A stretch of 64,000 nt of DNA, taken from the NCBI RefSeq assembly GCF_003812745.1, contig NZ_CP033831.1:372001-436000 (forward strand), written 5' to 3'. The position numbers and the translations under genes were made by a program. Below the pieces are notes generated by a model. The model saw only the letters and a program-made list of their open reading frames with translations. It did no database searches and had not been told where the DNA came from. The DNA comes from Serratia sp. FDAARGOS_506 (GTDB taxonomy: Bacteria; Pseudomonadota; Gammaproteobacteria; Enterobacterales; Enterobacteriaceae). How positions within the stretch are numbered: the first letter of the stretch is position 1; each line of letters starts with the position of its first letter. Positions 1-64,000 of the stretch are shown here, in pieces.

Positions 1-147
1 CACCATGTGCTGAAGGCGCCGCACCCGTCGCCGCTCTCCGCGCACCGCGGTTTCCTCGGCTGCCGCCACTTCTCACAGGCCAATCAGCTGTTGGAGCAGC
101 AAGGGCTCACGCCGATCGACTGGATGCCGCGCCTGCCGCAGGCGTAA
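1..147 (+). CDS. ung: uracil-DNA glycosylase, C-terminal fragment
   Basis: The first 48 codons in frame 1 are the C-terminal end of family 1 uracil-DNA glycosylase, which removes uracil from DNA as the first step of base excision repair. The visible part contains the catalytic-loop motif [11 protein letters not shown], whose His and Ser-Pro-Leu stretch inserts into the DNA minor groove in this family. The reading frame stops at TAA 145-147. The start lies before the window, so length cannot be judged. It converges on grpE, and a shared hairpin terminator lies between them. Confidence 0.93.
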
Positions 148-160
148 CCCAGAGACAAAA

Positions 161-180
161 AAGGCACCCTCGGGTGCCTT
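161..180. terminator. bidirectional terminator between ung and grpE
   Basis: An 8-9 bp stem (AAGGCACC / GGTGCCTT) is flanked by an A run on the left and a T-rich stretch on the right. It can therefore end transcription of ung on the plus strand and grpE on the minus strand. Confidence 0.85.
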
Positions 181-203
181 TCTTTATGCCGTTGCCGGGG
201 CGA

Positions 204-788
204 TTACGCCTTGGCTTTGGAGACCGCGACCATCGCCGGACGCAGCAGACGGCCGTTCAGCGTATAGCCTTTCTGCATCACCATCATCACGTGGTTCGGC
301 TGGTGATCGGCGGATTCCATCATGCTCATCGCCTGATGCACTTCCGGGTTGAACGGCACGTTGACGTCGCCGACGATTTCGATGCCGTACTTGCGCACCA
401 CATCCAGCAGTGATTTCAGCGTCAGCTCGATGCCTTCGATCATCGCGGCCAGCTCCGGATTGTTTTTATCCGCCAGATCCAACGCGCGCTCCAGGTTGTC
501 GATCACCGGCAGCAGATCGCCGGAGAATTTCTCCAGGGCGAACTTGTGTGCTTTCTCGACGTCCAGTTCGGCGCGGCGACGGATGTTTTCCGCTTCCGCT
601 TTGGCGCGCAGCAGGCTGTCGCGCTCGTGCTGCTGAGCTTCCGCCAGTTGGGCTTCCAGTTCGGCGATACGCGCATCGCGCAGATCGACGCCTTCCGCCG
701 CTTCCGGCAGCGTATCTTCGTGATGAACGTGTTGTTCCATTTCTTCCGAGACTTGCTCGTTTGGCGTCTTCTGTTCTTTACTACTCAT
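204..788 (-). CDS. grpE: nucleotide exchange factor GrpE
   Basis: A 194-aa protein, close to the usual enterobacterial length. GrpE is the cytoplasmic co-chaperone that releases ADP from DnaK. The N-terminus is acidic and disordered. A long helical region (about residues 35-105, with LEAQLAEAQ and [14 protein letters not shown]) forms the dimeric stalk, and a compact beta domain follows, containing [13 protein letters not shown] and ending in [13 protein letters not shown], all typical of GrpE. The gene is divergent from nadK and stands alone. A good heat-shock promoter lies just upstream. Start at 788 gives the expected [12 protein letters not shown] beginning. Confidence 0.97.
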
Positions 789-832
789 GAATATCTCCGC
801 GTTTTAGCATTAATCTCGCAACTTGGCTTATT

Positions 833-858
833 ATGGGGATCAAAACCGGGGTTTCAAG
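833..858 (-). promoter_or_regulatory. sigma-32 (heat shock) promoter of grpE
   Basis: Read on the minus strand, CTTGAAA (858-852) is followed after 13 bases by CCCCATAA (from 838). These match the sigma-32 consensus CTTGAAA / CCCCATNT. It lies 45-70 bases before the grpE start, so heat-shock control of grpE is expected. Functional use is inferred from the match. Confidence 0.8.
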
Positions 859-913
859 TCAACCGGTCACAATGTGGGGCATAAACGGGTCCCGGTGAGG
901 AAAATCACAACAA

Positions 914-1792
<879 letters not shown>

Positions 1793-1812
1793 AATCTGTG
1801 CCGGCCACTTTA

Positions 1813-1850
1813 CTGTATATAAAACCAGTTTATACTGTATGAAACTACAG
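1813..1850 (+). promoter_or_regulatory. two LexA boxes in front of recN
   Basis: CTGTATATAAAACCAG (1813-1828) and CTGTATGAAACTACAG (1835-1850) both fit the LexA consensus CTG-N10-CAG. They sit 22 bases apart, immediately before recN. E. coli recN is also controlled by adjacent LexA boxes. Strong SOS repression of recN is expected. Confidence 0.92.
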
Positions 1851-1878
1851 TTATGTGTTTATACACAGGAAGGTTACC

Positions 1879-3540
1879 ATGCTGGCGCAATTAACCATCA
1901 GCAACTTTGCTATCGTTCGTGAGTTGGAAATCGATTTTCAACCGGGCATGACGGCGATCACCGGTGAAACCGGCGCCGGCAAATCCATCGCCATCGATGC
2001 GCTGGGGCTGTGCCTCGGCAACCGCGCCGACGGCAACGTGGTGCGCCTGGGAGCCGCCCGCGCCGACATCTGCGCCCGCTTCTCGCTGGCGGACACCCCG
2101 TCCGCGCGCGAGTGGCTGGAGCAGAACCAGCTGGACGACAGCAACGAATGCCTGCTGCGCCGGGTGATCAACGCCGACGGCCGTTCGCGCGGCTTTATCA
2201 ACGGCACCGCCGTGCCGCTGTCGCAGCTGCGCGAGCTGGGGCAACGCCTGATCCAAATCCACGGTCAACACGCCCATCAACTGCTGCTCAAGCCGGAGCA
2301 CCAAAAAGCGCTGCTTGACGCCTACGCCGACGAACCCGCCCTGCTGGCGGCGATGAGCCAGTCCTACCAACGCTGGCACCAGAGCTGCCGCGAGCTGGCG
2401 CACCATCAGCAGCAGTCCATCGAGCGCGAAGCGCGCAAGCAGCTGTTGCAATACCAATTGAAAGAGCTGAACGAATTCGCGCCTCAGGCTGGCGAGTTCG
2501 AACAGACCGACGCCGAGTACAAGCGCCTGGCCAACAGCGGCCAGCTGCTGACCCTCAGCCAGCAGACGCTGCAGCTGCTGGCCGACAGCGACGAGAACAA
2601 CATGCTCAGCCAGCTCTACAGCGCCAAGCACCTGCTGCTCGAGCTGGCCGGGCTGGACGACAAGCTCAGCGGCCTGCTGGACATGCTGGAGGAGGCCTCT
2701 ATCCAGATCAGCGAAGCCAGCGACGAGCTGCGCCACTACGCCGATCGCATGGATCTCGATCCCAACCGCCTGCACGAGCTGGAACAGCGCCTGTCACGCC
2801 AAATCAGCCTGGCGCGCAAACACCAGGTTGCGCCGGAAGAGCTGCCGCAGCTGCATCAGCAATTGCTGGATGAACAACAGCTGCTGTCTCAACAGGAAAG
2901 CGACCATGAGCACCTGAACGAGGCGGTCACCCTGCATCACCAGCAGGCGCTGGCGCTGGCGGAGCATCTGCATCAGAAACGCCTGCATTACGCCGCCGAG
3001 CTGACCACGCTCATCACCGACAGCATGCAGGCGCTCTCCATGCCGCACGGCAAGTTCAACATCGACGTGCGTTTCGAGCCGCAGCATCTGAGCGCCGAAG
3101 GGGCCAGCCGCACCGAGTTCTGCGTCTCCACCAACCCGGGGCAGCCGCTGCAGCCGCTGGCGAAGGTCGCCTCCGGCGGTGAGCTGTCGCGCATCGCGCT
3201 GGCCATTCAGGTGATCACTGCCCGCAAGATGGAAACCCCGGCGCTGATCTTCGATGAGGTGGACGTGGGCATCAGCGGCCCGACCGCCGCCATCGTCGGC
3301 CGCCTGCTGCGCCAGCTCGGCGAATCCACCCAGGTGATGTGCGTGACCCACCTGCCGCAGGTGGCCGGATGCGGGCATCAGCACCTGTTCGTCAGCAAGC
3401 AGACCGACGGCACGGTCACCGAAACCCAGATGGCGCCGCTGGATAAACGCGCCCGGCTGCAGGAGCTGGCGCGCCTGCTCGGCGGCAGCGAAGTCACCCG
3501 CAATACGTTGGCGAACGCCAAAGAACTGCTGGCGGCATAA
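1879..3540 (+). CDS. recN: DNA repair protein RecN
   Basis: A 553-aa SMC-like ATPase that acts at DNA double-strand breaks and is strongly SOS-induced. Walker A is GETGAGKS at residues 29-36. A long coiled-coil middle follows, then the signature [11 protein letters not shown] and Walker B region [13 protein letters not shown] near the C-terminus. The start at 1879 ([16 protein letters not shown]) matches the E. coli protein and has AGGAAGG upstream. An upstream in-frame ATG at 1855 has no such support and would overlap the LexA region. Two LexA boxes precede it. Confidence 0.97.
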
Positions 3541-3780
3541 AAAAGCTCAACTTTTTCACTTTCCTGCGGTCTGACAGTGACGCTGTTGGCCCGAAAGATA
3601 TCTAAAGTGCGGCGCGGCGGTGATCCTAAGCCTCCTCAACGGCCCGAAACAGGCCAAGCGCTTGAGGTGCTGAAGGAAAGCCAACGCGTCGCAACGTGAA
3701 AGATGAAGGGTATAAAGGTTTCCAACTGCCGCAAGGTCTATTATCATCGGCATCCTATGCCCTAAAGGAATGTGATTACT

Positions 3781-4119
3781 ATGCGCTGTAAAACGCTGAC
3801 TGCCGCCGCTGTAGTTTTTGTGATGCTGACTGCAGGCTGTTCTACTTTTGAAAAGGTGGTTTATCGTCCTGACATCAATCAGGGGAACTACCTGACGTCG
3901 ACCGACGTGGCGAAAATTCAGAAAGGGATGACCCAGCAACAGGTCGCTTACACATTGGGCACCCCAATGCTGCAAGACCCGTTCGGGACTCAGACGTGGT
4001 TCTATGTGTTCCGCCAGCAGCCTGGCCATGAAGACATCACCCAGCAGACGCTGACGCTGACCTTCGACAGCGCAGGCGTGTTGACCGATATCCAGAACAA
4101 ACCGGCGCTGACCAAGTAA
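3781..4119 (+). CDS. bamE: outer membrane assembly lipoprotein BamE (SmpA)
   Basis: A 112-aa lipoprotein of the Bam complex, which folds beta-barrel proteins into the outer membrane. A signal peptide ends in the lipobox LTAGC, so the mature protein is lipidated at Cys19. The body has the BamE hallmarks [28 protein letters not shown] and [12 protein letters not shown]. The start at 3781 ([10 protein letters not shown]) matches E. coli. A frame ATG three codons earlier is less likely. It stands between recN and the convergent rnfH, as in E. coli. Confidence 0.97.
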
Positions 4120-4212
4120 TCGGCGCCGCCCGCTCTTCCGGCCCATGAGGTGGCACGATGTTCCTCATGACAGTCGCAGGCTGCAACGCGGAAGAGAAAA
4201 TCAGTTTCAGAT

Positions 4213-4247
4213 AAAAAAATAAGGCGCTATAAGCGCCTTATTTTTTT
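4213..4247. terminator. bidirectional terminator between bamE and rnfH
   Basis: The stem AAGGCGCT / AGCGCCTT (4221-4228, 4232-4239) is framed by an A run on the left and seven T on the right, so it works on both strands. It overlaps the stop codon of rnfH. Confidence 0.9.
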
Positions 4248-4522
4248 GCCTTTTCTGCCCGTTGCCGGCGCAGCTCTTTCGGATCGGCTATCAGCGGCCG
4301 GTAGATCTCCACCCGGTCGCCGTCGTTCAGCGTATCGCCCAGCTTAGCCGGGCGGCTGTAGATGCCGATTTTGTTGCTCTTGAGATCGATATCCTGCCGC
4401 AGCTCCAGCAGGCCCGAAGCCTGGATCGCCTGCTCGACGCTGCTGCCCTCGGCCAGCTTCACCTTGCGCAGGTACTGACGCTCCGGCAAGGCGTACACCA
4501 CCTCGACCTGGATGTCAGACAC
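4238..4522 (-). CDS. rnfH: RnfH family ubiquitin-like protein
   Basis: A 94-aa protein of the RnfH family (beta-grasp, ThiS/MoaD-like fold), which is the antitoxin-like partner named for RatA. Its biochemical role is not settled. The sequence shows [35 protein letters not shown] and [23 protein letters not shown], near-invariant in the family. The best start is GTG at 4522, giving VSDIQVEV. It overlaps the ratA stop by 8 bases, so the pair is probably translationally coupled. The longer upstream reading would run through ratA in another frame and is rejected. Confidence 0.93.
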
Positions 4523-4949
4523 TGTAGACCTCTTTCGCCCGCTGGGTAAATGCCTGCACCATGCTGCCCGCCAGCTCTTTGAACACCTTGCCGAACGCCA
4601 GCTCAATCAGTTTGTTGGTGAACTCGAAGTCCAGGTGCAGTTCCACCTTGCAGGCCTCTTCGCTCAGCGGCGTGAACTGCCAGCCGCCCATCAGCTTACG
4701 GAACGGACCATCAACCAGCTGCATATTGATGCTCTGGTTATCCAGCAGCGTATTGCGCGTGGTGAAGGTCTTGCTGATACCGGCCTTGGCGACGTCCACC
4801 GCGGCGGTCATTTCGTTGGAGGTAGCGTTAAGCACCCGGCTGCCGGTGCAGCCTGGCAGAAAATCGGGATAAGAGTGAACATCGTTAACCAACTGATACA
4901 TCTGCTCGGCGCTGAACGGCACTAATGCAGACCGACTGATCTGGGGCAT
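4515..4949 (-). CDS. ratA: ribosome association toxin RatA
   Basis: A 144-aa START/SRPBCC-fold protein (also YfjG, COQ10-like). In E. coli it is reported to bind 50S subunits and block 70S formation. The family is also related to ubiquinone-binding Coq10. Seen here: [55 protein letters not shown] and [15 protein letters not shown]. The start at 4949 has CAGGAAA upstream. The upstream ATG at 5003 lacks that support. It forms an overlapping pair with rnfH and is divergent from smpB. Confidence 0.95.
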
Positions 4950-5110
4950 ATCATTTCCTGTGAGACATAAAACGTACAGATAATACCATTTATCTGGCGG
5001 CAAACAAAAAATCTGCTAAGGGATGGGGGCGCCAAAAATGCGAAAAATTGCGCAGGTGCTGAACGGGAAAGGATTTCTTTCGCTGAAGCATCCAGTATAA
5101 TGAACGCACT

Positions 5111-5593
5111 ATGACAAAGAAAAAAGCACACAAACCCGGTTCCGCCACCATTGCTCAAAACAAGCGCGCGCGTTTCGAATACTTCATTGAAGAAGAGTTC
5201 GAGGCGGGCCTGTCGCTGCAAGGGTGGGAAGTTAAATCGCTGCGTGCAGGCAAAGCCAACCTCAGCGACAGCTACGTGACGTTCCGTGACGGTGAAGCCT
5301 ATCTGTTTGGCGCCACCATCACCCCGCTCAACGTGGCTTCGTCGCATGTGGTGTGCGATCCGACGCGTACCCGTAAACTGCTGCTGAACCGACGCGAGCT
5401 GGATACCCTGCTCGGCCGCGTCAACCGCGAAGGTTACACCGTGGTGGCCTTGTCCCTGTATTGGAAAAATGCCTGGAGCAAGATCAAGATCGGCGTAGCC
5501 AAAGGCAAGAAAGAGCACGACAAACGCGATGACATCAAAGATCGCGAATGGCAGACGGCGAAAGCCCGTATCATGAAGCACGCCAATCGTTAA
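5111..5593 (+). CDS. smpB: SsrA-binding protein SmpB
   Basis: A 160-aa RNA-binding protein, the standard length, that carries tmRNA into stalled ribosomes for trans-translation. It shows the OB-fold core motifs [23 protein letters not shown] (in part), the central NLSDSYV segment and the basic C-terminal tail ([18 protein letters not shown]) that enters the empty mRNA channel. It lies directly upstream of ssrA, its RNA partner, with about 50 bases between. Confidence 0.98.
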
Positions 5594-5622
5594 GCCGCTG
5601 GCTTATCGAGGTAAACTTCTGG

Positions 5623-5628
5623 TATACT
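5623..5628 (+). promoter_or_regulatory. -10 element of ssrA promoter
   Basis: TATACT lies 15 bases before the mature tmRNA 5' end, so the precursor carries a short leader that must be trimmed. No good -35 hexamer stands at the right distance. Confidence 0.55.
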
Positions 5629-5642
5629 GCAAAAAGTTACTT

Positions 5643-6006
5643 GGGGCTGATTCTGGATTCGACGGGATTTGCGAAGCCCTAGGAGCATGCCGAGGGGCGG
5701 TTGGCCTCGTAAAAAGCCGCAAAAAAATAGTCGCAAACGACGAAAACTACGCTTTAGCAGCTTAATACCCTGCTTAGAGCCCTCTCTCCCTAGCCTCCGC
5801 TCTTAGGACGGGGATCAAGAGAGGTCAAACCCAAAAGAGATCGCGTGGACGTCCTGCCTGGGGCTGAAGCGTTAAACTCAATCAGGCTAGTCTGTCAGTA
5901 GCGTGTCCATCCGCAGCTGGCCGGCGAATGTAAAGATTGGACTAAGCATGTAGTGCCGACGGTGTAGTAATTTCGGACGGGGGTTCAAATCCCCCCAGCT
6001 CCACCA
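5643..6006 (+). ncRNA. ssrA: transfer-messenger RNA (tmRNA)
   Basis: The 364-base gene starts GGGGCTGATTCTGG and ends with the acceptor arm and CCA (CAGCTCCACCA). It rescues stalled ribosomes with SmpB. The tag reading frame at 5733-5765 encodes ANDENYALAA and TAA, the E. coli tag. The T-arm GGTTCAAATCC is at the 3' end. The last bases also serve as the insertion point of the island that follows, and the mature RNA is left intact. Confidence 0.98.
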
Positions 6007-6089
6007 AATACGTCGCCAGTGAACCAGATAGACCCGGCGATAATAGCGAAAAAGCCCACAACTTCGGTTGTGGGCTTTTTTGTTTTTGT
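6001..6089 (+). repeat. left direct repeat at ssrA (putative att site)
   Basis: These 89 bases start with the CCACCA end of ssrA and include the terminator. They recur at 13090-13179 with about 11 substitutions and one single-base gap in my hand alignment. The tmRNA 3' end is a classic phage and island integration site, so the pair reads as old att sites bounding the island. Confidence 0.75.
6053..6081 (+). terminator. ssrA intrinsic terminator
   Basis: A perfect 10-bp stem AGCCCACAAC / GTTGTGGGCT with a TTCG tetraloop is followed by a run of T. It closes the tmRNA transcript. Confidence 0.92.
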
Positions 6090-6139
6090 CGCAATCCGGG
6101 GCCAACCCCACGGCCCAGGTTTCCCTGGGCCGACAAAGA

Positions 6140-7192
6140 TTAGTGATCCAGATAGAGGTAATGCAGCCAGCTGGTCATGCGCAGCAGCACTTTGCGCATC
6201 ACGGAGACGTGCTCGAAGTGCCCGGTATAGACCGCTGCCTGGGCGCTCAGGCCCTGCAGTGCGCCGCTGGCCTGGTAGCTGCCGTCCGGTATCGCCGGCA
6301 ACACCCGGCTTACGGTGCCGCCATAAACCTGCCCCGGCAAGCCGTTGAACACCACCTCGGCCTGGTCCCCCTGCGCCAAGCGCAGGATGGCGTTCTGGCG
6401 GAACACCGCCACCACCTGGCGCTTTTGCTGCGGGATAAAGATCATCACCGGTTTGAAGGGCAGACGAACCGCCGCCGTGCCCGGCCGCGCCAGCACCTGC
6501 GTGACATAACCATCGCTCGGCGCACGCACCACCGTTTGTTCCAGGTTGTAACGCGCTTCGGCAATCTGCGATTTCAGGCTGGCTATCGTGGCGTCTTCGC
6601 CGTCATAGCGCCCGGACAACCGCGCCTGTTCCTGCTGGAACTGGGCTTTCGCCGCCTGCAGCGCGGCGGATTGCGCCTGGTACTGCTGCTGCGCATGGCT
6701 GACGTCCTGCTCCGAGAACGGGTTGACTGGCATCGCCGCCCCTTTCGCATAGCGCTGGTAGTCCTTACGGGCGCGCTCGTATTCTGCGTTCGCCCGCTGC
6801 ACGTTGGCGGCGGACTCGCTGAGCGCCGCCCGGCGCGTTCTGATCTCCGCCTCCGCCCCAGCCAGGTCCGCCTCCAACCTGGTGAGCCGCGCACGGTAGC
6901 GGCTGTCGTCGAGACGGAACAGCACCTCGCCTTTACGCAGCAACACGTTGGTTTTCTCCGTCACCTCAACGATCATGCCCGAGACCTGCGGCACCATCGG
7001 CACCGACACGGCAATTTTCTGCGCTCGATCGCTGTACGGATGGTTGTAGTTCATCGTCAGAATCAACGCGCCGACGATAACGATCCCGCCGAGCACGGCG
7101 GTCGGCACGGTCCATTTGTTGACCGGGATGCGGAACAGTTTAAATACGCCGTAGCTCAGCGCCACGTAGCTGAGAATAATGAGTAAATCCAT
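6140..7192 (-). CDS. HlyD-family periplasmic adaptor (YiaV-like)
   Basis: A 350-aa membrane fusion protein. Two N-terminal hydrophobic stretches (about residues 3-18 and 30-47) anchor it in the inner membrane. A biotinyl-lipoyl-like half follows ([17 protein letters not shown]), then a long alpha-helical hairpin (about 100-210, rich in A, Q, R, E), the second lipoyl half ([11 protein letters not shown]) and a beta-barrel ([14 protein letters not shown]). Such proteins bridge an inner-membrane transporter to the outer membrane. The adjacent DUF3302 gene is the usual partner (yiaW-yiaV pairing in E. coli). No transporter is encoded nearby. The substrate is unknown. Confidence 0.85.
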
Positions 7193-7201
7193 AGGCTACG
7201 C

Positions 7202-7546
7202 TCAACTTACCGTAGAGCCAGGAACCGCCGTCGGCTTTTCCTGCGGGCGTTGCAATTCGGCTTCGAGCAGCACGATGCGCGCCTGCAGCTCCGTTGAAGG
7301 TTCTGCCTTCTCACTCATGCCCCAGCCGCGCTCCGGCCGATAGAGCGTCGCCCAGATCCACAGCAGTGGCCAAATAGCGTGCAGCGTAAACAGGCTGACC
7401 CAGCCGGCGACGTGAATCGCATCTTGATGCGGATGCTGGCGCTTTTTGGCCAGCAAATAGGGAATGTCATGAATAATAATGACGCCGTAGAATAAAATCA
7501 GGAATACCGCAATCAGTACGCCTAAAGCAAAATAATTAAGAAACAT
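7202..7546 (-). CDS. DUF3302 inner membrane protein (YiaW-like)
   Basis: A 114-aa protein with two strong membrane segments (about residues 5-25, FALGVLIAVFLILFYGVIII, and 47-66, VSLFTLHAIWPLLWIWATLY), then a short helical cytoplasmic or periplasmic tail. This is the DUF3302 pattern, seen next to HlyD-type YiaV in enterobacteria. It ends 9 bases before the HlyD-like gene on the same strand, so the two are co-transcribed. Function is not established. Confidence 0.8.
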   Translation of the reverse strand: MFLNYFALGVLIAVFLILFYGVIIIHDIPYLLAKKRQHPHQDAIHVAGWVSLFTLHAIWPLLWIWATLYRPERGWGMSEKAEPSTELQARIVLLEAELQRPQEKPTAVPGSTVS

Positions 7547-7584
7547 GTAAAGCCCTGGTTGGTCATAGCGGAAATAAACGAGGT

Positions 7585-8238
7585 TTATAGCGTGTTATAT
7601 TGTCTGATGTCGTTGGCAATGGTATCGATGGCATTCTTCACGTCGGTGACTTTAAGCTGCGTTTTCTCGTTATTGAGATTTTCCCCCGAAGCCTTGCGCA
7701 CCACTTTAATGACCGGCTGATTAGTCGCCGCATCGATAAACTCGCCTTCCATATAGACCGCGCTCTCCATGGTGCGATGGCCGGTTACGCTTTGCGTCGC
7801 GGCGATCAGCAGTGTGATCGGCAAGACTTCATAGATCTGTAGCCCTTTCTTCTGCGTGTCGATCGCCGTGATGGCGCCGCGGAAAATCAGGGTATGCTCG
7901 CGCGGCATGTCCACCAGCGTAAAGTGGGTACCCATCGCCTGCTTAAACTGCTGGTTGGTGTAATTCAGGATATTGTCGAGTGCGCGCTGGCTCACCATCT
8001 CGCTCGGTTTCGGCCGCGGGAAATAGATCATCGGTTGATAAACCAGATATTGATAACGGGAAAAATCGACGTTCTTATCCTTCCAATATAAAACGTCTTT
8101 GCCGGAGGCGGATTGACCTTTATTAATATCGTTATAATTGGTCAAAAAGGTCGAGTACTTTTCTTTTTCGGTCACGGCGGAAGAGCACGCGGCCAGTAAT
8201 AACAGCGCAGGCAAAATAACCGCTCTTGTCACTTTCAT
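7585..8238 (-). CDS. DUF3313 family lipoprotein
   Basis: A 217-aa protein with a lipoprotein signal ending LLLAACSS (Cys about residue 17). The start at 8238 (MKVTRAVILP) gives a clean signal peptide. The longer upstream reading overlaps the divergent regulator and is rejected. The body resembles DUF3313: YQYLVYQPMIYFP, FKQAMGTHFTLVD and a C-terminal IDTIANDIRQY. It is first of a three-gene operon with DUF3302 and HlyD-like genes, which suggests an envelope complex. Its role is unknown. Confidence 0.78.
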   Translation of the reverse strand: MKVTRAVILPALLLLAACSSAVTEKEKYSTFLTNYNDINKGQSASGKDVLYWKDKNVDFSRYQYLVYQPMIYFPRPKPSEMVSQRALDNILNYTNQQFKQAMGTHFTLVDMPREHTLIFRGAITAIDTQKKGLQIYEVLPITLLIAATQSVTGHRTMESAVYMEGEFIDAATNQPVIKVVRKASGENLNNEKTQLKVTDVKNAIDTIANDIRQYNTL

Positions 8239-8313
8239 TGACGGGTTTCTCTTTATTTTAGTGGATAGCAAATAATCAAATCGAATGATACCCAGCCGTC
8301 CGCGATAAGTCAT

Positions 8314-9309
8314 ATGACAATGCCGCCAAAGGTGTATATCATTTTTGATATACAAACTCACAAGAGCCGGCCAGTGAAAGAGAAAGACTTCCGCATTGAA
8401 GAACTCAGGATTGTCCGCATCATTGCCGAAACGGCGAGCGTCAGCAAAGCGGCGCAGCTGTTGGATATGCCGCAGTCTAACGTGTCGCGCGCCCTCACCG
8501 CGCTGGAGCGGCGGCTCGGACTGGAGCTGTTCCTGCGCGGCCCGCGTACCCTGGCACTGACCGAATTCGGCGAGCAATTCTTGCGGCGCGCCTCGCAGTT
8601 GCTGGACGAACACAGCGATCTGCTCGATATGGCCGGCACCTATAAGCGCAGCCTGAACGGCATGGTCACGCTCGGCGCGCCGATCGGCATCCACGCATTC
8701 CTGGCTAGCTATTTGCTACCGCCGCTGCTGCACGCTGCGCCGGCGCTGACTGTCGATCTGGTGACCCGCAACCCCGACGAACGCGAGAAAAAGTACGGCG
8801 CAGTGTTCGACAGCGACTGCGATTTGCTGATCAGCTTTTTCCAGCCGCAAAACGAAAGCCTGATCGCCAGGCCCTTTACCCGTTTTCGCGTCGGGCTGTT
8901 CGCCGCGCCGGATTACATCGCCCGCTCGCCGCTGAATGAGCTGGATGAACTGCCGCAGCATCGCTGCATCACCTTGCGCATGCTGGGCGGCATCCGCAAT
9001 ACCTGGAGCGGCTACAATGCGCAGGGGGAATTGGTACAGGTCGAGATCGGCGGCGCCAGCGTCTGCGATAACATTCTGCCGGCGATCGAGCTGGCCAAAC
9101 AGGGCCTGGGCATCGTCTACGCCCCGTATTATTCCGTCGCCGCCGAGCTCGATGCCGGCACGCTGCTGCCCTGCCTGGCGCGCGAGCGCGGCATCGATAT
9201 GCAGGCCTACCTGATTTACCGCCGGCGCGGCGTGTTGCCGCACCGCGTGCAGGTGACGATGGACAGCATCATGGAAAGCGTCAAACTGCACGCGCACCGG
9301 CTGATATAG
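8314..9309 (+). CDS. LysR-family transcriptional regulator
   Basis: About 331 aa. The N-terminal winged helix-turn-helix reads FRIEELRIVRIIAETASVSKAAQLLDMPQSNVSRALTALE (in part), and a periplasmic-binding-like effector domain follows. It is divergent from the DUF3313-DUF3302-HlyD operon with 75 bases between, so it is the likely regulator of that operon. The start is uncertain: ATG codons occur at 8314 and 8320 and a GTG at about 8373, none with a strong ribosome site. The first 20 residues may not be translated. The effector is unknown. Confidence 0.85.
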   Translation: MTMPPKVYIIFDIQTHKSRPVKEKDFRIEELRIVRIIAETASVSKAAQLLDMPQSNVSRALTALERRLGLELFLRGPRTLALTEFGEQFLRRASQLLDEHSDLLDMAGTYKRSLNGMVTLGAPIGIHAFLASYLLPPLLHAAPALTVDLVTRNPDEREKKYGAVFDSDCDLLISFFQPQNESLIARPFTRFRVGLFAAPDYIARSPLNELDELPQHRCITLRMLGGIRNTWSGYNAQGELVQVEIGGASVCDNILPAIELAKQGLGIVYAPYYSVAAELDAGTLLPCLARERGIDMQAYLIYRRRGVLPHRVQVTMDSIMESVKLHAHRLI

Positions 9310-9316
9310 CCCAAAA

Positions 9317-9338
9317 AAACCCCGCCGCAGCGGGGTTT
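9317..9338. terminator. terminator after the island LysR gene
   Basis: The stem CCCCGC / GCGGGG (9320-9325, 9330-9335) has A run to the left and TTT to the right. It can act on both strands and separates the LysR gene from hxsA, the last gene of the opposing operon. Confidence 0.8.
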
Positions 9339-9445
9339 AACGCTTTATTACTCTCTCCAAATTCAAAAATTTATCAATGCCATCATCGCATATTTTTCCT
9401 TTATATATCGAGAGATTAATCTTCATTCCAATCCCTCTCTACTAT

Positions 9446-10081
9446 TTAGCGGGCAAGAATATTTAATGAGTTCAATAATTGAATATCGAGTGTTTCAGTT
9501 GCAGGAATTGGTAGCCCGTACGCAATCCGGTAATTTTTCACAGACTGCCTTGTGGAAGGCCCCATAATGCCGTCAATATTCCCGTTGTAATAACCTTTGT
9601 CCAGCAAAGCGAATTGAACCCGCATGATTAAGCGCTTACGCTTCTCTGCACCAGAAGTCAGCCCATTACTTGCACGGTTAGCTTCTGTAGTTCCAACAGA
9701 ATTCGTAGTAGTAGAGTTGTTATTGTCGTTAGAACGAAGCGAACGCACAGAGGAAGAGGACGATGAGGAACTTGTTCCTGAACTTGAAGACCCTGATGAG
9801 CTTGGTGAGCTGTATGTTTTTGTATAATAAGGAGTGCTGCCACCATAGTACCCGCCACCTGATGATGAACGGTGAGAACTATGGCTCCGATGGGAGCTAT
9901 GACTGCGATGCCCTGCAATGTAGAATGGAACTTCGGTGTTAAGTGGGGCTATCACTAAATCATGTTCATTAAGAGTCATACCAGGCAAATCACTTGATCC
10001 GGTAGATGAATCACTTGCCCATACAGAATTATTGAGTGCCAAAAATCCCGGAAGTAGAGCAGCAAAATTAAATTTTTTCAT
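9446..10081 (-). CDS. hxsA: His-Xaa-Ser repeat protein HxsA (predicted modified peptide)
   Basis: A 211-aa exported protein and the likely substrate of the neighbouring radical SAM enzymes. A signal peptide (MKKFNFAALLPGFLALNNSVWA) is followed by five consecutive His-Xaa-Ser triplets in HRSHSSHRSHSSHRS (about residues 60-74), a Gly/Ser/Tyr-rich linker with runs of serine, and a C-terminal peptidoglycan-binding-like domain (FALLDKGYYNGNIDGIMGP, STRQSVKNYR). The start at 10081 overlaps the hxsC stop as ATGA. The longer upstream start lies inside hxsC and is rejected. The modification and function of HxsA are not known in the literature I recall. Confidence 0.88.
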   Translation of the reverse strand: MKKFNFAALLPGFLALNNSVWASDSSTGSSDLPGMTLNEHDLVIAPLNTEVPFYIAGHRSHSSHRSHSSHRSSSGGGYYGGSTPYYTKTYSSPSSSGSSSSGTSSSSSSSSVRSLRSNDNNNSTTTNSVGTTEANRASNGLTSGAEKRKRLIMRVQFALLDKGYYNGNIDGIMGPSTRQSVKNYRIAYGLPIPATETLDIQLLNSLNILAR

Positions 10082-11190
10082 AAAATTGGTCTCGGTGGTT
10101 GATGAAAACGGCCTGTTGAGGAACTGAAATAACCAGCACAGGAAGACTTCTGAGTGCATTCATCACATTCTTTAGGATAGTAATTTTTCCAATCAGAGAT
10201 CGACTGAGCAGAAAACTCCCAGGCTCTTTCAGGAAGATGACACAAAGGATAATTAAAAATTATTAGAGGTATGCCTGATCTGTGTGCAGCGTCTATGGCG
10301 GAGGTTATTTTCTCACTATAACTGCTGTGCTCAATGAAGATTGTTGACCAGTTCTTTCGCGCCCAACCGATAGATTCCAGCCCCATAAGGGAAATCTGAT
10401 TGATGTTAGAGAACACACGGCCAACGAACTCTACAATATCATCCAATTCTGTATAGTTAGCCAGTGTCGGAATAACTCTAAGTTCGATATTAATCCCTGA
10501 GTTTCCTGCATTGATTAACCCCTTAACCGTTTCATTAAATGCACCATCACTCCCTACAAGATGATCATGCACAAGTGGTCTTGATGAGTAGAGCGGGATA
10601 CCAAAGGTGATTTTGATCTTTTTGCTTCGCTTTGCCATTTCCTGAGTAAAGTTGGTATCAGCGAATTTGCGTCCGTTTGTTAAAACATGCAAAGCAGTAT
10701 CTGGTGAATTCTCGATGATAAAATCAATGAAGTGAAGGAAATCATCTCCATACAGCAAAGGTTCACCACCGCTGACCCCAACAACGCCATTCAAACCAAA
10801 TGAAGCTATAGCAAGAGCTGATTGGGTAAGTAGCCAGTCATCATTTGCTTTCTTTGGTGGCTGGGAACAAAACAGGCACAGGTTATTGCAGCGTTCCGTT
10901 ACTAAGACAGTATTATGATTGGCTCTGCGGGACAGAATTACACGTACCATATTGCCATTGTTGATTATCCCAATATCTCCATCTTCAATTGACTCAAATA
11001 ATTCAGTACTAATAACAGAGTAATTAAAGCATGGCAGAATGACAGCATTATTGCCTTCAGCAACCACCAGCAAATTGGGCAAAAAGAATAAAGGATTCAC
11101 TGGTTTTTGTTTGCATAACCGATAGAACCCCGTGGGCACATTCTTTTTTGAAGCAAAATGAAAGATATCGTTCCTGATAACCTCAGACAT
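10078..11190 (-). CDS. hxsC: radical SAM maturase HxsC
   Basis: A 370-aa radical SAM enzyme of the His-Xaa-Ser system. The [4Fe-4S]-SAM motif is CNNLCLFC (CxxxCxxC, about residues 100-107), followed by the GGEPLLYGDDF glycine motif. A short C-terminal cysteine cluster (CDECTQKSSCAGYF) may bind a further cluster. With HxsB it is expected to modify the HxS repeats of HxsA, but the chemistry is not established. It overlaps hxsB by 8 bases and hxsA by 4, so the operon is tightly coupled. AAGGATGGG precedes the start. Confidence 0.88.
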   Translation of the reverse strand: MSEVIRNDIFHFASKKNVPTGFYRLCKQKPVNPLFFLPNLLVVAEGNNAVILPCFNYSVISTELFESIEDGDIGIINNGNMVRVILSRRANHNTVLVTERCNNLCLFCSQPPKKANDDWLLTQSALAIASFGLNGVVGVSGGEPLLYGDDFLHFIDFIIENSPDTALHVLTNGRKFADTNFTQEMAKRSKKIKITFGIPLYSSRPLVHDHLVGSDGAFNETVKGLINAGNSGINIELRVIPTLANYTELDDIVEFVGRVFSNINQISLMGLESIGWARKNWSTIFIEHSSYSEKITSAIDAAHRSGIPLIIFNYPLCHLPERAWEFSAQSISDWKNYYPKECDECTQKSSCAGYFSSSTGRFHQPPRPIL

Positions 11191-12571
11191 ATGCCCATCC
11201 TTTTAGCATCTCAGCCTTCAGGCCACCTTCTGAGATGCAATTCATCAGATACCTGAACATCCCCTTGTGATATTGACAAAACGTTGAACGACTCCTATCA
11301 CCTACAGGCTCGCCCTGCACACTTATATTCTGGCATGGATCTGCACCGCAAAATGGTTGATATGCGCATGTATCACAACCAGGTAGAGCAAAATTGAACG
11401 ATGAACTCAATACCGCGTTATAGTAAGGACTCGTTGAAAATGATAACGTTTTAACCTCCCCCGCACTAAACTCCGTTTCAGGATTTACCTTCTGCAACAT
11501 ACGACTTTCATCGCTACCATATACTCGGCCGTCATAATTGAAAAGAATACTGTTTAGCACGACCCCACTTGGGGACTTCAAATCCGCATAACCACTAAAG
11601 CCAGGATTGAAGATTCTTTTCAGATGAATGGAAGCTGAATGTTCCACAACCCTTATTCCTTCATTATTGATCTTAAGGATTTCATCTATCAGCGAGGCAT
11701 AGAAACCGAAGTATTCGTCCATAGAAAAAGTGAACGATGCTTTTTGTGCAAATCCATAGGGACTAACAGGTCGGATAAACATATCCTTGAGGCCAAGAGA
11801 TAAGTGAGCCTGGACGATCGATTCAGGATGCCCGATAAGATCTTTAGTAACTGTAGTAACCGTTGCAACGCGACCAGCGCCTAAAGACCGTTTGATAGCC
11901 TCTACCCCTGACACTGTTCTACTAAAAGCAAGCCCATGACCAAGAATTCGATTACTGTTGTGAACAACTTCCTCACCATCAAGCGAAACAGAGAACGTGA
12001 TGTTCCTATCTCTCGACCATTCAAGCATATCCTCATTCAAGACAGACAGGCTTGATGCTACCACCATCTCAAAATCGGTGCTTCCCAACGTTTCAGCACA
12101 TTGCTCATAAATGGACTGAATTAAATCGAACCGCAAGAGTGGCTCTCCACCCTGTATCTCTATCTTGTAAGGTGGCGTTGATAGTTTTTTGATAGTCGAA
12201 ATAATATCAGGGATGAGATCGGGATTTAGATCATAACCAGAGGCGTTCACAGAAGCTCTACTGACCTGGCAATACTTGCAGGTATGATCACAGCGTAGTG
12301 TGGGCACAATCATGAAAATTGGTCTGACCGCAAGTTCATTCATCAATCGTTTTGCAAAAGCGGCACTTAAAGCATAAGGGGTTAGTGCAGATGAGCTTTC
12401 GGTGGTTATGAAAAGCTTACTTTCCAGTGCGTTTGATTGCTCCGCACTGATTTGCTCATTGGCTAGATCAAGCAGCTCTTGCTCATCGATGAAGTGATGA
12501 AAACCAGCGAGATTGCTTATAAAGACCTGTCCATTTGGCAATCTGTCAAAATTGAAGGGCATCAATTCCAT
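11183..12571 (-). CDS. hxsB: radical SAM/SPASM maturase HxsB
   Basis: A 462-aa radical SAM enzyme. The N-terminus (FDRLPNGQVFISNLAGFHHF) resembles the HxsB leader region. The SAM-cluster motif is CDHTCKYC, then GGEPLLRFDL. The C-terminal SPASM-like region holds CDTCAYQPFCGADPCQ for auxiliary Fe-S clusters. Paired SPASM enzymes of this type modify ribosomal peptides. Start ATG 12571 overlaps the hxsD stop by one base (TAATG). GAAAGG lies upstream. It works with HxsC on HxsA by family association. Confidence 0.9.
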   Translation of the reverse strand: MELMPFNFDRLPNGQVFISNLAGFHHFIDEQELLDLANEQISAEQSNALESKLFITTESSSALTPYALSAAFAKRLMNELAVRPIFMIVPTLRCDHTCKYCQVSRASVNASGYDLNPDLIPDIISTIKKLSTPPYKIEIQGGEPLLRFDLIQSIYEQCAETLGSTDFEMVVASSLSVLNEDMLEWSRDRNITFSVSLDGEEVVHNSNRILGHGLAFSRTVSGVEAIKRSLGAGRVATVTTVTKDLIGHPESIVQAHLSLGLKDMFIRPVSPYGFAQKASFTFSMDEYFGFYASLIDEILKINNEGIRVVEHSASIHLKRIFNPGFSGYADLKSPSGVVLNSILFNYDGRVYGSDESRMLQKVNPETEFSAGEVKTLSFSTSPYYNAVLSSSFNFALPGCDTCAYQPFCGADPCQNISVQGEPVGDRSRSTFCQYHKGMFRYLMNCISEGGLKAEMLKGWAYV

Positions 12572-12843
12572 TACGAAAGCCTTTCATCGATACTACGAAG
12601 CACTTTATGGACAATAGAATCTCTCAAAGTCCCTGTTTTATGATGTAACTTTTCTCGCAAAGTGTAATCATTCAGCAGCCTCTCGAATTCATAGAGGCAT
12701 TCGGGGCTATCGCTTTCAAAAGAGATTGTCCAAGAGGATATATCCTCACAGAGTTTCCACTGGGCAAGCGGAGTCATCCAGTATAGACTACTGCGCACAA
12801 CCCATTCAGAATAAAGATCTTTTTGACAAATCACTTCGTACAT
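12571..12843 (-). CDS. hxsD: His-Xaa-Ser system protein HxsD
   Basis: A 90-aa protein containing LLNDYTLREKLHHKTG, the LLNDYxLRE signature used to define the HxsD family. HxsD always accompanies the HxsB/HxsC enzymes. Its role is unknown; a recognition or chaperone role is a guess. The start is set at 12843 because AAGG lies 8 bases upstream. An ATG two codons earlier (12849) is too close to that site. It is first in the hxsDBCA operon. Confidence 0.88.
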   Translation of the reverse strand: MYEVICQKDLYSEWVVRSSLYWMTPLAQWKLCEDISSWTISFESDSPECLYEFERLLNDYTLREKLHHKTGTLRDSIVHKVLRSIDERLS

Positions 12844-13057
12844 CACCATTACCTTCCAAAAACAATAATTAAAAATGAAATCATTAACAAATCATGAATT
12901 TATTATATTAGTAGCAATCAAAAAACCTTACAGAATACATTACCAAATGTTAACAGCAGATTGGTGATTCGGAAAGTGATGGAGATCACTAGTAAGCACA
13001 AAGATATATTCCCATGACGACGGCGACCCGATTGAACCAATGAAAATCACGTGTATT

Positions 13058-13073
13058 CTGATATATATATCAG
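13058..13073. repeat. 16-bp perfect palindrome
   Basis: CTGATATATATATCAG lies just before the right att-like repeat. It could be a protein binding site for the hxs operon or for island recombination. There is no direct evidence for either. Confidence 0.4.
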
Positions 13074-13089
13074 CCCAACCCCAGCCACC

Positions 13090-13179
13090 CCACCAAATAA
13101 ACCACCAGTGCCCCAGATAGATCCGGCGATAATAAATAAAGAAGCCCACAACTTCGGTTGCGGGCTTTTTTGTTTTTGT
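13090..13179 (+). repeat. right direct repeat of ssrA 3' end (putative att site)
   Basis: Second copy of the 6001-6089 sequence, again starting CCACCAAATA and ending in the hairpin GCCCACAAC-TTCG-GTTGCGGGC plus T run, here with one stem mismatch. The bases just left of it (CCCCAGCCACCCCACCA) look like a decayed ssrA acceptor end. It marks the far end of the island. Confidence 0.72.
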
Positions 13180-13193
13180 TCTTCACTAACGTG

Positions 13194-13541
13194 TCAAAGA
13201 TCGTTCCAGTCCGGCAGCCTGTTCGCCTTTTTCCGCCTGTAGTGGAAAAGCGCCATAAAAAAGCCAAACAACAGGCCGGCGGCGAGGCTTAATGTCAGGG
13301 CCTCTTCACCGGTGTATCCCTGATTTTTCCATATCATGAACCACATCAGCACGCCCCACAGCGGGCCAAACCAAATGCCGAAGAACAGCATATTCAGCCA
13401 GAAAGGCGCAAACGGCGGCGGTGGCATATTCACGTCCATTCGCCACAGCAGGCGCAAGATTGGCGGCGCGTAGTTGCTCCGCCACATCTTCTTTTCCTCC
13501 ATCAGCGCTATCGCTTTGTCCCTTCGTTGTTCAAACGTCAT
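13194..13541 (-). CDS. DUF6404-like membrane protein
   Basis: A 115-aa protein starting MTFEQRRDKAIALMEEKKMW, then RSNYAPPILRLLWRMDVNMPPPPFAPFW, two membrane segments (about residues 48-70 and 80-100) and a basic tail. The pattern resembles the enterobacterial DUF6404 family; function is unknown. It begins the core chromosome right of the island, with its stop only 15 bases from the att-like repeat. Confidence 0.65.
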   Translation of the reverse strand: MTFEQRRDKAIALMEEKKMWRSNYAPPILRLLWRMDVNMPPPPFAPFWLNMLFFGIWFGPLWGVLMWFMIWKNQGYTGEEALTLSLAAGLLFGFFMALFHYRRKKANRLPDWNDL

Positions 13542-13644
13542 CGTTCGCTTCCTTTCAGTGGAAATTGCCTATCCAGTGAGATGATACGTGCTTAAGCCCC
13601 ATTCCCAAATATCCGACATGCCCGCAGGCATGCCGGACGCTACC

Positions 13645-15306
13645 TCACCGCCCCTCTTTCTCCCCCAGGAAGAAATACCACAGCGGAATGGAAAGCAGCA
13701 GGGTGAACACCAGCGTATACAGCAGCACCATCAGGCTCTGCATGATCACCATCTGGGCGCTCCAGGCGCCGATCGGCAGTTGGAACTGCTCGACGGTGCC
13801 GCCGAGGATCGCTCGGCCCATCACGCAGCCGACTGCTACCGCCACAGTCGCCACCGCCGCGCGGAACTTACGCACCTCGGCGCGGCGGGCGGCCGCTTCC
13901 GGCGTTTCGTCCCGGTGGCCTTGCCGCTGGCCGCGCCAGCGCCACACGTCCACCAGCAGCAACGCCACGAGGCTCACGCCCATCACCGGCAGGCAATAAC
14001 CCAGCGCCGCAGCCACCAGCAGCGTGACGGCACGCGCCGCCAGGGAAAGCGCCAGCCAGGCGGCAATCAGCGTATGCACCGGATGCTGTGCCCCCGCCGC
14101 CGGGCGGCGACTCCACCACATGCGGTAACCCAACGCGACCATCAAGCACAGCCCGAGGCCGAACGCCGCCAGCAGCAGCTGATTCGGCAAGCCGAACAGA
14201 ATGCCCATGTGGGCGTCGATGCCCCAGCGGGTCAGCTTGGCGATGAGCGGGAAGGTGTCGAACCGCACCTGGTCGACAACGGTGAAGCTTTGCGGTGCGA
14301 TGGCAACCGCGTCCACCTGCGTTGGCCAGCTGCGATCCACTTCGGTTACCGTCCAGGCCTTGCCCTCGCCTTTCGGCTGGCGCAGCTCAACCTTGGCAGC
14401 GTCGATCCCGGAGGCGCGCGCGGCGTGCAGCGCCCGATCCCAATCACCGTTCAGCGCATTGCTCTGCGCGGCAGGGCCCATCTTCATGCCCGGCATCATC
14501 CCGCGGTGCTCGGCGTGCGGATCGGCCGGCGTCTGCGGCGCATCGGCCTGCAGGCTGGTGTTGACCTGCGGCGTCAGCCAGCCCAGGTTGGCCCGCAGCG
14601 CGTCGATGTTGCCGCCGGCCCACTGCGACCAGGTCAGCCCGGTAGCCGAGAAGAACAGCAACCCGGCCAGCAATGCCACGCCCAGCGTGACATGCCAATG
14701 GCGGCTGGCGGCGAAGCCCCCTTTAGCCCTTTTCAGTTTGCGCTTCGGCCGCGTCGTCAGCCACAGCGCCACGCCGCCCAGCGCGGCCACCCACAGCCAG
14801 GAGGCCGCCAGCTCGCTGTAGTTGCGGCCCAGATCACCGAGCAGCAGGCTGCTGTGCAGCTTGTCCAGCCAAGTGCGCAGCGGCAGCACGCCGGAGGTGC
14901 CGTACACCGTCATATCGCCCTTGATCGCCAGGGTATAAGGATCGACAAACAGCGCGCGCGACTCGGAAGCGCCCAGATCGGCGCCCGCGAACTGTACGCG
15001 TGTGGTGTCCATTGCACCGGGCGCCGGGCGCACGGCGTAAATGCGCGCCTCGTCACCCACCGCGCGGCGGGCGGCGGCGATCTGGTCAGCCAGCGATCTC
15101 GCCTGCCCGTGCGGTTCGGTGAAAAGCGCATCGCGATACAGCGCCTCTTCAAGCTGCGGGGTCAGCACATACAGCGTGCCGGTCAGTGCAGCGACCAGAA
15201 TAAAAGGCGCGACCAGCAGGCCGATATAAAAATGTAGCCGTCTGATCAGGTTCAGCATCGCGCCACGCGGCGATGCGGCAGGTGGAGTTTTGGTTATTGA
15301 GGTCAT
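13645..15306 (-). CDS. PepSY-domain membrane protein with C-terminal DUF2534 domain
   Basis: A 553-aa inner membrane protein. The first about 440 residues match the PepSY-associated (PiuB-type) iron-uptake family: LIRRLHFYIGLLVAPFILVAALTG, LHSSLLLGDLGRNYSELAASW, HWHVTLGVALLAGLLFFSATGL, a periplasmic loop with HAEHRGMMPGMKMGP and further helices. The last about 80 residues (RAILGGTVEQFQLPIGAW, FTLLLSIPLWYFFLGEKEG) resemble E. coli YnaJ (DUF2534), normally a separate small protein. The His/Met-rich loop suggests metal contact. It lies downstream of the DUF2946 gene, a common copper/iron pairing. Function is inferred only. Confidence 0.82.
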   Translation of the reverse strand: MTSITKTPPAASPRGAMLNLIRRLHFYIGLLVAPFILVAALTGTLYVLTPQLEEALYRDALFTEPHGQARSLADQIAAARRAVGDEARIYAVRPAPGAMDTTRVQFAGADLGASESRALFVDPYTLAIKGDMTVYGTSGVLPLRTWLDKLHSSLLLGDLGRNYSELAASWLWVAALGGVALWLTTRPKRKLKRAKGGFAASRHWHVTLGVALLAGLLFFSATGLTWSQWAGGNIDALRANLGWLTPQVNTSLQADAPQTPADPHAEHRGMMPGMKMGPAAQSNALNGDWDRALHAARASGIDAAKVELRQPKGEGKAWTVTEVDRSWPTQVDAVAIAPQSFTVVDQVRFDTFPLIAKLTRWGIDAHMGILFGLPNQLLLAAFGLGLCLMVALGYRMWWSRRPAAGAQHPVHTLIAAWLALSLAARAVTLLVAAALGYCLPVMGVSLVALLLVDVWRWRGQRQGHRDETPEAAARRAEVRKFRAAVATVAVAVGCVMGRAILGGTVEQFQLPIGAWSAQMVIMQSLMVLLYTLVFTLLLSIPLWYFFLGEKEGR

Positions 15307-15377
15307 GGCCTTTCTCGTTTTTCAAACTGTGTGCGCAGGCAAACCGTCCGCAGCGATACGGACGGCGTTACCCATGA

Positions 15378-15797
15378 TCAAGCAATAGGGAAAAACGGTT
15401 GGCCGGGTGGCCCACGCGGGCTCGGCCGCAGAGTCAGGCGCCGAATGGGCGGAGAAACGATGCGCGGCACGCAAGGCAGGCGCGCGATGCGCGCCATCAG
15501 CCACAGCAGCGGGACGAATGTCCACAGCAGCAGCGGCACGTGGATCAGCAGCTCGCAATAGCCGCAGAAAATCATCTCCGCAGGATCCATGCCGTGGTGG
15601 CCGGCATGCTCGGCGGCAGGCATCGCCATCGCGTGCATGTCGTGCGGCATGGCGGCGTCCGTCTGCGCCATGCTGCCCATCATCGGGTGGTGCATCAGCG
15701 ATTTCGACACCACCGGCGCCACAAACAGCAACAGCACCGCCATAATGGCGATGCAGGCGGTAACGCGTTGCTGTAGCTGACGTGGCACTCTCATCAC
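15378..15797 (-). CDS. DUF2946 family protein
   Basis: A 139-aa protein with an N-terminal membrane anchor (about residues 15-32), a His/Met-rich middle (MHHPMMGSM, MPHDMHAMAM, HAGHHGMDP), then CGYCELLIHVPLLLW and a second hydrophobic segment. This is the DUF2946 pattern, often near copper or iron transport genes. It is followed 71 bases later by the PepSY gene on the same strand. The metal-rich motif suggests periplasmic metal handling, which is inference. Confidence 0.75.
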   Translation of the reverse strand: MMRVPRQLQQRVTACIAIMAVLLLFVAPVVSKSLMHHPMMGSMAQTDAAMPHDMHAMAMPAAEHAGHHGMDPAEMIFCGYCELLIHVPLLLWTFVPLLWLMARIARLPCVPRIVSPPIRRLTLRPSPRGPPGQPFFPIA

Positions 15798-15911
15798 GGC
15801 GGCGAATTAACCCGGTCGGTGGCGAACAAGCGGCCAGTGTAACCCGCGACGCGCGATGAGGTGAACGAAAAGAAAAGTCAGGTTTGTCTTACGCGCCCCC
15901 GGCGAGGGCGA

Positions 15912-16370
15912 TCACAGCACCCGCGAATAGACCCGCGAGGCTTCGCCCCAGGGGTGATACCCGAGCCCGTTATAAACGAAGCCGCTGCGCTCGTAGTAGC
16001 CTTCCAGATCGGTGCACAGGTGCAGTTGCGGGAAGCCCAGCCGGCGGGTTTCCGCCGCCACATGCTCAATCAGTTTGGCGCCGCAGCCCCGGCCGCGCTG
16101 CGCTTCCTCTACGTAGAGCGCGCACAGCCAGGGATACAGTTCCCCGCGGCTGATAAAGTCGTTGGTGATAAGCCCCGCGCAGCCGAGGATCCGGTCATTT
16201 TCCATCAGCAGGTACCACTGCGGCAGCGGATTGGCGGCGCCCAGGCTGCGGTTGATAGCGTCTTCATACATTATCAGCGTCTCTGCCGTGGCCCAGCGCC
16301 GCTGAAAATACGCAATGGCACGCGGCGCCAGCTCAGGCGTGTGCCGCACCGAAATCATGTCCATCATCAT
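15912..16370 (-). CDS. GNAT-family N-acetyltransferase
   Basis: A 152-aa single-domain GNAT protein. The acetyl-CoA pyrophosphate loop is visible as RGRGCGAKLIEH, after the beta-4 strand PWLCALYVEEAQ. YYERSGFVYNG is the usual C-terminal Y/GF motif. The substrate cannot be told from sequence. Tandem ATG codons at the start leave 1-2 residues uncertain. It is divergent from the methyltransferase gene. Confidence 0.85.
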   Translation of the reverse strand: MMMDMISVRHTPELAPRAIAYFQRRWATAETLIMYEDAINRSLGAANPLPQWYLLMENDRILGCAGLITNDFISRGELYPWLCALYVEEAQRGRGCGAKLIEHVAAETRRLGFPQLHLCTDLEGYYERSGFVYNGLGYHPWGEASRVYSRVL

Positions 16371-16464
16371 TCCCGTTATTCATGTTGTCAGCGTAGAATT
16401 ATGCAGCACTATGCACGGTAAGGCAGCGGCATTCCGCCGCCGTCATTCCCCCTAAGGAGTCATC

Positions 16465-17205
16465 ATGACGCAAAACATCTATGACAATCAGGCCTTCTTC
16501 GACGGCTACGCGCAGCTCAGCCGCTCGCAGCACGGCCTGGACGGCGCGCCGGAATGGCCCGCCATTCGCCGTATCCTGCCGGATTTGCAGGGCAAAAGCG
16601 TGGTCGATCTCGGCTGCGGCTACGGCTGGTTCTGCCGCAGCGCGCGCGAACAGGGCGCCGCCGACGTGCTGGGGCTGGACGTCTCGGAAAAGATGCTGGC
16701 CAAGGCGCAGGAGATGACCGCCGACGCGGGCATCGAGTACCGTCGGCAAGATTTGGCGCAGCTGCAGCTGCCGCCGGAAAATTACGATCTGGTCTACAGC
16801 TCGCTGACGCTGCACTATCTCGAGGATCTGCCCGCCCTGTTCGCCACGGTTTACGCCACGCTGAAACCCGGCGGGCAGTTCATCTTCACCGCCGAGCACC
16901 CGATCTACACCGCCCCGGCGCAACAGGGCTGGCTGACCGACGGCAAAGGGCAGAAATCCTGGCCGGTGAACGGCTACCAGCGAGAAGGCCAGCGCGTTTC
17001 CAACTGGCTGGCGGAAGGTGTCATCAAGCAGCACCGCACGCTCGGCAGCTATATCAACCCGCTGGCGCAACAAGGCTTTATCATCCAGCATTTGAACGAA
17101 TGGGGCCCCAGCGCGCAGCAAATCGCCGCTAACCCGGCGCTGGACGAAGAGCAGGAGCGCCCGATGATCTTCATTCTCGCCGCCCGCAAACCCGCACGAT
17201 CCTGA
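16465..17205 (+). CDS. class I SAM-dependent methyltransferase
   Basis: A 246-aa Rossmann-fold methyltransferase. Motif I is VVDLGCGYGWF (about residues 49-59), with acidic post-I residue in VLGLDVSEKML, then YDLVYSSLTLHYLEDL and LKPGGQFIFTAEHP (motifs II-III). Relatives are small-molecule methyltransferases of the UbiE/SmtA type. The substrate is unknown. AAGGAG precedes the start. It converges on the next acetyltransferase gene. Confidence 0.88.
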   Translation: MTQNIYDNQAFFDGYAQLSRSQHGLDGAPEWPAIRRILPDLQGKSVVDLGCGYGWFCRSAREQGAADVLGLDVSEKMLAKAQEMTADAGIEYRRQDLAQLQLPPENYDLVYSSLTLHYLEDLPALFATVYATLKPGGQFIFTAEHPIYTAPAQQGWLTDGKGQKSWPVNGYQREGQRVSNWLAEGVIKQHRTLGSYINPLAQQGFIIQHLNEWGPSAQQIAANPALDEEQERPMIFILAARKPARS

Positions 17206-17272
17206 TCTGAACCACCCGCAGTAAACTATTCACACCACTACAGTTGGGGAGGCAGCCTCCCCCCAACGGTTA

Positions 17273-17770
17273 TTATGCCGGCAACGCCGCCCCGTGTGCC
17301 GCGAAATGCGTCAGCGCCTCGCCCTCCATGCGATAACGCACCCACTCGCCCTGCGGCTGCGCGCCGATGCTGAGGTAGAAATCGATGGCTGGTTGGTTCC
17401 AGTCCAGCACGCTCCACTCCAGGCGGCCGCACTGCCGCTCACACGCCAGCTTGGCGATGTGCCGCAGCAGCTTTTTACCGGCGCCCGCGCCGCGATGCTT
17501 CGGCGCTACGTACAGGTCTTCCAGATAGATGCCGTTTTTACCCAGCCAGGTGGAGTAACTCATAAAGAACACCGCATAACCCGCCGGCTCGCCGTTCACC
17601 GTACAAATCAGCGCTTCGGAACAGGCGCCCGGCCCAAACAGGCTGCGTTCGATATCTTCCACGCTGGCCAGCACCTGCTCGCGCGCCTTTTCGTACACTG
17701 CCAGCTCGATAATCATATCCAGAATCAGTTTGGCGTCGCTTTTTTGCGCCGGGTAAATCTCAATGGTCAT
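17273..17770 (-). CDS. GNAT acetyltransferase, diamine acetyltransferase-like
   Basis: A 165-aa GNAT protein. LEDLYVAPKHRGAGAGKKLLRHIAKLA holds the acetyl-CoA loop, and RLEWSVLDWNQPAIDFYLSIGAQP matches the spermidine/diamine N1-acetyltransferase (SAT) pattern. It may acetylate a polyamine or similar amine, by family resemblance. It is divergent from the LysR gene at 17865. Confidence 0.83.
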   Translation of the reverse strand: MTIEIYPAQKSDAKLILDMIIELAVYEKAREQVLASVEDIERSLFGPGACSEALICTVNGEPAGYAVFFMSYSTWLGKNGIYLEDLYVAPKHRGAGAGKKLLRHIAKLACERQCGRLEWSVLDWNQPAIDFYLSIGAQPQGEWVRYRMEGEALTHFAAHGAALPA

Positions 17771-17864
17771 GGCAAATCCCGTGTGAGTTGATGGCTGTGC
17801 TTGCCAGCATATCGCGCCTCCAATACTGTATGAACTGCATTTTTATCAACAGGTAATGAATGTT

Positions 17865-18782
17865 ATGCATCTGGATTTGAAGCGTCTCGATCTCAACCTG
17901 CTGCTGGTGTTCGAAGCGGTCTATCGGCTGCGGTCTGTGACGCGCGCCGCGGCGGAGCTGGCTCTCAGTGCGTCGGCGCTGAGCCACGCGCTGATCCGGC
18001 TGCGCAAGGCGCTGGCGGACGAGCTGTTCTACCGGGTCGGCAACGACATGCACCCGACGGTGTATGCCGACAGCCTGGCCCCGACCGTCAGCGAAAGTCT
18101 GGCGCTGCTTTCCAAAGGGCTGCATCCGCGCCCGCGCTTCGTCCCCGCCGAAAGCCGGGAGAGCTTCACCTTCGCCATTACCGATTACACCGCCTTCGCG
18201 GTGTTTCCCGCGCTGATGGCGCAGATGCAACGCCTGGCGCCGGGGCTGTCGTTCCAGCTGCGCTATTCCGAGCGCAAGGTGGCGCTGAACGATCTGCTGG
18301 CGGGGCGCATCGACTTTGCGCTGGGCTTTACCGAAACCGACGGCGAAAGCTACCCGGAGATCGACGAAGTGAGTTGGCTGGAGGATGAGTATGTGGCGGT
18401 CAGTTCGCCCGCGTTCAGCGTAAAATACGGCGCACTGACGCTGGAAAACTACCTGCGGGCGCGTCACCTGGTGGTGACGCCGTGGAACGAACAGCGAGGC
18501 GTCATTGACTACCAGCTCGATAAGCTGGGGCTGCAGCGCGATATCGCCATCCGCACGCCTTCGCTGCTGGGGGCGCCGTTCATCGTCGCCGACAGCGAGC
18601 TGGTGATGAGCATGCCGCGTTACGCCGCGCAAAAATTGCGGCAGGCGGCGGCGCTGGATATCCACCCCCTGCCGTTTCCGGTGCCGCCGTATCAGATCAA
18701 AATCTACCTGCACCGTAAGAACGGCCGGCCGGAGGCCTGCCGTTGGTTACAGCAACAGCTGCAGGCGCTGGCGGCGTTATAA
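17865..18782 (+). CDS. LysR-family transcriptional regulator
   Basis: A 305-aa regulator (NodD/SyrM-like branch) with a typical start MHLDLKRLDLNLLLVFEAV and HTH region SVTRAAAELALSASALSHALIRLR, followed by the effector-binding domain. ACAGG lies about 11 bases before this ATG. An in-frame ATG three codons upstream is too close to it. It is divergent from the SAT-like acetyltransferase, a possible target. Its last codons overlap the convergent DUF1543 gene by 6 bases. Confidence 0.87.
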   Translation: MHLDLKRLDLNLLLVFEAVYRLRSVTRAAAELALSASALSHALIRLRKALADELFYRVGNDMHPTVYADSLAPTVSESLALLSKGLHPRPRFVPAESRESFTFAITDYTAFAVFPALMAQMQRLAPGLSFQLRYSERKVALNDLLAGRIDFALGFTETDGESYPEIDEVSWLEDEYVAVSSPAFSVKYGALTLENYLRARHLVVTPWNEQRGVIDYQLDKLGLQRDIAIRTPSLLGAPFIVADSELVMSMPRYAAQKLRQAAALDIHPLPFPVPPYQIKIYLHRKNGRPEACRWLQQQLQALAAL

Positions 18783-19292
18783 CGCGGGTTCGCCGATCGG
18801 CAGATACCCCTGCCACAGCGGTCGGGCCGGTTCGCCGTGCGGGTTGGCCCGCAAATGCACGTGGTAACCCTGCAGCGCCTGCAGCAGCAGGCAGTCGTCC
18901 ACCTCGGCCAAATCGTCCTTATGCTGCTGCGCGCTGTCCGTCAGCAGCACCCGTTTGGCTTTCTCCTTCGCCTCGTCGGCGGAGCGCGCCACAAACAGGC
19001 CGAACTGGTGCAATTCCGCCAGCTCATCGCTGCGGTAGCCGCCCGCGTTGACGAAAAACAGCTTCTCTTCACCGGCGAACGGTGCGGGCTTCAGACTCAC
19101 GTCGTAACCGTCCGCCCAGTCGATGCGCGCATAGCCGTCGACATGCACCTTGCGCTTATCGCCGAACCACTTTTCACGCAGCAGCGGATACGCCTCTTCC
19201 GGCCGATCCGCCGCCGCGAACTGCACATCGTGCAATTCAATATTGGCGCCCGGCGCCGTACCGCCCACATAAAACATCAATAATCCCGGCAT
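18777..19292 (-). CDS. DUF1543 family protein
   Basis: A 171-aa soluble protein: MPGLLMFYVGGTAPGANIELHDVQF, then a paired second half (LFFVNAGGYRSDELAELHQFGLFVA). Two similar halves are typical of DUF1543, whose function is unknown. The start at 19292 has AAGGAGAG upstream. The ORF reading from 19367 is not supported by a ribosome site. Confidence 0.8.
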   Translation of the reverse strand: MPGLLMFYVGGTAPGANIELHDVQFAAADRPEEAYPLLREKWFGDKRKVHVDGYARIDWADGYDVSLKPAPFAGEEKLFFVNAGGYRSDELAELHQFGLFVARSADEAKEKAKRVLLTDSAQQHKDDLAEVDDCLLLQALQGYHVHLRANPHGEPARPLWQGYLPIGEPAL

Positions 19293-19412
19293 GTTATTCT
19301 GCTCTCCTTGGTGATAATCGTTATATAAAATAATACATAACGAAACTCGTGCCAACGGCAGCGCCATTCTGTGTTATCAATAGATGAGGTTTAATCTGTT
19401 GTGGAGGAACGC

Positions 19413-19595
19413 ATGGTATTCAATATCGGTGATTTTGTTCAACGCACCACCGGCGGCCCAAAGATGACCGTGGTGGCGATCGACGGCGAAACCCTGGTTT
19501 GCAGCTGGAATGAACTGGGTAAAGAACAGCGCACGGAGGTGCAGGCCAGCGATGTGGTGCTGTATCACGAAGACGGTGATTTCGGCGTCTGCTGA
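19413..19595 (+). CDS. YodC-like DUF2158 protein
   Basis: A 60-aa small beta protein: FNIGDFVQRTTGGPKMTVV, then LVCSWNELGKEQ, the pattern of DUF2158 (E. coli YodC). Function unknown. The start at 19413 is decided by GGAGGAAC just upstream. The in-frame GTG at 19401 overlaps that site. Confidence 0.82.
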   Translation: MVFNIGDFVQRTTGGPKMTVVAIDGETLVCSWNELGKEQRTEVQASDVVLYHEDGDFGVC

Positions 19596-19600
19596 ATGAC

Positions 19601-19619
19601 CGGGGCGCACCGCGCCCCG
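19601..19619. terminator. hairpin between yodC-like and yjdJ genes
   Basis: The stem CGGGGCGC / GCGCCCCG with a 3-base loop lies between two converging genes. The T tract is short, so efficiency is uncertain. Confidence 0.55.
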
Positions 19620-19627
19620 TTATCGCC

Positions 19628-19906
19628 TCAGGCGCGAATGTCCTGATAGGCCGGCGTGGTATCAAACTCATGCTTGGCGAACGGGCACAGCGGAATGATT
19701 TTACGCTGCTCCGCGCGCATTTTCTCCACCACCAGCGCCACCAGCTTTTTACCGACGCCCAGCCCCTTTAATGACTCATCCACCCAGGTGTGATCGATAA
19801 TGGTCAGCTTGTCGCCGCTCGGCACGAAAGAGATCTCGGCGATCAGCTTGCCTTGCTCGTCATTGATGTAAAAACGCTTCTCGTCCGCCAGTATTTTAAG
19901 ATCCAT
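19628..19906 (-). CDS. yjdJ: YjdJ-like small GNAT acetyltransferase
   Basis: A 92-aa reduced GNAT-fold protein. [40 protein letters not shown] shows the strand and acetyl-CoA loop (GLGVGK), and [13 protein letters not shown] is the typical C-terminal motif of the YjdJ/NATD1 group. It follows yjdI with one base between, the same pair as in E. coli. The substrate is unknown. Confidence 0.87.
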
Positions 19907-19907
19907 A

Positions 19908-20141
19908 TTATTTCTCCCTATATTTCAGTGCGCCGCTGGGGCAGGTGTCGATAACGCGTCTCACCTCGGCCGTATCGGCATTGTCCGGCATGATCCACGG
20001 CCGGCGGTTCAGGGTAAAAATAGCCGCGTTGCCACGCACGCAGTTGGCAGAATGGCGGCATATCGCGCGGTTAAAATAAACGTCAATCTTGTCGCCGGAA
20101 TAACGACGGTAACCGGCGGCGGTCAATTCCTCGTCCATCAT
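19908..20141 (-). CDS. yjdI: YjdI-like iron-sulfur protein
   Basis: A 77-aa divergent mono-cluster ferredoxin-like protein. Cysteines in [13 protein letters not shown] and [11 protein letters not shown] fit the family's 4Fe-4S binding pattern. DVYFNRAIC and [10 protein letters not shown] also match E. coli YjdI. It forms an operon with yjdJ. The role is unknown, perhaps an electron carrier. A second ATG one codon in is equally possible as start. Confidence 0.87.
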
Positions 20142-20330
20142 GGCCTCACATTGCCTGTTTTATTGTTTTTGCTCCAGGCTCAAGTATAGGCAATGCCGCC
20201 GGCTTCACCACGCCTCTCGTCCGCCGAAAAAAGTGGCGCAACCGCCCGCCGCCGCTAGAAAAAAACGTAAATTGTTCTAATCTTTAATCAGCAAGACAAC
20301 ATAATTCCGACAGTGGCTAAGGAGTTCGAA

Positions 20331-20744
20331 ATGGGTGATAGCTCAAAAGACGGCGTTATTCTGCTGTCCCGCATTCTACTGATGGTTCTGTTTATCATTT
20401 TCGGCTGGATGAAACTGGTCAACTTCGGGGCGACCGTTACGGCGATGGAAGGCTACGGCACGCCGATGCCTTATTTAGCGGCGATCGTTGCCGTGGTGGT
20501 AGAGTTTATTTTCGGCATCGCGCTTATTCTCGGCCTGTTTACTCGCCCTATTGCGGTCATTTTCGCCCTGTATGTTTTGGGCACCGCATTTATCGGTCAC
20601 CCGTTCTGGAAAATGACCGGCATGGAAATGATGGGCAACGAAATCAACTTCTTTAAAAACATCAGCATCATTGGCGGTTTGCTGTTGCTGGCGGTAACCG
20701 GCGCCGGCCGTTATTCGCTGGACTATAAAATATTTAATAAATAA
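20331..20744 (+). CDS. DoxX-family membrane protein
   Basis: A 137-aa inner membrane protein with four predicted helices: LLSRILLMVLFIIFGWMK, LAAIVAVVVEFIFGIALILG, PIAVIFALYVLGTAFI and ISIIGGLLLLAVTG. FGWMKL and the GHPFW motif are typical of DoxX/YphA relatives. The role is unclear, possibly linked to redox stress. The start at 20331 follows AAGGAG. It is the last host gene before the tail locus. Confidence 0.85.
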   Translation: MGDSSKDGVILLSRILLMVLFIIFGWMKLVNFGATVTAMEGYGTPMPYLAAIVAVVVEFIFGIALILGLFTRPIAVIFALYVLGTAFIGHPFWKMTGMEMMGNEINFFKNISIIGGLLLLAVTGAGRYSLDYKIFNK

Positions 20745-20753
20745 TTCATCGAT

Positions 20754-20785
20754 ACGTCAATGGCAGCTCCTGCTGCCATTGACGT
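20754..20785 (+). terminator. long hairpin after the DoxX gene
   Basis: A perfect 13-bp stem (ACGTCAATGGCAG and its complement) with a 6-base loop, just after the DoxX stop and before the end of the last tail fibre gene. No clear T run follows, so it may be a terminator or a boundary scar. Confidence 0.55.
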
Positions 20786-20822
20786 TCCGCCCTTTTCCGC
20801 TACCTATCAGACGTTGTCTCGC

Positions 20823-22769
20823 TTACACCTCTGCCGCCATGGGCAACTCGGGCATTTGTACGCGCAGATCGATATGACGTCCCTCAGGAATGTCGATAGG
20901 CTGACCATCCACATACCCTTCTTTAATATTCCGCGCGAAAACAGGAACACCGTCGTAGGTACGGTGATAACTGCGAATGATGATATCGCCATTGGTTTCA
21001 ACCTGATAATCAACCCAAATCAATGCTTGCTTGTTACTATCTAATGGGATTTCAATCCCACCGTTTATCCCCCCCCAAATTGGGTCGGCATTGAATCCGA
21101 GCGTCCCTGCCATGCGGTAAACCCCTTCGCTGAGCCTCTCCGTTTTTACCCCCAGAACGTCTTCATTGAATACGCTGCGGCCATCACTAAAGAGCTTGAC
21201 TACCGGGGAGGCGGGTTTGAGATATCCATTGGTGTCCGTGATCGTGGAGGCCTCTGTCCAAACCTTGAACCACTTGCTCCACTCGGTACCATTCCAGGTA
21301 CGCAAAAACATCTTCCCACTCTGGTTTCCCGACACCCCATAACCGTAACAAGTTTGCGCCGCGCGATAATTTTCTTTGGTGTCTTCTTGACCGGCTTTCC
21401 AGCCATACACATCCAGAAAATACGTCCCGACATCTTTGAACGGATTCCCCAAAGGATCCGTTCCTACCATTCCTCTGCGCGAGAAGTATCGATCATTAAA
21501 ATCCAGTTTTCTGGCTGCCGTGACACCATAGGTCAATCCCCAATCTTTCAGGTTGGAAATATCCGATACCGTAGGCAAACAGGTATCACCGAAGGTTCGC
21601 CCCCAGCTGATTTTCCCCGCCGATACCGAGTTGGATACACCGGTAAAGAGTGCTCCCGATGAGCCCACAGCCATATACCCTGTTGTTGGGCCACCATCGA
21701 TCGGCAGCGAGACACAGCCAAAAATGTTGTTGGGAAGTGGAGCATTGTCAGAGGCCGGCGTCACTCGATACATGTTGTAAATTCGTTGAAAAGCATCATC
21801 TTTATGCTGGGCACCTGCTCCCAGACCAAACTCCCCTTTTGAAATCAACCGGCTGTCGAGATAATCACGATCGACGACAGTTGCATCGGTCAAGTTCGCA
21901 ATCACTTTTTTACCCAGAGGGCTCTCAGGTATAACGCTATCTTTGGTGGCGACATGATTCCAGTTATCGACCATAGCCATATCTACGCTAGAAATCTCAT
22001 AGAAACACTGATTGATAAAGCTACCAAGATTGACATGTACCTCATACATATTCGCCGTTCGCTCAATCAAACAAACGTCAATGACCGCCGCACGCTCTTG
22101 CAGTGCGTTCCAACATGTCACCCCCGCTCGTCCAGCTGCGTTGACAGTCGAAATTTGCCCATCACCGGTACGTATAACAATACTCGCCATCGCATTATGG
22201 ATCCAAGCTCCGTTATAACCTGGTCCGCCGGTAACATCGATCTTTAGCGTACTTCCACCTTGCGTAAATTTGCTGATTTCACCAAGCAAATACCACCCTG
22301 GGTTCTTTGCCGTACCAGGCATCTTCCAACGAGTGTTATTAATGACTTTTTTAACCGTGACATCCATGCTATCGAGCACTTTCCTATATCCCGGCAAGAT
22401 AATGCGTTGCCCATCGTCTTTTTCTATGGTGACATCACCTGATGAAGTCAATAAATTCATCAAATCATTGCGGCTTCCTTGAAAGTAAGTTAGCAAAGCC
22501 GACAATCTTGCGGAAAACTGGCTGATATCACCTTCATAAGTAGTGATAATCGCGTAATCTTGCCCAGTGGCCGTCGAGCCTGCATAAGGCGAACTTAATA
22601 CAAAGAGATTGTTGTTACTTACAGATTTAATCTCATAAAGTTGATTGTCTGGAGCCAGCAAAATCGTCCCAGGCATCACGCCATTTTTTGCGTCAGCCCA
22701 TTGCGTCCCCACCCCTGCGACGGATGTCCCATTGCTGACAACATTAATTTTTCCCGTTCTGTACCACAT
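20823..22769 (-). CDS. tail fibre protein, second copy
   Basis: A 648-aa fibre. The first about 120 residues (MWYRTGKINVVSNG, GVMPGTILLAPDNQLYEIKSV, YAIITTYEGDISQFSAR, ALLTYFQGSR) are shared with the fibre encoded just upstream and probably attach to the tail. The rest differs in most of its length, including a region near 400-520 (NGTEWSKWFKVWTEAST, short tail-fibre-like repeats) and a unique C-terminus, expected to bind the receptor. No tail-fibre assembly chaperone gene follows. Separated from the first fibre by a terminator-like hairpin. Confidence 0.85.
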   Translation of the reverse strand: MWYRTGKINVVSNGTSVAGVGTQWADAKNGVMPGTILLAPDNQLYEIKSVSNNNLFVLSSPYAGSTATGQDYAIITTYEGDISQFSARLSALLTYFQGSRNDLMNLLTSSGDVTIEKDDGQRIILPGYRKVLDSMDVTVKKVINNTRWKMPGTAKNPGWYLLGEISKFTQGGSTLKIDVTGGPGYNGAWIHNAMASIVIRTGDGQISTVNAAGRAGVTCWNALQERAAVIDVCLIERTANMYEVHVNLGSFINQCFYEISSVDMAMVDNWNHVATKDSVIPESPLGKKVIANLTDATVVDRDYLDSRLISKGEFGLGAGAQHKDDAFQRIYNMYRVTPASDNAPLPNNIFGCVSLPIDGGPTTGYMAVGSSGALFTGVSNSVSAGKISWGRTFGDTCLPTVSDISNLKDWGLTYGVTAARKLDFNDRYFSRRGMVGTDPLGNPFKDVGTYFLDVYGWKAGQEDTKENYRAAQTCYGYGVSGNQSGKMFLRTWNGTEWSKWFKVWTEASTITDTNGYLKPASPVVKLFSDGRSVFNEDVLGVKTERLSEGVYRMAGTLGFNADPIWGGINGGIEIPLDSNKQALIWVDYQVETNGDIIIRSYHRTYDGVPVFARNIKEGYVDGQPIDIPEGRHIDLRVQMPELPMAAEV

Positions 22770-22804
22770 GCTTAAATTCCTTGATATGCAATTGCATCAT
22801 GATT

Positions 22805-22830
22805 AAAAGGCAGGCGTGCCAATGCCTGCC
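22805..22830 (-). terminator. terminator between the two fibre genes
   Basis: On the minus strand GGCAGGC / GCCTGCC (7-bp stem) is followed by TTTTAATC. It would stop tail-operon transcription before the second fibre gene. Confidence 0.72.
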
Positions 22831-22890
22831 GTTAATGACATATTTATAATTAGCAACTCACGAAAGAGAGAAATAAATAGTCGATTCTAA

Positions 22891-24924
22891 TTACTGCAAA
22901 GGTCCAACGTTGGCATCATCTGCATCGGCAAGATCAATATCGCGAAAATCTGCCGCATGTTTTTCCTTCTCATCAACTTCCTGATTCTGAAGGACATCCA
23001 GTCGTAGATCGATCCAGCGCCCCGCCGGAATATCCATAGGCTCACCGGCAATAACCATCGCCGTATCTGCATCGAATCGCCGTTTACTGACTCTGACCGT
23101 GACGACGCCATCGTCGTCAGTCTCCGTCTCTACGAAGCACAAACGGTTGCCGTTGCCATCTTGAGGTATTTCAAACGTCCACCCCTCCTTTGCGAAGCCA
23201 CGAGCACCGGTGAGGCGATAAACGCCAGTCGTGAGCTTTTCTGCAGTGACTCCCGCCGCCTCGGGATTGATCGCCGCTACGCCGGCAAGCATAAAGCCGG
23301 CTAAAAAATCACTGTTCATGCGCTGCGGATCGCTGGACAATCGAGCAATCGGCGAAGCTTTCTTGATAAAGCCGTTGCCATCTACCGTCGTCGTCGCTTC
23401 TGTCCAGTCCTTAATCCATCCAGTCCATTTCGTACCGTTCCACACCCGGGTAAAAACCTTGCCGCTTTCAGAACCAAGGCTGCCATAACCGGAAACCACC
23501 TGCCGCGTGCGAAGCGAACCGGGCTCCGCTCCGCCATCCACTTTCCAGCTTTCAACTTTAATAAACGCGGCGCCCCCCCCCAATTCCGCCGGTCGATTAA
23601 TAGCGTCATTAATCACCATCAACGGACTGGACTGGTATAGCGAATCTAAATTAAGCCGAGCTGCAGCGGTGACTGCCCCCGTCAATCCGTAATCTTTGCC
23701 ATTTCTCAACTCCGAAACGGCAGGAGCATAGAGATCGGTAAACACGCGCTGCCAGAATATTTTTCCTTTATTTTCCCCATAGTTGCTTCCTTGCCCTACC
23801 CAGGCATGCCGCTGCCCGCTCACCGCCAAATAAGCCGCCGATGGGCTGCCATCCAGCGGCAGGGAAACCACCGCTACGTTACCCGCACCACCTGGATAGT
23901 TAGCCGAGTCTTGGTTTATCCGATAAAAACGGTTGAGCATTTCAAACGCATCATCTTTGTGCACAGAAGTGCCGCCAATCCCGGTACCATCGCCAGCCCA
24001 AATGCACTTCTGCAGATCTATTTTCTTGTTTGCCAAACTCTCGACATACTGCGCATAGATTCCCACGTTCATATTGCTGGCAGGAAGGTCGCCCTCGAAA
24101 CGAGTCCCTTTGTTGACCCAACGGCTCAGCATGGTCGAAAGTGACCCTCCTTGCACCGTATAGTAGTTGGAGGCCATGAAACTGCCCAGAGTCACATAAA
24201 CATCGTAATTATTTGCCGATGTTTCTACTAAAGAAAGAGCTTTAATAATAACTTCATTACCTGAGTGAACCACTCTAGCTGAAATGCGCCCACGTGAATT
24301 AACAACGTTATTCTGCGTCCCAGTTCTGATAATAACTTGTGCTCCAGTGTTATTGTAAACCTGGCCATTAAATCCCGCCCCACCAACGATATCTATACTC
24401 ACCGTTGCGCCATTTTGCGGGAAGTTCACCAACGTCCCCCACAAATAAGTGACATCTGCCGTTGTTGTCACCGGCATCGCAAAGCGTAAACGATCGATGG
24501 AAACAAGCGCCTTGTCTTGCATATCCGCCATCAATTTGCCGTACGAAGGTACAGTGATCAACGAACCATCTTCTTTGGTTAATTTAACGTCGCCGGTACC
24601 AGTCAAGACATCGATCAACTCACTACGACTCCCCTGAAAATAGGTTAGCAAGGCGCTGAATCGAGCAGAGAACTGACTGATATCGCCTTCGTAAGTCGTA
24701 ATGATGGCATAGGGTTGCCCATTGGCCGTCTCACCCGAATAACTACTGTTCAAGGTCAATGAAGCATTGCTGTTAACGCTCTTGATTTCATAGAGCTTAT
24801 TATCTGGTGCCAGCAACATCATCCCCGGCATCACGCCGTACTTTGCATCTCCCCATTGTGTGCCGGTCGCAGAAACAGAGGCGCTATTAGCGACAACATT
24901 AATTTTACCCGCTTTATACCACAT
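22891..24924 (-). CDS. tail fibre protein, first copy
   Basis: A 677-aa fibre with the same anchor region as its downstream paralogue (MWYKAGKINVVANSAS, GVMPGMMLLAPDNKLYEIKS, YEGDISQFSARFSALLTYFQG) and a different distal half. WNGTKWTGWIKDWTEATT is shared in the knob region. The C-terminus ends in an acidic tail (DLADADDANVGPLQ). Each is a plausible receptor-binding protein. They may be alternatives or form a mixed tip. It starts 58 bases after the J stop. Confidence 0.85.
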   Translation of the reverse strand: MWYKAGKINVVANSASVSATGTQWGDAKYGVMPGMMLLAPDNKLYEIKSVNSNASLTLNSSYSGETANGQPYAIITTYEGDISQFSARFSALLTYFQGSRSELIDVLTGTGDVKLTKEDGSLITVPSYGKLMADMQDKALVSIDRLRFAMPVTTTADVTYLWGTLVNFPQNGATVSIDIVGGAGFNGQVYNNTGAQVIIRTGTQNNVVNSRGRISARVVHSGNEVIIKALSLVETSANNYDVYVTLGSFMASNYYTVQGGSLSTMLSRWVNKGTRFEGDLPASNMNVGIYAQYVESLANKKIDLQKCIWAGDGTGIGGTSVHKDDAFEMLNRFYRINQDSANYPGGAGNVAVVSLPLDGSPSAAYLAVSGQRHAWVGQGSNYGENKGKIFWQRVFTDLYAPAVSELRNGKDYGLTGAVTAAARLNLDSLYQSSPLMVINDAINRPAELGGGAAFIKVESWKVDGGAEPGSLRTRQVVSGYGSLGSESGKVFTRVWNGTKWTGWIKDWTEATTTVDGNGFIKKASPIARLSSDPQRMNSDFLAGFMLAGVAAINPEAAGVTAEKLTTGVYRLTGARGFAKEGWTFEIPQDGNGNRLCFVETETDDDGVVTVRVSKRRFDADTAMVIAGEPMDIPAGRWIDLRLDVLQNQEVDEKEKHAADFRDIDLADADDANVGPLQ

Positions 24925-24981
24925 ACTTATTTCTCCATGTTTCTAAACATTAAATTAAGATAATTGAACGCCAAAGAACAT

Positions 24982-27900
24982 TCATCCTCTCCAGGACCAG
25001 AATCTATTATTCTTAAGAGGGAAAACCATCATGACAAAAGAGGAAACTATTGTGCTATCTCGATCATCCATAGCGTCAGTCTCAATTCGAATTTGCTGCT
25101 CGCCGGCATACGCTGGAATATCGATTGAAATAGCATCTTCATAAACATCCCCTCCGCTCACTCTACTGAATCGATGTTGACGAAGGATATTCCCGTTCAG
25201 TTTGATTCGCATATTGCATACCGAACCTCGCGGGCTGCTGTAATACACGACCTTGATATTGGGAATGACGAGTCTCACGGCATAGTTCATTCCACCCGCA
25301 TAGACGTAGGTATATACGCCATCATGCTTGCGTAGCGTCTGGGCACTGAATGCCTGCATGCTGGCAATATCACCATCTATCCTATTCGCATAAACCTTGC
25401 CTCTGACATCGCAGTTCTCATTGATGGTCACGTTGTTGAATACGCCTGAAGTGGCGAAAATACGTCCGCGCACATCCATATTACTGAATGTGGCATAACC
25501 ATTCTTATTGATCGCCCATCCCTGCCGATAGGCGGGGTCGTCATGCCAAACGTAGTTTGACGACGTGATTTCCTGTGCTATTTTTGCACTGTCTATCGAA
25601 GCATTGGCGATAAACGCGGCGTTAATAAACGTCTGGCCATTTTGCACGGCAAACGGGGAGGAGACACTTCCGTTTGGATTATTCAGCAACGCAAAACGAT
25701 CCGCCTGGACCAAGAACTGACTGTTGCCCGCGCCATCTACGCCCAACGCCATCCCTGCAACAAACTGCCGCCCTGCGTTGTCAGCCTGTACCTTCAAACT
25801 CCATGATGCCGATATCTTTCCGTTCAATGAAGCCTGTGCCTGTTTGACCTCCTGTACCGCCGCAGTGTTATTACCGGCGGTCGCCGTCACGTGATCAATA
25901 CGTTGTCCTAATGCACTATCGGCGCTTGAACGTACGCTGCTTTCATTCAGCAGATTGGTTTTGACCTTACCCACTTCAGTATTAAGTTGAACAATCTGTT
26001 GTGAAGAGGCCGATTGGTTATCGGTAACTGTTTTCGCCAGTTGGGTAAGTGCAGCGCGATTTCCCTCTGTTTTACTGGATATATCGGTAAGCTGTTTTGC
26101 CTGAGCGCTACCCGTATCCACCAAAACCTGCAGCTGTTGTTCAACGTTCGCTTGATTCTCATCAACCGTGCCGCTTAACGTCGTCAACTGTTGTGCCAAA
26201 GCGCTATCGGCCTGCGCCCTTACCGTCAACTCTGTGGCCAATTTAGCCGCAACGCTACCAAAATTGGCTTGCAAGCCAATCAACTGCCTAGCCTGCGCTT
26301 GTTGCTGATCGGCCAAAACCGTCTGTTGAGTCTGGAGCCCCGCAGTAATGGTGTTTTGTTGCTGAACATCCCCACTTTGCTTCAATGCCAGCTCAATATT
26401 GGCTTTCGCCGTCGCTGCCAACGATTGTGACAGACTGGCATTGGCGCTATCGGCATCAGATTGCGTTTGCTGCAGCTGCGTAATTGCAGCCTGGCTCTCC
26501 CCTACCTGGCTATTAAGTGAATCCAGCCGTTGTGATAATGCGCTGTCCTCAGTCGCGCGTACGGTGAGCTCCTGCCGCAGCCCGGCAGAAACATCGCCAA
26601 AGTTAGCCTGCAGCATAAGCAACTGCCGTGCCTGCGACTCCAGCTTGTCGGCATGAACCTCCTGTTTCGAAATAAGCCCGGCGTTTACCCCAACCTGTTC
26701 TTTCTTGCTGTTATCAAGGTTTAGCGCATTCTCAATATCCGCTTTGCTCAAGGCTTCCAGCGACTGCGTCATTCCCGCCCGTGCACTTTCGGCATCGCTG
26801 ACAACCTGCTGTAGTTGGGCCAAGGTTGCACGACTATCGCCCACTTGACTATTGAGCGAGTCCAAACGTCGTGACAGCGCGCTGTCTTCCGTTGCACGCA
26901 CGGTTAACTCTTGCTGGAGTTCTGCAGAAACATCACCAAAGTTGGCCTGCAAACGTGTCAACTGCCGTGCCTGAGACGCCAACTGATCGGCCTGAACTTG
27001 CTGTTGGACGGTAATCGTGGCGTTAACTTCGTGCTGATCTTTTTTGCTGTTATCAAGATTTAATGCGTTCTCGATATCCGCTTTGCTGAGTGCTTCCAGC
27101 GATTGCGTAATGCCCGCCATTGAACTCTCGGCATTGCTGGCTGCCTGCTGAAGTACATTGATGGCCGAAGCCTGGCCATCAACGGCCGTTCCCAACGTGT
27201 TAAGCGCTTTCGCCTGAGCGCTGTCAGCTTCTGCGCGAGTCTGCGATTCCGCTGCTATCGCTGCCGTATTGGAGCCCGCTTGTGATTCCAGGGCACTCAG
27301 TTGCCGCGCCAGAGCCGACTCGCTATCCGTCAAAGTCTTCAGTTGCTGCGTAACCTGGGCCTGATTATCGCTAAACTCGGCGCCCAATCCGCCCAACTGC
27401 TCACCCATTGCCTGCTGCTGGTTAGCCAATGCTTCCGTTTTTGCCGTAACGGCCGCATTAACCCGACCTTGCTCCGCATGATGGTCATCGACAATTTGGG
27501 CACTAGCGGCCACATCCGATTCCACTTTGGCCAACGCCGCTTGAGCATCTGCCTGCGTTTGTTCCAATTGGGCGATCGTTCCCTGCTGCTTATCGGAAAC
27601 GGCTTTTACCGAATTGATAATTTGGGACATTGCCTCATCGGCATCACTCCTTGCCTGCTTTTCTTGAGCAATTTGCGCCGCATTGCCCGCTGATTTGGCC
27701 ACGACGGCAGCCAATTGCTCTGCCAGCGCTTGGTCCTGTTCCCGCAAGACGCTAACCTGAGAAATCACCTCTGCAATGCTGGTGCCGTCACCGCCGGTCA
27801 ATGCGTCTACTTTAGCCTGCAGCTCGGCATCGGCCCGCTGCAGAGCCGCTCGCGTCCCGCTGAGCTCATGCCGGGCATCTTGAATATCTCCGGCCAACGT

Positions 27901-30699
27901 TTGCTTCGCCATCGTCAAATCAGTGCGTGCCAAATCGAGTGTCAGGCTATTCTCAATCGCCGCCTTGCTGATTTGTTCCAGGTTGCGCTGCAAACCTTCT
28001 ACGGTCATGTTCAGATCGGTATTGGTGCCGGCAACTTGTTCTTTAACACTCTCGAGAGCCTGCTCCAACGCACCGACATCGCCGGCCAGTGCCTCCTTGT
28101 TTTGCTCAATGTCACGCTGCGCCTTAGCGATCTTATTCGCCAGATCCTGAACGTTTTGATCGGACGGCAAACTGGAGATTTTATCCAACAGTTCTTTACC
28201 TAACTCCGTCTCGGTAATGCTGTTAGCAATCTGTTCCAAAACGATATCCGCTTTATCGGAGGAAATGCCGCGTACAAACTCCGTCCATTCAGACTGTAAA
28301 CCGTTTTTATCCGTAAACGCCGCGCGAAAATACAGCGTTTGCCCCGCCCTGAGCCCTTGCATGTCATAGTGATTTTGCGGATAAGGCACGTCTGCCAGCA
28401 GTTTCTCATCAGAGAAATCCGCTCGTGCAGCAACGGCTAGCGTTGTTTTCAGACCATCCTCAGCCCCTGTACCAAACATCCAGGAAAGTTGGATACCAAA
28501 TACCCGATCGGTAGAAGCGCGCAACCCAACGATTCGCGGCGGTGCCCCTTCTTTACCGGCCAAATAGGTGGTTTCCGAACGGCCCCAAGGTGAGGAGACG
28601 TCGACTGCATTAACCGCACGCACCCGAACATCATAATTGCCAGCGAAAATACCATTGACTTCAAACCCAAGCGAAGAGGTCGCACCGATATTCACCCAGT
28701 TGCCGCTGTCTTTGCGCCATTGCGCTTCATACTTCAGCGCACCGGTCACCCTCGCCCATTGCACGCGCAGAGTGGCGATATTGATCCCTTGGCTGACATA
28801 GTCATACCGGGAAAGAGTGATATTGGCGGGTGCGGCTATCGTGCCAGGGGGGGTGACAGTAAGCGGCGGAGAATCCAACCGAACACCGTTATCGATAAAC
28901 GCGTATTTATTTGGATCGTGCTCTACCGCACTGATGGTGAAAGTGCCGTCATCGTTGGATTGCACTGAAATCACGCGGAACTGTTGAACGGCCAGGTCGT
29001 CAGAATCGATGCTCCAGACCGCTTCCGTTTCCGGTTGCTGACGAAAAGCCGCAGTGAGCGTTACGGTTTTCTTGTCAGCGGCAATGCTGGCAATGGTGCG
29101 GCGTTGGGCCGTGCCATCCGGCAGATTGACGCACAAACGATCGCCCGCGGTAAACTCGACCTCACGATCCAAAACGACTGTTCGTTCCTGTGCAGATCGG
29201 ATCCTGCCGCCATTGGCCTTACCGGCCAACATCGCGTCCGCGACGCCGATAATACGCGCAGGCAGAGGAATATTACCGTCCAGTCCAACGTTAAAACTGA
29301 CGGTACGATCTTTGGCATTGCTTAAAATAGCCCAGCGACCGCGGCGATGAGCTTCGGTCCGGCGTGTGCAGCCAATAGCCGTTATTTCGGTCTGGTTCAC
29401 TCCATACCGTTTAACCAAATCGTTATCGTAGGCCGCCTCAACGGCCTCGGCATAATGATTGGATGGATCGCCCCATTTGACCAACGCCGAGGTATAGCGA
29501 TTCTTGTAAGAACCTGAGGCATAGGTAAACTCACCGTTAATCACGTTGGCTCGCGAATAGACAAAATCCATATCGCGCGGCATATCCGCATAGGCAAATA
29601 GCTGATCGTTACCCCAGTAGGTAATACCGCGGAAAATAGCCGAAATATCGCGTAAGACGGTGTAAGCATCTTGCTGAGATTGAATATACACATCGCACAA
29701 AAAGCGCGGTTCCTTACCCTCACCACCCAGTCCGTCACTGACGAGCTCATCACAATACTGGGCGATTCGATAGAGTCCCCATTTGTCCATTTCCAATGCG
29801 GAAACCCGGTTCCCCAACCCATAGTTCTTATCAAGCGCAATATCGTAGAACACCCAGGCAGGGTTGTTGCTCCAAGCCCATTTGAAACTGCCATCCCAAG
29901 CGCCGGAGTAACTGCGAGCCAACGGATCGTAGTTGGCGGGAATGCGTATAATCTTGCCTTTTGGCCTGACGGTAATTTTAGGGACCGCGTTGAATTGAGC
30001 TGCGTCGAACTCAATGAACAGCAGTGCCGTATTGGGATAACGAAACTTCGCGTCAACGATCTCGGTATAAGTCTGAACCTGGGTATTATTTACCAGTTTG
30101 CTGCTGGTGGAGTCCGGCGTCAGACGACTTACACGCAACGTCCAGCCGTTTGTTGCCTTGGGCAAGTTAACCCGATGGTCACGCTCATACAAACTGGTGG
30201 TTTTGCCCTCTACTTTTCCGGCAACGACCGTTTGATAAGCAGCGCCGTCGGTGGAGAGTTCAATTTTGTATTCCACAACCGCGCCATGCATATCACCGTT
30301 ATTTTCATAACGAAACAGCGATGGAAATCCCATCCGAATGCGCAATGCATCAATGTCGGTATTAGTGAAAGTACGTGTCCAGGCATTGGTCGTCGTCAGT
30401 TTTACGTTGACAGAGGTTTCCGACTCAACGTCCGGCATCCCCTGAATGTAATCCTGCATTTGCGTACCATTGCGCACCTCCCATTTCAGTCCGGTGAAAT
30501 TCTCGCTGCCGTCGGCATTGTGTATCGGCGTGCCATCCAGCAGAATGCGCGTGCCGTCCAGTTCGCCGGCGATCTCACCTTCCGATAACGCCAGGAGGAT
30601 TTTAATTTTTGCATTGGACTGCAAGTCATCAGGTGATTCGACCGGTGTATGCGCCGCTCCACCACCACCTTTGCGCCCGCGAATAAGTGTCTGTGCCAT
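24982..30699 (-). CDS. giant tail tip / central fibre protein (lambda J-like)
   Basis: A 1905-aa protein, much longer than lambda J (about 1130). The N-terminal about 600 residues have the J pattern (GRKGGGG, NAKIKILLALSEGEIAGEL, GTRILLDGTPI, TYWGNDQLFAYADMP), then fibronectin-like modules (about 610-800). A very long coiled coil follows (about 830-1650) with a 113-residue unit repeated three times, then a DUF1983-like region (SWSLKVQADNAGRQFVAGMALG) and a unique end. It should form the tail tip and straight fibre. The start is set at 30699 (MAQTLIRGRKGG) because the upstream ATG at 30735 would translate through a terminator hairpin. Confidence 0.9.
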   Translation of the reverse strand: MAQTLIRGRKGGGGAAHTPVESPDDLQSNAKIKILLALSEGEIAGELDGTRILLDGTPIHNADGSENFTGLKWEVRNGTQMQDYIQGMPDVESETSVNVKLTTTNAWTRTFTNTDIDALRIRMGFPSLFRYENNGDMHGAVVEYKIELSTDGAAYQTVVAGKVEGKTTSLYERDHRVNLPKATNGWTLRVSRLTPDSTSSKLVNNTQVQTYTEIVDAKFRYPNTALLFIEFDAAQFNAVPKITVRPKGKIIRIPANYDPLARSYSGAWDGSFKWAWSNNPAWVFYDIALDKNYGLGNRVSALEMDKWGLYRIAQYCDELVSDGLGGEGKEPRFLCDVYIQSQQDAYTVLRDISAIFRGITYWGNDQLFAYADMPRDMDFVYSRANVINGEFTYASGSYKNRYTSALVKWGDPSNHYAEAVEAAYDNDLVKRYGVNQTEITAIGCTRRTEAHRRGRWAILSNAKDRTVSFNVGLDGNIPLPARIIGVADAMLAGKANGGRIRSAQERTVVLDREVEFTAGDRLCVNLPDGTAQRRTIASIAADKKTVTLTAAFRQQPETEAVWSIDSDDLAVQQFRVISVQSNDDGTFTISAVEHDPNKYAFIDNGVRLDSPPLTVTPPGTIAAPANITLSRYDYVSQGINIATLRVQWARVTGALKYEAQWRKDSGNWVNIGATSSLGFEVNGIFAGNYDVRVRAVNAVDVSSPWGRSETTYLAGKEGAPPRIVGLRASTDRVFGIQLSWMFGTGAEDGLKTTLAVAARADFSDEKLLADVPYPQNHYDMQGLRAGQTLYFRAAFTDKNGLQSEWTEFVRGISSDKADIVLEQIANSITETELGKELLDKISSLPSDQNVQDLANKIAKAQRDIEQNKEALAGDVGALEQALESVKEQVAGTNTDLNMTVEGLQRNLEQISKAAIENSLTLDLARTDLTMAKQTLAGDIQDARHELSGTRAALQRADAELQAKVDALTGGDGTSIAEVISQVSVLREQDQALAEQLAAVVAKSAGNAAQIAQEKQARSDADEAMSQIINSVKAVSDKQQGTIAQLEQTQADAQAALAKVESDVAASAQIVDDHHAEQGRVNAAVTAKTEALANQQQAMGEQLGGLGAEFSDNQAQVTQQLKTLTDSESALARQLSALESQAGSNTAAIAAESQTRAEADSAQAKALNTLGTAVDGQASAINVLQQAASNAESSMAGITQSLEALSKADIENALNLDNSKKDQHEVNATITVQQQVQADQLASQARQLTRLQANFGDVSAELQQELTVRATEDSALSRRLDSLNSQVGDSRATLAQLQQVVSDAESARAGMTQSLEALSKADIENALNLDNSKKEQVGVNAGLISKQEVHADKLESQARQLLMLQANFGDVSAGLRQELTVRATEDSALSQRLDSLNSQVGESQAAITQLQQTQSDADSANASLSQSLAATAKANIELALKQSGDVQQQNTITAGLQTQQTVLADQQQAQARQLIGLQANFGSVAAKLATELTVRAQADSALAQQLTTLSGTVDENQANVEQQLQVLVDTGSAQAKQLTDISSKTEGNRAALTQLAKTVTDNQSASSQQIVQLNTEVGKVKTNLLNESSVRSSADSALGQRIDHVTATAGNNTAAVQEVKQAQASLNGKISASWSLKVQADNAGRQFVAGMALGVDGAGNSQFLVQADRFALLNNPNGSVSSPFAVQNGQTFINAAFIANASIDSAKIAQEITSSNYVWHDDPAYRQGWAINKNGYATFSNMDVRGRIFATSGVFNNVTINENCDVRGKVYANRIDGDIASMQAFSAQTLRKHDGVYTYVYAGGMNYAVRLVIPNIKVVYYSSPRGSVCNMRIKLNGNILRQHRFSRVSGGDVYEDAISIDIPAYAGEQQIRIETDAMDDRDSTIVSSFVMMVFPLKNNRFWSWRG
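26110..27126 (-). repeat. three 339-bp tandem repeats in the J-like gene
   Basis: Three in-frame units of 113 codons, phased by the recurring SLEALSKADIENALNLD / LQANFGDVSA / ELTVRATEDSAL motifs. Copies 1 and 2 are very alike. Copy 3 is more diverged (SLAATAKANIELALK). The repeat lengthens the coiled-coil part of the fibre. Equal spacing (27081, 26742, 26403 for the same element) was read from the sequence. Confidence 0.85.
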
Positions 30700-30710
30700 A
30701 TTGCGCCCAT

Positions 30711-30733
30711 AAAAAAAGGCCGCCTGAGCGACC
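30711..30733 (-). terminator. terminator in front of the J-like gene
   Basis: Minus strand GGTCGC-TCAG-GCGGCC (one G-T pair) followed by seven T. It lies between the I-like stop and the chosen J start. Confidence 0.75.
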
Positions 30734-30753
30734 ATGATGAATAAAGAAACGTC

Positions 30754-31374
30754 CTATTGTTGGTTTTCGGCGTAAATGCCCGCTGAGATCACCGCCCCCC
30801 CGATCTCGCGTTCACCGTACAAAATGGGCACAGGGTAGCCCTGTGCAGTGGTATTGACCGGGGAACCGAAAGCATACGAGGGTTTGTTCTCCACCGATTG
30901 TGAAACAGACATGCCGAAGCTGGGTTGCGGTGTCAACATCTGGATGACACCGCCCATCACCATGGAAGCACCCATCATGCTGAGCGTTGAAACGGTGAGA
31001 GAAGTTGCCATGGATGCCTTCCAAAGCGCCAACGTGCCGCCCCCCGTATAAAATGCCCCTATCAAAGCGGCAACGCCGAGCACTATCTGGAACATGCCGC
31101 CGTTCTTGCTGCCCGCAATGATCGGCATGATGCGGATCACGGCATCACCTTTCGAGGTTGCGAACTCTTCAACCCCGATATTTTGATCACCGTTGAAAAA
31201 AGCGAAGTGAATGCCTTGGCGATGAGCGCCCATCATATATTTCTCAAACCCCTCGACCGTGACGCACAACGCGCGCAAGGCTTCACAAGTATCTTCGACC
31301 ACCAACCGGTGAGTCTTGCCAAACCGCTTGCCCAGTTGGCCTCCTAACCTGATTGTTCTCGCTACCTTGTTCAT
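30754..31374 (-). CDS. tail assembly protein I-like
   Basis: A 206-aa protein of the lambda gpI group. The N-terminal half resembles a small beta-grasp domain (IRLGGQLGKRFGKTHRL, VTVEGFEKYM). The C-terminal half has a glycine-rich hydrophobic segment (about 95-155), then GSPVNTTAQGYPVPILYGEREIGGAVISAGIY, a hallmark of gpI. It acts in tail-tip assembly with K and J. Its ATG overlaps the K stop as ATGA. Confidence 0.85.
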   Translation of the reverse strand: MNKVARTIRLGGQLGKRFGKTHRLVVEDTCEALRALCVTVEGFEKYMMGAHRQGIHFAFFNGDQNIGVEEFATSKGDAVIRIMPIIAGSKNGGMFQIVLGVAALIGAFYTGGGTLALWKASMATSLTVSTLSMMGASMVMGGVIQMLTPQPSFGMSVSQSVENKPSYAFGSPVNTTAQGYPVPILYGEREIGGAVISAGIYAENQQ

Positions 31375-32087
31375 AACAACTCCTTACGCCTGACCACTCG
31401 TACCGTTCGTTCTTGGAAATAGCCGTTATAGGGATAACGTTGGCTTAACTGGCCATAGAGATGATGCAACATCATGCTATCCCCTAAATAAATCCCCGCA
31501 TGGTTTGTCACCGGAGCTGAAATTTGCATCATGATCATATCACCCGGCCGTATTTCTCCCGCAAATTCACGAAACCCTTCACGATACCAATGCTCGTCAT
31601 AGAGTCGGGTATGACCATCTCTCCACCACTCATGCTCTACGGAGTAATTATTCAGCATGATTCCATGCTGCCGGTGGTAATAATCCATGATCAATGACCA
31701 GCAATCGGCATGTCCCAGCAGCCAGTTGCGGCCAATCAACGGACGATCGCCACGCGGTGCAATTTCGAGATAATCCCCTTCAGGCCACGACAAAATGCCC
31801 CAGACAATACCCGAATGATCGCACTGAACCCGGTCCAACTCAGAAGGAACTACATTTGGCACATCGGGATGGCTGTGAATAATGCGAATAATTTCCCCAC
31901 ACGCTTCCGCACGAGCATAGTCCTGCGGAGCAATAACAAACCCTTCCAGCGGGCAGTCAGCCACATTATCACACGGCAAATACCGTACTTTACGGCCACT
32001 GAGCACCACAAAACCGCAGCTTTCATTCGGGTACACCGAGCGGGCATGCTCATATATGGCCTGCATAACATGTTCTTGCATGCTCAT
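31371..32087 (-). CDS. tail assembly protein K-like, JAB plus NlpC/P60 peptidase
   Basis: A 238-aa two-domain protein. The N-terminal JAB/MPN metallopeptidase domain (about 1-110) has NESCGFVVL and the zinc motif HSHPDVPNVVPSELDRVQCD. The C-terminal NlpC/P60 domain has catalytic Cys in GHADCWSL and His in TNHAGIYLG. In lambda-like phages gpK processes tip proteins and can cut peptidoglycan. It is the only cell-wall enzyme visible in the locus. It overlaps L and I by 4 bases each. Confidence 0.9.
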   Translation of the reverse strand: MSMQEHVMQAIYEHARSVYPNESCGFVVLSGRKVRYLPCDNVADCPLEGFVIAPQDYARAEACGEIIRIIHSHPDVPNVVPSELDRVQCDHSGIVWGILSWPEGDYLEIAPRGDRPLIGRNWLLGHADCWSLIMDYYHRQHGIMLNNYSVEHEWWRDGHTRLYDEHWYREGFREFAGEIRPGDMIMMQISAPVTNHAGIYLGDSMMLHHLYGQLSQRYPYNGYFQERTVRVVRRKELL

Positions 32088-32836
32088 TTCCCTAAAAGAT
32101 TTGAACCAGGGAAACCACCGAAGGAGAGCGGCTGGGCTTCACCAAACCTTTTTCTGCATGAGGAAACACGGCCGCCACAGACATCCAACGCGGGATCGTC
32201 CACCGGTTGATCATCTTTGTCGAAGCCGGCAACGCCGCCGTAGTCGCAACCTCTTCCTGTACGATACCAACCGCGAATACACCACGTGCACAAACCATGG
32301 ATTTGCCGTGACGGCAATTGTTGCCCCTGCAAATCAAAGGGTGTGGCCAGTTGGAATTCCACGACGGTGTTAGTCTCAGCAGTTTTGCTATCGATATAAA
32401 ATACCTGCACCCGTTCCTGACTGGCATCCGCCAGCGAATTGCCTGCCGGAAAGTTGCGCGCATCAAGGTATTTCACAAAGGTCTGATGTACGGAGACTTT
32501 GGCCTGGACAAGATCGCTGTACGCCAGACATAACGCAGTCACCACATTGCTGATATTAGCAACGCGCAGTTTCGGCGTAGGCTGTGAACCGTCGGTTGTC
32601 GTGGCCAAACCGGTAATTTCATACGGGTAAGCTTCATATTCCTGGCCCCGCCACCAAATTGACCTGGGCTTCAGACGTTGCTCATCCCCTGCAGACGCAG
32701 CAAGCTCCTCAGACTCCCGAGGAAGGCTGTGCGCATGGAAGCGCAGGATGTCCGCGCCAAAACCGGTCCCATCAATTTCAATCAATTGGATAACTTCACC
32801 GGGCTCTAATTTTTGCACATCGCTGTGATATGACAT
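32084..32836 (-). CDS. minor tail protein L-like
   Basis: A 250-aa protein of the lambda gpL family: KLEPGEVIQLIEIDGTGFG, YPYEITGL, VFYIDSKTAETNTVVEFQLATPFDLQGQQLP. The C-terminal part has the conserved cysteines CTWC, GRGC, DVCGG and SSC. In lambda gpL this domain binds an iron-sulfur cluster. It forms part of the tail-tip complex. Its stop overlaps the K start as ATGA. Confidence 0.87.
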   Translation of the reverse strand: MSYHSDVQKLEPGEVIQLIEIDGTGFGADILRFHAHSLPRESEELAASAGDEQRLKPRSIWWRGQEYEAYPYEITGLATTTDGSQPTPKLRVANISNVVTALCLAYSDLVQAKVSVHQTFVKYLDARNFPAGNSLADASQERVQVFYIDSKTAETNTVVEFQLATPFDLQGQQLPSRQIHGLCTWCIRGWYRTGRGCDYGGVAGFDKDDQPVDDPALDVCGGRVSSCRKRFGEAQPLSFGGFPGSNLLGK

Positions 32837-32844
32837 GGCTCCCC

Positions 32845-33186
32845 CTACACCCCGAAGGCCTGTTCAAAGGTAAAACTCACCGAAAACACATTGCGTGAAA
32901 GCGGTGATACCGTGATGGAGTCAGATTTGACTCTAAACAGATTTTTTCTGCCGCCGGGCGGCGTCCAGAAAAAGGCGCGGATCACATGCGCATTTAAAAA
33001 AGCCAACAGCGACTCCGTAACCGTAGGGTGGCCGGTATAGACCAGCTGCCAGGATTGGGTAACGCTGTTTAACCCATTGCTGCTGATTTGCTTATATCCG
33101 TCGCCAAACTGTGCGCTGCGGACATTGTGAGAAAAGTTGCCGACAGGTGCCGCCTGCGTGCGCCATTGAAAAGTATCGATTGGCAT
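32845..33186 (-). CDS. minor tail protein M-like
   Basis: A 113-aa protein, close to lambda gpM (109). It shows FSHNVRSAQFGDGYKQISSNGLNSVTQSW and VIRAFFWTPPGGRKNLFRVKSDS, typical of the gpM/distal-tail (Dit-like) family. The start at 33186 has TGGAGTAAAT upstream. The frame extends further upstream through a terminator hairpin and is not used. Confidence 0.87.
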   Translation of the reverse strand: MPIDTFQWRTQAAPVGNFSHNVRSAQFGDGYKQISSNGLNSVTQSWQLVYTGHPTVTESLLAFLNAHVIRAFFWTPPGGRKNLFRVKSDSITVSPLSRNVFSVSFTFEQAFGV

Positions 33187-33201
33187 ATTTACTCCAGACA
33201 T

Positions 33202-33223
33202 AAAAAAACCCGCCGTAGCGGGT
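33202..33223 (-). terminator. terminator between tape measure and M-like genes
   Basis: Minus strand ACCCGC-TACG-GCGGGT followed by seven T. A strong intrinsic terminator inside the tail operon. Confidence 0.85.
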
Positions 33224-33260
33224 TGTGACCGTATATTTCGTAGTTTTAGCACCGATAAAA

Positions 33261-35705
33261 TCAGCGCGCTCCCGAGGCATTCCAAATTAATCCCCCCGGT
33301 TTTAGTTCTTTGCTCAACCGTTCGGTAATCGCTTGGTTGACGATACCCTGTACGATTTTCCCCATCCCTCCCGCAGGAGACTCACCGGCGTTACGCGCAT
33401 TGCCATCCTGGCTCATCACCACAGTACTATTTACCGTAATACCGCCTCCCCGATCGCCTTTCAGTCCGAACATCGGTGCACGCTCGCCGACCAAACCACC
33501 GTCAGCGTAGCCGCGCATCATGGCGTAAAGATGACCTACGCCAATACGCTGCGTCGCCTCCTTGGTCATGACAAACTCACCGCGATGCACAACGCCGGCA
33601 GCATCATACTTGCCGCCATCACCGGTATACCCACCGGAGGACTTCAACCCCATCGGCACCGCCCCGGGAGTGTTACCGCCCGAAGAAGCATCTCGGGCAA
33701 TCCATCCCATGGCTTTTTGCACCATAAACGCCACCAACAACTGATTGATAACCTGGACGATCATTTTCAAGATAGAGGAAGTAAACTCTTGAAAACTGGT
33801 TTTCCCTGTGGTGACCATATCCGTCAACATTCCGGAAAGGCCGTTAAAGGTGGCTCGCCCAACATCCGCCATAGAGGCGTAAACGTTGGTCGCAGTATCC
33901 AGATATTCGCTCCATCCTTTACGTGCACCGGCAAGCCAGTCGCCACGAACCTTATCTTCAGCGGCGAATGTGTTTGTCAGCTCGCTCACCATATTTGCCG
34001 CAAACGGGTTTTCTTTATTCTCCCGACTCAACTGCTGAAGCTCACGACGGCGTTGCAATTCACGGTCACTCACTCCGCTTTCTTGCAGTACTTGCTGGGA
34101 TTTTGAGCGTTGTTGATTAATGTAATCCGCCGCAATATGGCCGTAGTCGGGCTTTTCTTGCCCTTTCGCCGACGAGACAGGGGCCGCTACCGCCGTGGGA
34201 GAATAAAATCCGGAGCGCTTATTGCGCTTACCCAGCCACGTGTCTATTTGCTCACGGCTGTCCCCCTTGTGAACAGGCGGTTGTTCCGCCGTCATGGCCT
34301 CACGATATCCTGCAAGACCGGCACTGATTCTTGCGTGCCCCTGAAAGATGCTCTCCTCTAACTTAGCTGAGGTCTTCTGGCTGTCCTCAACAATTTTTTT
34401 ATTCGTCTCAATAAAACCGTTAAGAAAGTCAACGTGGGCCATCTTGGCGATAGGCCCCAAAGAATCAACGATAAAGCCGGAAATCAATCCATCGCCTTTT
34501 GTGATTAACAGCCTGACTTCATCGATAAGCGTGCCCACGATATCTTTCACCAACCTGGCCATGGCCAACATATCCACGCCAACGCCATGTGCGGCATCAG
34601 AAGCCCATTTTTTTACGTCCATCCACATCAGCGACAGCGGAGACATGTTTTCCATGATAGCCGCAGACTGCCTGCCGGTCTCATCACCATAGAACTGCAT
34701 CGCCAACGTAGCCGCATCGGTGCTTTTCCCAGCATCGACCAAACGAGAGACATGCTCTAACATCTCAACGTTGACAAAGCCATACTGCTTACCCAACTCC
34801 GCCAATCCTTTAACGGGATCGTCCGCTATTTTGCGGAAGTTGGCTTCAACCTCTTCAGCGGTCACCTCGGTCACCGCACCAAGATCCTGCGTTGCTTTGG
34901 CAATAATGCCTATCTGCGGCGCGGAATAACGTCCCAAACGGTTCAAAGACGTGAGTAATGTTTCATTCGAACTGATGCTGCTGTTCGTCATTGAACCGAT
35001 AGAAACTGCCAGAGACTCCATTTGGCCAATCGAGTTGAAGGCCTGGCCGTTGGTCATAATGATGGAAGTTCGCATACTGTCGAATGATTCACGGACGTTA
35101 TAGCCCCAACTGGCCAACGTTGCGACACCACCGATGACCCCACCCAAAGCGGCGCTGGTGGTCACCAGCAATGGGCGTAATGCTTGCAACGTATTGCTTA
35201 CGCCACCAAATGAAGTGACCAGTTGTGCCCCATGATTTAGCGCAACTTTCCAAACAGGCTCCCCCGACGCCAATGACGACACCAAACCCAACATATTGGT
35301 TGATAGAGTGTTTAATGTTTCCTTATAGGCTTTGGCATTATTATTACCAGTATGCATATCAGCAGCTTGCTGCCCCATTTGCCTTCTAAGCTGCTGCAGC
35401 GCCGCCCCATGGCGCCTTAAACCTTGCTCATCGAAGGCGCTGCGGGAAACTGAACTCTGGGTTTGACGTTGCTGCCGAATCAACTTGCCCAATTCATTAT
35501 TTAACGGACCCAGCCGAGTCGACATCTGATGTAAACTATCACTATAGCGGCGGAGATCCTGCGCCCCACTACGAAAAGCGCGATTCAGCACATCGATTTT
35601 ACCGACGGTTGCCGAAGCGTTACGTTGCAAGTCGTTCAATTCTTTATTCGCACGCTGCAAATCACCGGTATGAATACGCAGCGTCATGGTTGCAATATCT
35701 GCCAT
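33261..35705 (-). CDS. tail tape measure protein (H-like)
   Basis: An 814-aa protein, alpha-helical at the N-terminus (DLQRANKELNDLQRNASATVGK, QLRRQMGQQAADMH), with the lambda tail length tape-measure domain (about 190-330), a hydrophobic stretch (LLVTTSAALGGVIGGVATLASWGY) and a C-terminal glycine-rich DUF-like end with GGYTGDGGKYDAAGVVHRGEFVMTKEATQRIG. The length sets the tail length: by the rough rule of 0.15 nm per residue, about 120 nm. It precedes M in canonical order. Confidence 0.92.
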   Translation of the reverse strand: MADIATMTLRIHTGDLQRANKELNDLQRNASATVGKIDVLNRAFRSGAQDLRRYSDSLHQMSTRLGPLNNELGKLIRQQRQTQSSVSRSAFDEQGLRRHGAALQQLRRQMGQQAADMHTGNNNAKAYKETLNTLSTNMLGLVSSLASGEPVWKVALNHGAQLVTSFGGVSNTLQALRPLLVTTSAALGGVIGGVATLASWGYNVRESFDSMRTSIIMTNGQAFNSIGQMESLAVSIGSMTNSSISSNETLLTSLNRLGRYSAPQIGIIAKATQDLGAVTEVTAEEVEANFRKIADDPVKGLAELGKQYGFVNVEMLEHVSRLVDAGKSTDAATLAMQFYGDETGRQSAAIMENMSPLSLMWMDVKKWASDAAHGVGVDMLAMARLVKDIVGTLIDEVRLLITKGDGLISGFIVDSLGPIAKMAHVDFLNGFIETNKKIVEDSQKTSAKLEESIFQGHARISAGLAGYREAMTAEQPPVHKGDSREQIDTWLGKRNKRSGFYSPTAVAAPVSSAKGQEKPDYGHIAADYINQQRSKSQQVLQESGVSDRELQRRRELQQLSRENKENPFAANMVSELTNTFAAEDKVRGDWLAGARKGWSEYLDTATNVYASMADVGRATFNGLSGMLTDMVTTGKTSFQEFTSSILKMIVQVINQLLVAFMVQKAMGWIARDASSGGNTPGAVPMGLKSSGGYTGDGGKYDAAGVVHRGEFVMTKEATQRIGVGHLYAMMRGYADGGLVGERAPMFGLKGDRGGGITVNSTVVMSQDGNARNAGESPAGGMGKIVQGIVNQAITERLSKELKPGGLIWNASGAR

Positions 35706-35721
35706 GTCTGGCTCCTCGCCA

Positions 35722-35746
35722 CAACAAAAGCCAGCACGGGGCTGGC
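35722..35746 (-). terminator. terminator between GT and tape measure genes
   Basis: Minus strand GCCAGC-CCCGT-GCTGGC followed by TTTTGTTGT. Confidence 0.7.
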
Positions 35747-35760
35747 ACCCTCGCAGGCGA

Positions 35761-36066
35761 TCATTTTCGGTGAATGACTCTTAGCGCTGCGTTTTCCATA
35801 ATACGGATATCATTTAATGTGCTCGCCTCGTCATCTACCGCATAAACCTTCATTAACCAAGGCAGACAGTTATAATCCAACCCGGTGACACCATTCATTC
35901 CGATACGCCACTGCGTCGCCATCATCTGGAAAATAGTGACAGCTGATACCATATCCGGCCAGATTTCCAGAGTGACCGTTTCGTAGTCATCTATCGTTAA
36001 TCCAAATGCGGCAAGCTCTTCGGGAGGGGTTTTAGGCGTGTAGAAAGCCTCGGCAAGCGCCGTCAG
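35761..36066 (-). CDS. T extension of the G-T tail assembly chaperone (made by -1 frameshift)
   Basis: An open frame of 101 codons, -1 relative to the G-like gene, with no start or ribosome site of its own at its 5' end. It runs LTALAEAFYTPKTPPEELAAFGLTIDDYETVTLEIWPDMV and ends VIHRK. Joined through the slippery heptamer at the end of G it gives a gpGT-like fusion chaperone that coats the tape measure during tail assembly, as in lambda. An internal ATG at 35952 would give only 63 aa and is unlikely to be the main product. Confidence 0.8.
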   Translation of the reverse strand: MTALAEAFYTPKTPPEELAAFGLTIDDYETVTLEIWPDMVSAVTIFQMMATQWRIGMNGVTGLDYNCLPWLMKVYAVDDEASTLNDIRIMENAALRVIHRK

Positions 36067-36416
36067 TTTTTTTCCCGTACCACCATCAACTCTTTGGTAT
36101 ACGCAGTGGCAATTGCATCAAACGCGCGCGGATAGTTATCAAGCAATGTGATAATGCTTTCTCTATTCAACGTGTCGGGCAATGCCCATCCATCACAAAT
36201 TTCGTGTAAGAAATCGGCCATAGGTTCATTGTTGTAGCTACCCGCATCCAATTGCTGTTCGGTTGCTTCGCGCAGCGATTTTTCCAGCGTTTCCAATTGG
36301 CTGCGTTTTTTATGTTTGAACGAAAATGTCAATATTCCATCCTCGCTTCCCGCACGTGGAATAGCAACGTCAATGCTAAAAGTTGGGGTTGGGTTAAGGG
36401 TAAATTCAGTCATCAT
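36063..36416 (-). CDS. tail assembly chaperone G-like
   Basis: A 117-aa protein between the tube and tape measure genes, the position of lambda gpG: FTLNPTPTFSIDVAIPR, TFSFKHKKRSQLETLEKSL, and a helical C-terminus ending VREKN. The stop is just after an AAAAAAC run. Tandem ATG codons at 36416 and 36413; GGAG stands about 8 bases before the first. It chaperones the tape measure protein with its frameshifted form. Confidence 0.83.
   Translation of the reverse strand: MMTEFTLNPTPTFSIDVAIPRAGSEDGILTFSFKHKKRSQLETLEKSLREATEQQLDAGSYNNEPMADFLHEICDGWALPDTLNRESIITLLDNYPRAFDAIATAYTKELMVVREKN
36066..36073 (-). other. -1 programmed frameshift slippery site
   Basis: On the minus strand the G frame reads GAA AAA AAC TGA. 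A AAA AAC is a classic XXXYYYZ slippery heptamer. Slipping back one base leaves AAA then CTG ACG GCG and opens the T frame of 101 codons. The arrangement (slip just before the short-frame stop) is that of lambda G/GT, where the heptamer is GGGAAAG. Confidence 0.82.
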
Positions 36417-36445
36417 GAAAAAGCTCCAAGCAAAAATAGTGTCGT

Positions 36446-36478
36446 TGAAAAACAGGCCTTACCGAGATAAGACCTGTT
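36446..36478 (-). terminator. terminator between tube and G-like genes
   Basis: An 11-bp stem with one wobble pair (AACAGGTCTTA / TAAGGCCTGTT, minus strand), loop of 6, followed by TTTTTC counted with the stem end. Confidence 0.7.
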
Positions 36479-36489
36479 CGCCGTACCGA

Positions 36490-37152
36490 TTAAAGGGTAG
36501 TTTTATAGAAAGTCATGTCGCTGGACTGAATTGCCAGCGATACAGTCACAGTTTCCACCTGGTTGACAGCCGTTGTTGGTTGAGGGTCAAAAGATGGAAT
36601 TGCTGACCAATAGCGCAGTTCGTTAGCTTTAGGGACGTACATATAAAATGCCAAAACATCGCCATTACGATCCGCATTCTGCAACACGCTATAAATTGGC
36701 TGTGTCGAATCGTGAGCGAAGGTAAAGGTTTGCGTTTTCGCCGCCTTGAATGTCGCGAGGTTGCGTTGACGATCATCCTCAAGAAACTGAACCTGAGCAT
36801 ATTGTTGATCGCCGCCCGACTGAGCCACTTCGGTAATTTGCGGAATTTGGGTCCAGTTGGCGACTTTAGTCAGTGCACCTTTACCGATACCGGCAGGGAA
36901 AAACTTCACATCCGAAGTATTGATCGCACCAATAGTAACGCTGGTATCGGTTGAGGCTGTGATCTTGGCAACCAAGTCATCAATCAGCCCCCAGCCTGAA
37001 TTGACAATGACAATGTCCCCAATTTTCAAACCATGACCTGTGGCCAGAGTAAATACAGCGCCATTAGCGTTGCTAACCGCCGTCGTTGCTACCGTCGAAG
37101 TAGCAGGGATACCGGCAAATACAGTTGCGCCATTAGGTAATGCAAAACTCAT
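36490..37152 (-). CDS. major tail tube protein (V-like)
   Basis: A 220-aa protein in the V position. It is beta-rich: MSFALPNGATVFAG, a Big-like first domain with GHGLKIGDIVIVNSGWGLID, then SGGDQQYAQVQFLEDDRQRNLATFKAAKTQTFTFAHDSTQPIY, the usual siphophage tail tube core, and VETVTVSLAIQSSDMTFYK at the end. It forms the tube through which DNA would pass in a phage. Confidence 0.83.
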   Translation of the reverse strand: MSFALPNGATVFAGIPATSTVATTAVSNANGAVFTLATGHGLKIGDIVIVNSGWGLIDDLVAKITASTDTSVTIGAINTSDVKFFPAGIGKGALTKVANWTQIPQITEVAQSGGDQQYAQVQFLEDDRQRNLATFKAAKTQTFTFAHDSTQPIYSVLQNADRNGDVLAFYMYVPKANELRYWSAIPSFDPQPTTAVNQVETVTVSLAIQSSDMTFYKTTL

Positions 37153-37174
37153 GGTAATTCTCCATTTTTAGATA

Positions 37175-37197
37175 TAAAAAAACCGCCAGGAGGCGGT
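37175..37197 (-). terminator. terminator in front of the tube gene
   Basis: Minus strand ACCGCC-TCCT-GGCGGT followed by seven T, in the gap between the U-like stop and the tube start. Confidence 0.82.
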
Positions 37198-37278
37198 AAC
37201 AGATAAAAAGAAAGACATCATTTTGATGTGCTTCTTCATTGCATTTATAATCGGTTACGTCTCAGCGCATTAGAAACC

Positions 37279-37683
37279 TCATGACTGAGACCAATAACTG
37301 ATACTAACAGGAATGATATAGCTATCTTCTTTTTGAATAGCAGGTAAAACACTGGCCGGGGAATTAATACTGCAGCTCAAATAATCATCGGAAAGCTCAG
37401 CACCATTGGGAAAAAGTGACAACACCCGCTCCGCTAACAGATAGCCCTCATGGCTCCCCTCGCCTTTTTTGATCACAATATTGATCTGATAATTACCGCT
37501 GTATACCGTCACATCCTGAGAAACACCGACCCCCTGATTGACTGCAGGAACAATAAATGGCTCAAGATGCAACACCGCACTTCCCTCAACAGGGAAATTT
37601 GCCAACGTATAGTCGATATTGTTTTTTTCCGCCCATTGCAACAGTACCGACTCAAACAAATCTTTTATCTTTAAGGTACTCAA
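37279..37683 (-). CDS. tail terminator-like protein (DUF4128/U-like)
   Basis: A 134-aa protein if started at TTG 37683 (LSTLKIKDLFESVLLQWAEKN), which has TTGGAGG five bases upstream. A GTG one codon earlier is too close. It shows PVEGSAVLHLEPFIVPAVNQGVGV and DVTVYSGNYQINIVIKKGEGSHEGYLLAERVLSLFPNGAEL, resembling DUF4128 tail terminator proteins, which cap the tail tube. It is first of the structural genes. A reading from 37764 (161 aa) is possible but lacks a ribosome site. Confidence 0.75.
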   Translation of the reverse strand: MSTLKIKDLFESVLLQWAEKNNIDYTLANFPVEGSAVLHLEPFIVPAVNQGVGVSQDVTVYSGNYQINIVIKKGEGSHEGYLLAERVLSLFPNGAELSDDYLSCSINSPASVLPAIQKEDSYIIPVSISYWSQS

Positions 37684-37896
37684 CACAACCTCCAAATTAT
37701 TTAACCCATAAATCCTCTCATGCCCATCAGGAATTGACACACCCCTATACGGTGTTTTTCTCAACGAGAATAAAAAATTAGAATTAATGCCTCATGCATA
37801 CCAACTTCAGATGTTATCAAGCTACATGATAAAATTCGAAGCGAGAAGAATTATTTTATTATTTTTTTAAATTAAAAAACAAAACAAACAAAAACA

Positions 37897-37911
37897 CCCC
37901 GATAAACGGGG
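37897..37911 (-). terminator. terminator after the Q-like gene
   Basis: Minus strand CCCCG-TTTAT-CGGGG followed by TGTTTTTGTTTTG. Its position right after Q matches that of the lambda tR' terminator, the point where Q acts. Confidence 0.75.
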
Positions 37912-37954
37912 CTATATAAAAAATGTGAAAAATCTCAGCTTTTTTATGAATACG

Positions 37955-38323
37955 CTAATATTTTTCCATCTGCAACTTTATTTCCTCATGAGATAAACAT
38001 CCATCTATAAAACCTTCCGCAATTTGCATTTGCTGACGAACTCTCCCTTCAGAGCATTTCCAACCACGTGCGATAGCCGATTTTGATTCGCCATACACAT
38101 AGTGACGCAGAATCAATTCCAACTCTTCTGGTTGACGTATAGCCTGCAATCGAGCAACGGCACGATCGACAGCCAATCCGTCTTCATCACAACAAGAAAG
38201 GCGATTCTTTGCCGTATGCGGCAACAATCCCTTAAAGCCCGCAGCGATATGAGAGTATCCCATCGAAGGATGTTCCCGCGCCCAGCCTCCCCACCGCATC
38301 AATACCTGCTGTATATCCCTCAT
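37955..38323 (-). CDS. antitermination protein Q-like
   Basis: A 122-aa protein of the phage 82/antitermQ group: MRDIQQVLMRWGGWA, GYSHIAAGFKGLLP, RLSCCDEDGL, a predicted HTH (ESKSAIARGWKCSEGRVRQQMQIAEGF) and IDGCL. Such proteins let RNA polymerase read through terminators on the late operon. The start at 38323 has the strong AGGAGG; the longer ORF reading to 38416 is not needed. It is divergent from the repressor and upstream of the tail genes, so it likely turns the tail operon on. Confidence 0.85.
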   Translation of the reverse strand: MRDIQQVLMRWGGWAREHPSMGYSHIAAGFKGLLPHTAKNRLSCCDEDGLAVDRAVARLQAIRQPEELELILRHYVYGESKSAIARGWKCSEGRVRQQMQIAEGFIDGCLSHEEIKLQMEKY

Positions 38324-38427
38324 GCCCCCTCCTGGAATGTACCTTATGAATTCACTATCACTCAAAAAATGTGCTAAAAGTACATTTACTCTGACTAAAA
38401 CCATCAATAAATGCACCCAATGGATAC

Positions 38428-38489
38428 ATTATGCATATAAAAAATAGTTAAACAAGTAACTTGTACCATTTTGGTACATATGCTGTAAT
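38428..38489. promoter_or_regulatory. divergent promoters and operators of repressor and Q-like genes
   Basis: For the repressor: -35 TTGTAC (38461-38466), 17-base spacer, -10 TGTAAT (38484-38489). For Q: minus strand -35 TTGTTT (38455-38450), 16-base spacer, -10 CATAAT (38433-38428). A perfect palindrome GTACCA-TTT-TGGTAC (38463-38477) lies in the repressor promoter and a near-perfect ACAAGT-A-ACTTGT (38452-38464) touches the Q -35. These are the likely operators. Confidence 0.65.
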
Positions 38490-38496
38490 AAGTGAT

Positions 38497-39168
38497 ATGA
38501 AAACGATCGAAGAAATCCGACGGGAAAACGCCAGAAAATTGCGCGACGGCGTGGGCGGCAACTCAAACTTCGCTGCCATGTTGGATCGCGAAGCGACGCA
38601 AATCAGCCGAGTTATCGGTAAAAACCCCACAAAAAAAATTGGCGACGATCTCGCTCGCCATATGGAAATTTGTTTTTCTCTTGCTACCGGATGGTTGGAT
38701 AAAACCCATGACACCGCCGCCGGCCACACCAACGTTCAGGAAACATCGTACGGCAACGATAAAAAGATAAAATTGGTTCCGGTGATATCCTGGGTTCAGG
38801 CAGGAGCCTGGACGGAAATCGCGTTTTCAGAGGTTGATTTGATTCAAACAGAACACTATCCCTGCCCTGTCGCCTGTGGGGAAAGGACCTACATTTTGCG
38901 TGTGGTCGGCGATTCAATGAGCCCGGAATACTCCCCTGGCGATCTGATTTTTGTCGATCCTGATGTTACCCCCTGGAATGGCGATGACGTGATCGCTTTA
39001 ATGAGCGACTTCGGCGAAACCACATTTAAACGTTTTATTGAAGAGGGCTCAGAACGGATGCTAAAAGCACTCAATCCTGATTGGCCGGAACGTTACATCC
39101 CAATCAACAGCAACTGCCATATCATCGGTACTGTTATCTTTTCGGGTAAATCTCGTCGCCATCGATAA
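38497..39168 (+). CDS. LexA/CI-like S24 phage repressor
   Basis: A 223-aa repressor. The N-terminal HTH (SNFAAMLDREATQISRVIGKNP, GDDLARHMEICF) binds DNA. The C-terminal S24 domain has the cleavage site Ala-Gly in WVQAGAW, catalytic Ser in VGDSMSPEYSPGDLIF and Lys in ETTFKRF. RecA-stimulated self-cleavage would make the locus SOS-inducible. The start at 38497 fits the promoter; an upstream in-frame TTG overlaps the operator. No integrase or Cro gene accompanies it. Confidence 0.88.
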   Translation: MKTIEEIRRENARKLRDGVGGNSNFAAMLDREATQISRVIGKNPTKKIGDDLARHMEICFSLATGWLDKTHDTAAGHTNVQETSYGNDKKIKLVPVISWVQAGAWTEIAFSEVDLIQTEHYPCPVACGERTYILRVVGDSMSPEYSPGDLIFVDPDVTPWNGDDVIALMSDFGETTFKRFIEEGSERMLKALNPDWPERYIPINSNCHIIGTVIFSGKSRRHR

Positions 39169-39232
39169 GTCCGCTGTTTCATGTCTCATGTCACGCCGCA
39201 ATCATTCTCCTGAGGTATAGCGGTTTCCTCAC

Positions 39233-39805
39233 TCAACGGCTGCGCTTGGCGTGGCGCTCAAAGTTTTCCGCCTTGGCCTGTGCCGATTTACGCAGCGTGA
39301 CGTAGCAGGCGCCCTCACCGCCGTCGCGCGGTAAGGCGCGGCAAAACGCCTGTACCTGTTCAAACTGCGCCAGCCATTTGGCGACGTAACTGCGCACGAT
39401 ATTCGGATGGCTTTCGTTCTGCCGCCCGCGGCCGTGCACGATCAGCAGCGAACGCAGGTTTTGCGCCTCCGCCTGCACGATGAAGCGAAACAGTGCCTGC
39501 CTGCTGGCTTCGACCGACTGACGCAGCAGGTTCAGCGACGCCTGCGGCGGGTAACGGCCGTTGCGCAACTTGTCCAGCACGCCCTGTTGAATGCCTTCCC
39601 CTTTGAACTCCAGCGGCTGTTCGCAGGGGATCACCTCGAGAAAATCGGTGCTGAGGAAGTTTTCCTGCAGCAGCCGCTGCGCTTCGCGCCGCGCGCTTTT
39701 GTCCACCGTCTCCTGCGGCTTGAGGTACAGCGTCTGCCGCCTGCTCGCCAGCGGCACCACGTCCGCCATCGCCTGTTCAAAAAAGTCTTTTTCCTGCTCG
39801 CTCAT
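39233..39805 (-). CDS. smrA: DNA endonuclease SmrA (Smr domain)
   Basis: A 190-aa protein matching E. coli YdaL/SmrA: FLSTDFLEVIPCEQPLEFKGEGIQQGVLDKLRNG, the Smr nuclease motif LLIVHGRGRQNESHPNIVRSYVAKWL and GEGACYVTLRKSAQAKAENFERHAKRSR. Smr domains nick DNA or act on RNA. The start at 39805 follows AGAGGTGG. The longer ORF is not supported. It is the first host gene right of the tail locus. Confidence 0.93.
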   Translation of the reverse strand: MSEQEKDFFEQAMADVVPLASRRQTLYLKPQETVDKSARREAQRLLQENFLSTDFLEVIPCEQPLEFKGEGIQQGVLDKLRNGRYPPQASLNLLRQSVEASRQALFRFIVQAEAQNLRSLLIVHGRGRQNESHPNIVRSYVAKWLAQFEQVQAFCRALPRDGGEGACYVTLRKSAQAKAENFERHAKRSR

Positions 39806-39989
39806 CTTCCACCTCTCTTGAACGGCAGCCTTTACGGCCGGGAATGGGGTCGATTGTAAGACGCCTTGCCACGGTTGCAAGCCGGGAATTGTCAGCGGCA
39901 TTTGTCTCATTTGTCGTCAACGGGTGAGCTTGCGAACAGTTTTCGCTATACTGCTAAGCCATCATTGAGTGCCGCAAAGGATCGAGCCC

Positions 39990-40325
39990 ATGACAATGCG
40001 CGAGCTGGAAATCCAGTTTCAAAATGCGATGAATGAGTTGCAGAGCAGCTTCGAACGGCAACACCGCGAATGGCAGCAGAGCTACCAGGCGCTGCAGCAA
40101 CTGCTGGAAGAAGCCAAACAGCGCGAAGCCGCGCTGCGGGCGCAGAATGAACAACTGGCGCGCAAGCTGAGCACCGCCAGTTCGGTGCCGGAACAACATG
40201 CGCTGGTGAAGCAGATCAAAATGCTCGGCGCCCATCTGGATGCGCTGGCCAAAGACGCGGCCACCTTCAACCACCACCTGCGCCAACAGAGCGCGGTCGG
40301 TAATTTCAGCGGCGAACAGCATTGA
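39990..40325 (+). CDS. MbeD/MobD-like coiled-coil protein
   Basis: A 111-aa highly helical protein: MTMRELEIQFQNAMNELQSSFERQHREWQQSYQALQQLLEEA, then a second helix to about 110. The N-terminus resembles MbeD/MobD mobilisation proteins. No plasmid context exists here, so the label is structural only. AAAGGAT precedes the start. It heads a pair with the DUF1198 gene. Confidence 0.6.
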   Translation: MTMRELEIQFQNAMNELQSSFERQHREWQQSYQALQQLLEEAKQREAALRAQNEQLARKLSTASSVPEQHALVKQIKMLGAHLDALAKDAATFNHHLRQQSAVGNFSGEQH

Positions 40326-40391
40326 TAGCGGGCGCTGTCGCACAGCGCCTCCCGCCCCTCTTTGGCGTATTGAGAGTGTAATAAAGCCTAA

Positions 40392-40838
40392 ATGACCTGG
40401 ATCATCCTCGCCGCCCTGATCGTCGTATTTATTATCGGTTACCGCATCTTGACGTCCGACACCCGCAAAGCCATCGATTCGCTGGCCCATCTGCTGAGGG
40501 TCAAACCGATGCTGATCGAATCGATGATCCAGGAAATGGGCGGCCGCCAAAGCCAGACCTTTATCCGCATGCTGAACAACGGCTACACCGAAGAGATGCA
40601 CCAAGCCGCTTATCTGTTGTTCATCTACCTGACGTTCATCAAGCAAGCGGACGACGAACAGATTGCCCTGTGGCGCGACGTGCTGCTGCGCGCCGGGCTG
40701 TCGCCGGAGCTGCACGCCGAGCACACCGAAGCAGCGCTGTTTTACTTCGCCGAGTTGGATATCGATGCATTTGAACTGGCGCAGTTCCGCCGCGCCTACA
40801 ATGAGCGTTTCAACCGCGAAGCGTTGGCCCACGGTTGA
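40392..40838 (+). CDS. DUF1198 family protein (YicN-like)
   Basis: A 148-aa protein with an N-terminal membrane anchor (MTWIILAALIVVFIIGYRIL) and a helical body (RKAIDSLAHLL, ESMIQEMGG, FLFY/AELDIDAFELAQFRRAYNERF). It resembles E. coli YicN (DUF1198). Function is unknown. The ribosome site is weak. Confidence 0.75.
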   Translation: MTWIILAALIVVFIIGYRILTSDTRKAIDSLAHLLRVKPMLIESMIQEMGGRQSQTFIRMLNNGYTEEMHQAAYLLFIYLTFIKQADDEQIALWRDVLLRAGLSPELHAEHTEAALFYFAELDIDAFELAQFRRAYNERFNREALAHG

Positions 40839-40863
40839 TAGCGTCCCCCGAACGGGGGACCGA

Positions 40864-41202
40864 TTACAGGAACATGCTGTAGAGGTAGCGCGACAGCGCT
40901 TCGCGCGAGCTGAAGCCGTGTGCGATGCCGTAACGCTGGTTCGGGGCGTCGCTGCTTAAATCCAGGGGAAACTCCAGATACTGCTCGCTGGTGCGCACCG
41001 GAGAGGTCGGCGTGGCGAAATGCACGCTTTTCTCTTTCAGAGCCGGGTGGATCACCAATGCGGTTCTGCCCATCCGCGCTTCGCGGTTCACATACACGTA
41101 GTGTGCGCCCTTGCGGTAGCCATAGGCCTGATCGGTGACATAATCACGCTCAAAGCCGGTATTCTCCAACACTTTAGCCACTTCATCCGGCCGTAAATAC
41201 AT
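40864..41202 (-). CDS. ygaC: YgaC (DUF2002)
   Basis: A 112-aa protein very like E. coli Yga[53 protein letters not shown] and [16 protein letters not shown]. It is a small alpha/beta cytoplasmic protein of unknown role. In E. coli ygaC lies next to ygaM and nrdH and is reported as Fur-regulated. Here the same genes follow after a 6-kb insertion of exporters and asr. Confidence 0.92.
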
Positions 41203-41244
41203 CGATTCCTCCTCTCATTCTGGACCGCTGAGCGACCTTACCGT

Positions 41245-41267
41245 AATCATTCACCGAAACAATGATT
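41245..41267. promoter_or_regulatory. inverted repeat upstream of ygaC
   Basis: AATCATT and AATGATT face each other with 9 bases between, 43 bases before ygaC. It could be a regulator site, perhaps Fur-like in its half-sites, but the spacing is not that of the standard Fur box. Confidence 0.3.
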
Positions 41268-41304
41268 TTCTGGGGAGGAATCCGGGTTTCAGACTATTCC
41301 TGAA

Positions 41305-42477
41305 TCAGGCTCGACGGCGCTGCAGCAGGCGCAGGGTGAGCAGCACTCCCAGCGCCACCAGCAGCGCAGCCGCCAGATAGATCGACGGCACGCCCGCCTG
41401 CCCTATCAGCAGCCCGGCCAGCGGGCCGGTGATGCCCAGCGCCAGGTCGAGGAACGCCGAATAGGTGCCGAGCGCCGTACCCTGGTTCTGCGGCGGCACC
41501 TGTTTCACCGCCTCGACGCCCAGCGCCGGGAACACCAGCGAGAAACCGGCGCCGGCCAGCAACGCGCCGGTTTGCACCATCCAGGGTTCACCGGCCTGCC
41601 AGATCAACAGCAGCCCGACGATCTCGACCAAAAACGACGCCAGCGTCACCTTCAAACCGCCGTGGCGATTGATGACGTTGCTGAAGATTAGGCGGATGCC
41701 GACGAAGGCGCAGCTGAACAGCGTCAGCGAAAACGCCGCGCCGCTCCAGCCTTTGTCCGCGTAGTAAAGGGTGATGAACGTGGCGATCACACCGAAGCCA
41801 ACGGTGCCCATCGCCAACCCGAGGCCATAGGCCCAGATGCGGCCGAACACCGCGCGAAAGGCGATGCGTTGCCCGGCGGCGATCGAGACCTCCGGTTTGC
41901 CGCTCGCCAACAGCAGCGCCACCGCGACCGCCAGCACGATCAGCGCCGCCACCCCGGCCAAACCCCACTGCTGATTCAAATACACGCCGAGCGGCGCCCC
42001 GGCCGCCATCGCCCCATAGGTGGCGACGCCGTTCCAGGAAATCACCCGCGCGGTGTGCATCGCCCCGACCCGGCCGATGCCCCACAGCGTAGAGCCGGTA
42101 CTGGCGAAGCTTTCGCCGACGCCGAGAAACACCCGCCCCACACACAGCAACAGCAGGCTGAGCCACGGGTAACCGTCTACGCCGAACGCCAGCGCGTAAA
42201 ACAGGCCGCTGGCGCCGCAGCAGGCCAGGCCGAACAGCACCACCTTCTTCGGCCCCAGCTGATCGGCATAACGCCCGGCGTGCGGGCGGCTGAACAGCGT
42301 GGCGAAGTACTGCGCGCTGATGATAAGGCCCGCCAGCACCGAGTTGTAGCCCAGGTGGTCATGCACAAATCCCGGCAGCACCGCCAGCGGCAGGCCGATG
42401 GTCAGGTAGCAGACGAAGGTGAACATCACCACGGACAGAATGCGCCGGTTCAGCTGGAGGTTATTTTCTGCGGTCAT
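41305..42477 (-). CDS. MFS transporter (YfcJ/YhhS type)
   Basis: A 390-aa major facilitator with 12 predicted helices, matching YfcJ/YhhS: LTIGLPLAVLPGFVHDHLGYN, FATLFSRPHAGRYADQLGPKK, GRVFLGVGESFASTGSTLWGIGRVG, MSWNG-like VISWNGVATYGAMAAGAPLG and VFPALGVEAVKQVPPQNQGTALG. Members are annotated as putative arabinose or drug exporters. The substrate here is unknown. The start at 42477 (MTAENN) agrees with YfcJ. Confidence 0.87.
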   Translation of the reverse strand: MTAENNLQLNRRILSVVMFTFVCYLTIGLPLAVLPGFVHDHLGYNSVLAGLIISAQYFATLFSRPHAGRYADQLGPKKVVLFGLACCGASGLFYALAFGVDGYPWLSLLLLCVGRVFLGVGESFASTGSTLWGIGRVGAMHTARVISWNGVATYGAMAAGAPLGVYLNQQWGLAGVAALIVLAVAVALLLASGKPEVSIAAGQRIAFRAVFGRIWAYGLGLAMGTVGFGVIATFITLYYADKGWSGAAFSLTLFSCAFVGIRLIFSNVINRHGGLKVTLASFLVEIVGLLLIWQAGEPWMVQTGALLAGAGFSLVFPALGVEAVKQVPPQNQGTALGTYSAFLDLALGITGPLAGLLIGQAGVPSIYLAAALLVALGVLLTLRLLQRRRA

Positions 42478-42567
42478 CGAAGGTGGCTCGCATCGGACGG
42501 GGTAGACAGAGATTGCCAGCATACCCCGATGGGATCTGATGATAAATGAGAGAGTTATAACGAATTA

Positions 42568-43473
42568 TTATTTCGCTAACGATTTTGCCGCCACCCGCGC
42601 GCGCAGAAAATCGATAAACGCCCGCACCTTTTCCGGCACATGGCGGGTGTTCGGGTAGAGCGCATAGATGCTCTGCTCGGGGAAACGGTGATCCGGCAGC
42701 AACCGCTGCAGCCGGCCGGCGTCGATTTCGGGCTGCGCCAGCCACGCCGGCAGCAGCGCCACCCCGGTGCCATGCAGGGCGAACGCCAGCAATGCCGCGG
42801 CGCTGTCACCGGTGAGCGTGGCAGCATCGGCCACCTTGAACAGCACCGCTTCGCGCTGCGGCGTGGCCACCTGCCAGCTGAGCGGTGAACTGAGCCGGCT
42901 GTGGGCAATCCACTGCGCCTGCGCCAGATCCGTCAGCGAATGAATCGGTCGGTCGGCCAGATAACCCGGCGACGCCACCGGAAAAATGGCGAAGCTGTCG
43001 ATCAGCGCCGCGCGGTGGCTGGAGTCCGCCAGCTGGCCCAGGCGGATCGCCACGTCAAAGCGCTCCGAGATCAGATCGGCGTGATAAGAAGAAGATACAT
43101 GCTGGATGCGCAACCGCGGGTGCTGCCGCGAAAACGCCGCCAGCGCCGGCACCACCACCTGCGCGCCATACTCCGGCGTGCTGGTGATGCGCAGCACGCC
43201 GCTCAGCCCGTGATGATCGCGGCGCACGTCGTCCAGCACGTTTTCCGCCTCCTGCAGCAGCTGCAGGCTGCGCTGGTAAAAACGTTCGCCGGCGTCGGTC
43301 AGCGACAGCCGCCGGGTGCTGCGCGCCAGCAGTGACACCCCCAGCTCGTTCTCCAGCTGTTTGACGTTAAAACTCACCACCGCCTTGGTTTGCCCCAGCG
43401 CCACCGCCGCCGCGGTAAAGCTGCCCGCCTCCACCACCGCCGCGAAGATCGCCAGGCGCTGCAAATTCAGCAT
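42568..43473 (-). CDS. LysR-family transcriptional regulator
   Basis: A 301-aa LysR regulator of the CrgA-like group: MLNLQRLAIFAAVVEAGSFTAAAVALGQTKAVVSFNVKQLENELG, then VLRITSTPEYGAQVV and the effector domain. It is divergent from the DHA2 exporter gene, with a perfect palindrome in the shared region, so it probably controls that exporter and itself. Confidence 0.88.
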   Translation of the reverse strand: MLNLQRLAIFAAVVEAGSFTAAAVALGQTKAVVSFNVKQLENELGVSLLARSTRRLSLTDAGERFYQRSLQLLQEAENVLDDVRRDHHGLSGVLRITSTPEYGAQVVVPALAAFSRQHPRLRIQHVSSSYHADLISERFDVAIRLGQLADSSHRAALIDSFAIFPVASPGYLADRPIHSLTDLAQAQWIAHSRLSSPLSWQVATPQREAVLFKVADAATLTGDSAAALLAFALHGTGVALLPAWLAQPEIDAGRLQRLLPDHRFPEQSIYALYPNTRHVPEKVRAFIDFLRARVAAKSLAK

Positions 43474-43487
43474 TTCGCCGCCCTTAT

Positions 43488-43506
43488 TGTCAAAATCATT
43501 TTGACA
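43488..43506. promoter_or_regulatory. 19-bp palindrome, likely LysR operator
   Basis: TGTCAAAAT-C-ATTTTGACA is perfect around a central C, in the 105-base gap between the LysR gene and the DHA2 exporter gene. It lies 15 bases before the LysR start, a normal place for an autoregulatory site. Confidence 0.65.
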
Positions 43507-43578
43507 GTGTAATCGCCCGCCGCCGATTTATCCGCACTTTTCCCCCCGATACACTGCTCGCCTTCAACCGGAGGCACC

Positions 43579-44961
43579 ATGTCTTATCGCAGCAAAGTGG
43601 CAATCGTCTATCTGCTCGGCTTTTTCGTCGATCTGATCAATATGTTTATCGCCAACGTCGCCTACCCCGCCATCGGCCAGGCGATGCGGGTGTCGGTCAG
43701 CCAACTGGCGTGGGTCAGCAACGGCTATATTCTCGGCCTGACGCTGGTGATCCCCCTCAGCGCCTGGCTGGCGCAGCGCATCGGCGGGCGGCGGGTGTTC
43801 CTGCTGTCGCTGGCGCTGTTCATGCTGGCTACCCTCGGCGCGGGTAACGCCGACAGCATCGGTGCGCTGATCGGCTGGCGCACCCTGCAGGGCATGGGCG
43901 GCGGTTTGCTGATCCCCATCGGCCAAACGCTGACCTACCAGCTGTACCGTAGCCATGAACGCGCCGGACTGTCGGCGGCCATCATGCTGGTGGGGCTGCT
44001 GGCCCCGGCGCTGTCACCGGCGCTGGGCGGCTGGCTCGTCGATCGGCTGGACTGGCGCTGGGTGTTTTTCGCTAACCTGCCGCTGGCGGCTCTGGCGCTG
44101 GCGCTGGCGGCGCTGTGGCTGCGCGCGGAAACGTCGACGGCGGTGCGTAAACCGCTCGACGGCAAAGGACTGCTGAGCGCCTGCGCGGCGTTGACGCTGC
44201 TGCTGCTCGGCCTGACCCGGCTGAGCGAGGCCGGTCATCAGGCTTCCGGCGCGGCGCTGCTGGCCGCCGGCCTGCTGGTGCTGGCCTATTATCTGCGCCA
44301 TAGCCTGCGCACCCCGCAGCCGCTGCTGAACCTGCGGCTGGTCGCCGATCCGCTGCTGCGCAACGCCATGGCGGTTTATTTGTGCATTCCCGGCCTGTTC
44401 ATCGGCGTCAGCCTGGTGGCGATGCTGTATCTGCAAAACCAGCTGGGGATGCCCGCCGCCCAGGTCGGCGGCCTGATGCTGCCCTGGGCGCTGGCGTCGT
44501 TCCTGGCAATCACGCTGACCGGCAAAACCTTTAATCGCCTCGGCCCACGGCCGCTGCTGATCGCCGGCTGCCTGTTGCAAGGTGCCGGCATGCTGACGCT
44601 GGCGCAGATCGATCTGGCCGGCCAGCACGCATTGCAGATCGCCGCCTTCGCCCTGATGGGGTTTGGCGGCAGCCTGTGCAGCAGCACGGCGCAGAGCAGC
44701 GCGTTCCTGCAGATCCCCGACGCTCAGCTGGCGGACGCCAGCGCGCTGTGGAACATCAACCGCCAGCTCAGTTTCTGCCTCGGCGTGGCGCTGCTCAGCC
44801 TGCTGCTGAATCTGCTGCTGGCCGGGCTGCCGCCCGCAGCGGCCTACCGCACCTGCTTCATTCTGGCGGGCGCCAGCGTATTTATTCCGCTGCTACTGTG
44901 CCTGCGCCTCGCCAACCGCGCCATCGTGCGCCAACTCAACGCTCAACAGGATGCTTTATGA
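43579..44961 (+). CDS. DHA2-family MFS drug exporter
   Basis: A 460-aa protein with about 14 helices (EmrB/QacA type). It shows FVDLINMFIANVAYPAIGQAM, the motif C-like GLLAPALSPALGGWLVDRLDWRWVFFANLP and GRTLQGMGGG-like WRTLQGMGGGLLIPIGQTL. Such proteins export drugs or toxic metabolites with protons. The start at 43579 follows GGAGG. Its stop overlaps the NTF2-like gene start as ATGA. It is divergent from its likely LysR regulator. Confidence 0.88.
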   Translation: MSYRSKVAIVYLLGFFVDLINMFIANVAYPAIGQAMRVSVSQLAWVSNGYILGLTLVIPLSAWLAQRIGGRRVFLLSLALFMLATLGAGNADSIGALIGWRTLQGMGGGLLIPIGQTLTYQLYRSHERAGLSAAIMLVGLLAPALSPALGGWLVDRLDWRWVFFANLPLAALALALAALWLRAETSTAVRKPLDGKGLLSACAALTLLLLGLTRLSEAGHQASGAALLAAGLLVLAYYLRHSLRTPQPLLNLRLVADPLLRNAMAVYLCIPGLFIGVSLVAMLYLQNQLGMPAAQVGGLMLPWALASFLAITLTGKTFNRLGPRPLLIAGCLLQGAGMLTLAQIDLAGQHALQIAAFALMGFGGSLCSSTAQSSAFLQIPDAQLADASALWNINRQLSFCLGVALLSLLLNLLLAGLPPAAAYRTCFILAGASVFIPLLLCLRLANRAIVRQLNAQQDAL

Positions 44962-45338
44962 ACCCGTACTTTACCGAAGTGATCGACGCCCACATCGCCA
45001 TTGAACGCTGGCTGGGCAAAGGGGCTGGAGAAGAACAGGCGCTGCTGGCGCGCTTTACGCCGGATTTCAGCATGATCGCACTGAGCGGCGCCCCGCTGGA
45101 TTTTGCCGCACTGTGCGCCTTTTTCCGCGCGCATCGCGCTGCCAAACCGGGATTGAAAATCGAGATAGAAGAGATGAAGCTGGTGGCCGAATGGCCGACG
45201 GGCGCGGTAGTCAGCTACCGGGAAAAGCAGAGCCTGCCAGGGCAAAGCGCCACGCTGCGCTACTCCACGGTGGTGTTTGAACGTCAGCCCAGCGCGCTCA
45301 GCTGGCGGCATTTGCACGAAACCGCCGCCGCGCAATAA
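44958..45338 (+). CDS. NTF2/SnoaL-like protein (DUF4440 type)
   Basis: A 126-aa protein: MNPYFTEVIDAHIAIERWLGKG, LLARFTPDFSMIALSGAPLDFAALCAFFRAHR and SYREKQSLPG, then WRHLHETAAA. It fits the cystatin/NTF2-like cone fold of DUF4440, often of unknown function. It is translationally coupled to the exporter (ATGA overlap), so it may act on the same compound. Confidence 0.72.
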   Translation: MNPYFTEVIDAHIAIERWLGKGAGEEQALLARFTPDFSMIALSGAPLDFAALCAFFRAHRAAKPGLKIEIEEMKLVAEWPTGAVVSYREKQSLPGQSATLRYSTVVFERQPSALSWRHLHETAAAQ

Positions 45339-45437
45339 TTACAGAAAGCTGCCAGCCAAAAACAGTTCCCAACCGACGATCACCCCGCACAGGGTTACCG
45401 CACTGAAAATGACTTCAAACAGATAGCGATTGATCAT
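45339..45437 (-). CDS. ydgU: YdgU-like 32-aa membrane peptide
   Basis: A 32-residue open frame below usual gene-finding size: MINRYLFEVIFSAVTLCGVI then VGWELFLAGSFL, one hydrophobic helix after a charged start. E. coli carries ydgU (about 27 aa, with a similar MxRYxFEFI start) directly downstream of asr, and this gene stands at the same place behind asr. TTGAGGCGA can act as ribosome site. A terminator lies between asr and it, so read-through or another promoter is needed. Confidence 0.68.
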   Translation of the reverse strand: MINRYLFEVIFSAVTLCGVIVGWELFLAGSFL

Positions 45438-45454
45438 CGTTCGTCGCCTCAAAA

Positions 45455-45480
45455 GAAGACACCCGGAAGAACCGGGTGTC
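45455..45480 (-). terminator. terminator after asr
   Basis: The 9-bp stem GACACCCGG / CCGGGTGTC (45459-45467, 45472-45480) is followed on the minus strand by TTCTTTTGA. It lies between the asr stop and the ydgU-like gene. Confidence 0.75.
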
Positions 45481-45533
45481 TGGAGTACGGGCTGGAGAGT
45501 GCGGAACCTCTCGGTTCCGCAAACATCACTTAA

Positions 45534-45884
45534 TTAAGCTTTTTTACCGGCTTTTTTGTGGTGTTTTTTAGCGGCCTGAGCTTTCTGCACTGGCGCTTTT
45601 TTGTGGTGTTTTTTAGCAGCCTGGGCTTTCTGAGCTGGCGCTTTTTTGTGGTGCTTTTTAGCGGCCTGAGCTTTCTGGGCTGGCGCTTTTTTGTGGTGCT
45701 TAGCTTTCTTGTGGTGCGTTGCTTTAGCTGGCGCTTTTTCAGCAGCAGCCGCTGGCGCAGCGGTAGTGGTGGTCGCAGCTGGCGCGGTGGTGGTAGCCGG
45801 AGCAGTAGCTGCAGTATCAGCAGCGAAAGCAACAGAAGACAGACCCATAGTGGCAGCAACGATCAGCGCTAATACTTTTTTCAT
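45534..45884 (-). CDS. asr: acid shock protein Asr
   Basis: A 116-aa exported protein. A signal peptide ([21 protein letters not shown]) precedes a Thr/Ala/Pro region, then a lysine/histidine-rich half in which [15 protein letters not shown]-type units of 15 residues repeat three times. In E. coli Asr is a periplasmic protein strongly induced at low pH and processed to a basic fragment. An RstA-like box is upstream, in accord with RstAB control. Confidence 0.95.
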
Positions 45885-45986
45885 CTTTAAATCCTCAGAG
45901 TGTTGTTTCGGTAAGCTCCGGTGGAGCCGTTGAAACAGATACTAGTGGAATCAAACCGCCGTTTCCGTGAGTGATTGGTTTCGCCG

Positions 45987-46000
45987 AGTAACCAAATGTA
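45987..46000 (-). promoter_or_regulatory. RstA box upstream of asr
   Basis: Minus strand TACATTTGGTTACT matches the RstA consensus TACATNTNGTTACA at 11 of the 12 fixed positions, about 103 bases before the asr start codon. A TAGTAT at about 45946-45941 may be the -10. Confidence 0.75.
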
Positions 46001-46084
46001 CAACGTTTGTGAACGGCGCTTGTGAACCGCATCGGCGGGTATATGCTGAAGGAAGACGCCCCTCGGTACAGGCTCGCTCACGCT

Positions 46085-47059
46085 ATGAAAACCGTCTCGC
46101 TGAAACACGCGCCGGGCCGCTACGCCGGTCTGGCCCTCGCCGGTCTGCTGCTGCTGACGCTGCTCTACCTGTTCGTGCAGCACTGGGCCGAGTTTGTGCA
46201 GTATTGCATCAACTTCCAGATTTACATGCACCGCTATCTGGTGCTCTACCTGCTGCAGCAGCGCAACCAGCAATACAGCGGCGGGCTGATGCTGACGCTG
46301 GCCAGTTTCGCTTACGGCTTCCTGCACTCCATCGGCCCCGGGCACGGCAAGTTCGTCATCACCACTTATCTGGCCACCCACCGCGAACGGCTGAACGCCA
46401 GCCGGGCGATCACCCTGCTGGGCAGCCTGATGCAAGGCGTGGTCGCCATTGTGTTCGTGGTGGTGCTGGCGGTGGCGCTCAACCTGTCGATGGGCGATCT
46501 CAGCCTCAGCCGTTATTGGGTGGAAAAAGGCAGTGCGGTCTTCATCGCCGCCTTCGGCCTGATGGTGATCCTGCGCGCCAGCGGCTGGCGCTGGCGTCGG
46601 CGCCGCGCACCGGTCATTCAGGCGCTGCACCCGGCGGAGCACACGCATAGCGCGGCGTGCGAGTGCGGCCACCGGCATCAGCCCAGCGCGGCCGAACTGA
46701 CCGGCGGCTGGCGCAACGCGCTGTGGCTGATCGTCTCCATCGGTATTCGTCCGTGCAGCGGCGCCATCCTGATTCTGGTGTTCGCCAACGCCATCGGCAT
46801 GTTCACCTGGGGCGTGATCTCCGCCATGAGCATGGCGCTGGGCACCGGGCTGTCGATCATGATCCTCGCCACGCTGGTGCATCACGCCCGCGAGCGCTTT
46901 CTGGCCCAGCAACCCGGCCTGACGGGCTACTATCTGGCACAGGCGTCGCGTATCGCCGTGATGCTCGGTGGCGTGATCCTGATCCTGTTCGCGCTGGTGT
47001 TGTTCAATTCGGTGATCCCGGTCAGCGCCAACGGCGATTTTATCGCCGCCGGCTGCTAA
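46085..47059 (+). CDS. NicO-family nickel/cobalt transporter
   Basis: A 324-aa membrane protein: SFAYGFLHSIGPGHGKFVITTYLATHRERL (the HSxGPGHGK motif of RcnA/NicO), RALRSRL-like helices, a cytoplasmic histidine stretch (HPAEHTHSAACECGHRHQ) and IGIRPCSGAILILVFANAIG. It moves Ni2+ or Co2+ or a related metal (ZevB-like proteins are implicated in zinc). The start is uncertain: ATG 46085 gives a normal N-terminus; ATG 46043 is an alternative. Neither has a strong ribosome site. Confidence 0.87.
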   Translation: MKTVSLKHAPGRYAGLALAGLLLLTLLYLFVQHWAEFVQYCINFQIYMHRYLVLYLLQQRNQQYSGGLMLTLASFAYGFLHSIGPGHGKFVITTYLATHRERLNASRAITLLGSLMQGVVAIVFVVVLAVALNLSMGDLSLSRYWVEKGSAVFIAAFGLMVILRASGWRWRRRRAPVIQALHPAEHTHSAACECGHRHQPSAAELTGGWRNALWLIVSIGIRPCSGAILILVFANAIGMFTWGVISAMSMALGTGLSIMILATLVHHARERFLAQQPGLTGYYLAQASRIAVMLGGVILILFALVLFNSVIPVSANGDFIAAGC

Positions 47060-47151
47060 CGCCGGTGAAATCATCGTTTTTTTGCGTGATCGACCACACA
47101 AATCTCGGCATGGTCTACACTTAAAAGACATGTGTCGAAATGGAGAGCTGA

Positions 47152-47460
47152 ATGTTTAAAAAAGCGGAAAGAACAGAACGCGACATCGATCAGGACGTCA
47201 CTCTGTTGGCCGATACGCTGGATGAAGTGTTGCGCGAGTCCGGTGACAAGACCAAAGAGGAACTGAAAGAGCTGCACAGCAAGGCGAAAGGCGTGCTGCG
47301 CGACGCCCGGGCGCGGTTCAATGGCTCCACCAGTCTGACACAGCATGCGCGCGACGCGGTCGATCAAGCCGACAGCTATGTGCGTGACAAACCTTGGCAG
47401 GGCGTAGGGATCGGTGCCGCCGTCGGCATCGTGCTCGGCGTGCTGCTGGCCCGGCGTTAA
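47152..47460 (+). CDS. ygaM: YgaM-like DUF883 membrane-anchored ribosome-binding protein
   Basis: A 102-aa tail-anchored protein of the ElaB/YqjD/YgaM family: a coiled-coil body (DIDQDVTLLADTLDEVLRES, KEELKELHSKAKGVLRDAR) and a C-terminal helix with GIGAAVGIVLGVLLARR. YqjD and ElaB bind ribosomes at the membrane in stationary phase; the same is possible here. The location near ygaC and nrdH supports the YgaM name. Confidence 0.87.
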   Translation: MFKKAERTERDIDQDVTLLADTLDEVLRESGDKTKEELKELHSKAKGVLRDARARFNGSTSLTQHARDAVDQADSYVRDKPWQGVGIGAAVGIVLGVLLARR

Positions 47461-47498
47461 CACCCCTGCAGTCATAAAGATAAAACAGATGTGCGTCT

Positions 47499-47523
47499 GG
47501 CCCGCGGAAATCGCGGGCCGTTT
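47499..47523. terminator. terminator between ygaM and the MocR gene
   Basis: The 8-bp stem GGCCCGCG / CGCGGGCC with a 5-base loop, followed by GTTTAATT on the plus strand, lies between two converging genes. Confidence 0.75.
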
Positions 47524-48955
47524 AATTGAGGCGTTTGAACAGCTGCGCCAGCCCCTGCACCGCCCGCTCCGTCTCCTCTCGCCGGCTGAAATTGGCGAAC
47601 CCCAACAGTAACCCTTGCCCCGCCGGATGATCGATTCGCCAGTCCGACAACGCCTGCGCCGCCAGCCCCTGTTGCCACGCTTGTGTCGCCAACGGCGAAT
47701 CCGACAGCCCGTCATGCAACCGAGCCAATAGCTGAATGCCGCCCTGCTGCGGCACCACCGTCAGCCACGCCCCCAGCTGCCGTTCCAGCGCCTGCATCAA
47801 CCACTCGCGCCGCTGGCGGTACAGCGGCCGCATGCGTTTCAGGTGGCGGTAGAAATGCCCTTGCCGGATGAAATCGGCCACGCCGGCCTGCAGCAGCGGT
47901 GGGCAGCCGCAGCCGCGCAGCCGGCTGCTGCGCGCAAACGCCTCCGTCAAACCGGCGGGCACCACCAAATAAGCCATGCGCAGCGCCGGGAACAGCGTTT
48001 TGCTGAAGGTCCCGGCGTACAATACCCGCCCCTGAACATCGAGGCTTTTCAACGGCGGTAGTGGCCGCCCGTGATAGCGAAATTCACTGTCGTAGTCATC
48101 TTCCAGGATCCAGGCCCCGCGCTGCTGCGCCCAGTCGAGCAGCGCCATCCGCCGCGCCAGGCTGAGCGAGACGCCGAGCGGGCTTTGATGGGTCGGCGTC
48201 ACCACCGCCAGTCGCGCCTCAGGCGCCGTCAGCATACCGGCGGCCACGTCCATGCCCTGTTCATCTACCGGCACGGCGACCGGCCTGACGCCGGCGGCCC
48301 GCAGCAGCGGCCGCGTGACCGGATAGCCCGGATCTTCGATCCATACCGCGTCGCCGGCATGCAACAGCGTCTCCACCACCCAGTCCAACAGCGCCGGATA
48401 ACCAGCGCAGAGGAAAACCTGCTCCGGCCTGCAGCTGATGCCGCGCGACAAATGCAGATAATGGGCGATCACCTCACGCAGCTCAGGCAGGCCGCCGGCC
48501 GGCGGCAGCGCCAGGGAAGCCACCGTGGAACCGCGCAGCTGGCGGGCGACAATGCGCTGCCATAGCGCCCGGGGAAACGCATCCAGCGCCGGCACGCCCA
48601 GCTGGAAAGGCTGCAGTATGCCCTGCGGCTGCAGCGGATCGGGCGCCATCACCGCCAGCGGCGGCACAGCGGATACCGCGCCCGGTGGCACGTGCGGCAG
48701 CTGCGGCGAGACATAAGTGCCCGCCTGCCCGCGGCTCTGCAAGAAACCTTCGGCAATAAGTTGCGCGTAGGCGCTTTCCACCGTGGCGCGCGCCACGCCC
48801 AGATCGCTCGCCAACCCGCGCACCGAGGGCAACCGGCTGCCCGCCACCAGGCTGCCCTGGGCGATGGCGTCTTTAATCCGCAGGTAAATCTGCCGGTACA
48901 GCGGTTCGGCAAGCCGGCTGTCCAGCCGCAGTGAGGTCAGGAAAGATGGCATCAT
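47522..48955 (-). CDS. MocR/PdxR-type GntR-aminotransferase regulator
   Basis: A 477-aa fusion. The N-terminal GntR winged helix (YLRIKDAIAQGSLVAGSRLPSVRGLASDLGVARATVESAYAQLIAEGFL) is joined to a type I aminotransferase-like domain with VWIEDPGYPVTRPLLRAAG and the PLP-lysine region LYAGTFSKTLFPALRMAYLV. Such regulators sense PLP or amines. It is divergent from the AhpD-like gene, its possible target. Confidence 0.9.
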   Translation of the reverse strand: MMPSFLTSLRLDSRLAEPLYRQIYLRIKDAIAQGSLVAGSRLPSVRGLASDLGVARATVESAYAQLIAEGFLQSRGQAGTYVSPQLPHVPPGAVSAVPPLAVMAPDPLQPQGILQPFQLGVPALDAFPRALWQRIVARQLRGSTVASLALPPAGGLPELREVIAHYLHLSRGISCRPEQVFLCAGYPALLDWVVETLLHAGDAVWIEDPGYPVTRPLLRAAGVRPVAVPVDEQGMDVAAGMLTAPEARLAVVTPTHQSPLGVSLSLARRMALLDWAQQRGAWILEDDYDSEFRYHGRPLPPLKSLDVQGRVLYAGTFSKTLFPALRMAYLVVPAGLTEAFARSSRLRGCGCPPLLQAGVADFIRQGHFYRHLKRMRPLYRQRREWLMQALERQLGAWLTVVPQQGGIQLLARLHDGLSDSPLATQAWQQGLAAQALSDWRIDHPAGQGLLLGFANFSRREETERAVQGLAQLFKRLN

Positions 48956-49050
48956 GGCCTGGTTAAATAATCATTTTATGGCCCTATAGCATAGACCATC
49001 AGGCCGCTAAAGTAGCGCCATGATTTCGTTACTACCGATTGAGGTTGACC

Positions 49051-49482
49051 ATGATTAAGCAACGTTTGAACTATGCCGAGCTGGCGCCCGCCCCGTACAA
49101 GAATATGGTAAGCGCGCTGATGGCGCTGGAGAAAGGTGCCCTGGACAAGGCGACCATCGAGTTGATGTTTATGCGCGTTTCGCAGATCAACGGCTGCGCC
49201 TACTGCCTGGATATGCACGGCAAAGCGCTGCGCGAAAGCGGCTTCAGCCATGCCAAGCTGGATACGCTGGCGGGCTGGCGCGTCAGCCATGAGTTCAGCG
49301 AGCGCGAACGCGCCGCGCTGGAATGGGCCGAGTCGGTGACGCTGATCGCCGCCACCGGCGCGCCGGACAGCGTTTTCGAGGCGCTGAAGGCGCACTTCAG
49401 CGATACCGAGATCGCCGATCTGACCTTCGCCATCAGCATCATGAACGCCTTCAACCGGCTGGCCGTCAGCATGCGCCAGTAA
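49051..49482 (+). CDS. AhpD/carboxymuconolactone decarboxylase-like protein
   Basis: A 143-aa protein with the redox pair in INGCAYCLDMHGKALRESG (CxxCxxxH), as in AhpD-like alkylhydroperoxidases, followed by WAESVTLIAATGAPDSVF and FAISIMNAFNRLAVS. It may reduce peroxides. The start at 49051 (MIKQRLNY) is preceded by GAGG. It is divergent from the MocR gene. Confidence 0.88.
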   Translation: MIKQRLNYAELAPAPYKNMVSALMALEKGALDKATIELMFMRVSQINGCAYCLDMHGKALRESGFSHAKLDTLAGWRVSHEFSERERAALEWAESVTLIAATGAPDSVFEALKAHFSDTEIADLTFAISIMNAFNRLAVSMRQ

Positions 49483-49493
49483 TGCACTCGCCT

Positions 49494-49516
49494 CCCCCCT
49501 CTTGACTCTGAGGGGG
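49494..49516 (+). terminator. hairpin after the AhpD-like gene
   Basis: CCCCCTC / GAGGGGG stem with an 8-base loop, followed by AATTT. The T run is short, so strength is uncertain. Confidence 0.5.
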
Positions 49517-49590
49517 AATTTCACACCCGCAAAAATTTTTTCCCTCGCCTTTTCCAGCCCCGGCGCGGCCTGCGCCTTCAACCTTACAAA

Positions 49591-49637
49591 ACACCATATA
49601 TAGCGTGGTTGATAAAATAAATATCAACATATAGTAT
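49591..49637 (+). promoter_or_regulatory. NrdR boxes and promoter of nrdHIEF
   Basis: ACACCATATATAGCGT (49591-49606) and TATCAACATATAGTAT (49622-49637) fit the NrdR box acaCwAtATaTwGtgt and start 31 bases apart, the usual in-phase spacing. Between and over them lies a promoter: -35 TTGATA (49609-49614), 17-base spacer, -10 TAGTAT (49632-49637). NrdR repression when (d)ATP is plentiful is expected. Confidence 0.85.
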
Positions 49638-49755
49638 TTTATAGGTCAACCGCAGGGAGTGTCGTTCGGTTGATAACGCCGTCAGAAACGCCAGGAACGA
49701 TGCTCCGTTATCTGACTTGTCCGCCTTTCCTTCGGCCTAAAGGTAAATGCGAATC

Positions 49756-49986
49756 ATGAGCATTATTATTTACAGTAAGCCGGACTGTGTCCAGTGCAAC
49801 GCCACCTATCGCGCATTTGATAAACAGGGGATTGATTATCAGGTGATCGATCTCACCCAGGATCAGCAGGCGCTGAACCACGTTAAATCCTTAGGTTATC
49901 AGCAAGTTCCGGTGATTATCGCCGGTGACGATCACTGGTCCGGGTTCCGGCCGGACAAAATCGGCGCGCTGGCGCTCACCTGCTGA
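49756..49986 (+). CDS. nrdH: glutaredoxin-like NrdH
   Basis: A 76-aa thioredoxin-fold protein. The CVQC active site (residues 11-14) and the WSGFRPDKI end are typical of NrdH, which reduces the class Ib reductase using thioredoxin reductase. The start at 49756 puts CVQC at the same distance as in E. coli. An in-frame ATG at 49747 is a possible alternative. First gene of nrdHIEF. Confidence 0.95.
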   Translation: MSIIIYSKPDCVQCNATYRAFDKQGIDYQVIDLTQDQQALNHVKSLGYQQVPVIIAGDDHWSGFRPDKIGALALTC

Positions 49987-49995
49987 GGCCCGCCG

Positions 49996-50381
49996 ATGAA
50001 TCCGCTGGTCTATTTCTCCAGCAGCTCGGAGAACACCCATCGATTCGTTGAGAAACTGGGCCTGCCGGCGATCCGCATTCCGATCGCCGGTGCCCGCAGC
50101 AAATTGCTGATGGAACAACCCTATATCTTGATCGTGCCCAGCTATGGCGGCGGCAGCGCCGTCGGCGCGGTGCCGATCCAGGTCATCCGCTTTCTCAACG
50201 TTCCGCAAAACCGTTCATACCTGCGCGGCGTCATCGCCGCCGGGAACACCAACTTCGGCGCAGCGTACGGCATCGCCGGCGACATCATCGCCAAAAAATG
50301 CCAGGTGCCTTTTTTGTACCGCTTCGAGCTGCTCGGCACCGCGCAAGACGTTGAAAACGTTCGACAGGGAGTAACCGCATT

Positions 50382-50400
<19 letters not shown>
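49996..50400 (+). CDS. nrdI: flavodoxin-like NrdI
   Basis: A 134-aa flavodoxin that supplies oxidant to assemble the dimanganese-tyrosyl radical of NrdF. The FMN phosphate loop is [24 protein letters not shown] and [13 protein letters not shown] are family motifs. It follows nrdH by 9 bases and overlaps nrdE by 19 bases. Confidence 0.96.
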
Positions 50401-53506
<3,106 letters not shown>

Positions 53507-53536
53507 GGGCTGGCTGGCCGTATCAGGAAAAGGCTT

Positions 53537-53575
53537 TCGCGGGAGTGCGACGTGTCGTGCTCCCGCGACTATGTG
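53537..53575. terminator. terminator after nrdF
   Basis: The 9-bp stem TCGCGGGAG / CTCCCGCGA (53537-53545, 53560-53568) with inner pairing, followed by CTATGTGTTTTG on the plus strand, lies between nrdF and the convergent DUF1289 gene. Confidence 0.65.
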
Positions 53576-53772
53576 TTTTGCTTGAAGGCCGCACGCAGCT
53601 CAAGCCGCCGCCAAATAGCGCGTTTCTCCTCGTCGCTGGCGCTCGGCCAGGCGGCGATCTCCGCCCGCGTGCGCCGACATCCCCGGCACCGCTGGGTTTC
53701 GTCGTCGATGCGGCACAGGCTGACACAGGGCGATCTCACGCCGTGCTGGAATTGCTGATTGTCGCCCACCAT
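53569..53772 (-). CDS. DUF1289 family protein
   Basis: A 67-aa protein with the DUF1289 cysteine pattern SPCVSLCRIDDETQRCRGCRRTRAEIAAW and WRRLELRAAFK (E. coli YdhL group). It may bind a metal or cluster. The function is unknown. A longer start is possible but the family length fits this one. Confidence 0.82.
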   Translation of the reverse strand: MVGDNQQFQHGVRSPCVSLCRIDDETQRCRGCRRTRAEIAAWPSASDEEKRAIWRRLELRAAFKQNT

Positions 53773-53836
53773 AAACCGCCCTTGATGTGATGTGTACCGC
53801 CACAGGATACCCGATCCTGCGGCGGCGCGTCGTCAA

Positions 53837-54577
53837 TCAGATGATGCCGCCGTTGGCACGCAGGGTTTGGCCGTTGATCCAGCCGCCGTCGGCCCCGGCG
53901 AGGAACGCCACCGCCGCGGCGATATCTTCCGGCGTGCCCAGGCGCTCCAGCGGCGCCATCTTCGCCAGCCGCTCGATAAGCTCCGGGGTTTTACCATCGA
54001 GGAACAATCCGGTCGCGGTCGGCCCCGGCGCAACGGCGTTCACCGTGATATTGCGGCCGCGCAGCTCTTTTGCCAGCACGCTGGTCAACGCTTCGATCGC
54101 CGCCTTGCTGGCGGCATACATGCCGTACCCCGGCTGCAGCAGCCCCACCACGCTGGAGGAGAAGTTGATGATGCGGCCATTGTCGCGCAGGCGCTTCGCC
54201 GCTTCACGCATCGTGTTGAAGCTGCCTTTCAGGTTGATGTCAATCAGTCGATCCACGTCTTCATCACGCATGTCCGCCACCGGCGCCAGCGCCATTACCC
54301 CGGCGTTGTTGACCAGCACGTCGACACCGCCAAACGCCTGTTCGGCGCTGTCGAACAATCGGGAAACCGCTGCCGCATCGCTGACGTCGGCTTTGGCGCC
54401 GAGCGCGCGGCCGCCCGCCTGTTCTATCTTGCGCACCAGTTCATCGGCCGGCGCCGGGTTGCCTGAATAGTTGATGATGACGGTAAAACCGTCGGCGGCC
54501 AGACGCTCGGCAATGGCGGCGCCGATGCCGCGCGATGCGCCGGTGACGATGGCGACGCGTTGAGTGGCGTGCTGCAT
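53837..54577 (-). CDS. SDR-family oxidoreductase
   Basis: A 246-aa classical short-chain dehydrogenase. The NADP-binding motif GASRGIGAAIAERLA is near the N-terminus, NNAGVM follows, the catalytic Ser is in INFSSSVVGLLQ, and Tyr/Lys in YGMYAASKAAIEALT. PGPTATGLF is the C-terminal motif. It reduces or oxidises an unknown small molecule. The start at 54577 has AGGAGAG. The next gene is its divergent LysR regulator. Confidence 0.92.
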   Translation of the reverse strand: MQHATQRVAIVTGASRGIGAAIAERLAADGFTVIINYSGNPAPADELVRKIEQAGGRALGAKADVSDAAAVSRLFDSAEQAFGGVDVLVNNAGVMALAPVADMRDEDVDRLIDINLKGSFNTMREAAKRLRDNGRIINFSSSVVGLLQPGYGMYAASKAAIEALTSVLAKELRGRNITVNAVAPGPTATGLFLDGKTPELIERLAKMAPLERLGTPEDIAAAVAFLAGADGGWINGQTLRANGGII

Positions 54578-54678
54578 AAGTCTCTCCTGCTGGGTTAGTG
54601 AGTGGTCATCATGCACCTTTCGGCACGGCGAATAATCCCCTATTCTTCGTTATCACTATCCGAAATAAACGAACAATT

Positions 54679-55572
54679 ATGGACAGAATCGACGCCATGC
54701 GCCTGTTCACCCGCGTGGTAGAACAACGCAGCTTTACCCAGGCAGCGCAGGATCTGAACCTGCCGCGCTCCACCGTGACCGACGCCATCAAACAGCTCGA
54801 AGCCCGGCTGCAGGTCAGGCTATTGCAGCGTACCACCCGCCACGTCAGCCCGACGCTGGACGGCGAAGCCTACTATCAGCGCTGTCTGAGCATTCTGGCG
54901 GACATCGAAGAAGCGGAGATGGCGTTCGCCGGCGCCAAACCGCGCGGGCTGCTGCGCATCGAGGTGCACGGCACGCTGGCGCGTCATTTTCTGTTGCCCG
55001 ATCTGCCCGATTTCTTGGCGCAATACCCCGATATCGAGCTCTATATGAGCGAAGGCGATCGGCTGGTGGACGCGTTGCGGGAAGGCATCGACTGCGTGAT
55101 ACGCGTCGGCAAACTGCGGGACAGCGACATGGTGGCGCGCCGCCTGGGCGAGCTGGACGAGGTGACCTGTGCCGCCCCGGCCTACCTGCAGCGCTTTGGC
55201 ACGCCGCAAAGCCTGGACGATCTGCGCCATCACCGCATGGTGGGCTTTCGCTCTTCGGCGACCGGCGCGCTAATGCCGCTGGCGTTCACGGTGGCGGGGC
55301 AAGCGCAGCCCATCACGCTGCCGGCGACGGTGTCGGTCAGCGCAGCGGAGAGCCTGGTCGCCGCCGCCCGCGCCGGGTTGGGCATCATTCAGGTGCCGCG
55401 CTATCACCTGCGCGGCGATCTGGCCAACGGCAGTCTGTTGCCGCTGCTGCCGGATTGGCCTTCTCCCCCGATGCCGGTCTCACTGCTTTATCCGCGCAAC
55501 CGCCAGCTGTCGCCGCGGGTGCGCGTGTTTCTCGATTGGTTCAGCCGGGTATTCGCCGAGCGCAACCGGTAG
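54679..55572 (+). CDS. LysR-family transcriptional regulator
   Basis: A 297-aa LysR protein of the DmlR/PtxR-like group: MDRIDAMRLFTRVVEQRSFTQAAQDLNLPRSTVTDAIKQLEARL, LLQRTTRHVSPTLDGEAYYQRC and the effector domain with LVDALREGIDCVIRVGKL. The start at 54679 fits the family. It is divergent from the SDR gene, so it probably controls it. Confidence 0.9.
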   Translation: MDRIDAMRLFTRVVEQRSFTQAAQDLNLPRSTVTDAIKQLEARLQVRLLQRTTRHVSPTLDGEAYYQRCLSILADIEEAEMAFAGAKPRGLLRIEVHGTLARHFLLPDLPDFLAQYPDIELYMSEGDRLVDALREGIDCVIRVGKLRDSDMVARRLGELDEVTCAAPAYLQRFGTPQSLDDLRHHRMVGFRSSATGALMPLAFTVAGQAQPITLPATVSVSAAESLVAAARAGLGIIQVPRYHLRGDLANGSLLPLLPDWPSPPMPVSLLYPRNRQLSPRVRVFLDWFSRVFAERNR

Positions 55573-55584
55573 CGACCGCGTGCG

Positions 55585-56529
55585 TTACAGCGCGCCGTAA
55601 TTCAGCGGCACCCAGTTGTACCCTTCGCCCTGGCGGTTCAGGTAGCCCAGCCCTGGGAACGACAGGTGAGCGCCGCCCACCAGCTCGCTCTGCCGCGCGC
55701 TGTCGCCGAACACCCGCAGCCGTTGAGCGACCGCCGCCTTGGCGTCGCTGTCAAAGCTGATAGCCACCGTCGGATGCGGCATCTGCACCGCCGCTACGTG
55801 GATCAGATCCCCCAGCAACAGCAGCTTTTTGCCCTGGCTCGTCACCTGATAGACGCTGTGGCCCGGCGTATGCCCGTGGGCGGCAAAGGCGACGATGCCC
55901 GGCGAAAGCTCGCCGTCGCCGTTGAATGGCTTAAAGTGCCCGGCCGCCTGATAAGGTTTGATCGCCGCCTGGGCTCTTTCGAAGTTGCTTTTATTTTCCG
56001 CGTTGGCCCGTTTCAGCTGGTCGGCGCTCAGCCAGAAGTCCGCGTCCTGGCTGGCGGCGCGTACCACCGCATTGGGGAATACCGCCTTACCGTCGTGCGT
56101 CAGGCCGCCGAGGTGATCCGGGTGCATGTGGGTCAGGTAGATCTCATCCACCTGCTCCGGCTGGTAGCCCGCCGCGCGCAGGTTATCCACCAGTTTGCCC
56201 AGGCCGTCGCCCAGCAGCTGGCCGGCGCCGCTGTCGATCATCACCAGCTTGTCGCCGGTATTGATCAGATAGGCGTTGACCGAGGTCACCACCGGCAGGC
56301 TTTGATGCCGCTCGGCCAACCCGGCGGCGATCTGCTGCGGCGTGGTGTTCAGCAACAGCTTGTCTGCCGGCAGGCGAATGACGCCGTCGGACAACGCGGT
56401 CACTTCAAAACTGCCCAGCATGATGCGGTAATATCCCGGCGTCGGGGTTTTGGCCTGCGGCGCGGCGGCCCCGGCCTGTAATGACATAACGGCCAGCGCC
56501 GCCCCCAGCAGACAACGTTTCCAGAACAT
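55585..56529 (-). CDS. secreted metallo-beta-lactamase-fold hydrolase
   Basis: A 314-aa protein with a signal peptide (MFWKRCLLGAALAVMSLQAGAAA) and the MBL fold: VMIDSGAG, zinc motif LTHMHPDHLGGLTHDG, AAHGHTPGHSVYQV and LLGDLIHVAAVQ. It resembles periplasmic MBL hydrolases of the AHL-lactonase/methyl parathion type. The substrate is unknown. It ends close to the convergent LysR gene. Confidence 0.88.
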   Translation of the reverse strand: MFWKRCLLGAALAVMSLQAGAAAPQAKTPTPGYYRIMLGSFEVTALSDGVIRLPADKLLLNTTPQQIAAGLAERHQSLPVVTSVNAYLINTGDKLVMIDSGAGQLLGDGLGKLVDNLRAAGYQPEQVDEIYLTHMHPDHLGGLTHDGKAVFPNAVVRAASQDADFWLSADQLKRANAENKSNFERAQAAIKPYQAAGHFKPFNGDGELSPGIVAFAAHGHTPGHSVYQVTSQGKKLLLLGDLIHVAAVQMPHPTVAISFDSDAKAAVAQRLRVFGDSARQSELVGGAHLSFPGLGYLNRQGEGYNWVPLNYGAL

Positions 56530-56735
56530 GATGACTCCTTGTGAGAATAGGACAGCGCTAAGTATTGACGCAAAAGGCCCGATGCGCCTGCTTAATAAAT
56601 GCCTTTGATAAATTTATAAATAATGTATTTATTATAAATAATTTTGTTTGCCGACTCACACAACCCCAATCAATATTCTCTCGCTCGTCACTTGGTTATT
56701 TTTCTTACTCCCTAAACCACGAGTAAGGAAATATC

Positions 56736-57707
56736 ATGAGCTATCAATTCGAAAACCTGGTCTTTGAAGGCGGCGGCGTAAAAGGCATCGCCTATGGCGG
56801 CGCGCTGGAACTGCTGGAAGCCAAAGGCATCATGCCGCAGATCAAGCAAACCTCAGGCGCCTCAGCGGGCGCTATCGCTGCGTTACTGGTCGGCCTGGGC
56901 TGCAGCTCGGCAGACGTAACCAAAATTCTGTCAGAGATGGATTTTAAGAAATTCCTCGATTATAACGGCGGTTTTTTCGGTACGATCCAGGATGCCTATC
57001 GCCTGTTCAATCAATACGGCATCGCGCCCGGCGATTATTTCTATCAATGGTCGCGCGATATTATCAAGCAATATACCGGCAACCCGGATATTACTTTCGA
57101 GCAGTTCGAAGCGATGAAAGCGGCGAAAGGATTCAAGTCGATTTACTTTATCGGCGCCAACCTCAACAGCGGCCAACGCGAGGTCTATTCGCATCGCACC
57201 ACGCCGCGCATGAAAGTGGCGGACGGCCTGCGCATTTCGATGTCGTTCCCGTTCGCCTTTGTGGCGAAGAACAATACCCTGGGCGATCTGTGCATCGACG
57301 GCGGCATGATCGATAACTACCCGGTGCGGCTGTTCGACTATGACTTCTCTGCCACACCGCCTTATATCGACAGTTCCAGCCAGCGCATCAACACCCGCAC
57401 TTTGGGCCTTCGTCTGGATTCCGCCGGCGAAATCGCCCAAGCCGCCGGACAGGCCGGCCCGCGCACGCCGGTCAACAACCTGTTTGACTTCACCCTGGCG
57501 GTGGCCAACGTGATGCTGGACATCCAAACCAAGGTACACCTGGACAGCGACGACTGGAAGCGCACCGTGTATGTCGATACGCTCGACGTCGGCACGCTGG
57601 AGTTCGGCATCAGCGAAGAGAAGAAACGCGCGCTGATCGAATCCGGCCGCCGCGGCGTAGAGCGCTATTTCGCCTGGTACGACGCCACCATGAAACAGGC
57701 TGCGTAA
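56736..57707 (+). CDS. patatin-like phospholipase
   Basis: A 323-aa protein. The oxyanion-hole motif GGGVKGIAYGGAL is near the start, the nucleophile elbow is GASAG with Ser about residue 43, and DGGMIDNYPV holds the catalytic Asp. There is no signal peptide or membrane segment. Such enzymes hydrolyse phospholipids in the cytoplasm or as injected effectors. Its neighbours give no hint of secretion. AAGGAAA lies before the start. Confidence 0.9.
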   Translation: MSYQFENLVFEGGGVKGIAYGGALELLEAKGIMPQIKQTSGASAGAIAALLVGLGCSSADVTKILSEMDFKKFLDYNGGFFGTIQDAYRLFNQYGIAPGDYFYQWSRDIIKQYTGNPDITFEQFEAMKAAKGFKSIYFIGANLNSGQREVYSHRTTPRMKVADGLRISMSFPFAFVAKNNTLGDLCIDGGMIDNYPVRLFDYDFSATPPYIDSSSQRINTRTLGLRLDSAGEIAQAAGQAGPRTPVNNLFDFTLAVANVMLDIQTKVHLDSDDWKRTVYVDTLDVGTLEFGISEEKKRALIESGRRGVERYFAWYDATMKQAA

Positions 57708-57750
57708 CCGGCATTATCCCGGCCCGCGCGTACGGCCGGCGCGCGGGCAA

Positions 57751-57773
57751 AAAAAATCCCCGCGGGGGCGGGG
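57751..57773 (-). terminator. terminator after the 2-HCT transporter gene
   Basis: On the minus strand the stem CCCCGC / GCGGGG (57773-57768, 57763-57758) is followed by ATTTTTTTT. It terminates the transporter transcript. Confidence 0.82.
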
Positions 57774-57805
57774 AAAGGCAAAGTAACGCTAAGGATTTAT
57801 AGGAG

Positions 57806-59161
57806 TTATACGAAGAACTTGGCCAACACCAGCAGCGACAGCGAGACGTTGATGGCGCCCCCAATCCGGGTGGCGATCTGGGCGAACGGCATCAACGACA
57901 TGCGGTTGCCGGCGGTGAGGATTGCGACGTCGCCGGTGCCGCCCTGCCCGCTCTGGCAGCAGGAGACAATCGCCACGTCGATAGGGTGCATGCCGATTTT
58001 CTTGCCGACAAAGAAACCGGTCGCCACCAGCGCGCTGACGGTCGTGACGATCACGATCAGGTTCTGTACGGTAAACGCGTCCACCAGTTCCTGCCAAGGC
58101 GTAATGGCCACGCCGACGGCGAACAGGATGGGGTAGGTCACGGCGGTGCGGAAGAATTTGTACACCACCTGCGAACCTTCCTGAATGCGCGGCGATACTC
58201 CGTGCGCCAACTTCACCGCCACGGCGGCGAACAGCATGCCCACCGGCGCCGGCAGACCGATCAAACGGTGCAGCAGCATGCCCACCATATACAGCAGGAT
58301 GGCCAGCAGCGCGCCGCAGGCGATGGTGCTGACGTCCACCTTACCGCTGATTTTTTCTACCGCGTTCATGTCGCTGTCGCCCTGCTTGCTCGGCATCAGG
58401 CTGCCTTCGCCGGTCAGGTGCGGATAACGCTTGCCCAGTTGGTTGAGCAGGCCGGCGATGACGATGGCAGTCAGGCTGCCGAGCATCACGATCGGCAGAA
58501 TGCGCCCCAACGCCACGCCCTGCTCCATGTGCAGGATCGCCGCGTAGCCCATCGACAGCGGGATCGCCCCTTCACCCACGCCGCCGGCCATGATCGGCAG
58601 GATCAGGAAGAAGAAGATCTGGAACGGCTCCAGGCCCAGCGCTATGCCGACCCCCATCCCCGCCAGCATGCCGACGATCTCGCCACACAGCATCGGAATG
58701 AAGATGCGCAGGAAGCCCTGAATCAGCACCTGGCGGTTCATGCTCATGATGCTGCCGACGATGATGCAGCAGATGTAGAGATAAAGAATGTTGGTCGATT
58801 TGTAGAACTTGGTGGTCGACTCCACCACCACGTCCGGCAGCAGGCCGTAGTGCACCAGCGCGGAAGGAATGAAGGTGGCGCAGATCGCCGCCGCACCCAT
58901 TTTGCCGATCAGCGGCAGGCGCTTGCCGAATTCGCCGCAGGCGAAACCGAAGAATGCCAGCGTGGCCACCATCACCACGATATCGCTCGGCAGCTTGCCT
59001 TCCAGGCAGTCGAGCAGAATCAATACACCGGCCAGAATAAAGAACGGTAACGGAATAATCCCTACTTTATAATTGTCCAGTATCCGCCACCATTTCTCAC
59101 GCAGAGGAATATCGGCGGTCTTGTCTTTGGCTACGAGGTAAGAATCATCTGTTGTGCTCAT
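57806..59161 (-). CDS. 2-hydroxycarboxylate transporter (citrate/malate, CitS-like)
   Basis: A 451-aa membrane protein of the 2-HCT family: IMAGGVGEGAIPLSMGYA and SCCQSGQGGTGDVAI are the two conserved GGxG re-entrant loops. It has 11-12 helices and a cytosolic N-terminus. It imports citrate or malate with Na+. The adjacent CitA/CitB-like pair supports a dicarboxylate or citrate role. It could be CitS- or MaeP-like; substrate is not settled. Confidence 0.9.
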   Translation of the reverse strand: MSTTDDSYLVAKDKTADIPLREKWWRILDNYKVGIIPLPFFILAGVLILLDCLEGKLPSDIVVMVATLAFFGFACGEFGKRLPLIGKMGAAAICATFIPSALVHYGLLPDVVVESTTKFYKSTNILYLYICCIIVGSIMSMNRQVLIQGFLRIFIPMLCGEIVGMLAGMGVGIALGLEPFQIFFFLILPIMAGGVGEGAIPLSMGYAAILHMEQGVALGRILPIVMLGSLTAIVIAGLLNQLGKRYPHLTGEGSLMPSKQGDSDMNAVEKISGKVDVSTIACGALLAILLYMVGMLLHRLIGLPAPVGMLFAAVAVKLAHGVSPRIQEGSQVVYKFFRTAVTYPILFAVGVAITPWQELVDAFTVQNLIVIVTTVSALVATGFFVGKKIGMHPIDVAIVSCCQSGQGGTGDVAILTAGNRMSLMPFAQIATRIGGAINVSLSLLVLAKFFV

Positions 59162-59487
59162 AATCTGGCCTCTTATTAGTTTGTTCAGCCATCATAGAGA
59201 AGCGCACGGATTATCTGCTGTGATTATGTTCAAAGTTAAAAAGGGGTTTTAATGGTGGTTATGGTTTCTATGGAGTTAATTGAGATTATGTAAAAACAGG
59301 TGTGGTTTTAATGGTGTTAATACCGTTTTTATTTTAAAGCTTATCAACTTTATCGCAGACGAACAATTCTCGTCCGGTTCACTCTAATCCCGTGTGAGGG
59401 ATCACAAGTTGATCGGGCGCAATATTACAGACCCCATATCTCGTGATAGGGTAAGGCTCCAGGATCTTTTTACGGTGAAACACCGCC
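59162..59487. other. intergenic region between transporter and two-component genes
   Basis: 326 bases with no plausible gene, AT-rich in its left half, where both promoters should lie. TGTGAGGGATCACA at 59394-59407 is palindromic (TGTGA-N4-TCACA) but has a spacer of 4 rather than the 6 of CRP. No terminator or repeat is clear. Response-regulator sites are likely here but I cannot define them. Confidence 0.5.
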
Positions 59488-61080
59488 ATGCGCCTCAAAC
59501 TCTCATTTCAAATCAAGCTGTTTCTGTGCCTGGTGGCCTTCTCCTGCCTGCTGCTGACCTGTATCGGCGCCTACACTTATTACCAGCTGGATGCACAGCT
59601 GCACCGCGATCTCGGCGCCCGCGCCCAGGTGCAGGCGCGGGAAATCGCCCTTATCCCTTCGCTGGTGGACGCGGTGGAAAACAACGACGCCGCCAGAATT
59701 GCCGCGCTGATGAAAAAAATCCGCGCCAGCAGCGACGCCAGTTATATCGTCATCGGCGATAATCACGCCCGCCATCTTTATCATTCCGAATATGAAGGCC
59801 GCCTGGGCACGCCGATGATCGGCGGCGATAATAAAGAGGTGCTGGAAGGAAAAAGCATTATTTCCATTCGCAAGGGCGGCATTGGCGTTTCATTGCGCAG
59901 CAAGGCGCCGATCGTGGATGAAAATAATCACGTCATCGGCATCGTTTCCGTCGGCTATTTGAAATCGCATATCGATAATTTAAATGCCAGGACGTTGACG
60001 CAAATTATCGGCTCCATCGTGCTGCTGCTGATCGCCCTGTTCATCTTTTCCTGGCTGCTGTCGAAAAACCTCAAGCGCCAGATGTTCTGGCTGGAGCCGA
60101 AAGAGATCGCGCTGCTGGTGCGCCAGCAAAAAGCGCTGCTGGAAGCCATCTATGAAGGGGTGATCGCCATCGATCCGCAGATGCGGATCATCACCATCAA
60201 CCATGCGGCGCGCGAGCTGCTGGATCTGCACCAGCCCGCCGCCGGCTTGCTGGGCCGGCCGATCGGCGACGTGATCCAGGCGCAGCCGAACTTCTTTGCC
60301 GCCACTCAGCTGGGCCAGGATACGCACGACGAGGTGTGCCGCTTCAACCACGTGCGGGTGATCGCCAGCCGGGTGCGCATCATGCAGGAGCAAGAGCTGC
60401 AAGGCTGGGTGATCAGCTTCCGCGACAAGAACGATATCAATACCCTGAGCAGCCAGCTCAGCCAGGTGAAACGCTATGCCGACAACCTGCGCATCATGCG
60501 CCACGAACAGCTGAACTGGACCGCCACGCTGGCCGGGCTGCTGCACATGCAGCGTTACGACGAGGCCATCCGCTATGTGGAGGCCCAGTCGGAGGGCGCG
60601 CAGGAGATCCTCGATTTCATCTCGCAGCGTTTCAGTTCGGCGGCGCTGTGCGGCCTGCTGCTGGGCAAATACTCCAGCGCCAGAGAAAAAGGCATCGAAC
60701 TGCGCTTCGATCCGGCCTGCCAGCTGCGGCAAATCCCGGCGGCGCTTAATGAGACCGAACTGATGTCGATCGTCGGCAACCTGCTGGATAATGCCGTGGA
60801 GGCGACGCTGCACTGCCCGGCCCCGCACGAAGCGATCGAGCTTTATATCAGCGACGGCAGCGACGAGCTGGTGATCGAGGTAGCGGATCGCGGCACCGGC
60901 ATCGCCGAGGAGATTCGTGATACGCTGTTTGAACAGGGCGTGACCACCAAAGCGGATAAAAGCGACCACGGCATCGGTCTGCATCTGGTCGCCAGCCACG
61001 TGGCGCAGGCGCACGGCAGCATAGAAGTGTCGGACAACGAGCCGCACGGCGCGATATTCTCTATATTTATCCCTAAATAA
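59488..61080 (+). CDS. CitA/DcuS-type sensor histidine kinase
   Basis: A 530-aa membrane kinase. Two membrane segments (about residues 12-32 and 172-192) bracket a periplasmic sCache/PASp sensor domain (LGTPMIGGDNKEVLEGKSIIS, GIVSVGYL). A cytoplasmic PAS domain follows, then a Spo0B-type helix with phosphoacceptor His in MRHEQLNW and a HATPase with NLLDNAVEAT, DRGTGI and HGIGLHLVAS. It senses citrate or C4-dicarboxylates. It is followed by its response regulator. Confidence 0.9.
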   Translation: MRLKLSFQIKLFLCLVAFSCLLLTCIGAYTYYQLDAQLHRDLGARAQVQAREIALIPSLVDAVENNDAARIAALMKKIRASSDASYIVIGDNHARHLYHSEYEGRLGTPMIGGDNKEVLEGKSIISIRKGGIGVSLRSKAPIVDENNHVIGIVSVGYLKSHIDNLNARTLTQIIGSIVLLLIALFIFSWLLSKNLKRQMFWLEPKEIALLVRQQKALLEAIYEGVIAIDPQMRIITINHAARELLDLHQPAAGLLGRPIGDVIQAQPNFFAATQLGQDTHDEVCRFNHVRVIASRVRIMQEQELQGWVISFRDKNDINTLSSQLSQVKRYADNLRIMRHEQLNWTATLAGLLHMQRYDEAIRYVEAQSEGAQEILDFISQRFSSAALCGLLLGKYSSAREKGIELRFDPACQLRQIPAALNETELMSIVGNLLDNAVEATLHCPAPHEAIELYISDGSDELVIEVADRGTGIAEEIRDTLFEQGVTTKADKSDHGIGLHLVASHVAQAHGSIEVSDNEPHGAIFSIFIPK

Positions 61081-61112
61081 AACCCATAACCCGATTTTTT
61101 GAGCACCCGATT

Positions 61113-61799
61113 ATGTCACACCAAGCACTGGACGTTCTGATCGTGGAAGACGAGCCGCAACTGGCGACGCTGCACGCGGAGTTCATCGAGAAAAATTTCA
61201 ACCTGCGGGTGGTGGCTTACGCCGCCACGCTGGCCGAAGCGCGGGCCAAAGCCAACGCGCATCAGCCGCGGCTGATCCTGCTGGATAACTTTTTGCCGGA
61301 CGGCCAGGGCATCGAGCTGATGGAAGAGCCGGCGGTGAAGAACCCCGCCTGTTCGGTGATCTTCATCACCGCCGCCAGCGACATGCATACCTGCAGCCAG
61401 GCGATCCGCAACGGCGCCTTCGATTACATCATCAAGCCGGTATCCTACAAGCGGCTGCGCAATTCGCTCGAACGCTTCATGCAGTTCGTGCAGACCCAGC
61501 GCACCTTCAAGATCATCGATCAGGACAACGTCGATGCGCTGTATAACCTGCAGTCGAAGCAGTTCTCCAGCGAGCCGAGCGCCAAAGGCATAGAAACCAA
61601 TACCCTCGAGCTGGTGCAGGCACTGTTTATCGCTCAGCCGGCGGTGGCGCATGCGGTGGAAGACGTGGTTGAGCAGGTCGGTATCAGCAAGACCACCGCA
61701 CGCCGTTATCTGGAATACTGCGTCGCCACCCAGTTCGTGCGGGTGGAAATGCTGTACGGCAATATCGGCCACCCGCGGCGGCTGTATCGCAAGGCCTGA
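61113..61799 (+). CDS. CitB/DcuR-type response regulator
   Basis: A 228-aa regulator. The receiver domain has the acidic pair in IVEDEP, phospho-Asp in LLDNFLPDG, Thr/Ser in FITAAS and Lys in YIIKPVSYKRL. The C-terminal HTH (VEQVGISKTTARRYLEYCV) is of the CitB/DcuR type. It forms an operon with the kinase (32 bases apart) and probably activates the divergent transporter gene. Confidence 0.9.
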   Translation: MSHQALDVLIVEDEPQLATLHAEFIEKNFNLRVVAYAATLAEARAKANAHQPRLILLDNFLPDGQGIELMEEPAVKNPACSVIFITAASDMHTCSQAIRNGAFDYIIKPVSYKRLRNSLERFMQFVQTQRTFKIIDQDNVDALYNLQSKQFSSEPSAKGIETNTLELVQALFIAQPAVAHAVEDVVEQVGISKTTARRYLEYCVATQFVRVEMLYGNIGHPRRLYRKA

Positions 61800-61903
61800 G
61801 GCTGCCATCTGGTTGTCATATTACGGCGATAACATGGCGCCCGACGATATCCCCCTCGATATCGGCACCTGTCGTTAAAACTGATGAAATACTGATGACT
61901 TTT

Positions 61904-61927
61904 ACCCGGCCTCTGGTCGGGTTTTTT
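61904..61927 (+). terminator. terminator after the response regulator gene
   Basis: ACCCGGCC-TCT-GGTCGGGT stem (one G-T pair) followed by TTTTTT. Confidence 0.82.
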
Positions 61928-62108
61928 ATTATCCGAACGGCAGGTGCAGAACCGAAATATCCCATTGCTTCACGCTGCGTTATTTCCCCCAAAAACCAAT
62001 CCATTATGGCGAATAACAGCCGTCAATTTTGAGTCATGGGCCAAATTACCATAACTAATTAAAACCTTGATGTAAACCACTAATATTCCATTTAAACCAC
62101 ATTGAGGG

Positions 62109-62136
62109 TTGTCTCAGATATTCACTGTGTTAGGGT
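62109..62136 (+). promoter_or_regulatory. proU (proVWX) main promoter
   Basis: -35 TTGTCT (62109-62114), 16-base spacer, -10 TAGGGT (62131-62136). This resembles the E. coli/Salmonella proU P2 promoter, which also has a TAGGGT -10, and lies about 70 bases before proV. Osmotic induction is expected. Confidence 0.78.
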
Positions 62137-62207
62137 AAAAAGCTCTTTTATTTTGCTAAGGACAGCCCATATCGTTTTTAATTAAACCAGAGGAAACAGC
62201 AAATTGC

Positions 62208-63410
62208 ATGGCAATTAAACTCGAAGTAAAGAACCTGTATAAGATATTTGGCGAACACCCGGAACGCGCATTCAAACTGCTGGATAAAGGTCTGACAAAA
62301 GATCAGCTGTTTGAAAAAACCGGCTTATCGCTCGGCGTAAAAGACGCCACTCTGGCCATTGAAGAAGGCGAGATATTTGTCATCATGGGGCTCTCCGGTT
62401 CCGGTAAGTCCACCCTGGTACGCCTTCTCAATCGTCTGATAGAACCCACCCGCGGTCAGGTGCTGATCGACGGTGAGGACATCGCCAAAATATCCGATAC
62501 CGCGCTGCGCACCGTGCGGCGAAATAAGATCAGCATGGTATTTCAGTCATTCGCGCTAATGCCGCATATGAATGTCCTGAATAATACCGCCTTTGGTATG
62601 GAATTAGCCGGCATGCCGCTACAGGAGCGCCAGGAAAAAGCGCTGGACGCCCTGCGTCAGGTCGGGCTGGAGAATTATGCCTTGTCTTATCCGGATGAAT
62701 TATCCGGCGGCATGCGTCAGCGCGTGGGATTAGCCCGTGCCATGGCCAATAATCCGGATATATTATTGATGGACGAAGCCTTCTCGGCGCTCGATCCGTT
62801 AATTCGCACCGAAATGCAGGATGAGCTGGTGAAATTACAGGCTCAGCATCAGCGCACCATCGTGTTTATTTCCCACGATCTGGACGAAGCGATGCGCATT
62901 GGCGATCGCATCGCCATCATGCAGGGCGGTGAGGTGATCCAGGTCGGCACGCCGGACGAGATCCTGAATAACCCGGCCAATGACTATGTCCGCACCTTCT
63001 TCCGCGGCGTGGACATCAGTCATGTGTTCAGCGCCAAGGATATCGCCCAACGGCGCCCGGTGACGCTGATCCGCAAAACCCCCGGCTTTGGCCCCCGATC
63101 GGCGCTGCAGCTGTTACGCGATGAGGACCGTGATTATGGTTATGTTGTTGAACGCGGGAAGAAATTTATCGGCGTGGTGTCGATAGAGTCGCTGAAAAAG
63201 GCGCTGTCCGCCAATCAAACGCTGGACGATGCCCTGCTGGAAGCGCCCACCGCCGTGCCGGCCGACACGCCGCTCAGCGATCTGATTTCCCTGGTCGCCC
63301 AGGCGCCGTGCGCGGTGCCGGTGGTATGCGAAGAACATAATTATCTCGGCATCATCTCCAAGGCCATGCTGCTGCAGGCGTTGGACAAGGAGGGCTCAGC
63401 CAATGAGTGA
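62208..63410 (+). CDS. proV: glycine betaine/proline ABC transporter ATPase ProV
   Basis: A 400-aa ATPase. Walker [10 protein letters not shown], signature [14 protein letters not shown], Walker [14 protein letters not shown], switch His in [14 protein letters not shown], then a CBS-domain C-terminus ([37 protein letters not shown]). The N-terminus ([18 protein letters not shown]) matches ProV. It energises uptake of glycine betaine and proline under osmotic stress. AGAGGAAA precedes the start. It overlaps proW by 8 bases. Confidence 0.97.
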
Positions 63411-64000
63411 TACCACGCAGACCCAGGATCCCTGGGCTACCGCACCGGCCGATACCGGCGCCGCACCCGCTCACGATGCCGCCGCCAACGCCGGCGACGC
63501 CTGGTCCAGCGCGCCGCCGCCAGCCGCTCATGACGCCGCCGGACAAGGCGCCGATTGGCTCAGCAGCGCCCCGGCGCAGCCGGAACACTTCAGCCTGCTC
63601 GATCCGTTCCACAAAGCCTGGGTGCCGTTCGATACCTGGGTCACGCAAGGCATCGACTGGCTGGTGCTGCATTTCCGTCCGCTGTTCCAGGGCATCCGCG
63701 TGCCTGTGGACATGATCCTGAGCGGCTTCCAGCAATTGCTGCTGGGCATGCCGGCGCCGATCGCCATCCTGGTGTTCTCGCTGCTCGCCTGGCAGGTATC
63801 GGGCCTCGGTATGGGTGCCGCCACGCTGCTCTCCCTGGTCGCCATCGGCGCCATCGGTGCCTGGTCGCAGGCGATGGTCACGCTGGCGCTGGTGCTGACC
63901 GCGCTGTTCTTCTGCATCCTTATCGGCCTGCCGCTCGGCATCTGGCTGGCGCGCAGCAAGCACGCCGCCAAGGTGATTAGACCGCTGCTCGACGCCATGC
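63403..64000 (+). CDS. proW: glycine betaine/proline ABC transporter permease ProW, partial
   Basis: The first 199 codons: an Ala/Pro/Asp-rich N-terminal tail ([33 protein letters not shown]) and then [47 protein letters not shown] and [23 protein letters not shown], all as in E. coli ProW. The window ends inside the gene. It follows proV with an 8-base overlap. The inner membrane permease pairs with ProV and the periplasmic ProX, which should follow. Confidence 0.96.

Follow-up and report, generated by a model that had tools for sequence, protein, structure and literature searches.

A tail-only lambda-type locus in Serratia: a candidate F-type tailocin with CI/Q control and no lysis genes in cis

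The window analysed here is a stretch of 64,000 nucleotides from Serratia sp. FDAARGOS_506 (NCBI RefSeq assembly GCF_003812745.1, contig NZ_CP033831.1, positions 372,001 to 436,000 of the forward strand), and at 20823-39168, between the host genes doxX and smrA, it contains a block of phage genes that an earlier note, made from the letters alone, had described as a complete tail lacking the rest of the phage. Pfam and PHROGs searches confirm the existence of this locus and identify each claimed gene in its place: there is a full non-contractile siphophage tail set in lambda order (U, V, G/GT, H, M, L, K, I, J and two fibres) accompanied by the antiterminator Q and a CI-type repressor (Table 1), and the sheath gene PF04984 is absent from the genome (referred to as G000). 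The structural genes are intact, no internal stop being present in 12 re-translated genes with G and T read separately, and the starts of Q (38323), U (37683, a TTG codon) and cI (38497) were revised by conservation. The ORFs scanned in the smrA-doxX interval, very small ones excepted, gave no match to families for the head, terminase, portal, integrase, replication, holin or endolysin, so that the cluster is free of head, packaging and replication genes and lacks the equipment of a functional prophage; a genome-wide head-gene search, which covered the neck gene Ne1 of the matching head type only, found none in G000. Filing the locus as a defence system was dropped, five of its proteins having given no match in a PADLOC search.

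Table 1. Features of the tail-only locus and its surroundings, in window positions
Feature	Position	Strand	Remarks
Methyltransferase-GNAT interval	17206..17272		holds the tail-only locus in four other genomes; empty in G000
doxX, left host boundary, outside the element	20313..20744	+	host gene
Tail fibre 2, 648 aa	20823..22769	-	Phage_tail_C_2 E 1.1e-49; PHROG tail fibre; open
Tail fibre 1, 677 aa	22891..24924	-	Phage_tail_C_2 E 1.9e-34; open
J, central tip / receptor-binding fibre, 1917 aa	24982..30735	-	PHROG central tail fiber J; PDB
I, tail tip assembly protein	30754..31374	-	Lambda_tail_I; PDB
K, JAB + NlpC/P60 tip protein	31371..32087	-	Pfam domains; dN/dS 0-0.10 where dS measurable
L, tip hub protein	32084..32836	-	Phage_tail_L E 4e-73; PDB
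M, minor tail protein	32845..33285	-	Phage_min_tail; PDB
H, tape measure protein, 814 aa	33261..35705	-	TMP_2, Tape_meas_lam_C
T part of GT (DUF1799)	35761..35952	-	reached from G by -1 frameshift
G, tail assembly chaperone	36063..36416	-	Phage_TAC_4 E 6e-25
Slippery heptamer A AAA AAC	36066..36072	-	directly 5' of G stop
V, major tail tube protein	36490..37152	-	Phage_tail_3 E 1.5e-52; matches solved phage tube proteins
U, tail terminator, 134 aa, TTG start	37279..37683	-	Phage_tail_terminator_5; start set by conservation
Conserved element CGCTTCGAATTTTATCATGTAGCTTGATAAC between Q and U	37813..37843	-	alignment of 11 copies
Intrinsic-terminator-like hairpin directly 3' of Q	37896..37912	-	sequence read
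Q antiterminator, 122 aa	37955..38323	-	Phage_antitermQ E 7e-46; IMG/VR tail-only Q: 98% to one, 76-79% to eight
Divergent cI-Q control region	38324..38496		palindrome TGTACCATTTTGGTACA at 38462-38478 and further GTACA half-sites
CI-type repressor, S24 autoprotease domain	38497..39168	+	Peptidase_S24 E 1.9e-25
smrA, right host boundary, outside the element	39233..39910	-	host gene

The same Q-U-V-G-T-H-M-L-K-I-J-fibre layout is present in four further genomes (G362, G106, G416 and G419, the g78 genomes), making five genomes of two genera. The suggestion that a conserved tail-only locus might be found in the smrA-doxX interval of other genomes thus proved correct as to the neighbourhood but not as to the site, since in the four others the locus occupies a second site, separated from this one by a few genes. 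Q also adjoins U in nine IMG/VR contigs, some of them identical to the tail-locus genomes; among the best 80 of 145 Q relatives in IMG/VR, U lies behind Q in 9 and not in 71, 7 of the latter ending less than 1 kb from Q. Adaptor, neck and terminase genes lie upstream of U in all ten prophage relatives read. Within its own genus the locus occurs in one of 26 large genomes, V being absent from 28 of 30 genomes and smrA and doxX lying 46-77 bp apart in 23 of the 25 others. The tail-only copies make up one side of a branch on the V tree (99/97; 98% of bootstraps), and on the L tree support for a single clade is weak (64/54). Close relatives revealed no full prophage at the smrA-doxX site, and the recent deletion of such a prophage is rejected on the grounds of the V and smrA-doxX counts just given, the shared layout and the separate clade on V. 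The sequence CATCGAT is found near both ends of the locus, but the empty sites are unlike those of a clean insertion and clean attachment repeats were rejected.

The -1 frame from G is open across the junction into T, and the slippery heptamer is kept in 15/15 tail-only copies examined. It is also present in both prophages compared alongside them, and because prophages carry it too it is a sign of inheritance more than of use.

CI carries the autoprotease signature (Ala102-Gly103, Ser140 and Lys178, read from the translation) and, among the matches listed, is 66-68% identical to eight phage repressors; a search of IMG/VR for a closely related CI gave only three weak matches. The palindrome and half-sites between cI and Q constitute a candidate operator, and the conserved element between Q and U may be a late promoter or a Q-binding element. 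The hairpin behind Q has the same position, with an altered stem, in the other copies that extend that far. No strict LexA box was found upstream of Q and, because the four g78 genomes have neither such a box nor CI adjoining Q, only in the G000 type is there support for SOS control of the tails. The activator PrtN of P. aeruginosa pyocin regulation is not among the scanned genes, the only regulators there being the CI-type S24 repressor and Q. The consensus for an Ogr/NucC site, in the part of PMC3931495 available, is TGT-N12-ACA; direct activation of the tail operon by Ogr/NucC was considered and rejected, no such site being present near Q and U in seven tail-locus copies. The motif TTGTCC-N10-CCTACAA, common to the g78 Q promoters (5/7 copies), does not match this consensus. 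TGT-N12-ACA was also seen upstream of 6 of 10 nuclease (PF01223) genes, and nothing connects those sites to the tail locus.

The lack of a holin or endolysin, which the earlier note considered odd, holds for the scanned ORFs of the locus; a lysis gene in cis was sought in the window and beside the four other copies with no match, and its absence is common to the whole tail-only clade. The Q-U interval was considered as a hiding place for such a gene and rejected, being AT-rich and occupied by the terminator-like hairpin and the conserved element. A linked lysis cassette is usual but not defining for tailocins, since in P. chlororaphis one lysis cassette serves two tailocins (PMC12090994, seen in part). 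Here no linked cassette was hit, but an unlinked SOS cassette exists: a holin-lysozyme-Ogr cassette with a LexA box (18-19 of 20) is present at rplS in 5/5 tail-locus genomes, and at rplS-aroF it forms a locus of its own, approximately 1.9 Mb from the tail locus. Of 25 genomes of the genus that lack the tail locus, at least 10 have the cassette too, so that it is not dedicated to tails. In its holin, lysozyme, Ogr/Delta zinc finger, rplS location and LexA box it is similar to the cryptic-prophage operon of S. marcescens that encodes the Ogr homolog NucC, and we take it to be the nucEDC operon of that species. According to the part of PMC2716549 available, NucC is an activator from a cryptic prophage that acts on the production of nuclease and bacteriocin. 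The idea that release depends on another prophage came close, a stand-alone, conserved SOS lysis cassette being the better candidate, and a NucC-like cassette of this kind could release the tailocin, although that particles leave the cell mainly by this route is to be regarded as possible rather than probable.

The most durable of the alternatives is that the tailocin is real and the rplS cassette uninvolved, release being effected by the lysis genes of a co-resident prophage, by a lysozyme locus at 3.38 Mb or by a route resembling type 10 secretion. There is a second Phage_lysozyme gene in G000, at 3.38 Mb amid sequence judged by eye to be integrase-like, the rplS cassette also occurs independently of the tail locus, and holin-based type 10 secretion or lysis has been described in Salmonella and Yersinia entomophaga, in sources seen in part. 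However, the 3.38 Mb lysozyme matches the lysozyme loci taken from the other tail-locus genomes at no more than 35%, as against an SOS-boxed rplS cassette in all five, and this explanation is considered rather unlikely. A GH19 endolysin was not found above the cut-off in the five genomes, one sub-threshold match being seen in G362. An R-type tailocin sharing its lysis genes was also rejected, a sheath being absent from G000, G362 and G416, with one each in G106 and G419.

An important consideration is whether the locus is simply a prophage from which deletions have removed the genes for head, lysis and integration and which is now being lost, as had also been suggested. The absence of integrase and lysis genes, the rarity of the locus in its own genus and junctions without clean attachment repeats would all fit such a history. 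The evidence nevertheless runs contrary to decay: the same trimmed layout recurs across two genera and the IMG/VR contigs and forms one clade on V, the slippery heptamer is kept, no gene is broken (M, for example, is an open frame in all 15 tail-only copies) and the core genes are under purifying selection. The dN/dS of Q, V, G, L, K and I ranges from 0 to 0.17 where dS is measurable, with the exception of one value of 0.32, part of the M and Q comparisons being based on few codons; H reaches 0.45 and U 1.52, the latter in one near-identical pair with few changes. With dN/dS values in most cases well under 1, a separate clade on V and carriage by five genomes and nine contigs, the locus has been maintained in several strains or species, and decay, already strongly contradicted, is improbable.

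The tail terminator has diverged far from its prophage relatives. Tail-only U is 29-33% identical to prophage U at a V identity of 68-72%, as compared with 41-52% for eight prophage pairs at V 65-74%, and strong drift would fit a U that has ceased to dock a head; the headed phage ZDD2, with U at 29-34% against other prophages at V 55-63%, demonstrates that such low values also arise outside the tail-only copies. That the locus donates tails to satellites or defective prophages which have heads but lack tails, and so serves DNA transfer and not killing, draws on the retention of U, the would-be head-docking part, mostly under selection, but is very improbable given how far U has drifted from the head-docking relatives compared and the absence of its partner neck gene Ne1 from G000, G362, G106 and G416.

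The reading favoured here, on balance, is that of a domesticated and functional headless siphophage tail, F-type-pyocin-like, with lysis provided in trans. A real headless-tail particle is quite likely to be made under some condition and, a little less surely, it is probably an antibacterial F-type tailocin. In this reading CI would repress the promoter of Q until DNA damage led to its self-cleavage, and the Q so freed would allow transcription to pass the terminator 3' of the Q gene and proceed into the tail operon of approximately 17 kb. Tails, their length set by the tape measure, would be assembled and capped by U, and would bind competitors via J and both fibres, killing them by breaching the envelope. 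Release would most likely follow from the LexA-controlled holin, lysozyme and Ogr cassette responding to the same SOS signal, with the two loci acting in one cell. About as tentative as release mainly through this cassette is the wider suggestion of a split, SOS-synchronised weapon, in which the tail operon may have lost its lysis genes for good because the genus keeps a shared LexA-controlled release module at rplS, serving nuclease, a colicin-like bacteriocin and headless tails.

F-type tailocins have been described from few groups, and Serratia includes opportunistic pathogens; no F-type tailocin from Serratia was found in the literature searched, which was seen in part. The locus provides a clean, selected example free of lysis genes, for which a concrete candidate for trans-acting release is available, and makes testable the general question of whether a cell can encode particle production separately from lysis; it would also represent a natural, putative flexible-tail killer with several fibres in Serratia. 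Were weapon and release module indeed split, tailocin loci could evolve and move unaccompanied by lysis genes, and tail loci that lack such genes should not be dismissed as decayed.

A number of known systems invite comparison. Prophages of the phiES15 / pAEv1818 type share the tail gene order and families (V 65-70%), but have Q separated from U by genes for lysis, terminase, portal, capsid and neck, whereas in the Serratia locus Q adjoins U. Listeria monocins, which come from a Gram-positive host and belong to a different tail family, are likewise headless F-type tails that act as bacteriocins. A title cited in PMC12090994, itself seen in part, names them as F-type bacteriocins. Closest are the F-type pyocins of P. 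aeruginosa, and the earlier note is borne out as to the tail-only content, the F-type-pyocin-like make-up and the absence of a lysis gene in cis. In the PDB, J matches the F2-pyocin tail fiber (25vf_A, 893 bits) ahead of phage 9l9p (832) and lambda J (476), and L matches the F2-pyocin BHP (25vf_7, 232 bits) ahead of 9l9p (195) and lambda (91); I finds 9l9p first and then 25vf, M finds 9l9p first and then the F2-pyocin MF2, and H matches F2-pyocin but 9l9p better. The tail tip is thus homologous to that of F pyocins, J and L being nearest to F2-pyocin and I, M and H nearer to 9l9p. Both systems possess the genes of a headless, lambda-like, non-contractile tail. The pyocins of P. aeruginosa are controlled by the PrtN/PrtR pair, whereas the Serratia locus has CI and Q and no linked lysis cassette, and it may be described as a candidate F-type tailocin, a variant with CI/Q control and without lysis genes in cis.

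The locus lying between the host genes smrA and doxX is a real and maintained headless siphophage tail locus. Family profile searches matched each of the lambda-type tail genes U, V, G, T, H, M, L, K, I and J and two fibre genes, in lambda order, preceded by the gene for the antiterminator Q with a CI-type repressor gene divergent to it, just as the earlier note had read them. The head, packaging, integration and replication genes that it had reported missing, and lysis families likewise, gave no match among the ORFs scanned from smrA to doxX. The genes had also been described as open and free of frameshift damage, and this holds for the 12 that were re-translated (no internal stops); G ends in A AAA AAC TGA and the -1 frame is open into T, so that a GT product can arise by the usual slippage. 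The G+C content of the tail-only segment is 50%, against 55% and 62% in its flanks.

Coordinates of the tail-only locus, the lysis genes and the inserts in a related genome (window positions unless a chromosome or locus is named)
Feature	Position	Strand	Remark
Tail-only locus	20823-39168	minus	candidate F-type tailocin; cI divergent
cI	from 38497
Q	from 38323
Stand-alone holin-lysozyme-Ogr cassette	G000:C2 about 2316282-2316791 (locus L160 9486-10500)		near-perfect LexA box; conserved in two related genera
Second Phage_lysozyme gene of G000, the genome holding the window	3.38 Mb, in L159 (G000:C2:3373000-3392900)		near integrase-like sequence (by eye)
First insert in G003	L200 960-1458		smrA orientation
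Second insert in G003	L200 3261-7104		smrA orientation; about 3.8 kb, between methyltransferase and GNAT genes

A match to V at E 1e-30 or better was found in 33 of 392 genomes of the family. Apart from G000 there were 32, of which the context of ten was read, the other 22 standing at about 32-55% identity; with G012, G416 and two G419 loci added, the set comprised 14 loci besides the window, namely four tail-only loci (G362, G106, G416, G419) and ten prophages. In each of these prophages, matches to the neck queries Ne1 and Hc1 and the adaptor query Ad1 stood ahead of U, with portal, minor capsid and terminase matches further upstream; six of them also matched the major capsid query. Tail-only loci occurred in four of the seven genomes of a second genus (g78), to which G362, G106, G416 and G419 belong. 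In the window's own genus, taken as Serratia from gene content and the earlier note, V was present in two of 30 genomes, G000 and G012, in the latter at a different place and within a full prophage. Among 17 IMG/VR loci matching V, Q stood immediately before U in nine; L071, a short contig of the same kind, starts after Q, six were assigned to the prophage type on the absence of Q before U, and one more is a weak fragment. A converse control from the Q side covered the best 80 of 145 Q relatives in IMG/VR: U lay behind Q in 9 but not in the other 71, 25 of which carried an endolysin or spanin match and seven of which lay on contigs ending less than 1 kb from Q, the next gene thus being out of view.

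In the V tree one branch (99/97; 98% of bootstraps) parts 14 tail-only rows from 17 that belong to prophages or phages, and the best L tree gives the same split, weakly, for 14 and 15 rows (64/54). Some IMG/VR copies are identical to compared genomes (L075 to G362 in ten genes compared), so independent tail-only copies are fewer than the rows. Ratios of dN/dS come from ten selected pairs, in several of which dS was saturated, and where dS was measurable they were 0 to 0.17 for Q, V, G, L, K and I (one exception of 0.32 in a near-identical pair), 0.06-0.45 for H and 0.03-0.23 for U, apart from 1.52 in one near-identical pair resting on few changes. Between tail-only loci and prophages U is 29-33% identical at V identities of 68-72%; in eight prophage pairs at V 65-74% the figure is 41-52%. 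Freedom from docking a head would explain this divergence, as would a swap of U, and its weight must be treated with caution since the U of the headed phage ZDD2 is itself only 29-34% identical to other prophages at V 55-63%. Across otherwise similar tail-only copies H, the tape measure, ranges from 469 to 815 aa, and tail length should therefore vary. Up to about 0.4 kb of extra DNA relative to the window lies between H and L in L072, L077, L084 and L125, and G106 (L121), L072 and L077 share about 120 bp of inserted sequence between Q and U; this material looks like a small dispersed repeat.

The earlier note had allowed that close relatives might hold a full prophage at this site, but of the 25 further large genomes in the genus only G012 has V, and there it lies elsewhere. 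Its suggestion that a tail-only locus might be conserved in the smrA-doxX interval was borne out in part: four genomes have one nearby, but with different junctions, and 23 of the 25 own-genus genomes are empty there, with a spacing of 46-77 bp (about 500 bp in G003; no smrA match in G016). In G362, G106, G416 and G419 the locus sits a few genes away between GNAT and methyltransferase genes, which adjoin directly in the window (in the window and in G416 their families were confirmed), neighbourhood and orientation being alike. This difference would fit either vertical descent with a local move or a hot spot that was entered twice. The genes past the fibres in G416 are host-like (methyltransferase, GNAT, hydrolase, rhodanese, ArsR, LysE). 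The G003 neighbourhood carries two inserts, and the region is one that takes up inserts.

Within the 173 bases between cI and Q there is a perfect palindrome, TGTACCATTTTGGTACA, with additional GTACA half-sites. The closest phage repressors are 66-68% identical to CI (eight listed of 428 records), and its S24 domain, Ala102-Gly103, Ser140 and Lys178, as read from the translation, form the pattern of repressors that undergo RecA-stimulated self-cleavage, an established mechanism. A terminator-like hairpin immediately 3' of Q, followed by a conserved element ahead of U, is the predicted target of Q antitermination. CI is absent from the tail-only loci of G362, G106, G416 and G419, and searches there found neither a strict LexA box upstream of Q nor a TGT-N12-ACA Ogr site. 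Where CI is missing, a conserved imperfect dyad, TTGTCC-N10-CCTACAA, lies upstream of Q (L119-L126, g78 genomes).

The absence of lysis genes, to which the earlier note had drawn attention, is common to the whole tail-only clade; phage lysis queries gave no match beside the loci of G362, G106, G416 and G419. Phage_lysozyme genes were present in all five tail-locus genomes, and one is orthologous in all five, in a cassette of holin (HP1 family), lysozyme and Ogr/Delta zinc finger genes between rplS and aroF, with a LexA box, TACTGTATATGCATACAGTA or similar, upstream of the holin that agrees with the consensus at 18-19 of 20 positions in all five. The second lysozyme gene of G000 perhaps belongs to a degraded prophage. 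With CI over the tails and a LexA box on the cassette, one SOS signal would release both, acting on the tail operon via CI and on the lysis genes via LexA, and the cassette may serve the window locus in trans. Of the 25 remaining large own-genus genomes, at least 10 also have it in the same place, the box agreeing at 17-19 of 20 positions, and none of them carries a tail-only locus; the cassette thus serves other ends as well. A comparable operon, nucEDC, is that of NucC. In S. marcescens NucC is described as an activator of nuclease and bacteriocin that stems from a cryptic prophage, and a title cited in the same paper presents it as homologous to P2 Ogr (PMC2716549); the rplS cassette matches that description. 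A LexA-like box, read by eye, lies directly upstream of the PF01223 nuclease gene in the ten genomes having it (L225-L234), and the gene was absent from four g78 genomes searched. The lysis puzzle is genuine, and the answer in trans is a concrete and testable candidate; in P. chlororaphis two tailocins share one lysis cassette (PMC12090994).

Among the matches listed for the tailocin, F-type pyocin and serracin or marcescin literature, titles and abstract openings describe no F-type tailocin in Serratia, and in the excerpts of a genus-wide Serratia genomics paper the word tailocin stands only within a reference (PMC9440931). Among solved structures V matches phage tube proteins, and I, M and H match the F2-pyocin (PDB 25vf), yet the phage 9l9p better. 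At the tip, J scores highest against the F2-pyocin tail fibre (893 bits, with 832 for 9l9p and 476 for lambda J) and L against the F2-pyocin hub. The gene set and these tip matches place the locus with F-type tails, in keeping with the F-pyocin-like make-up first proposed for it, and on its sequence it would best be taken for a variant form of F-type tailocin.
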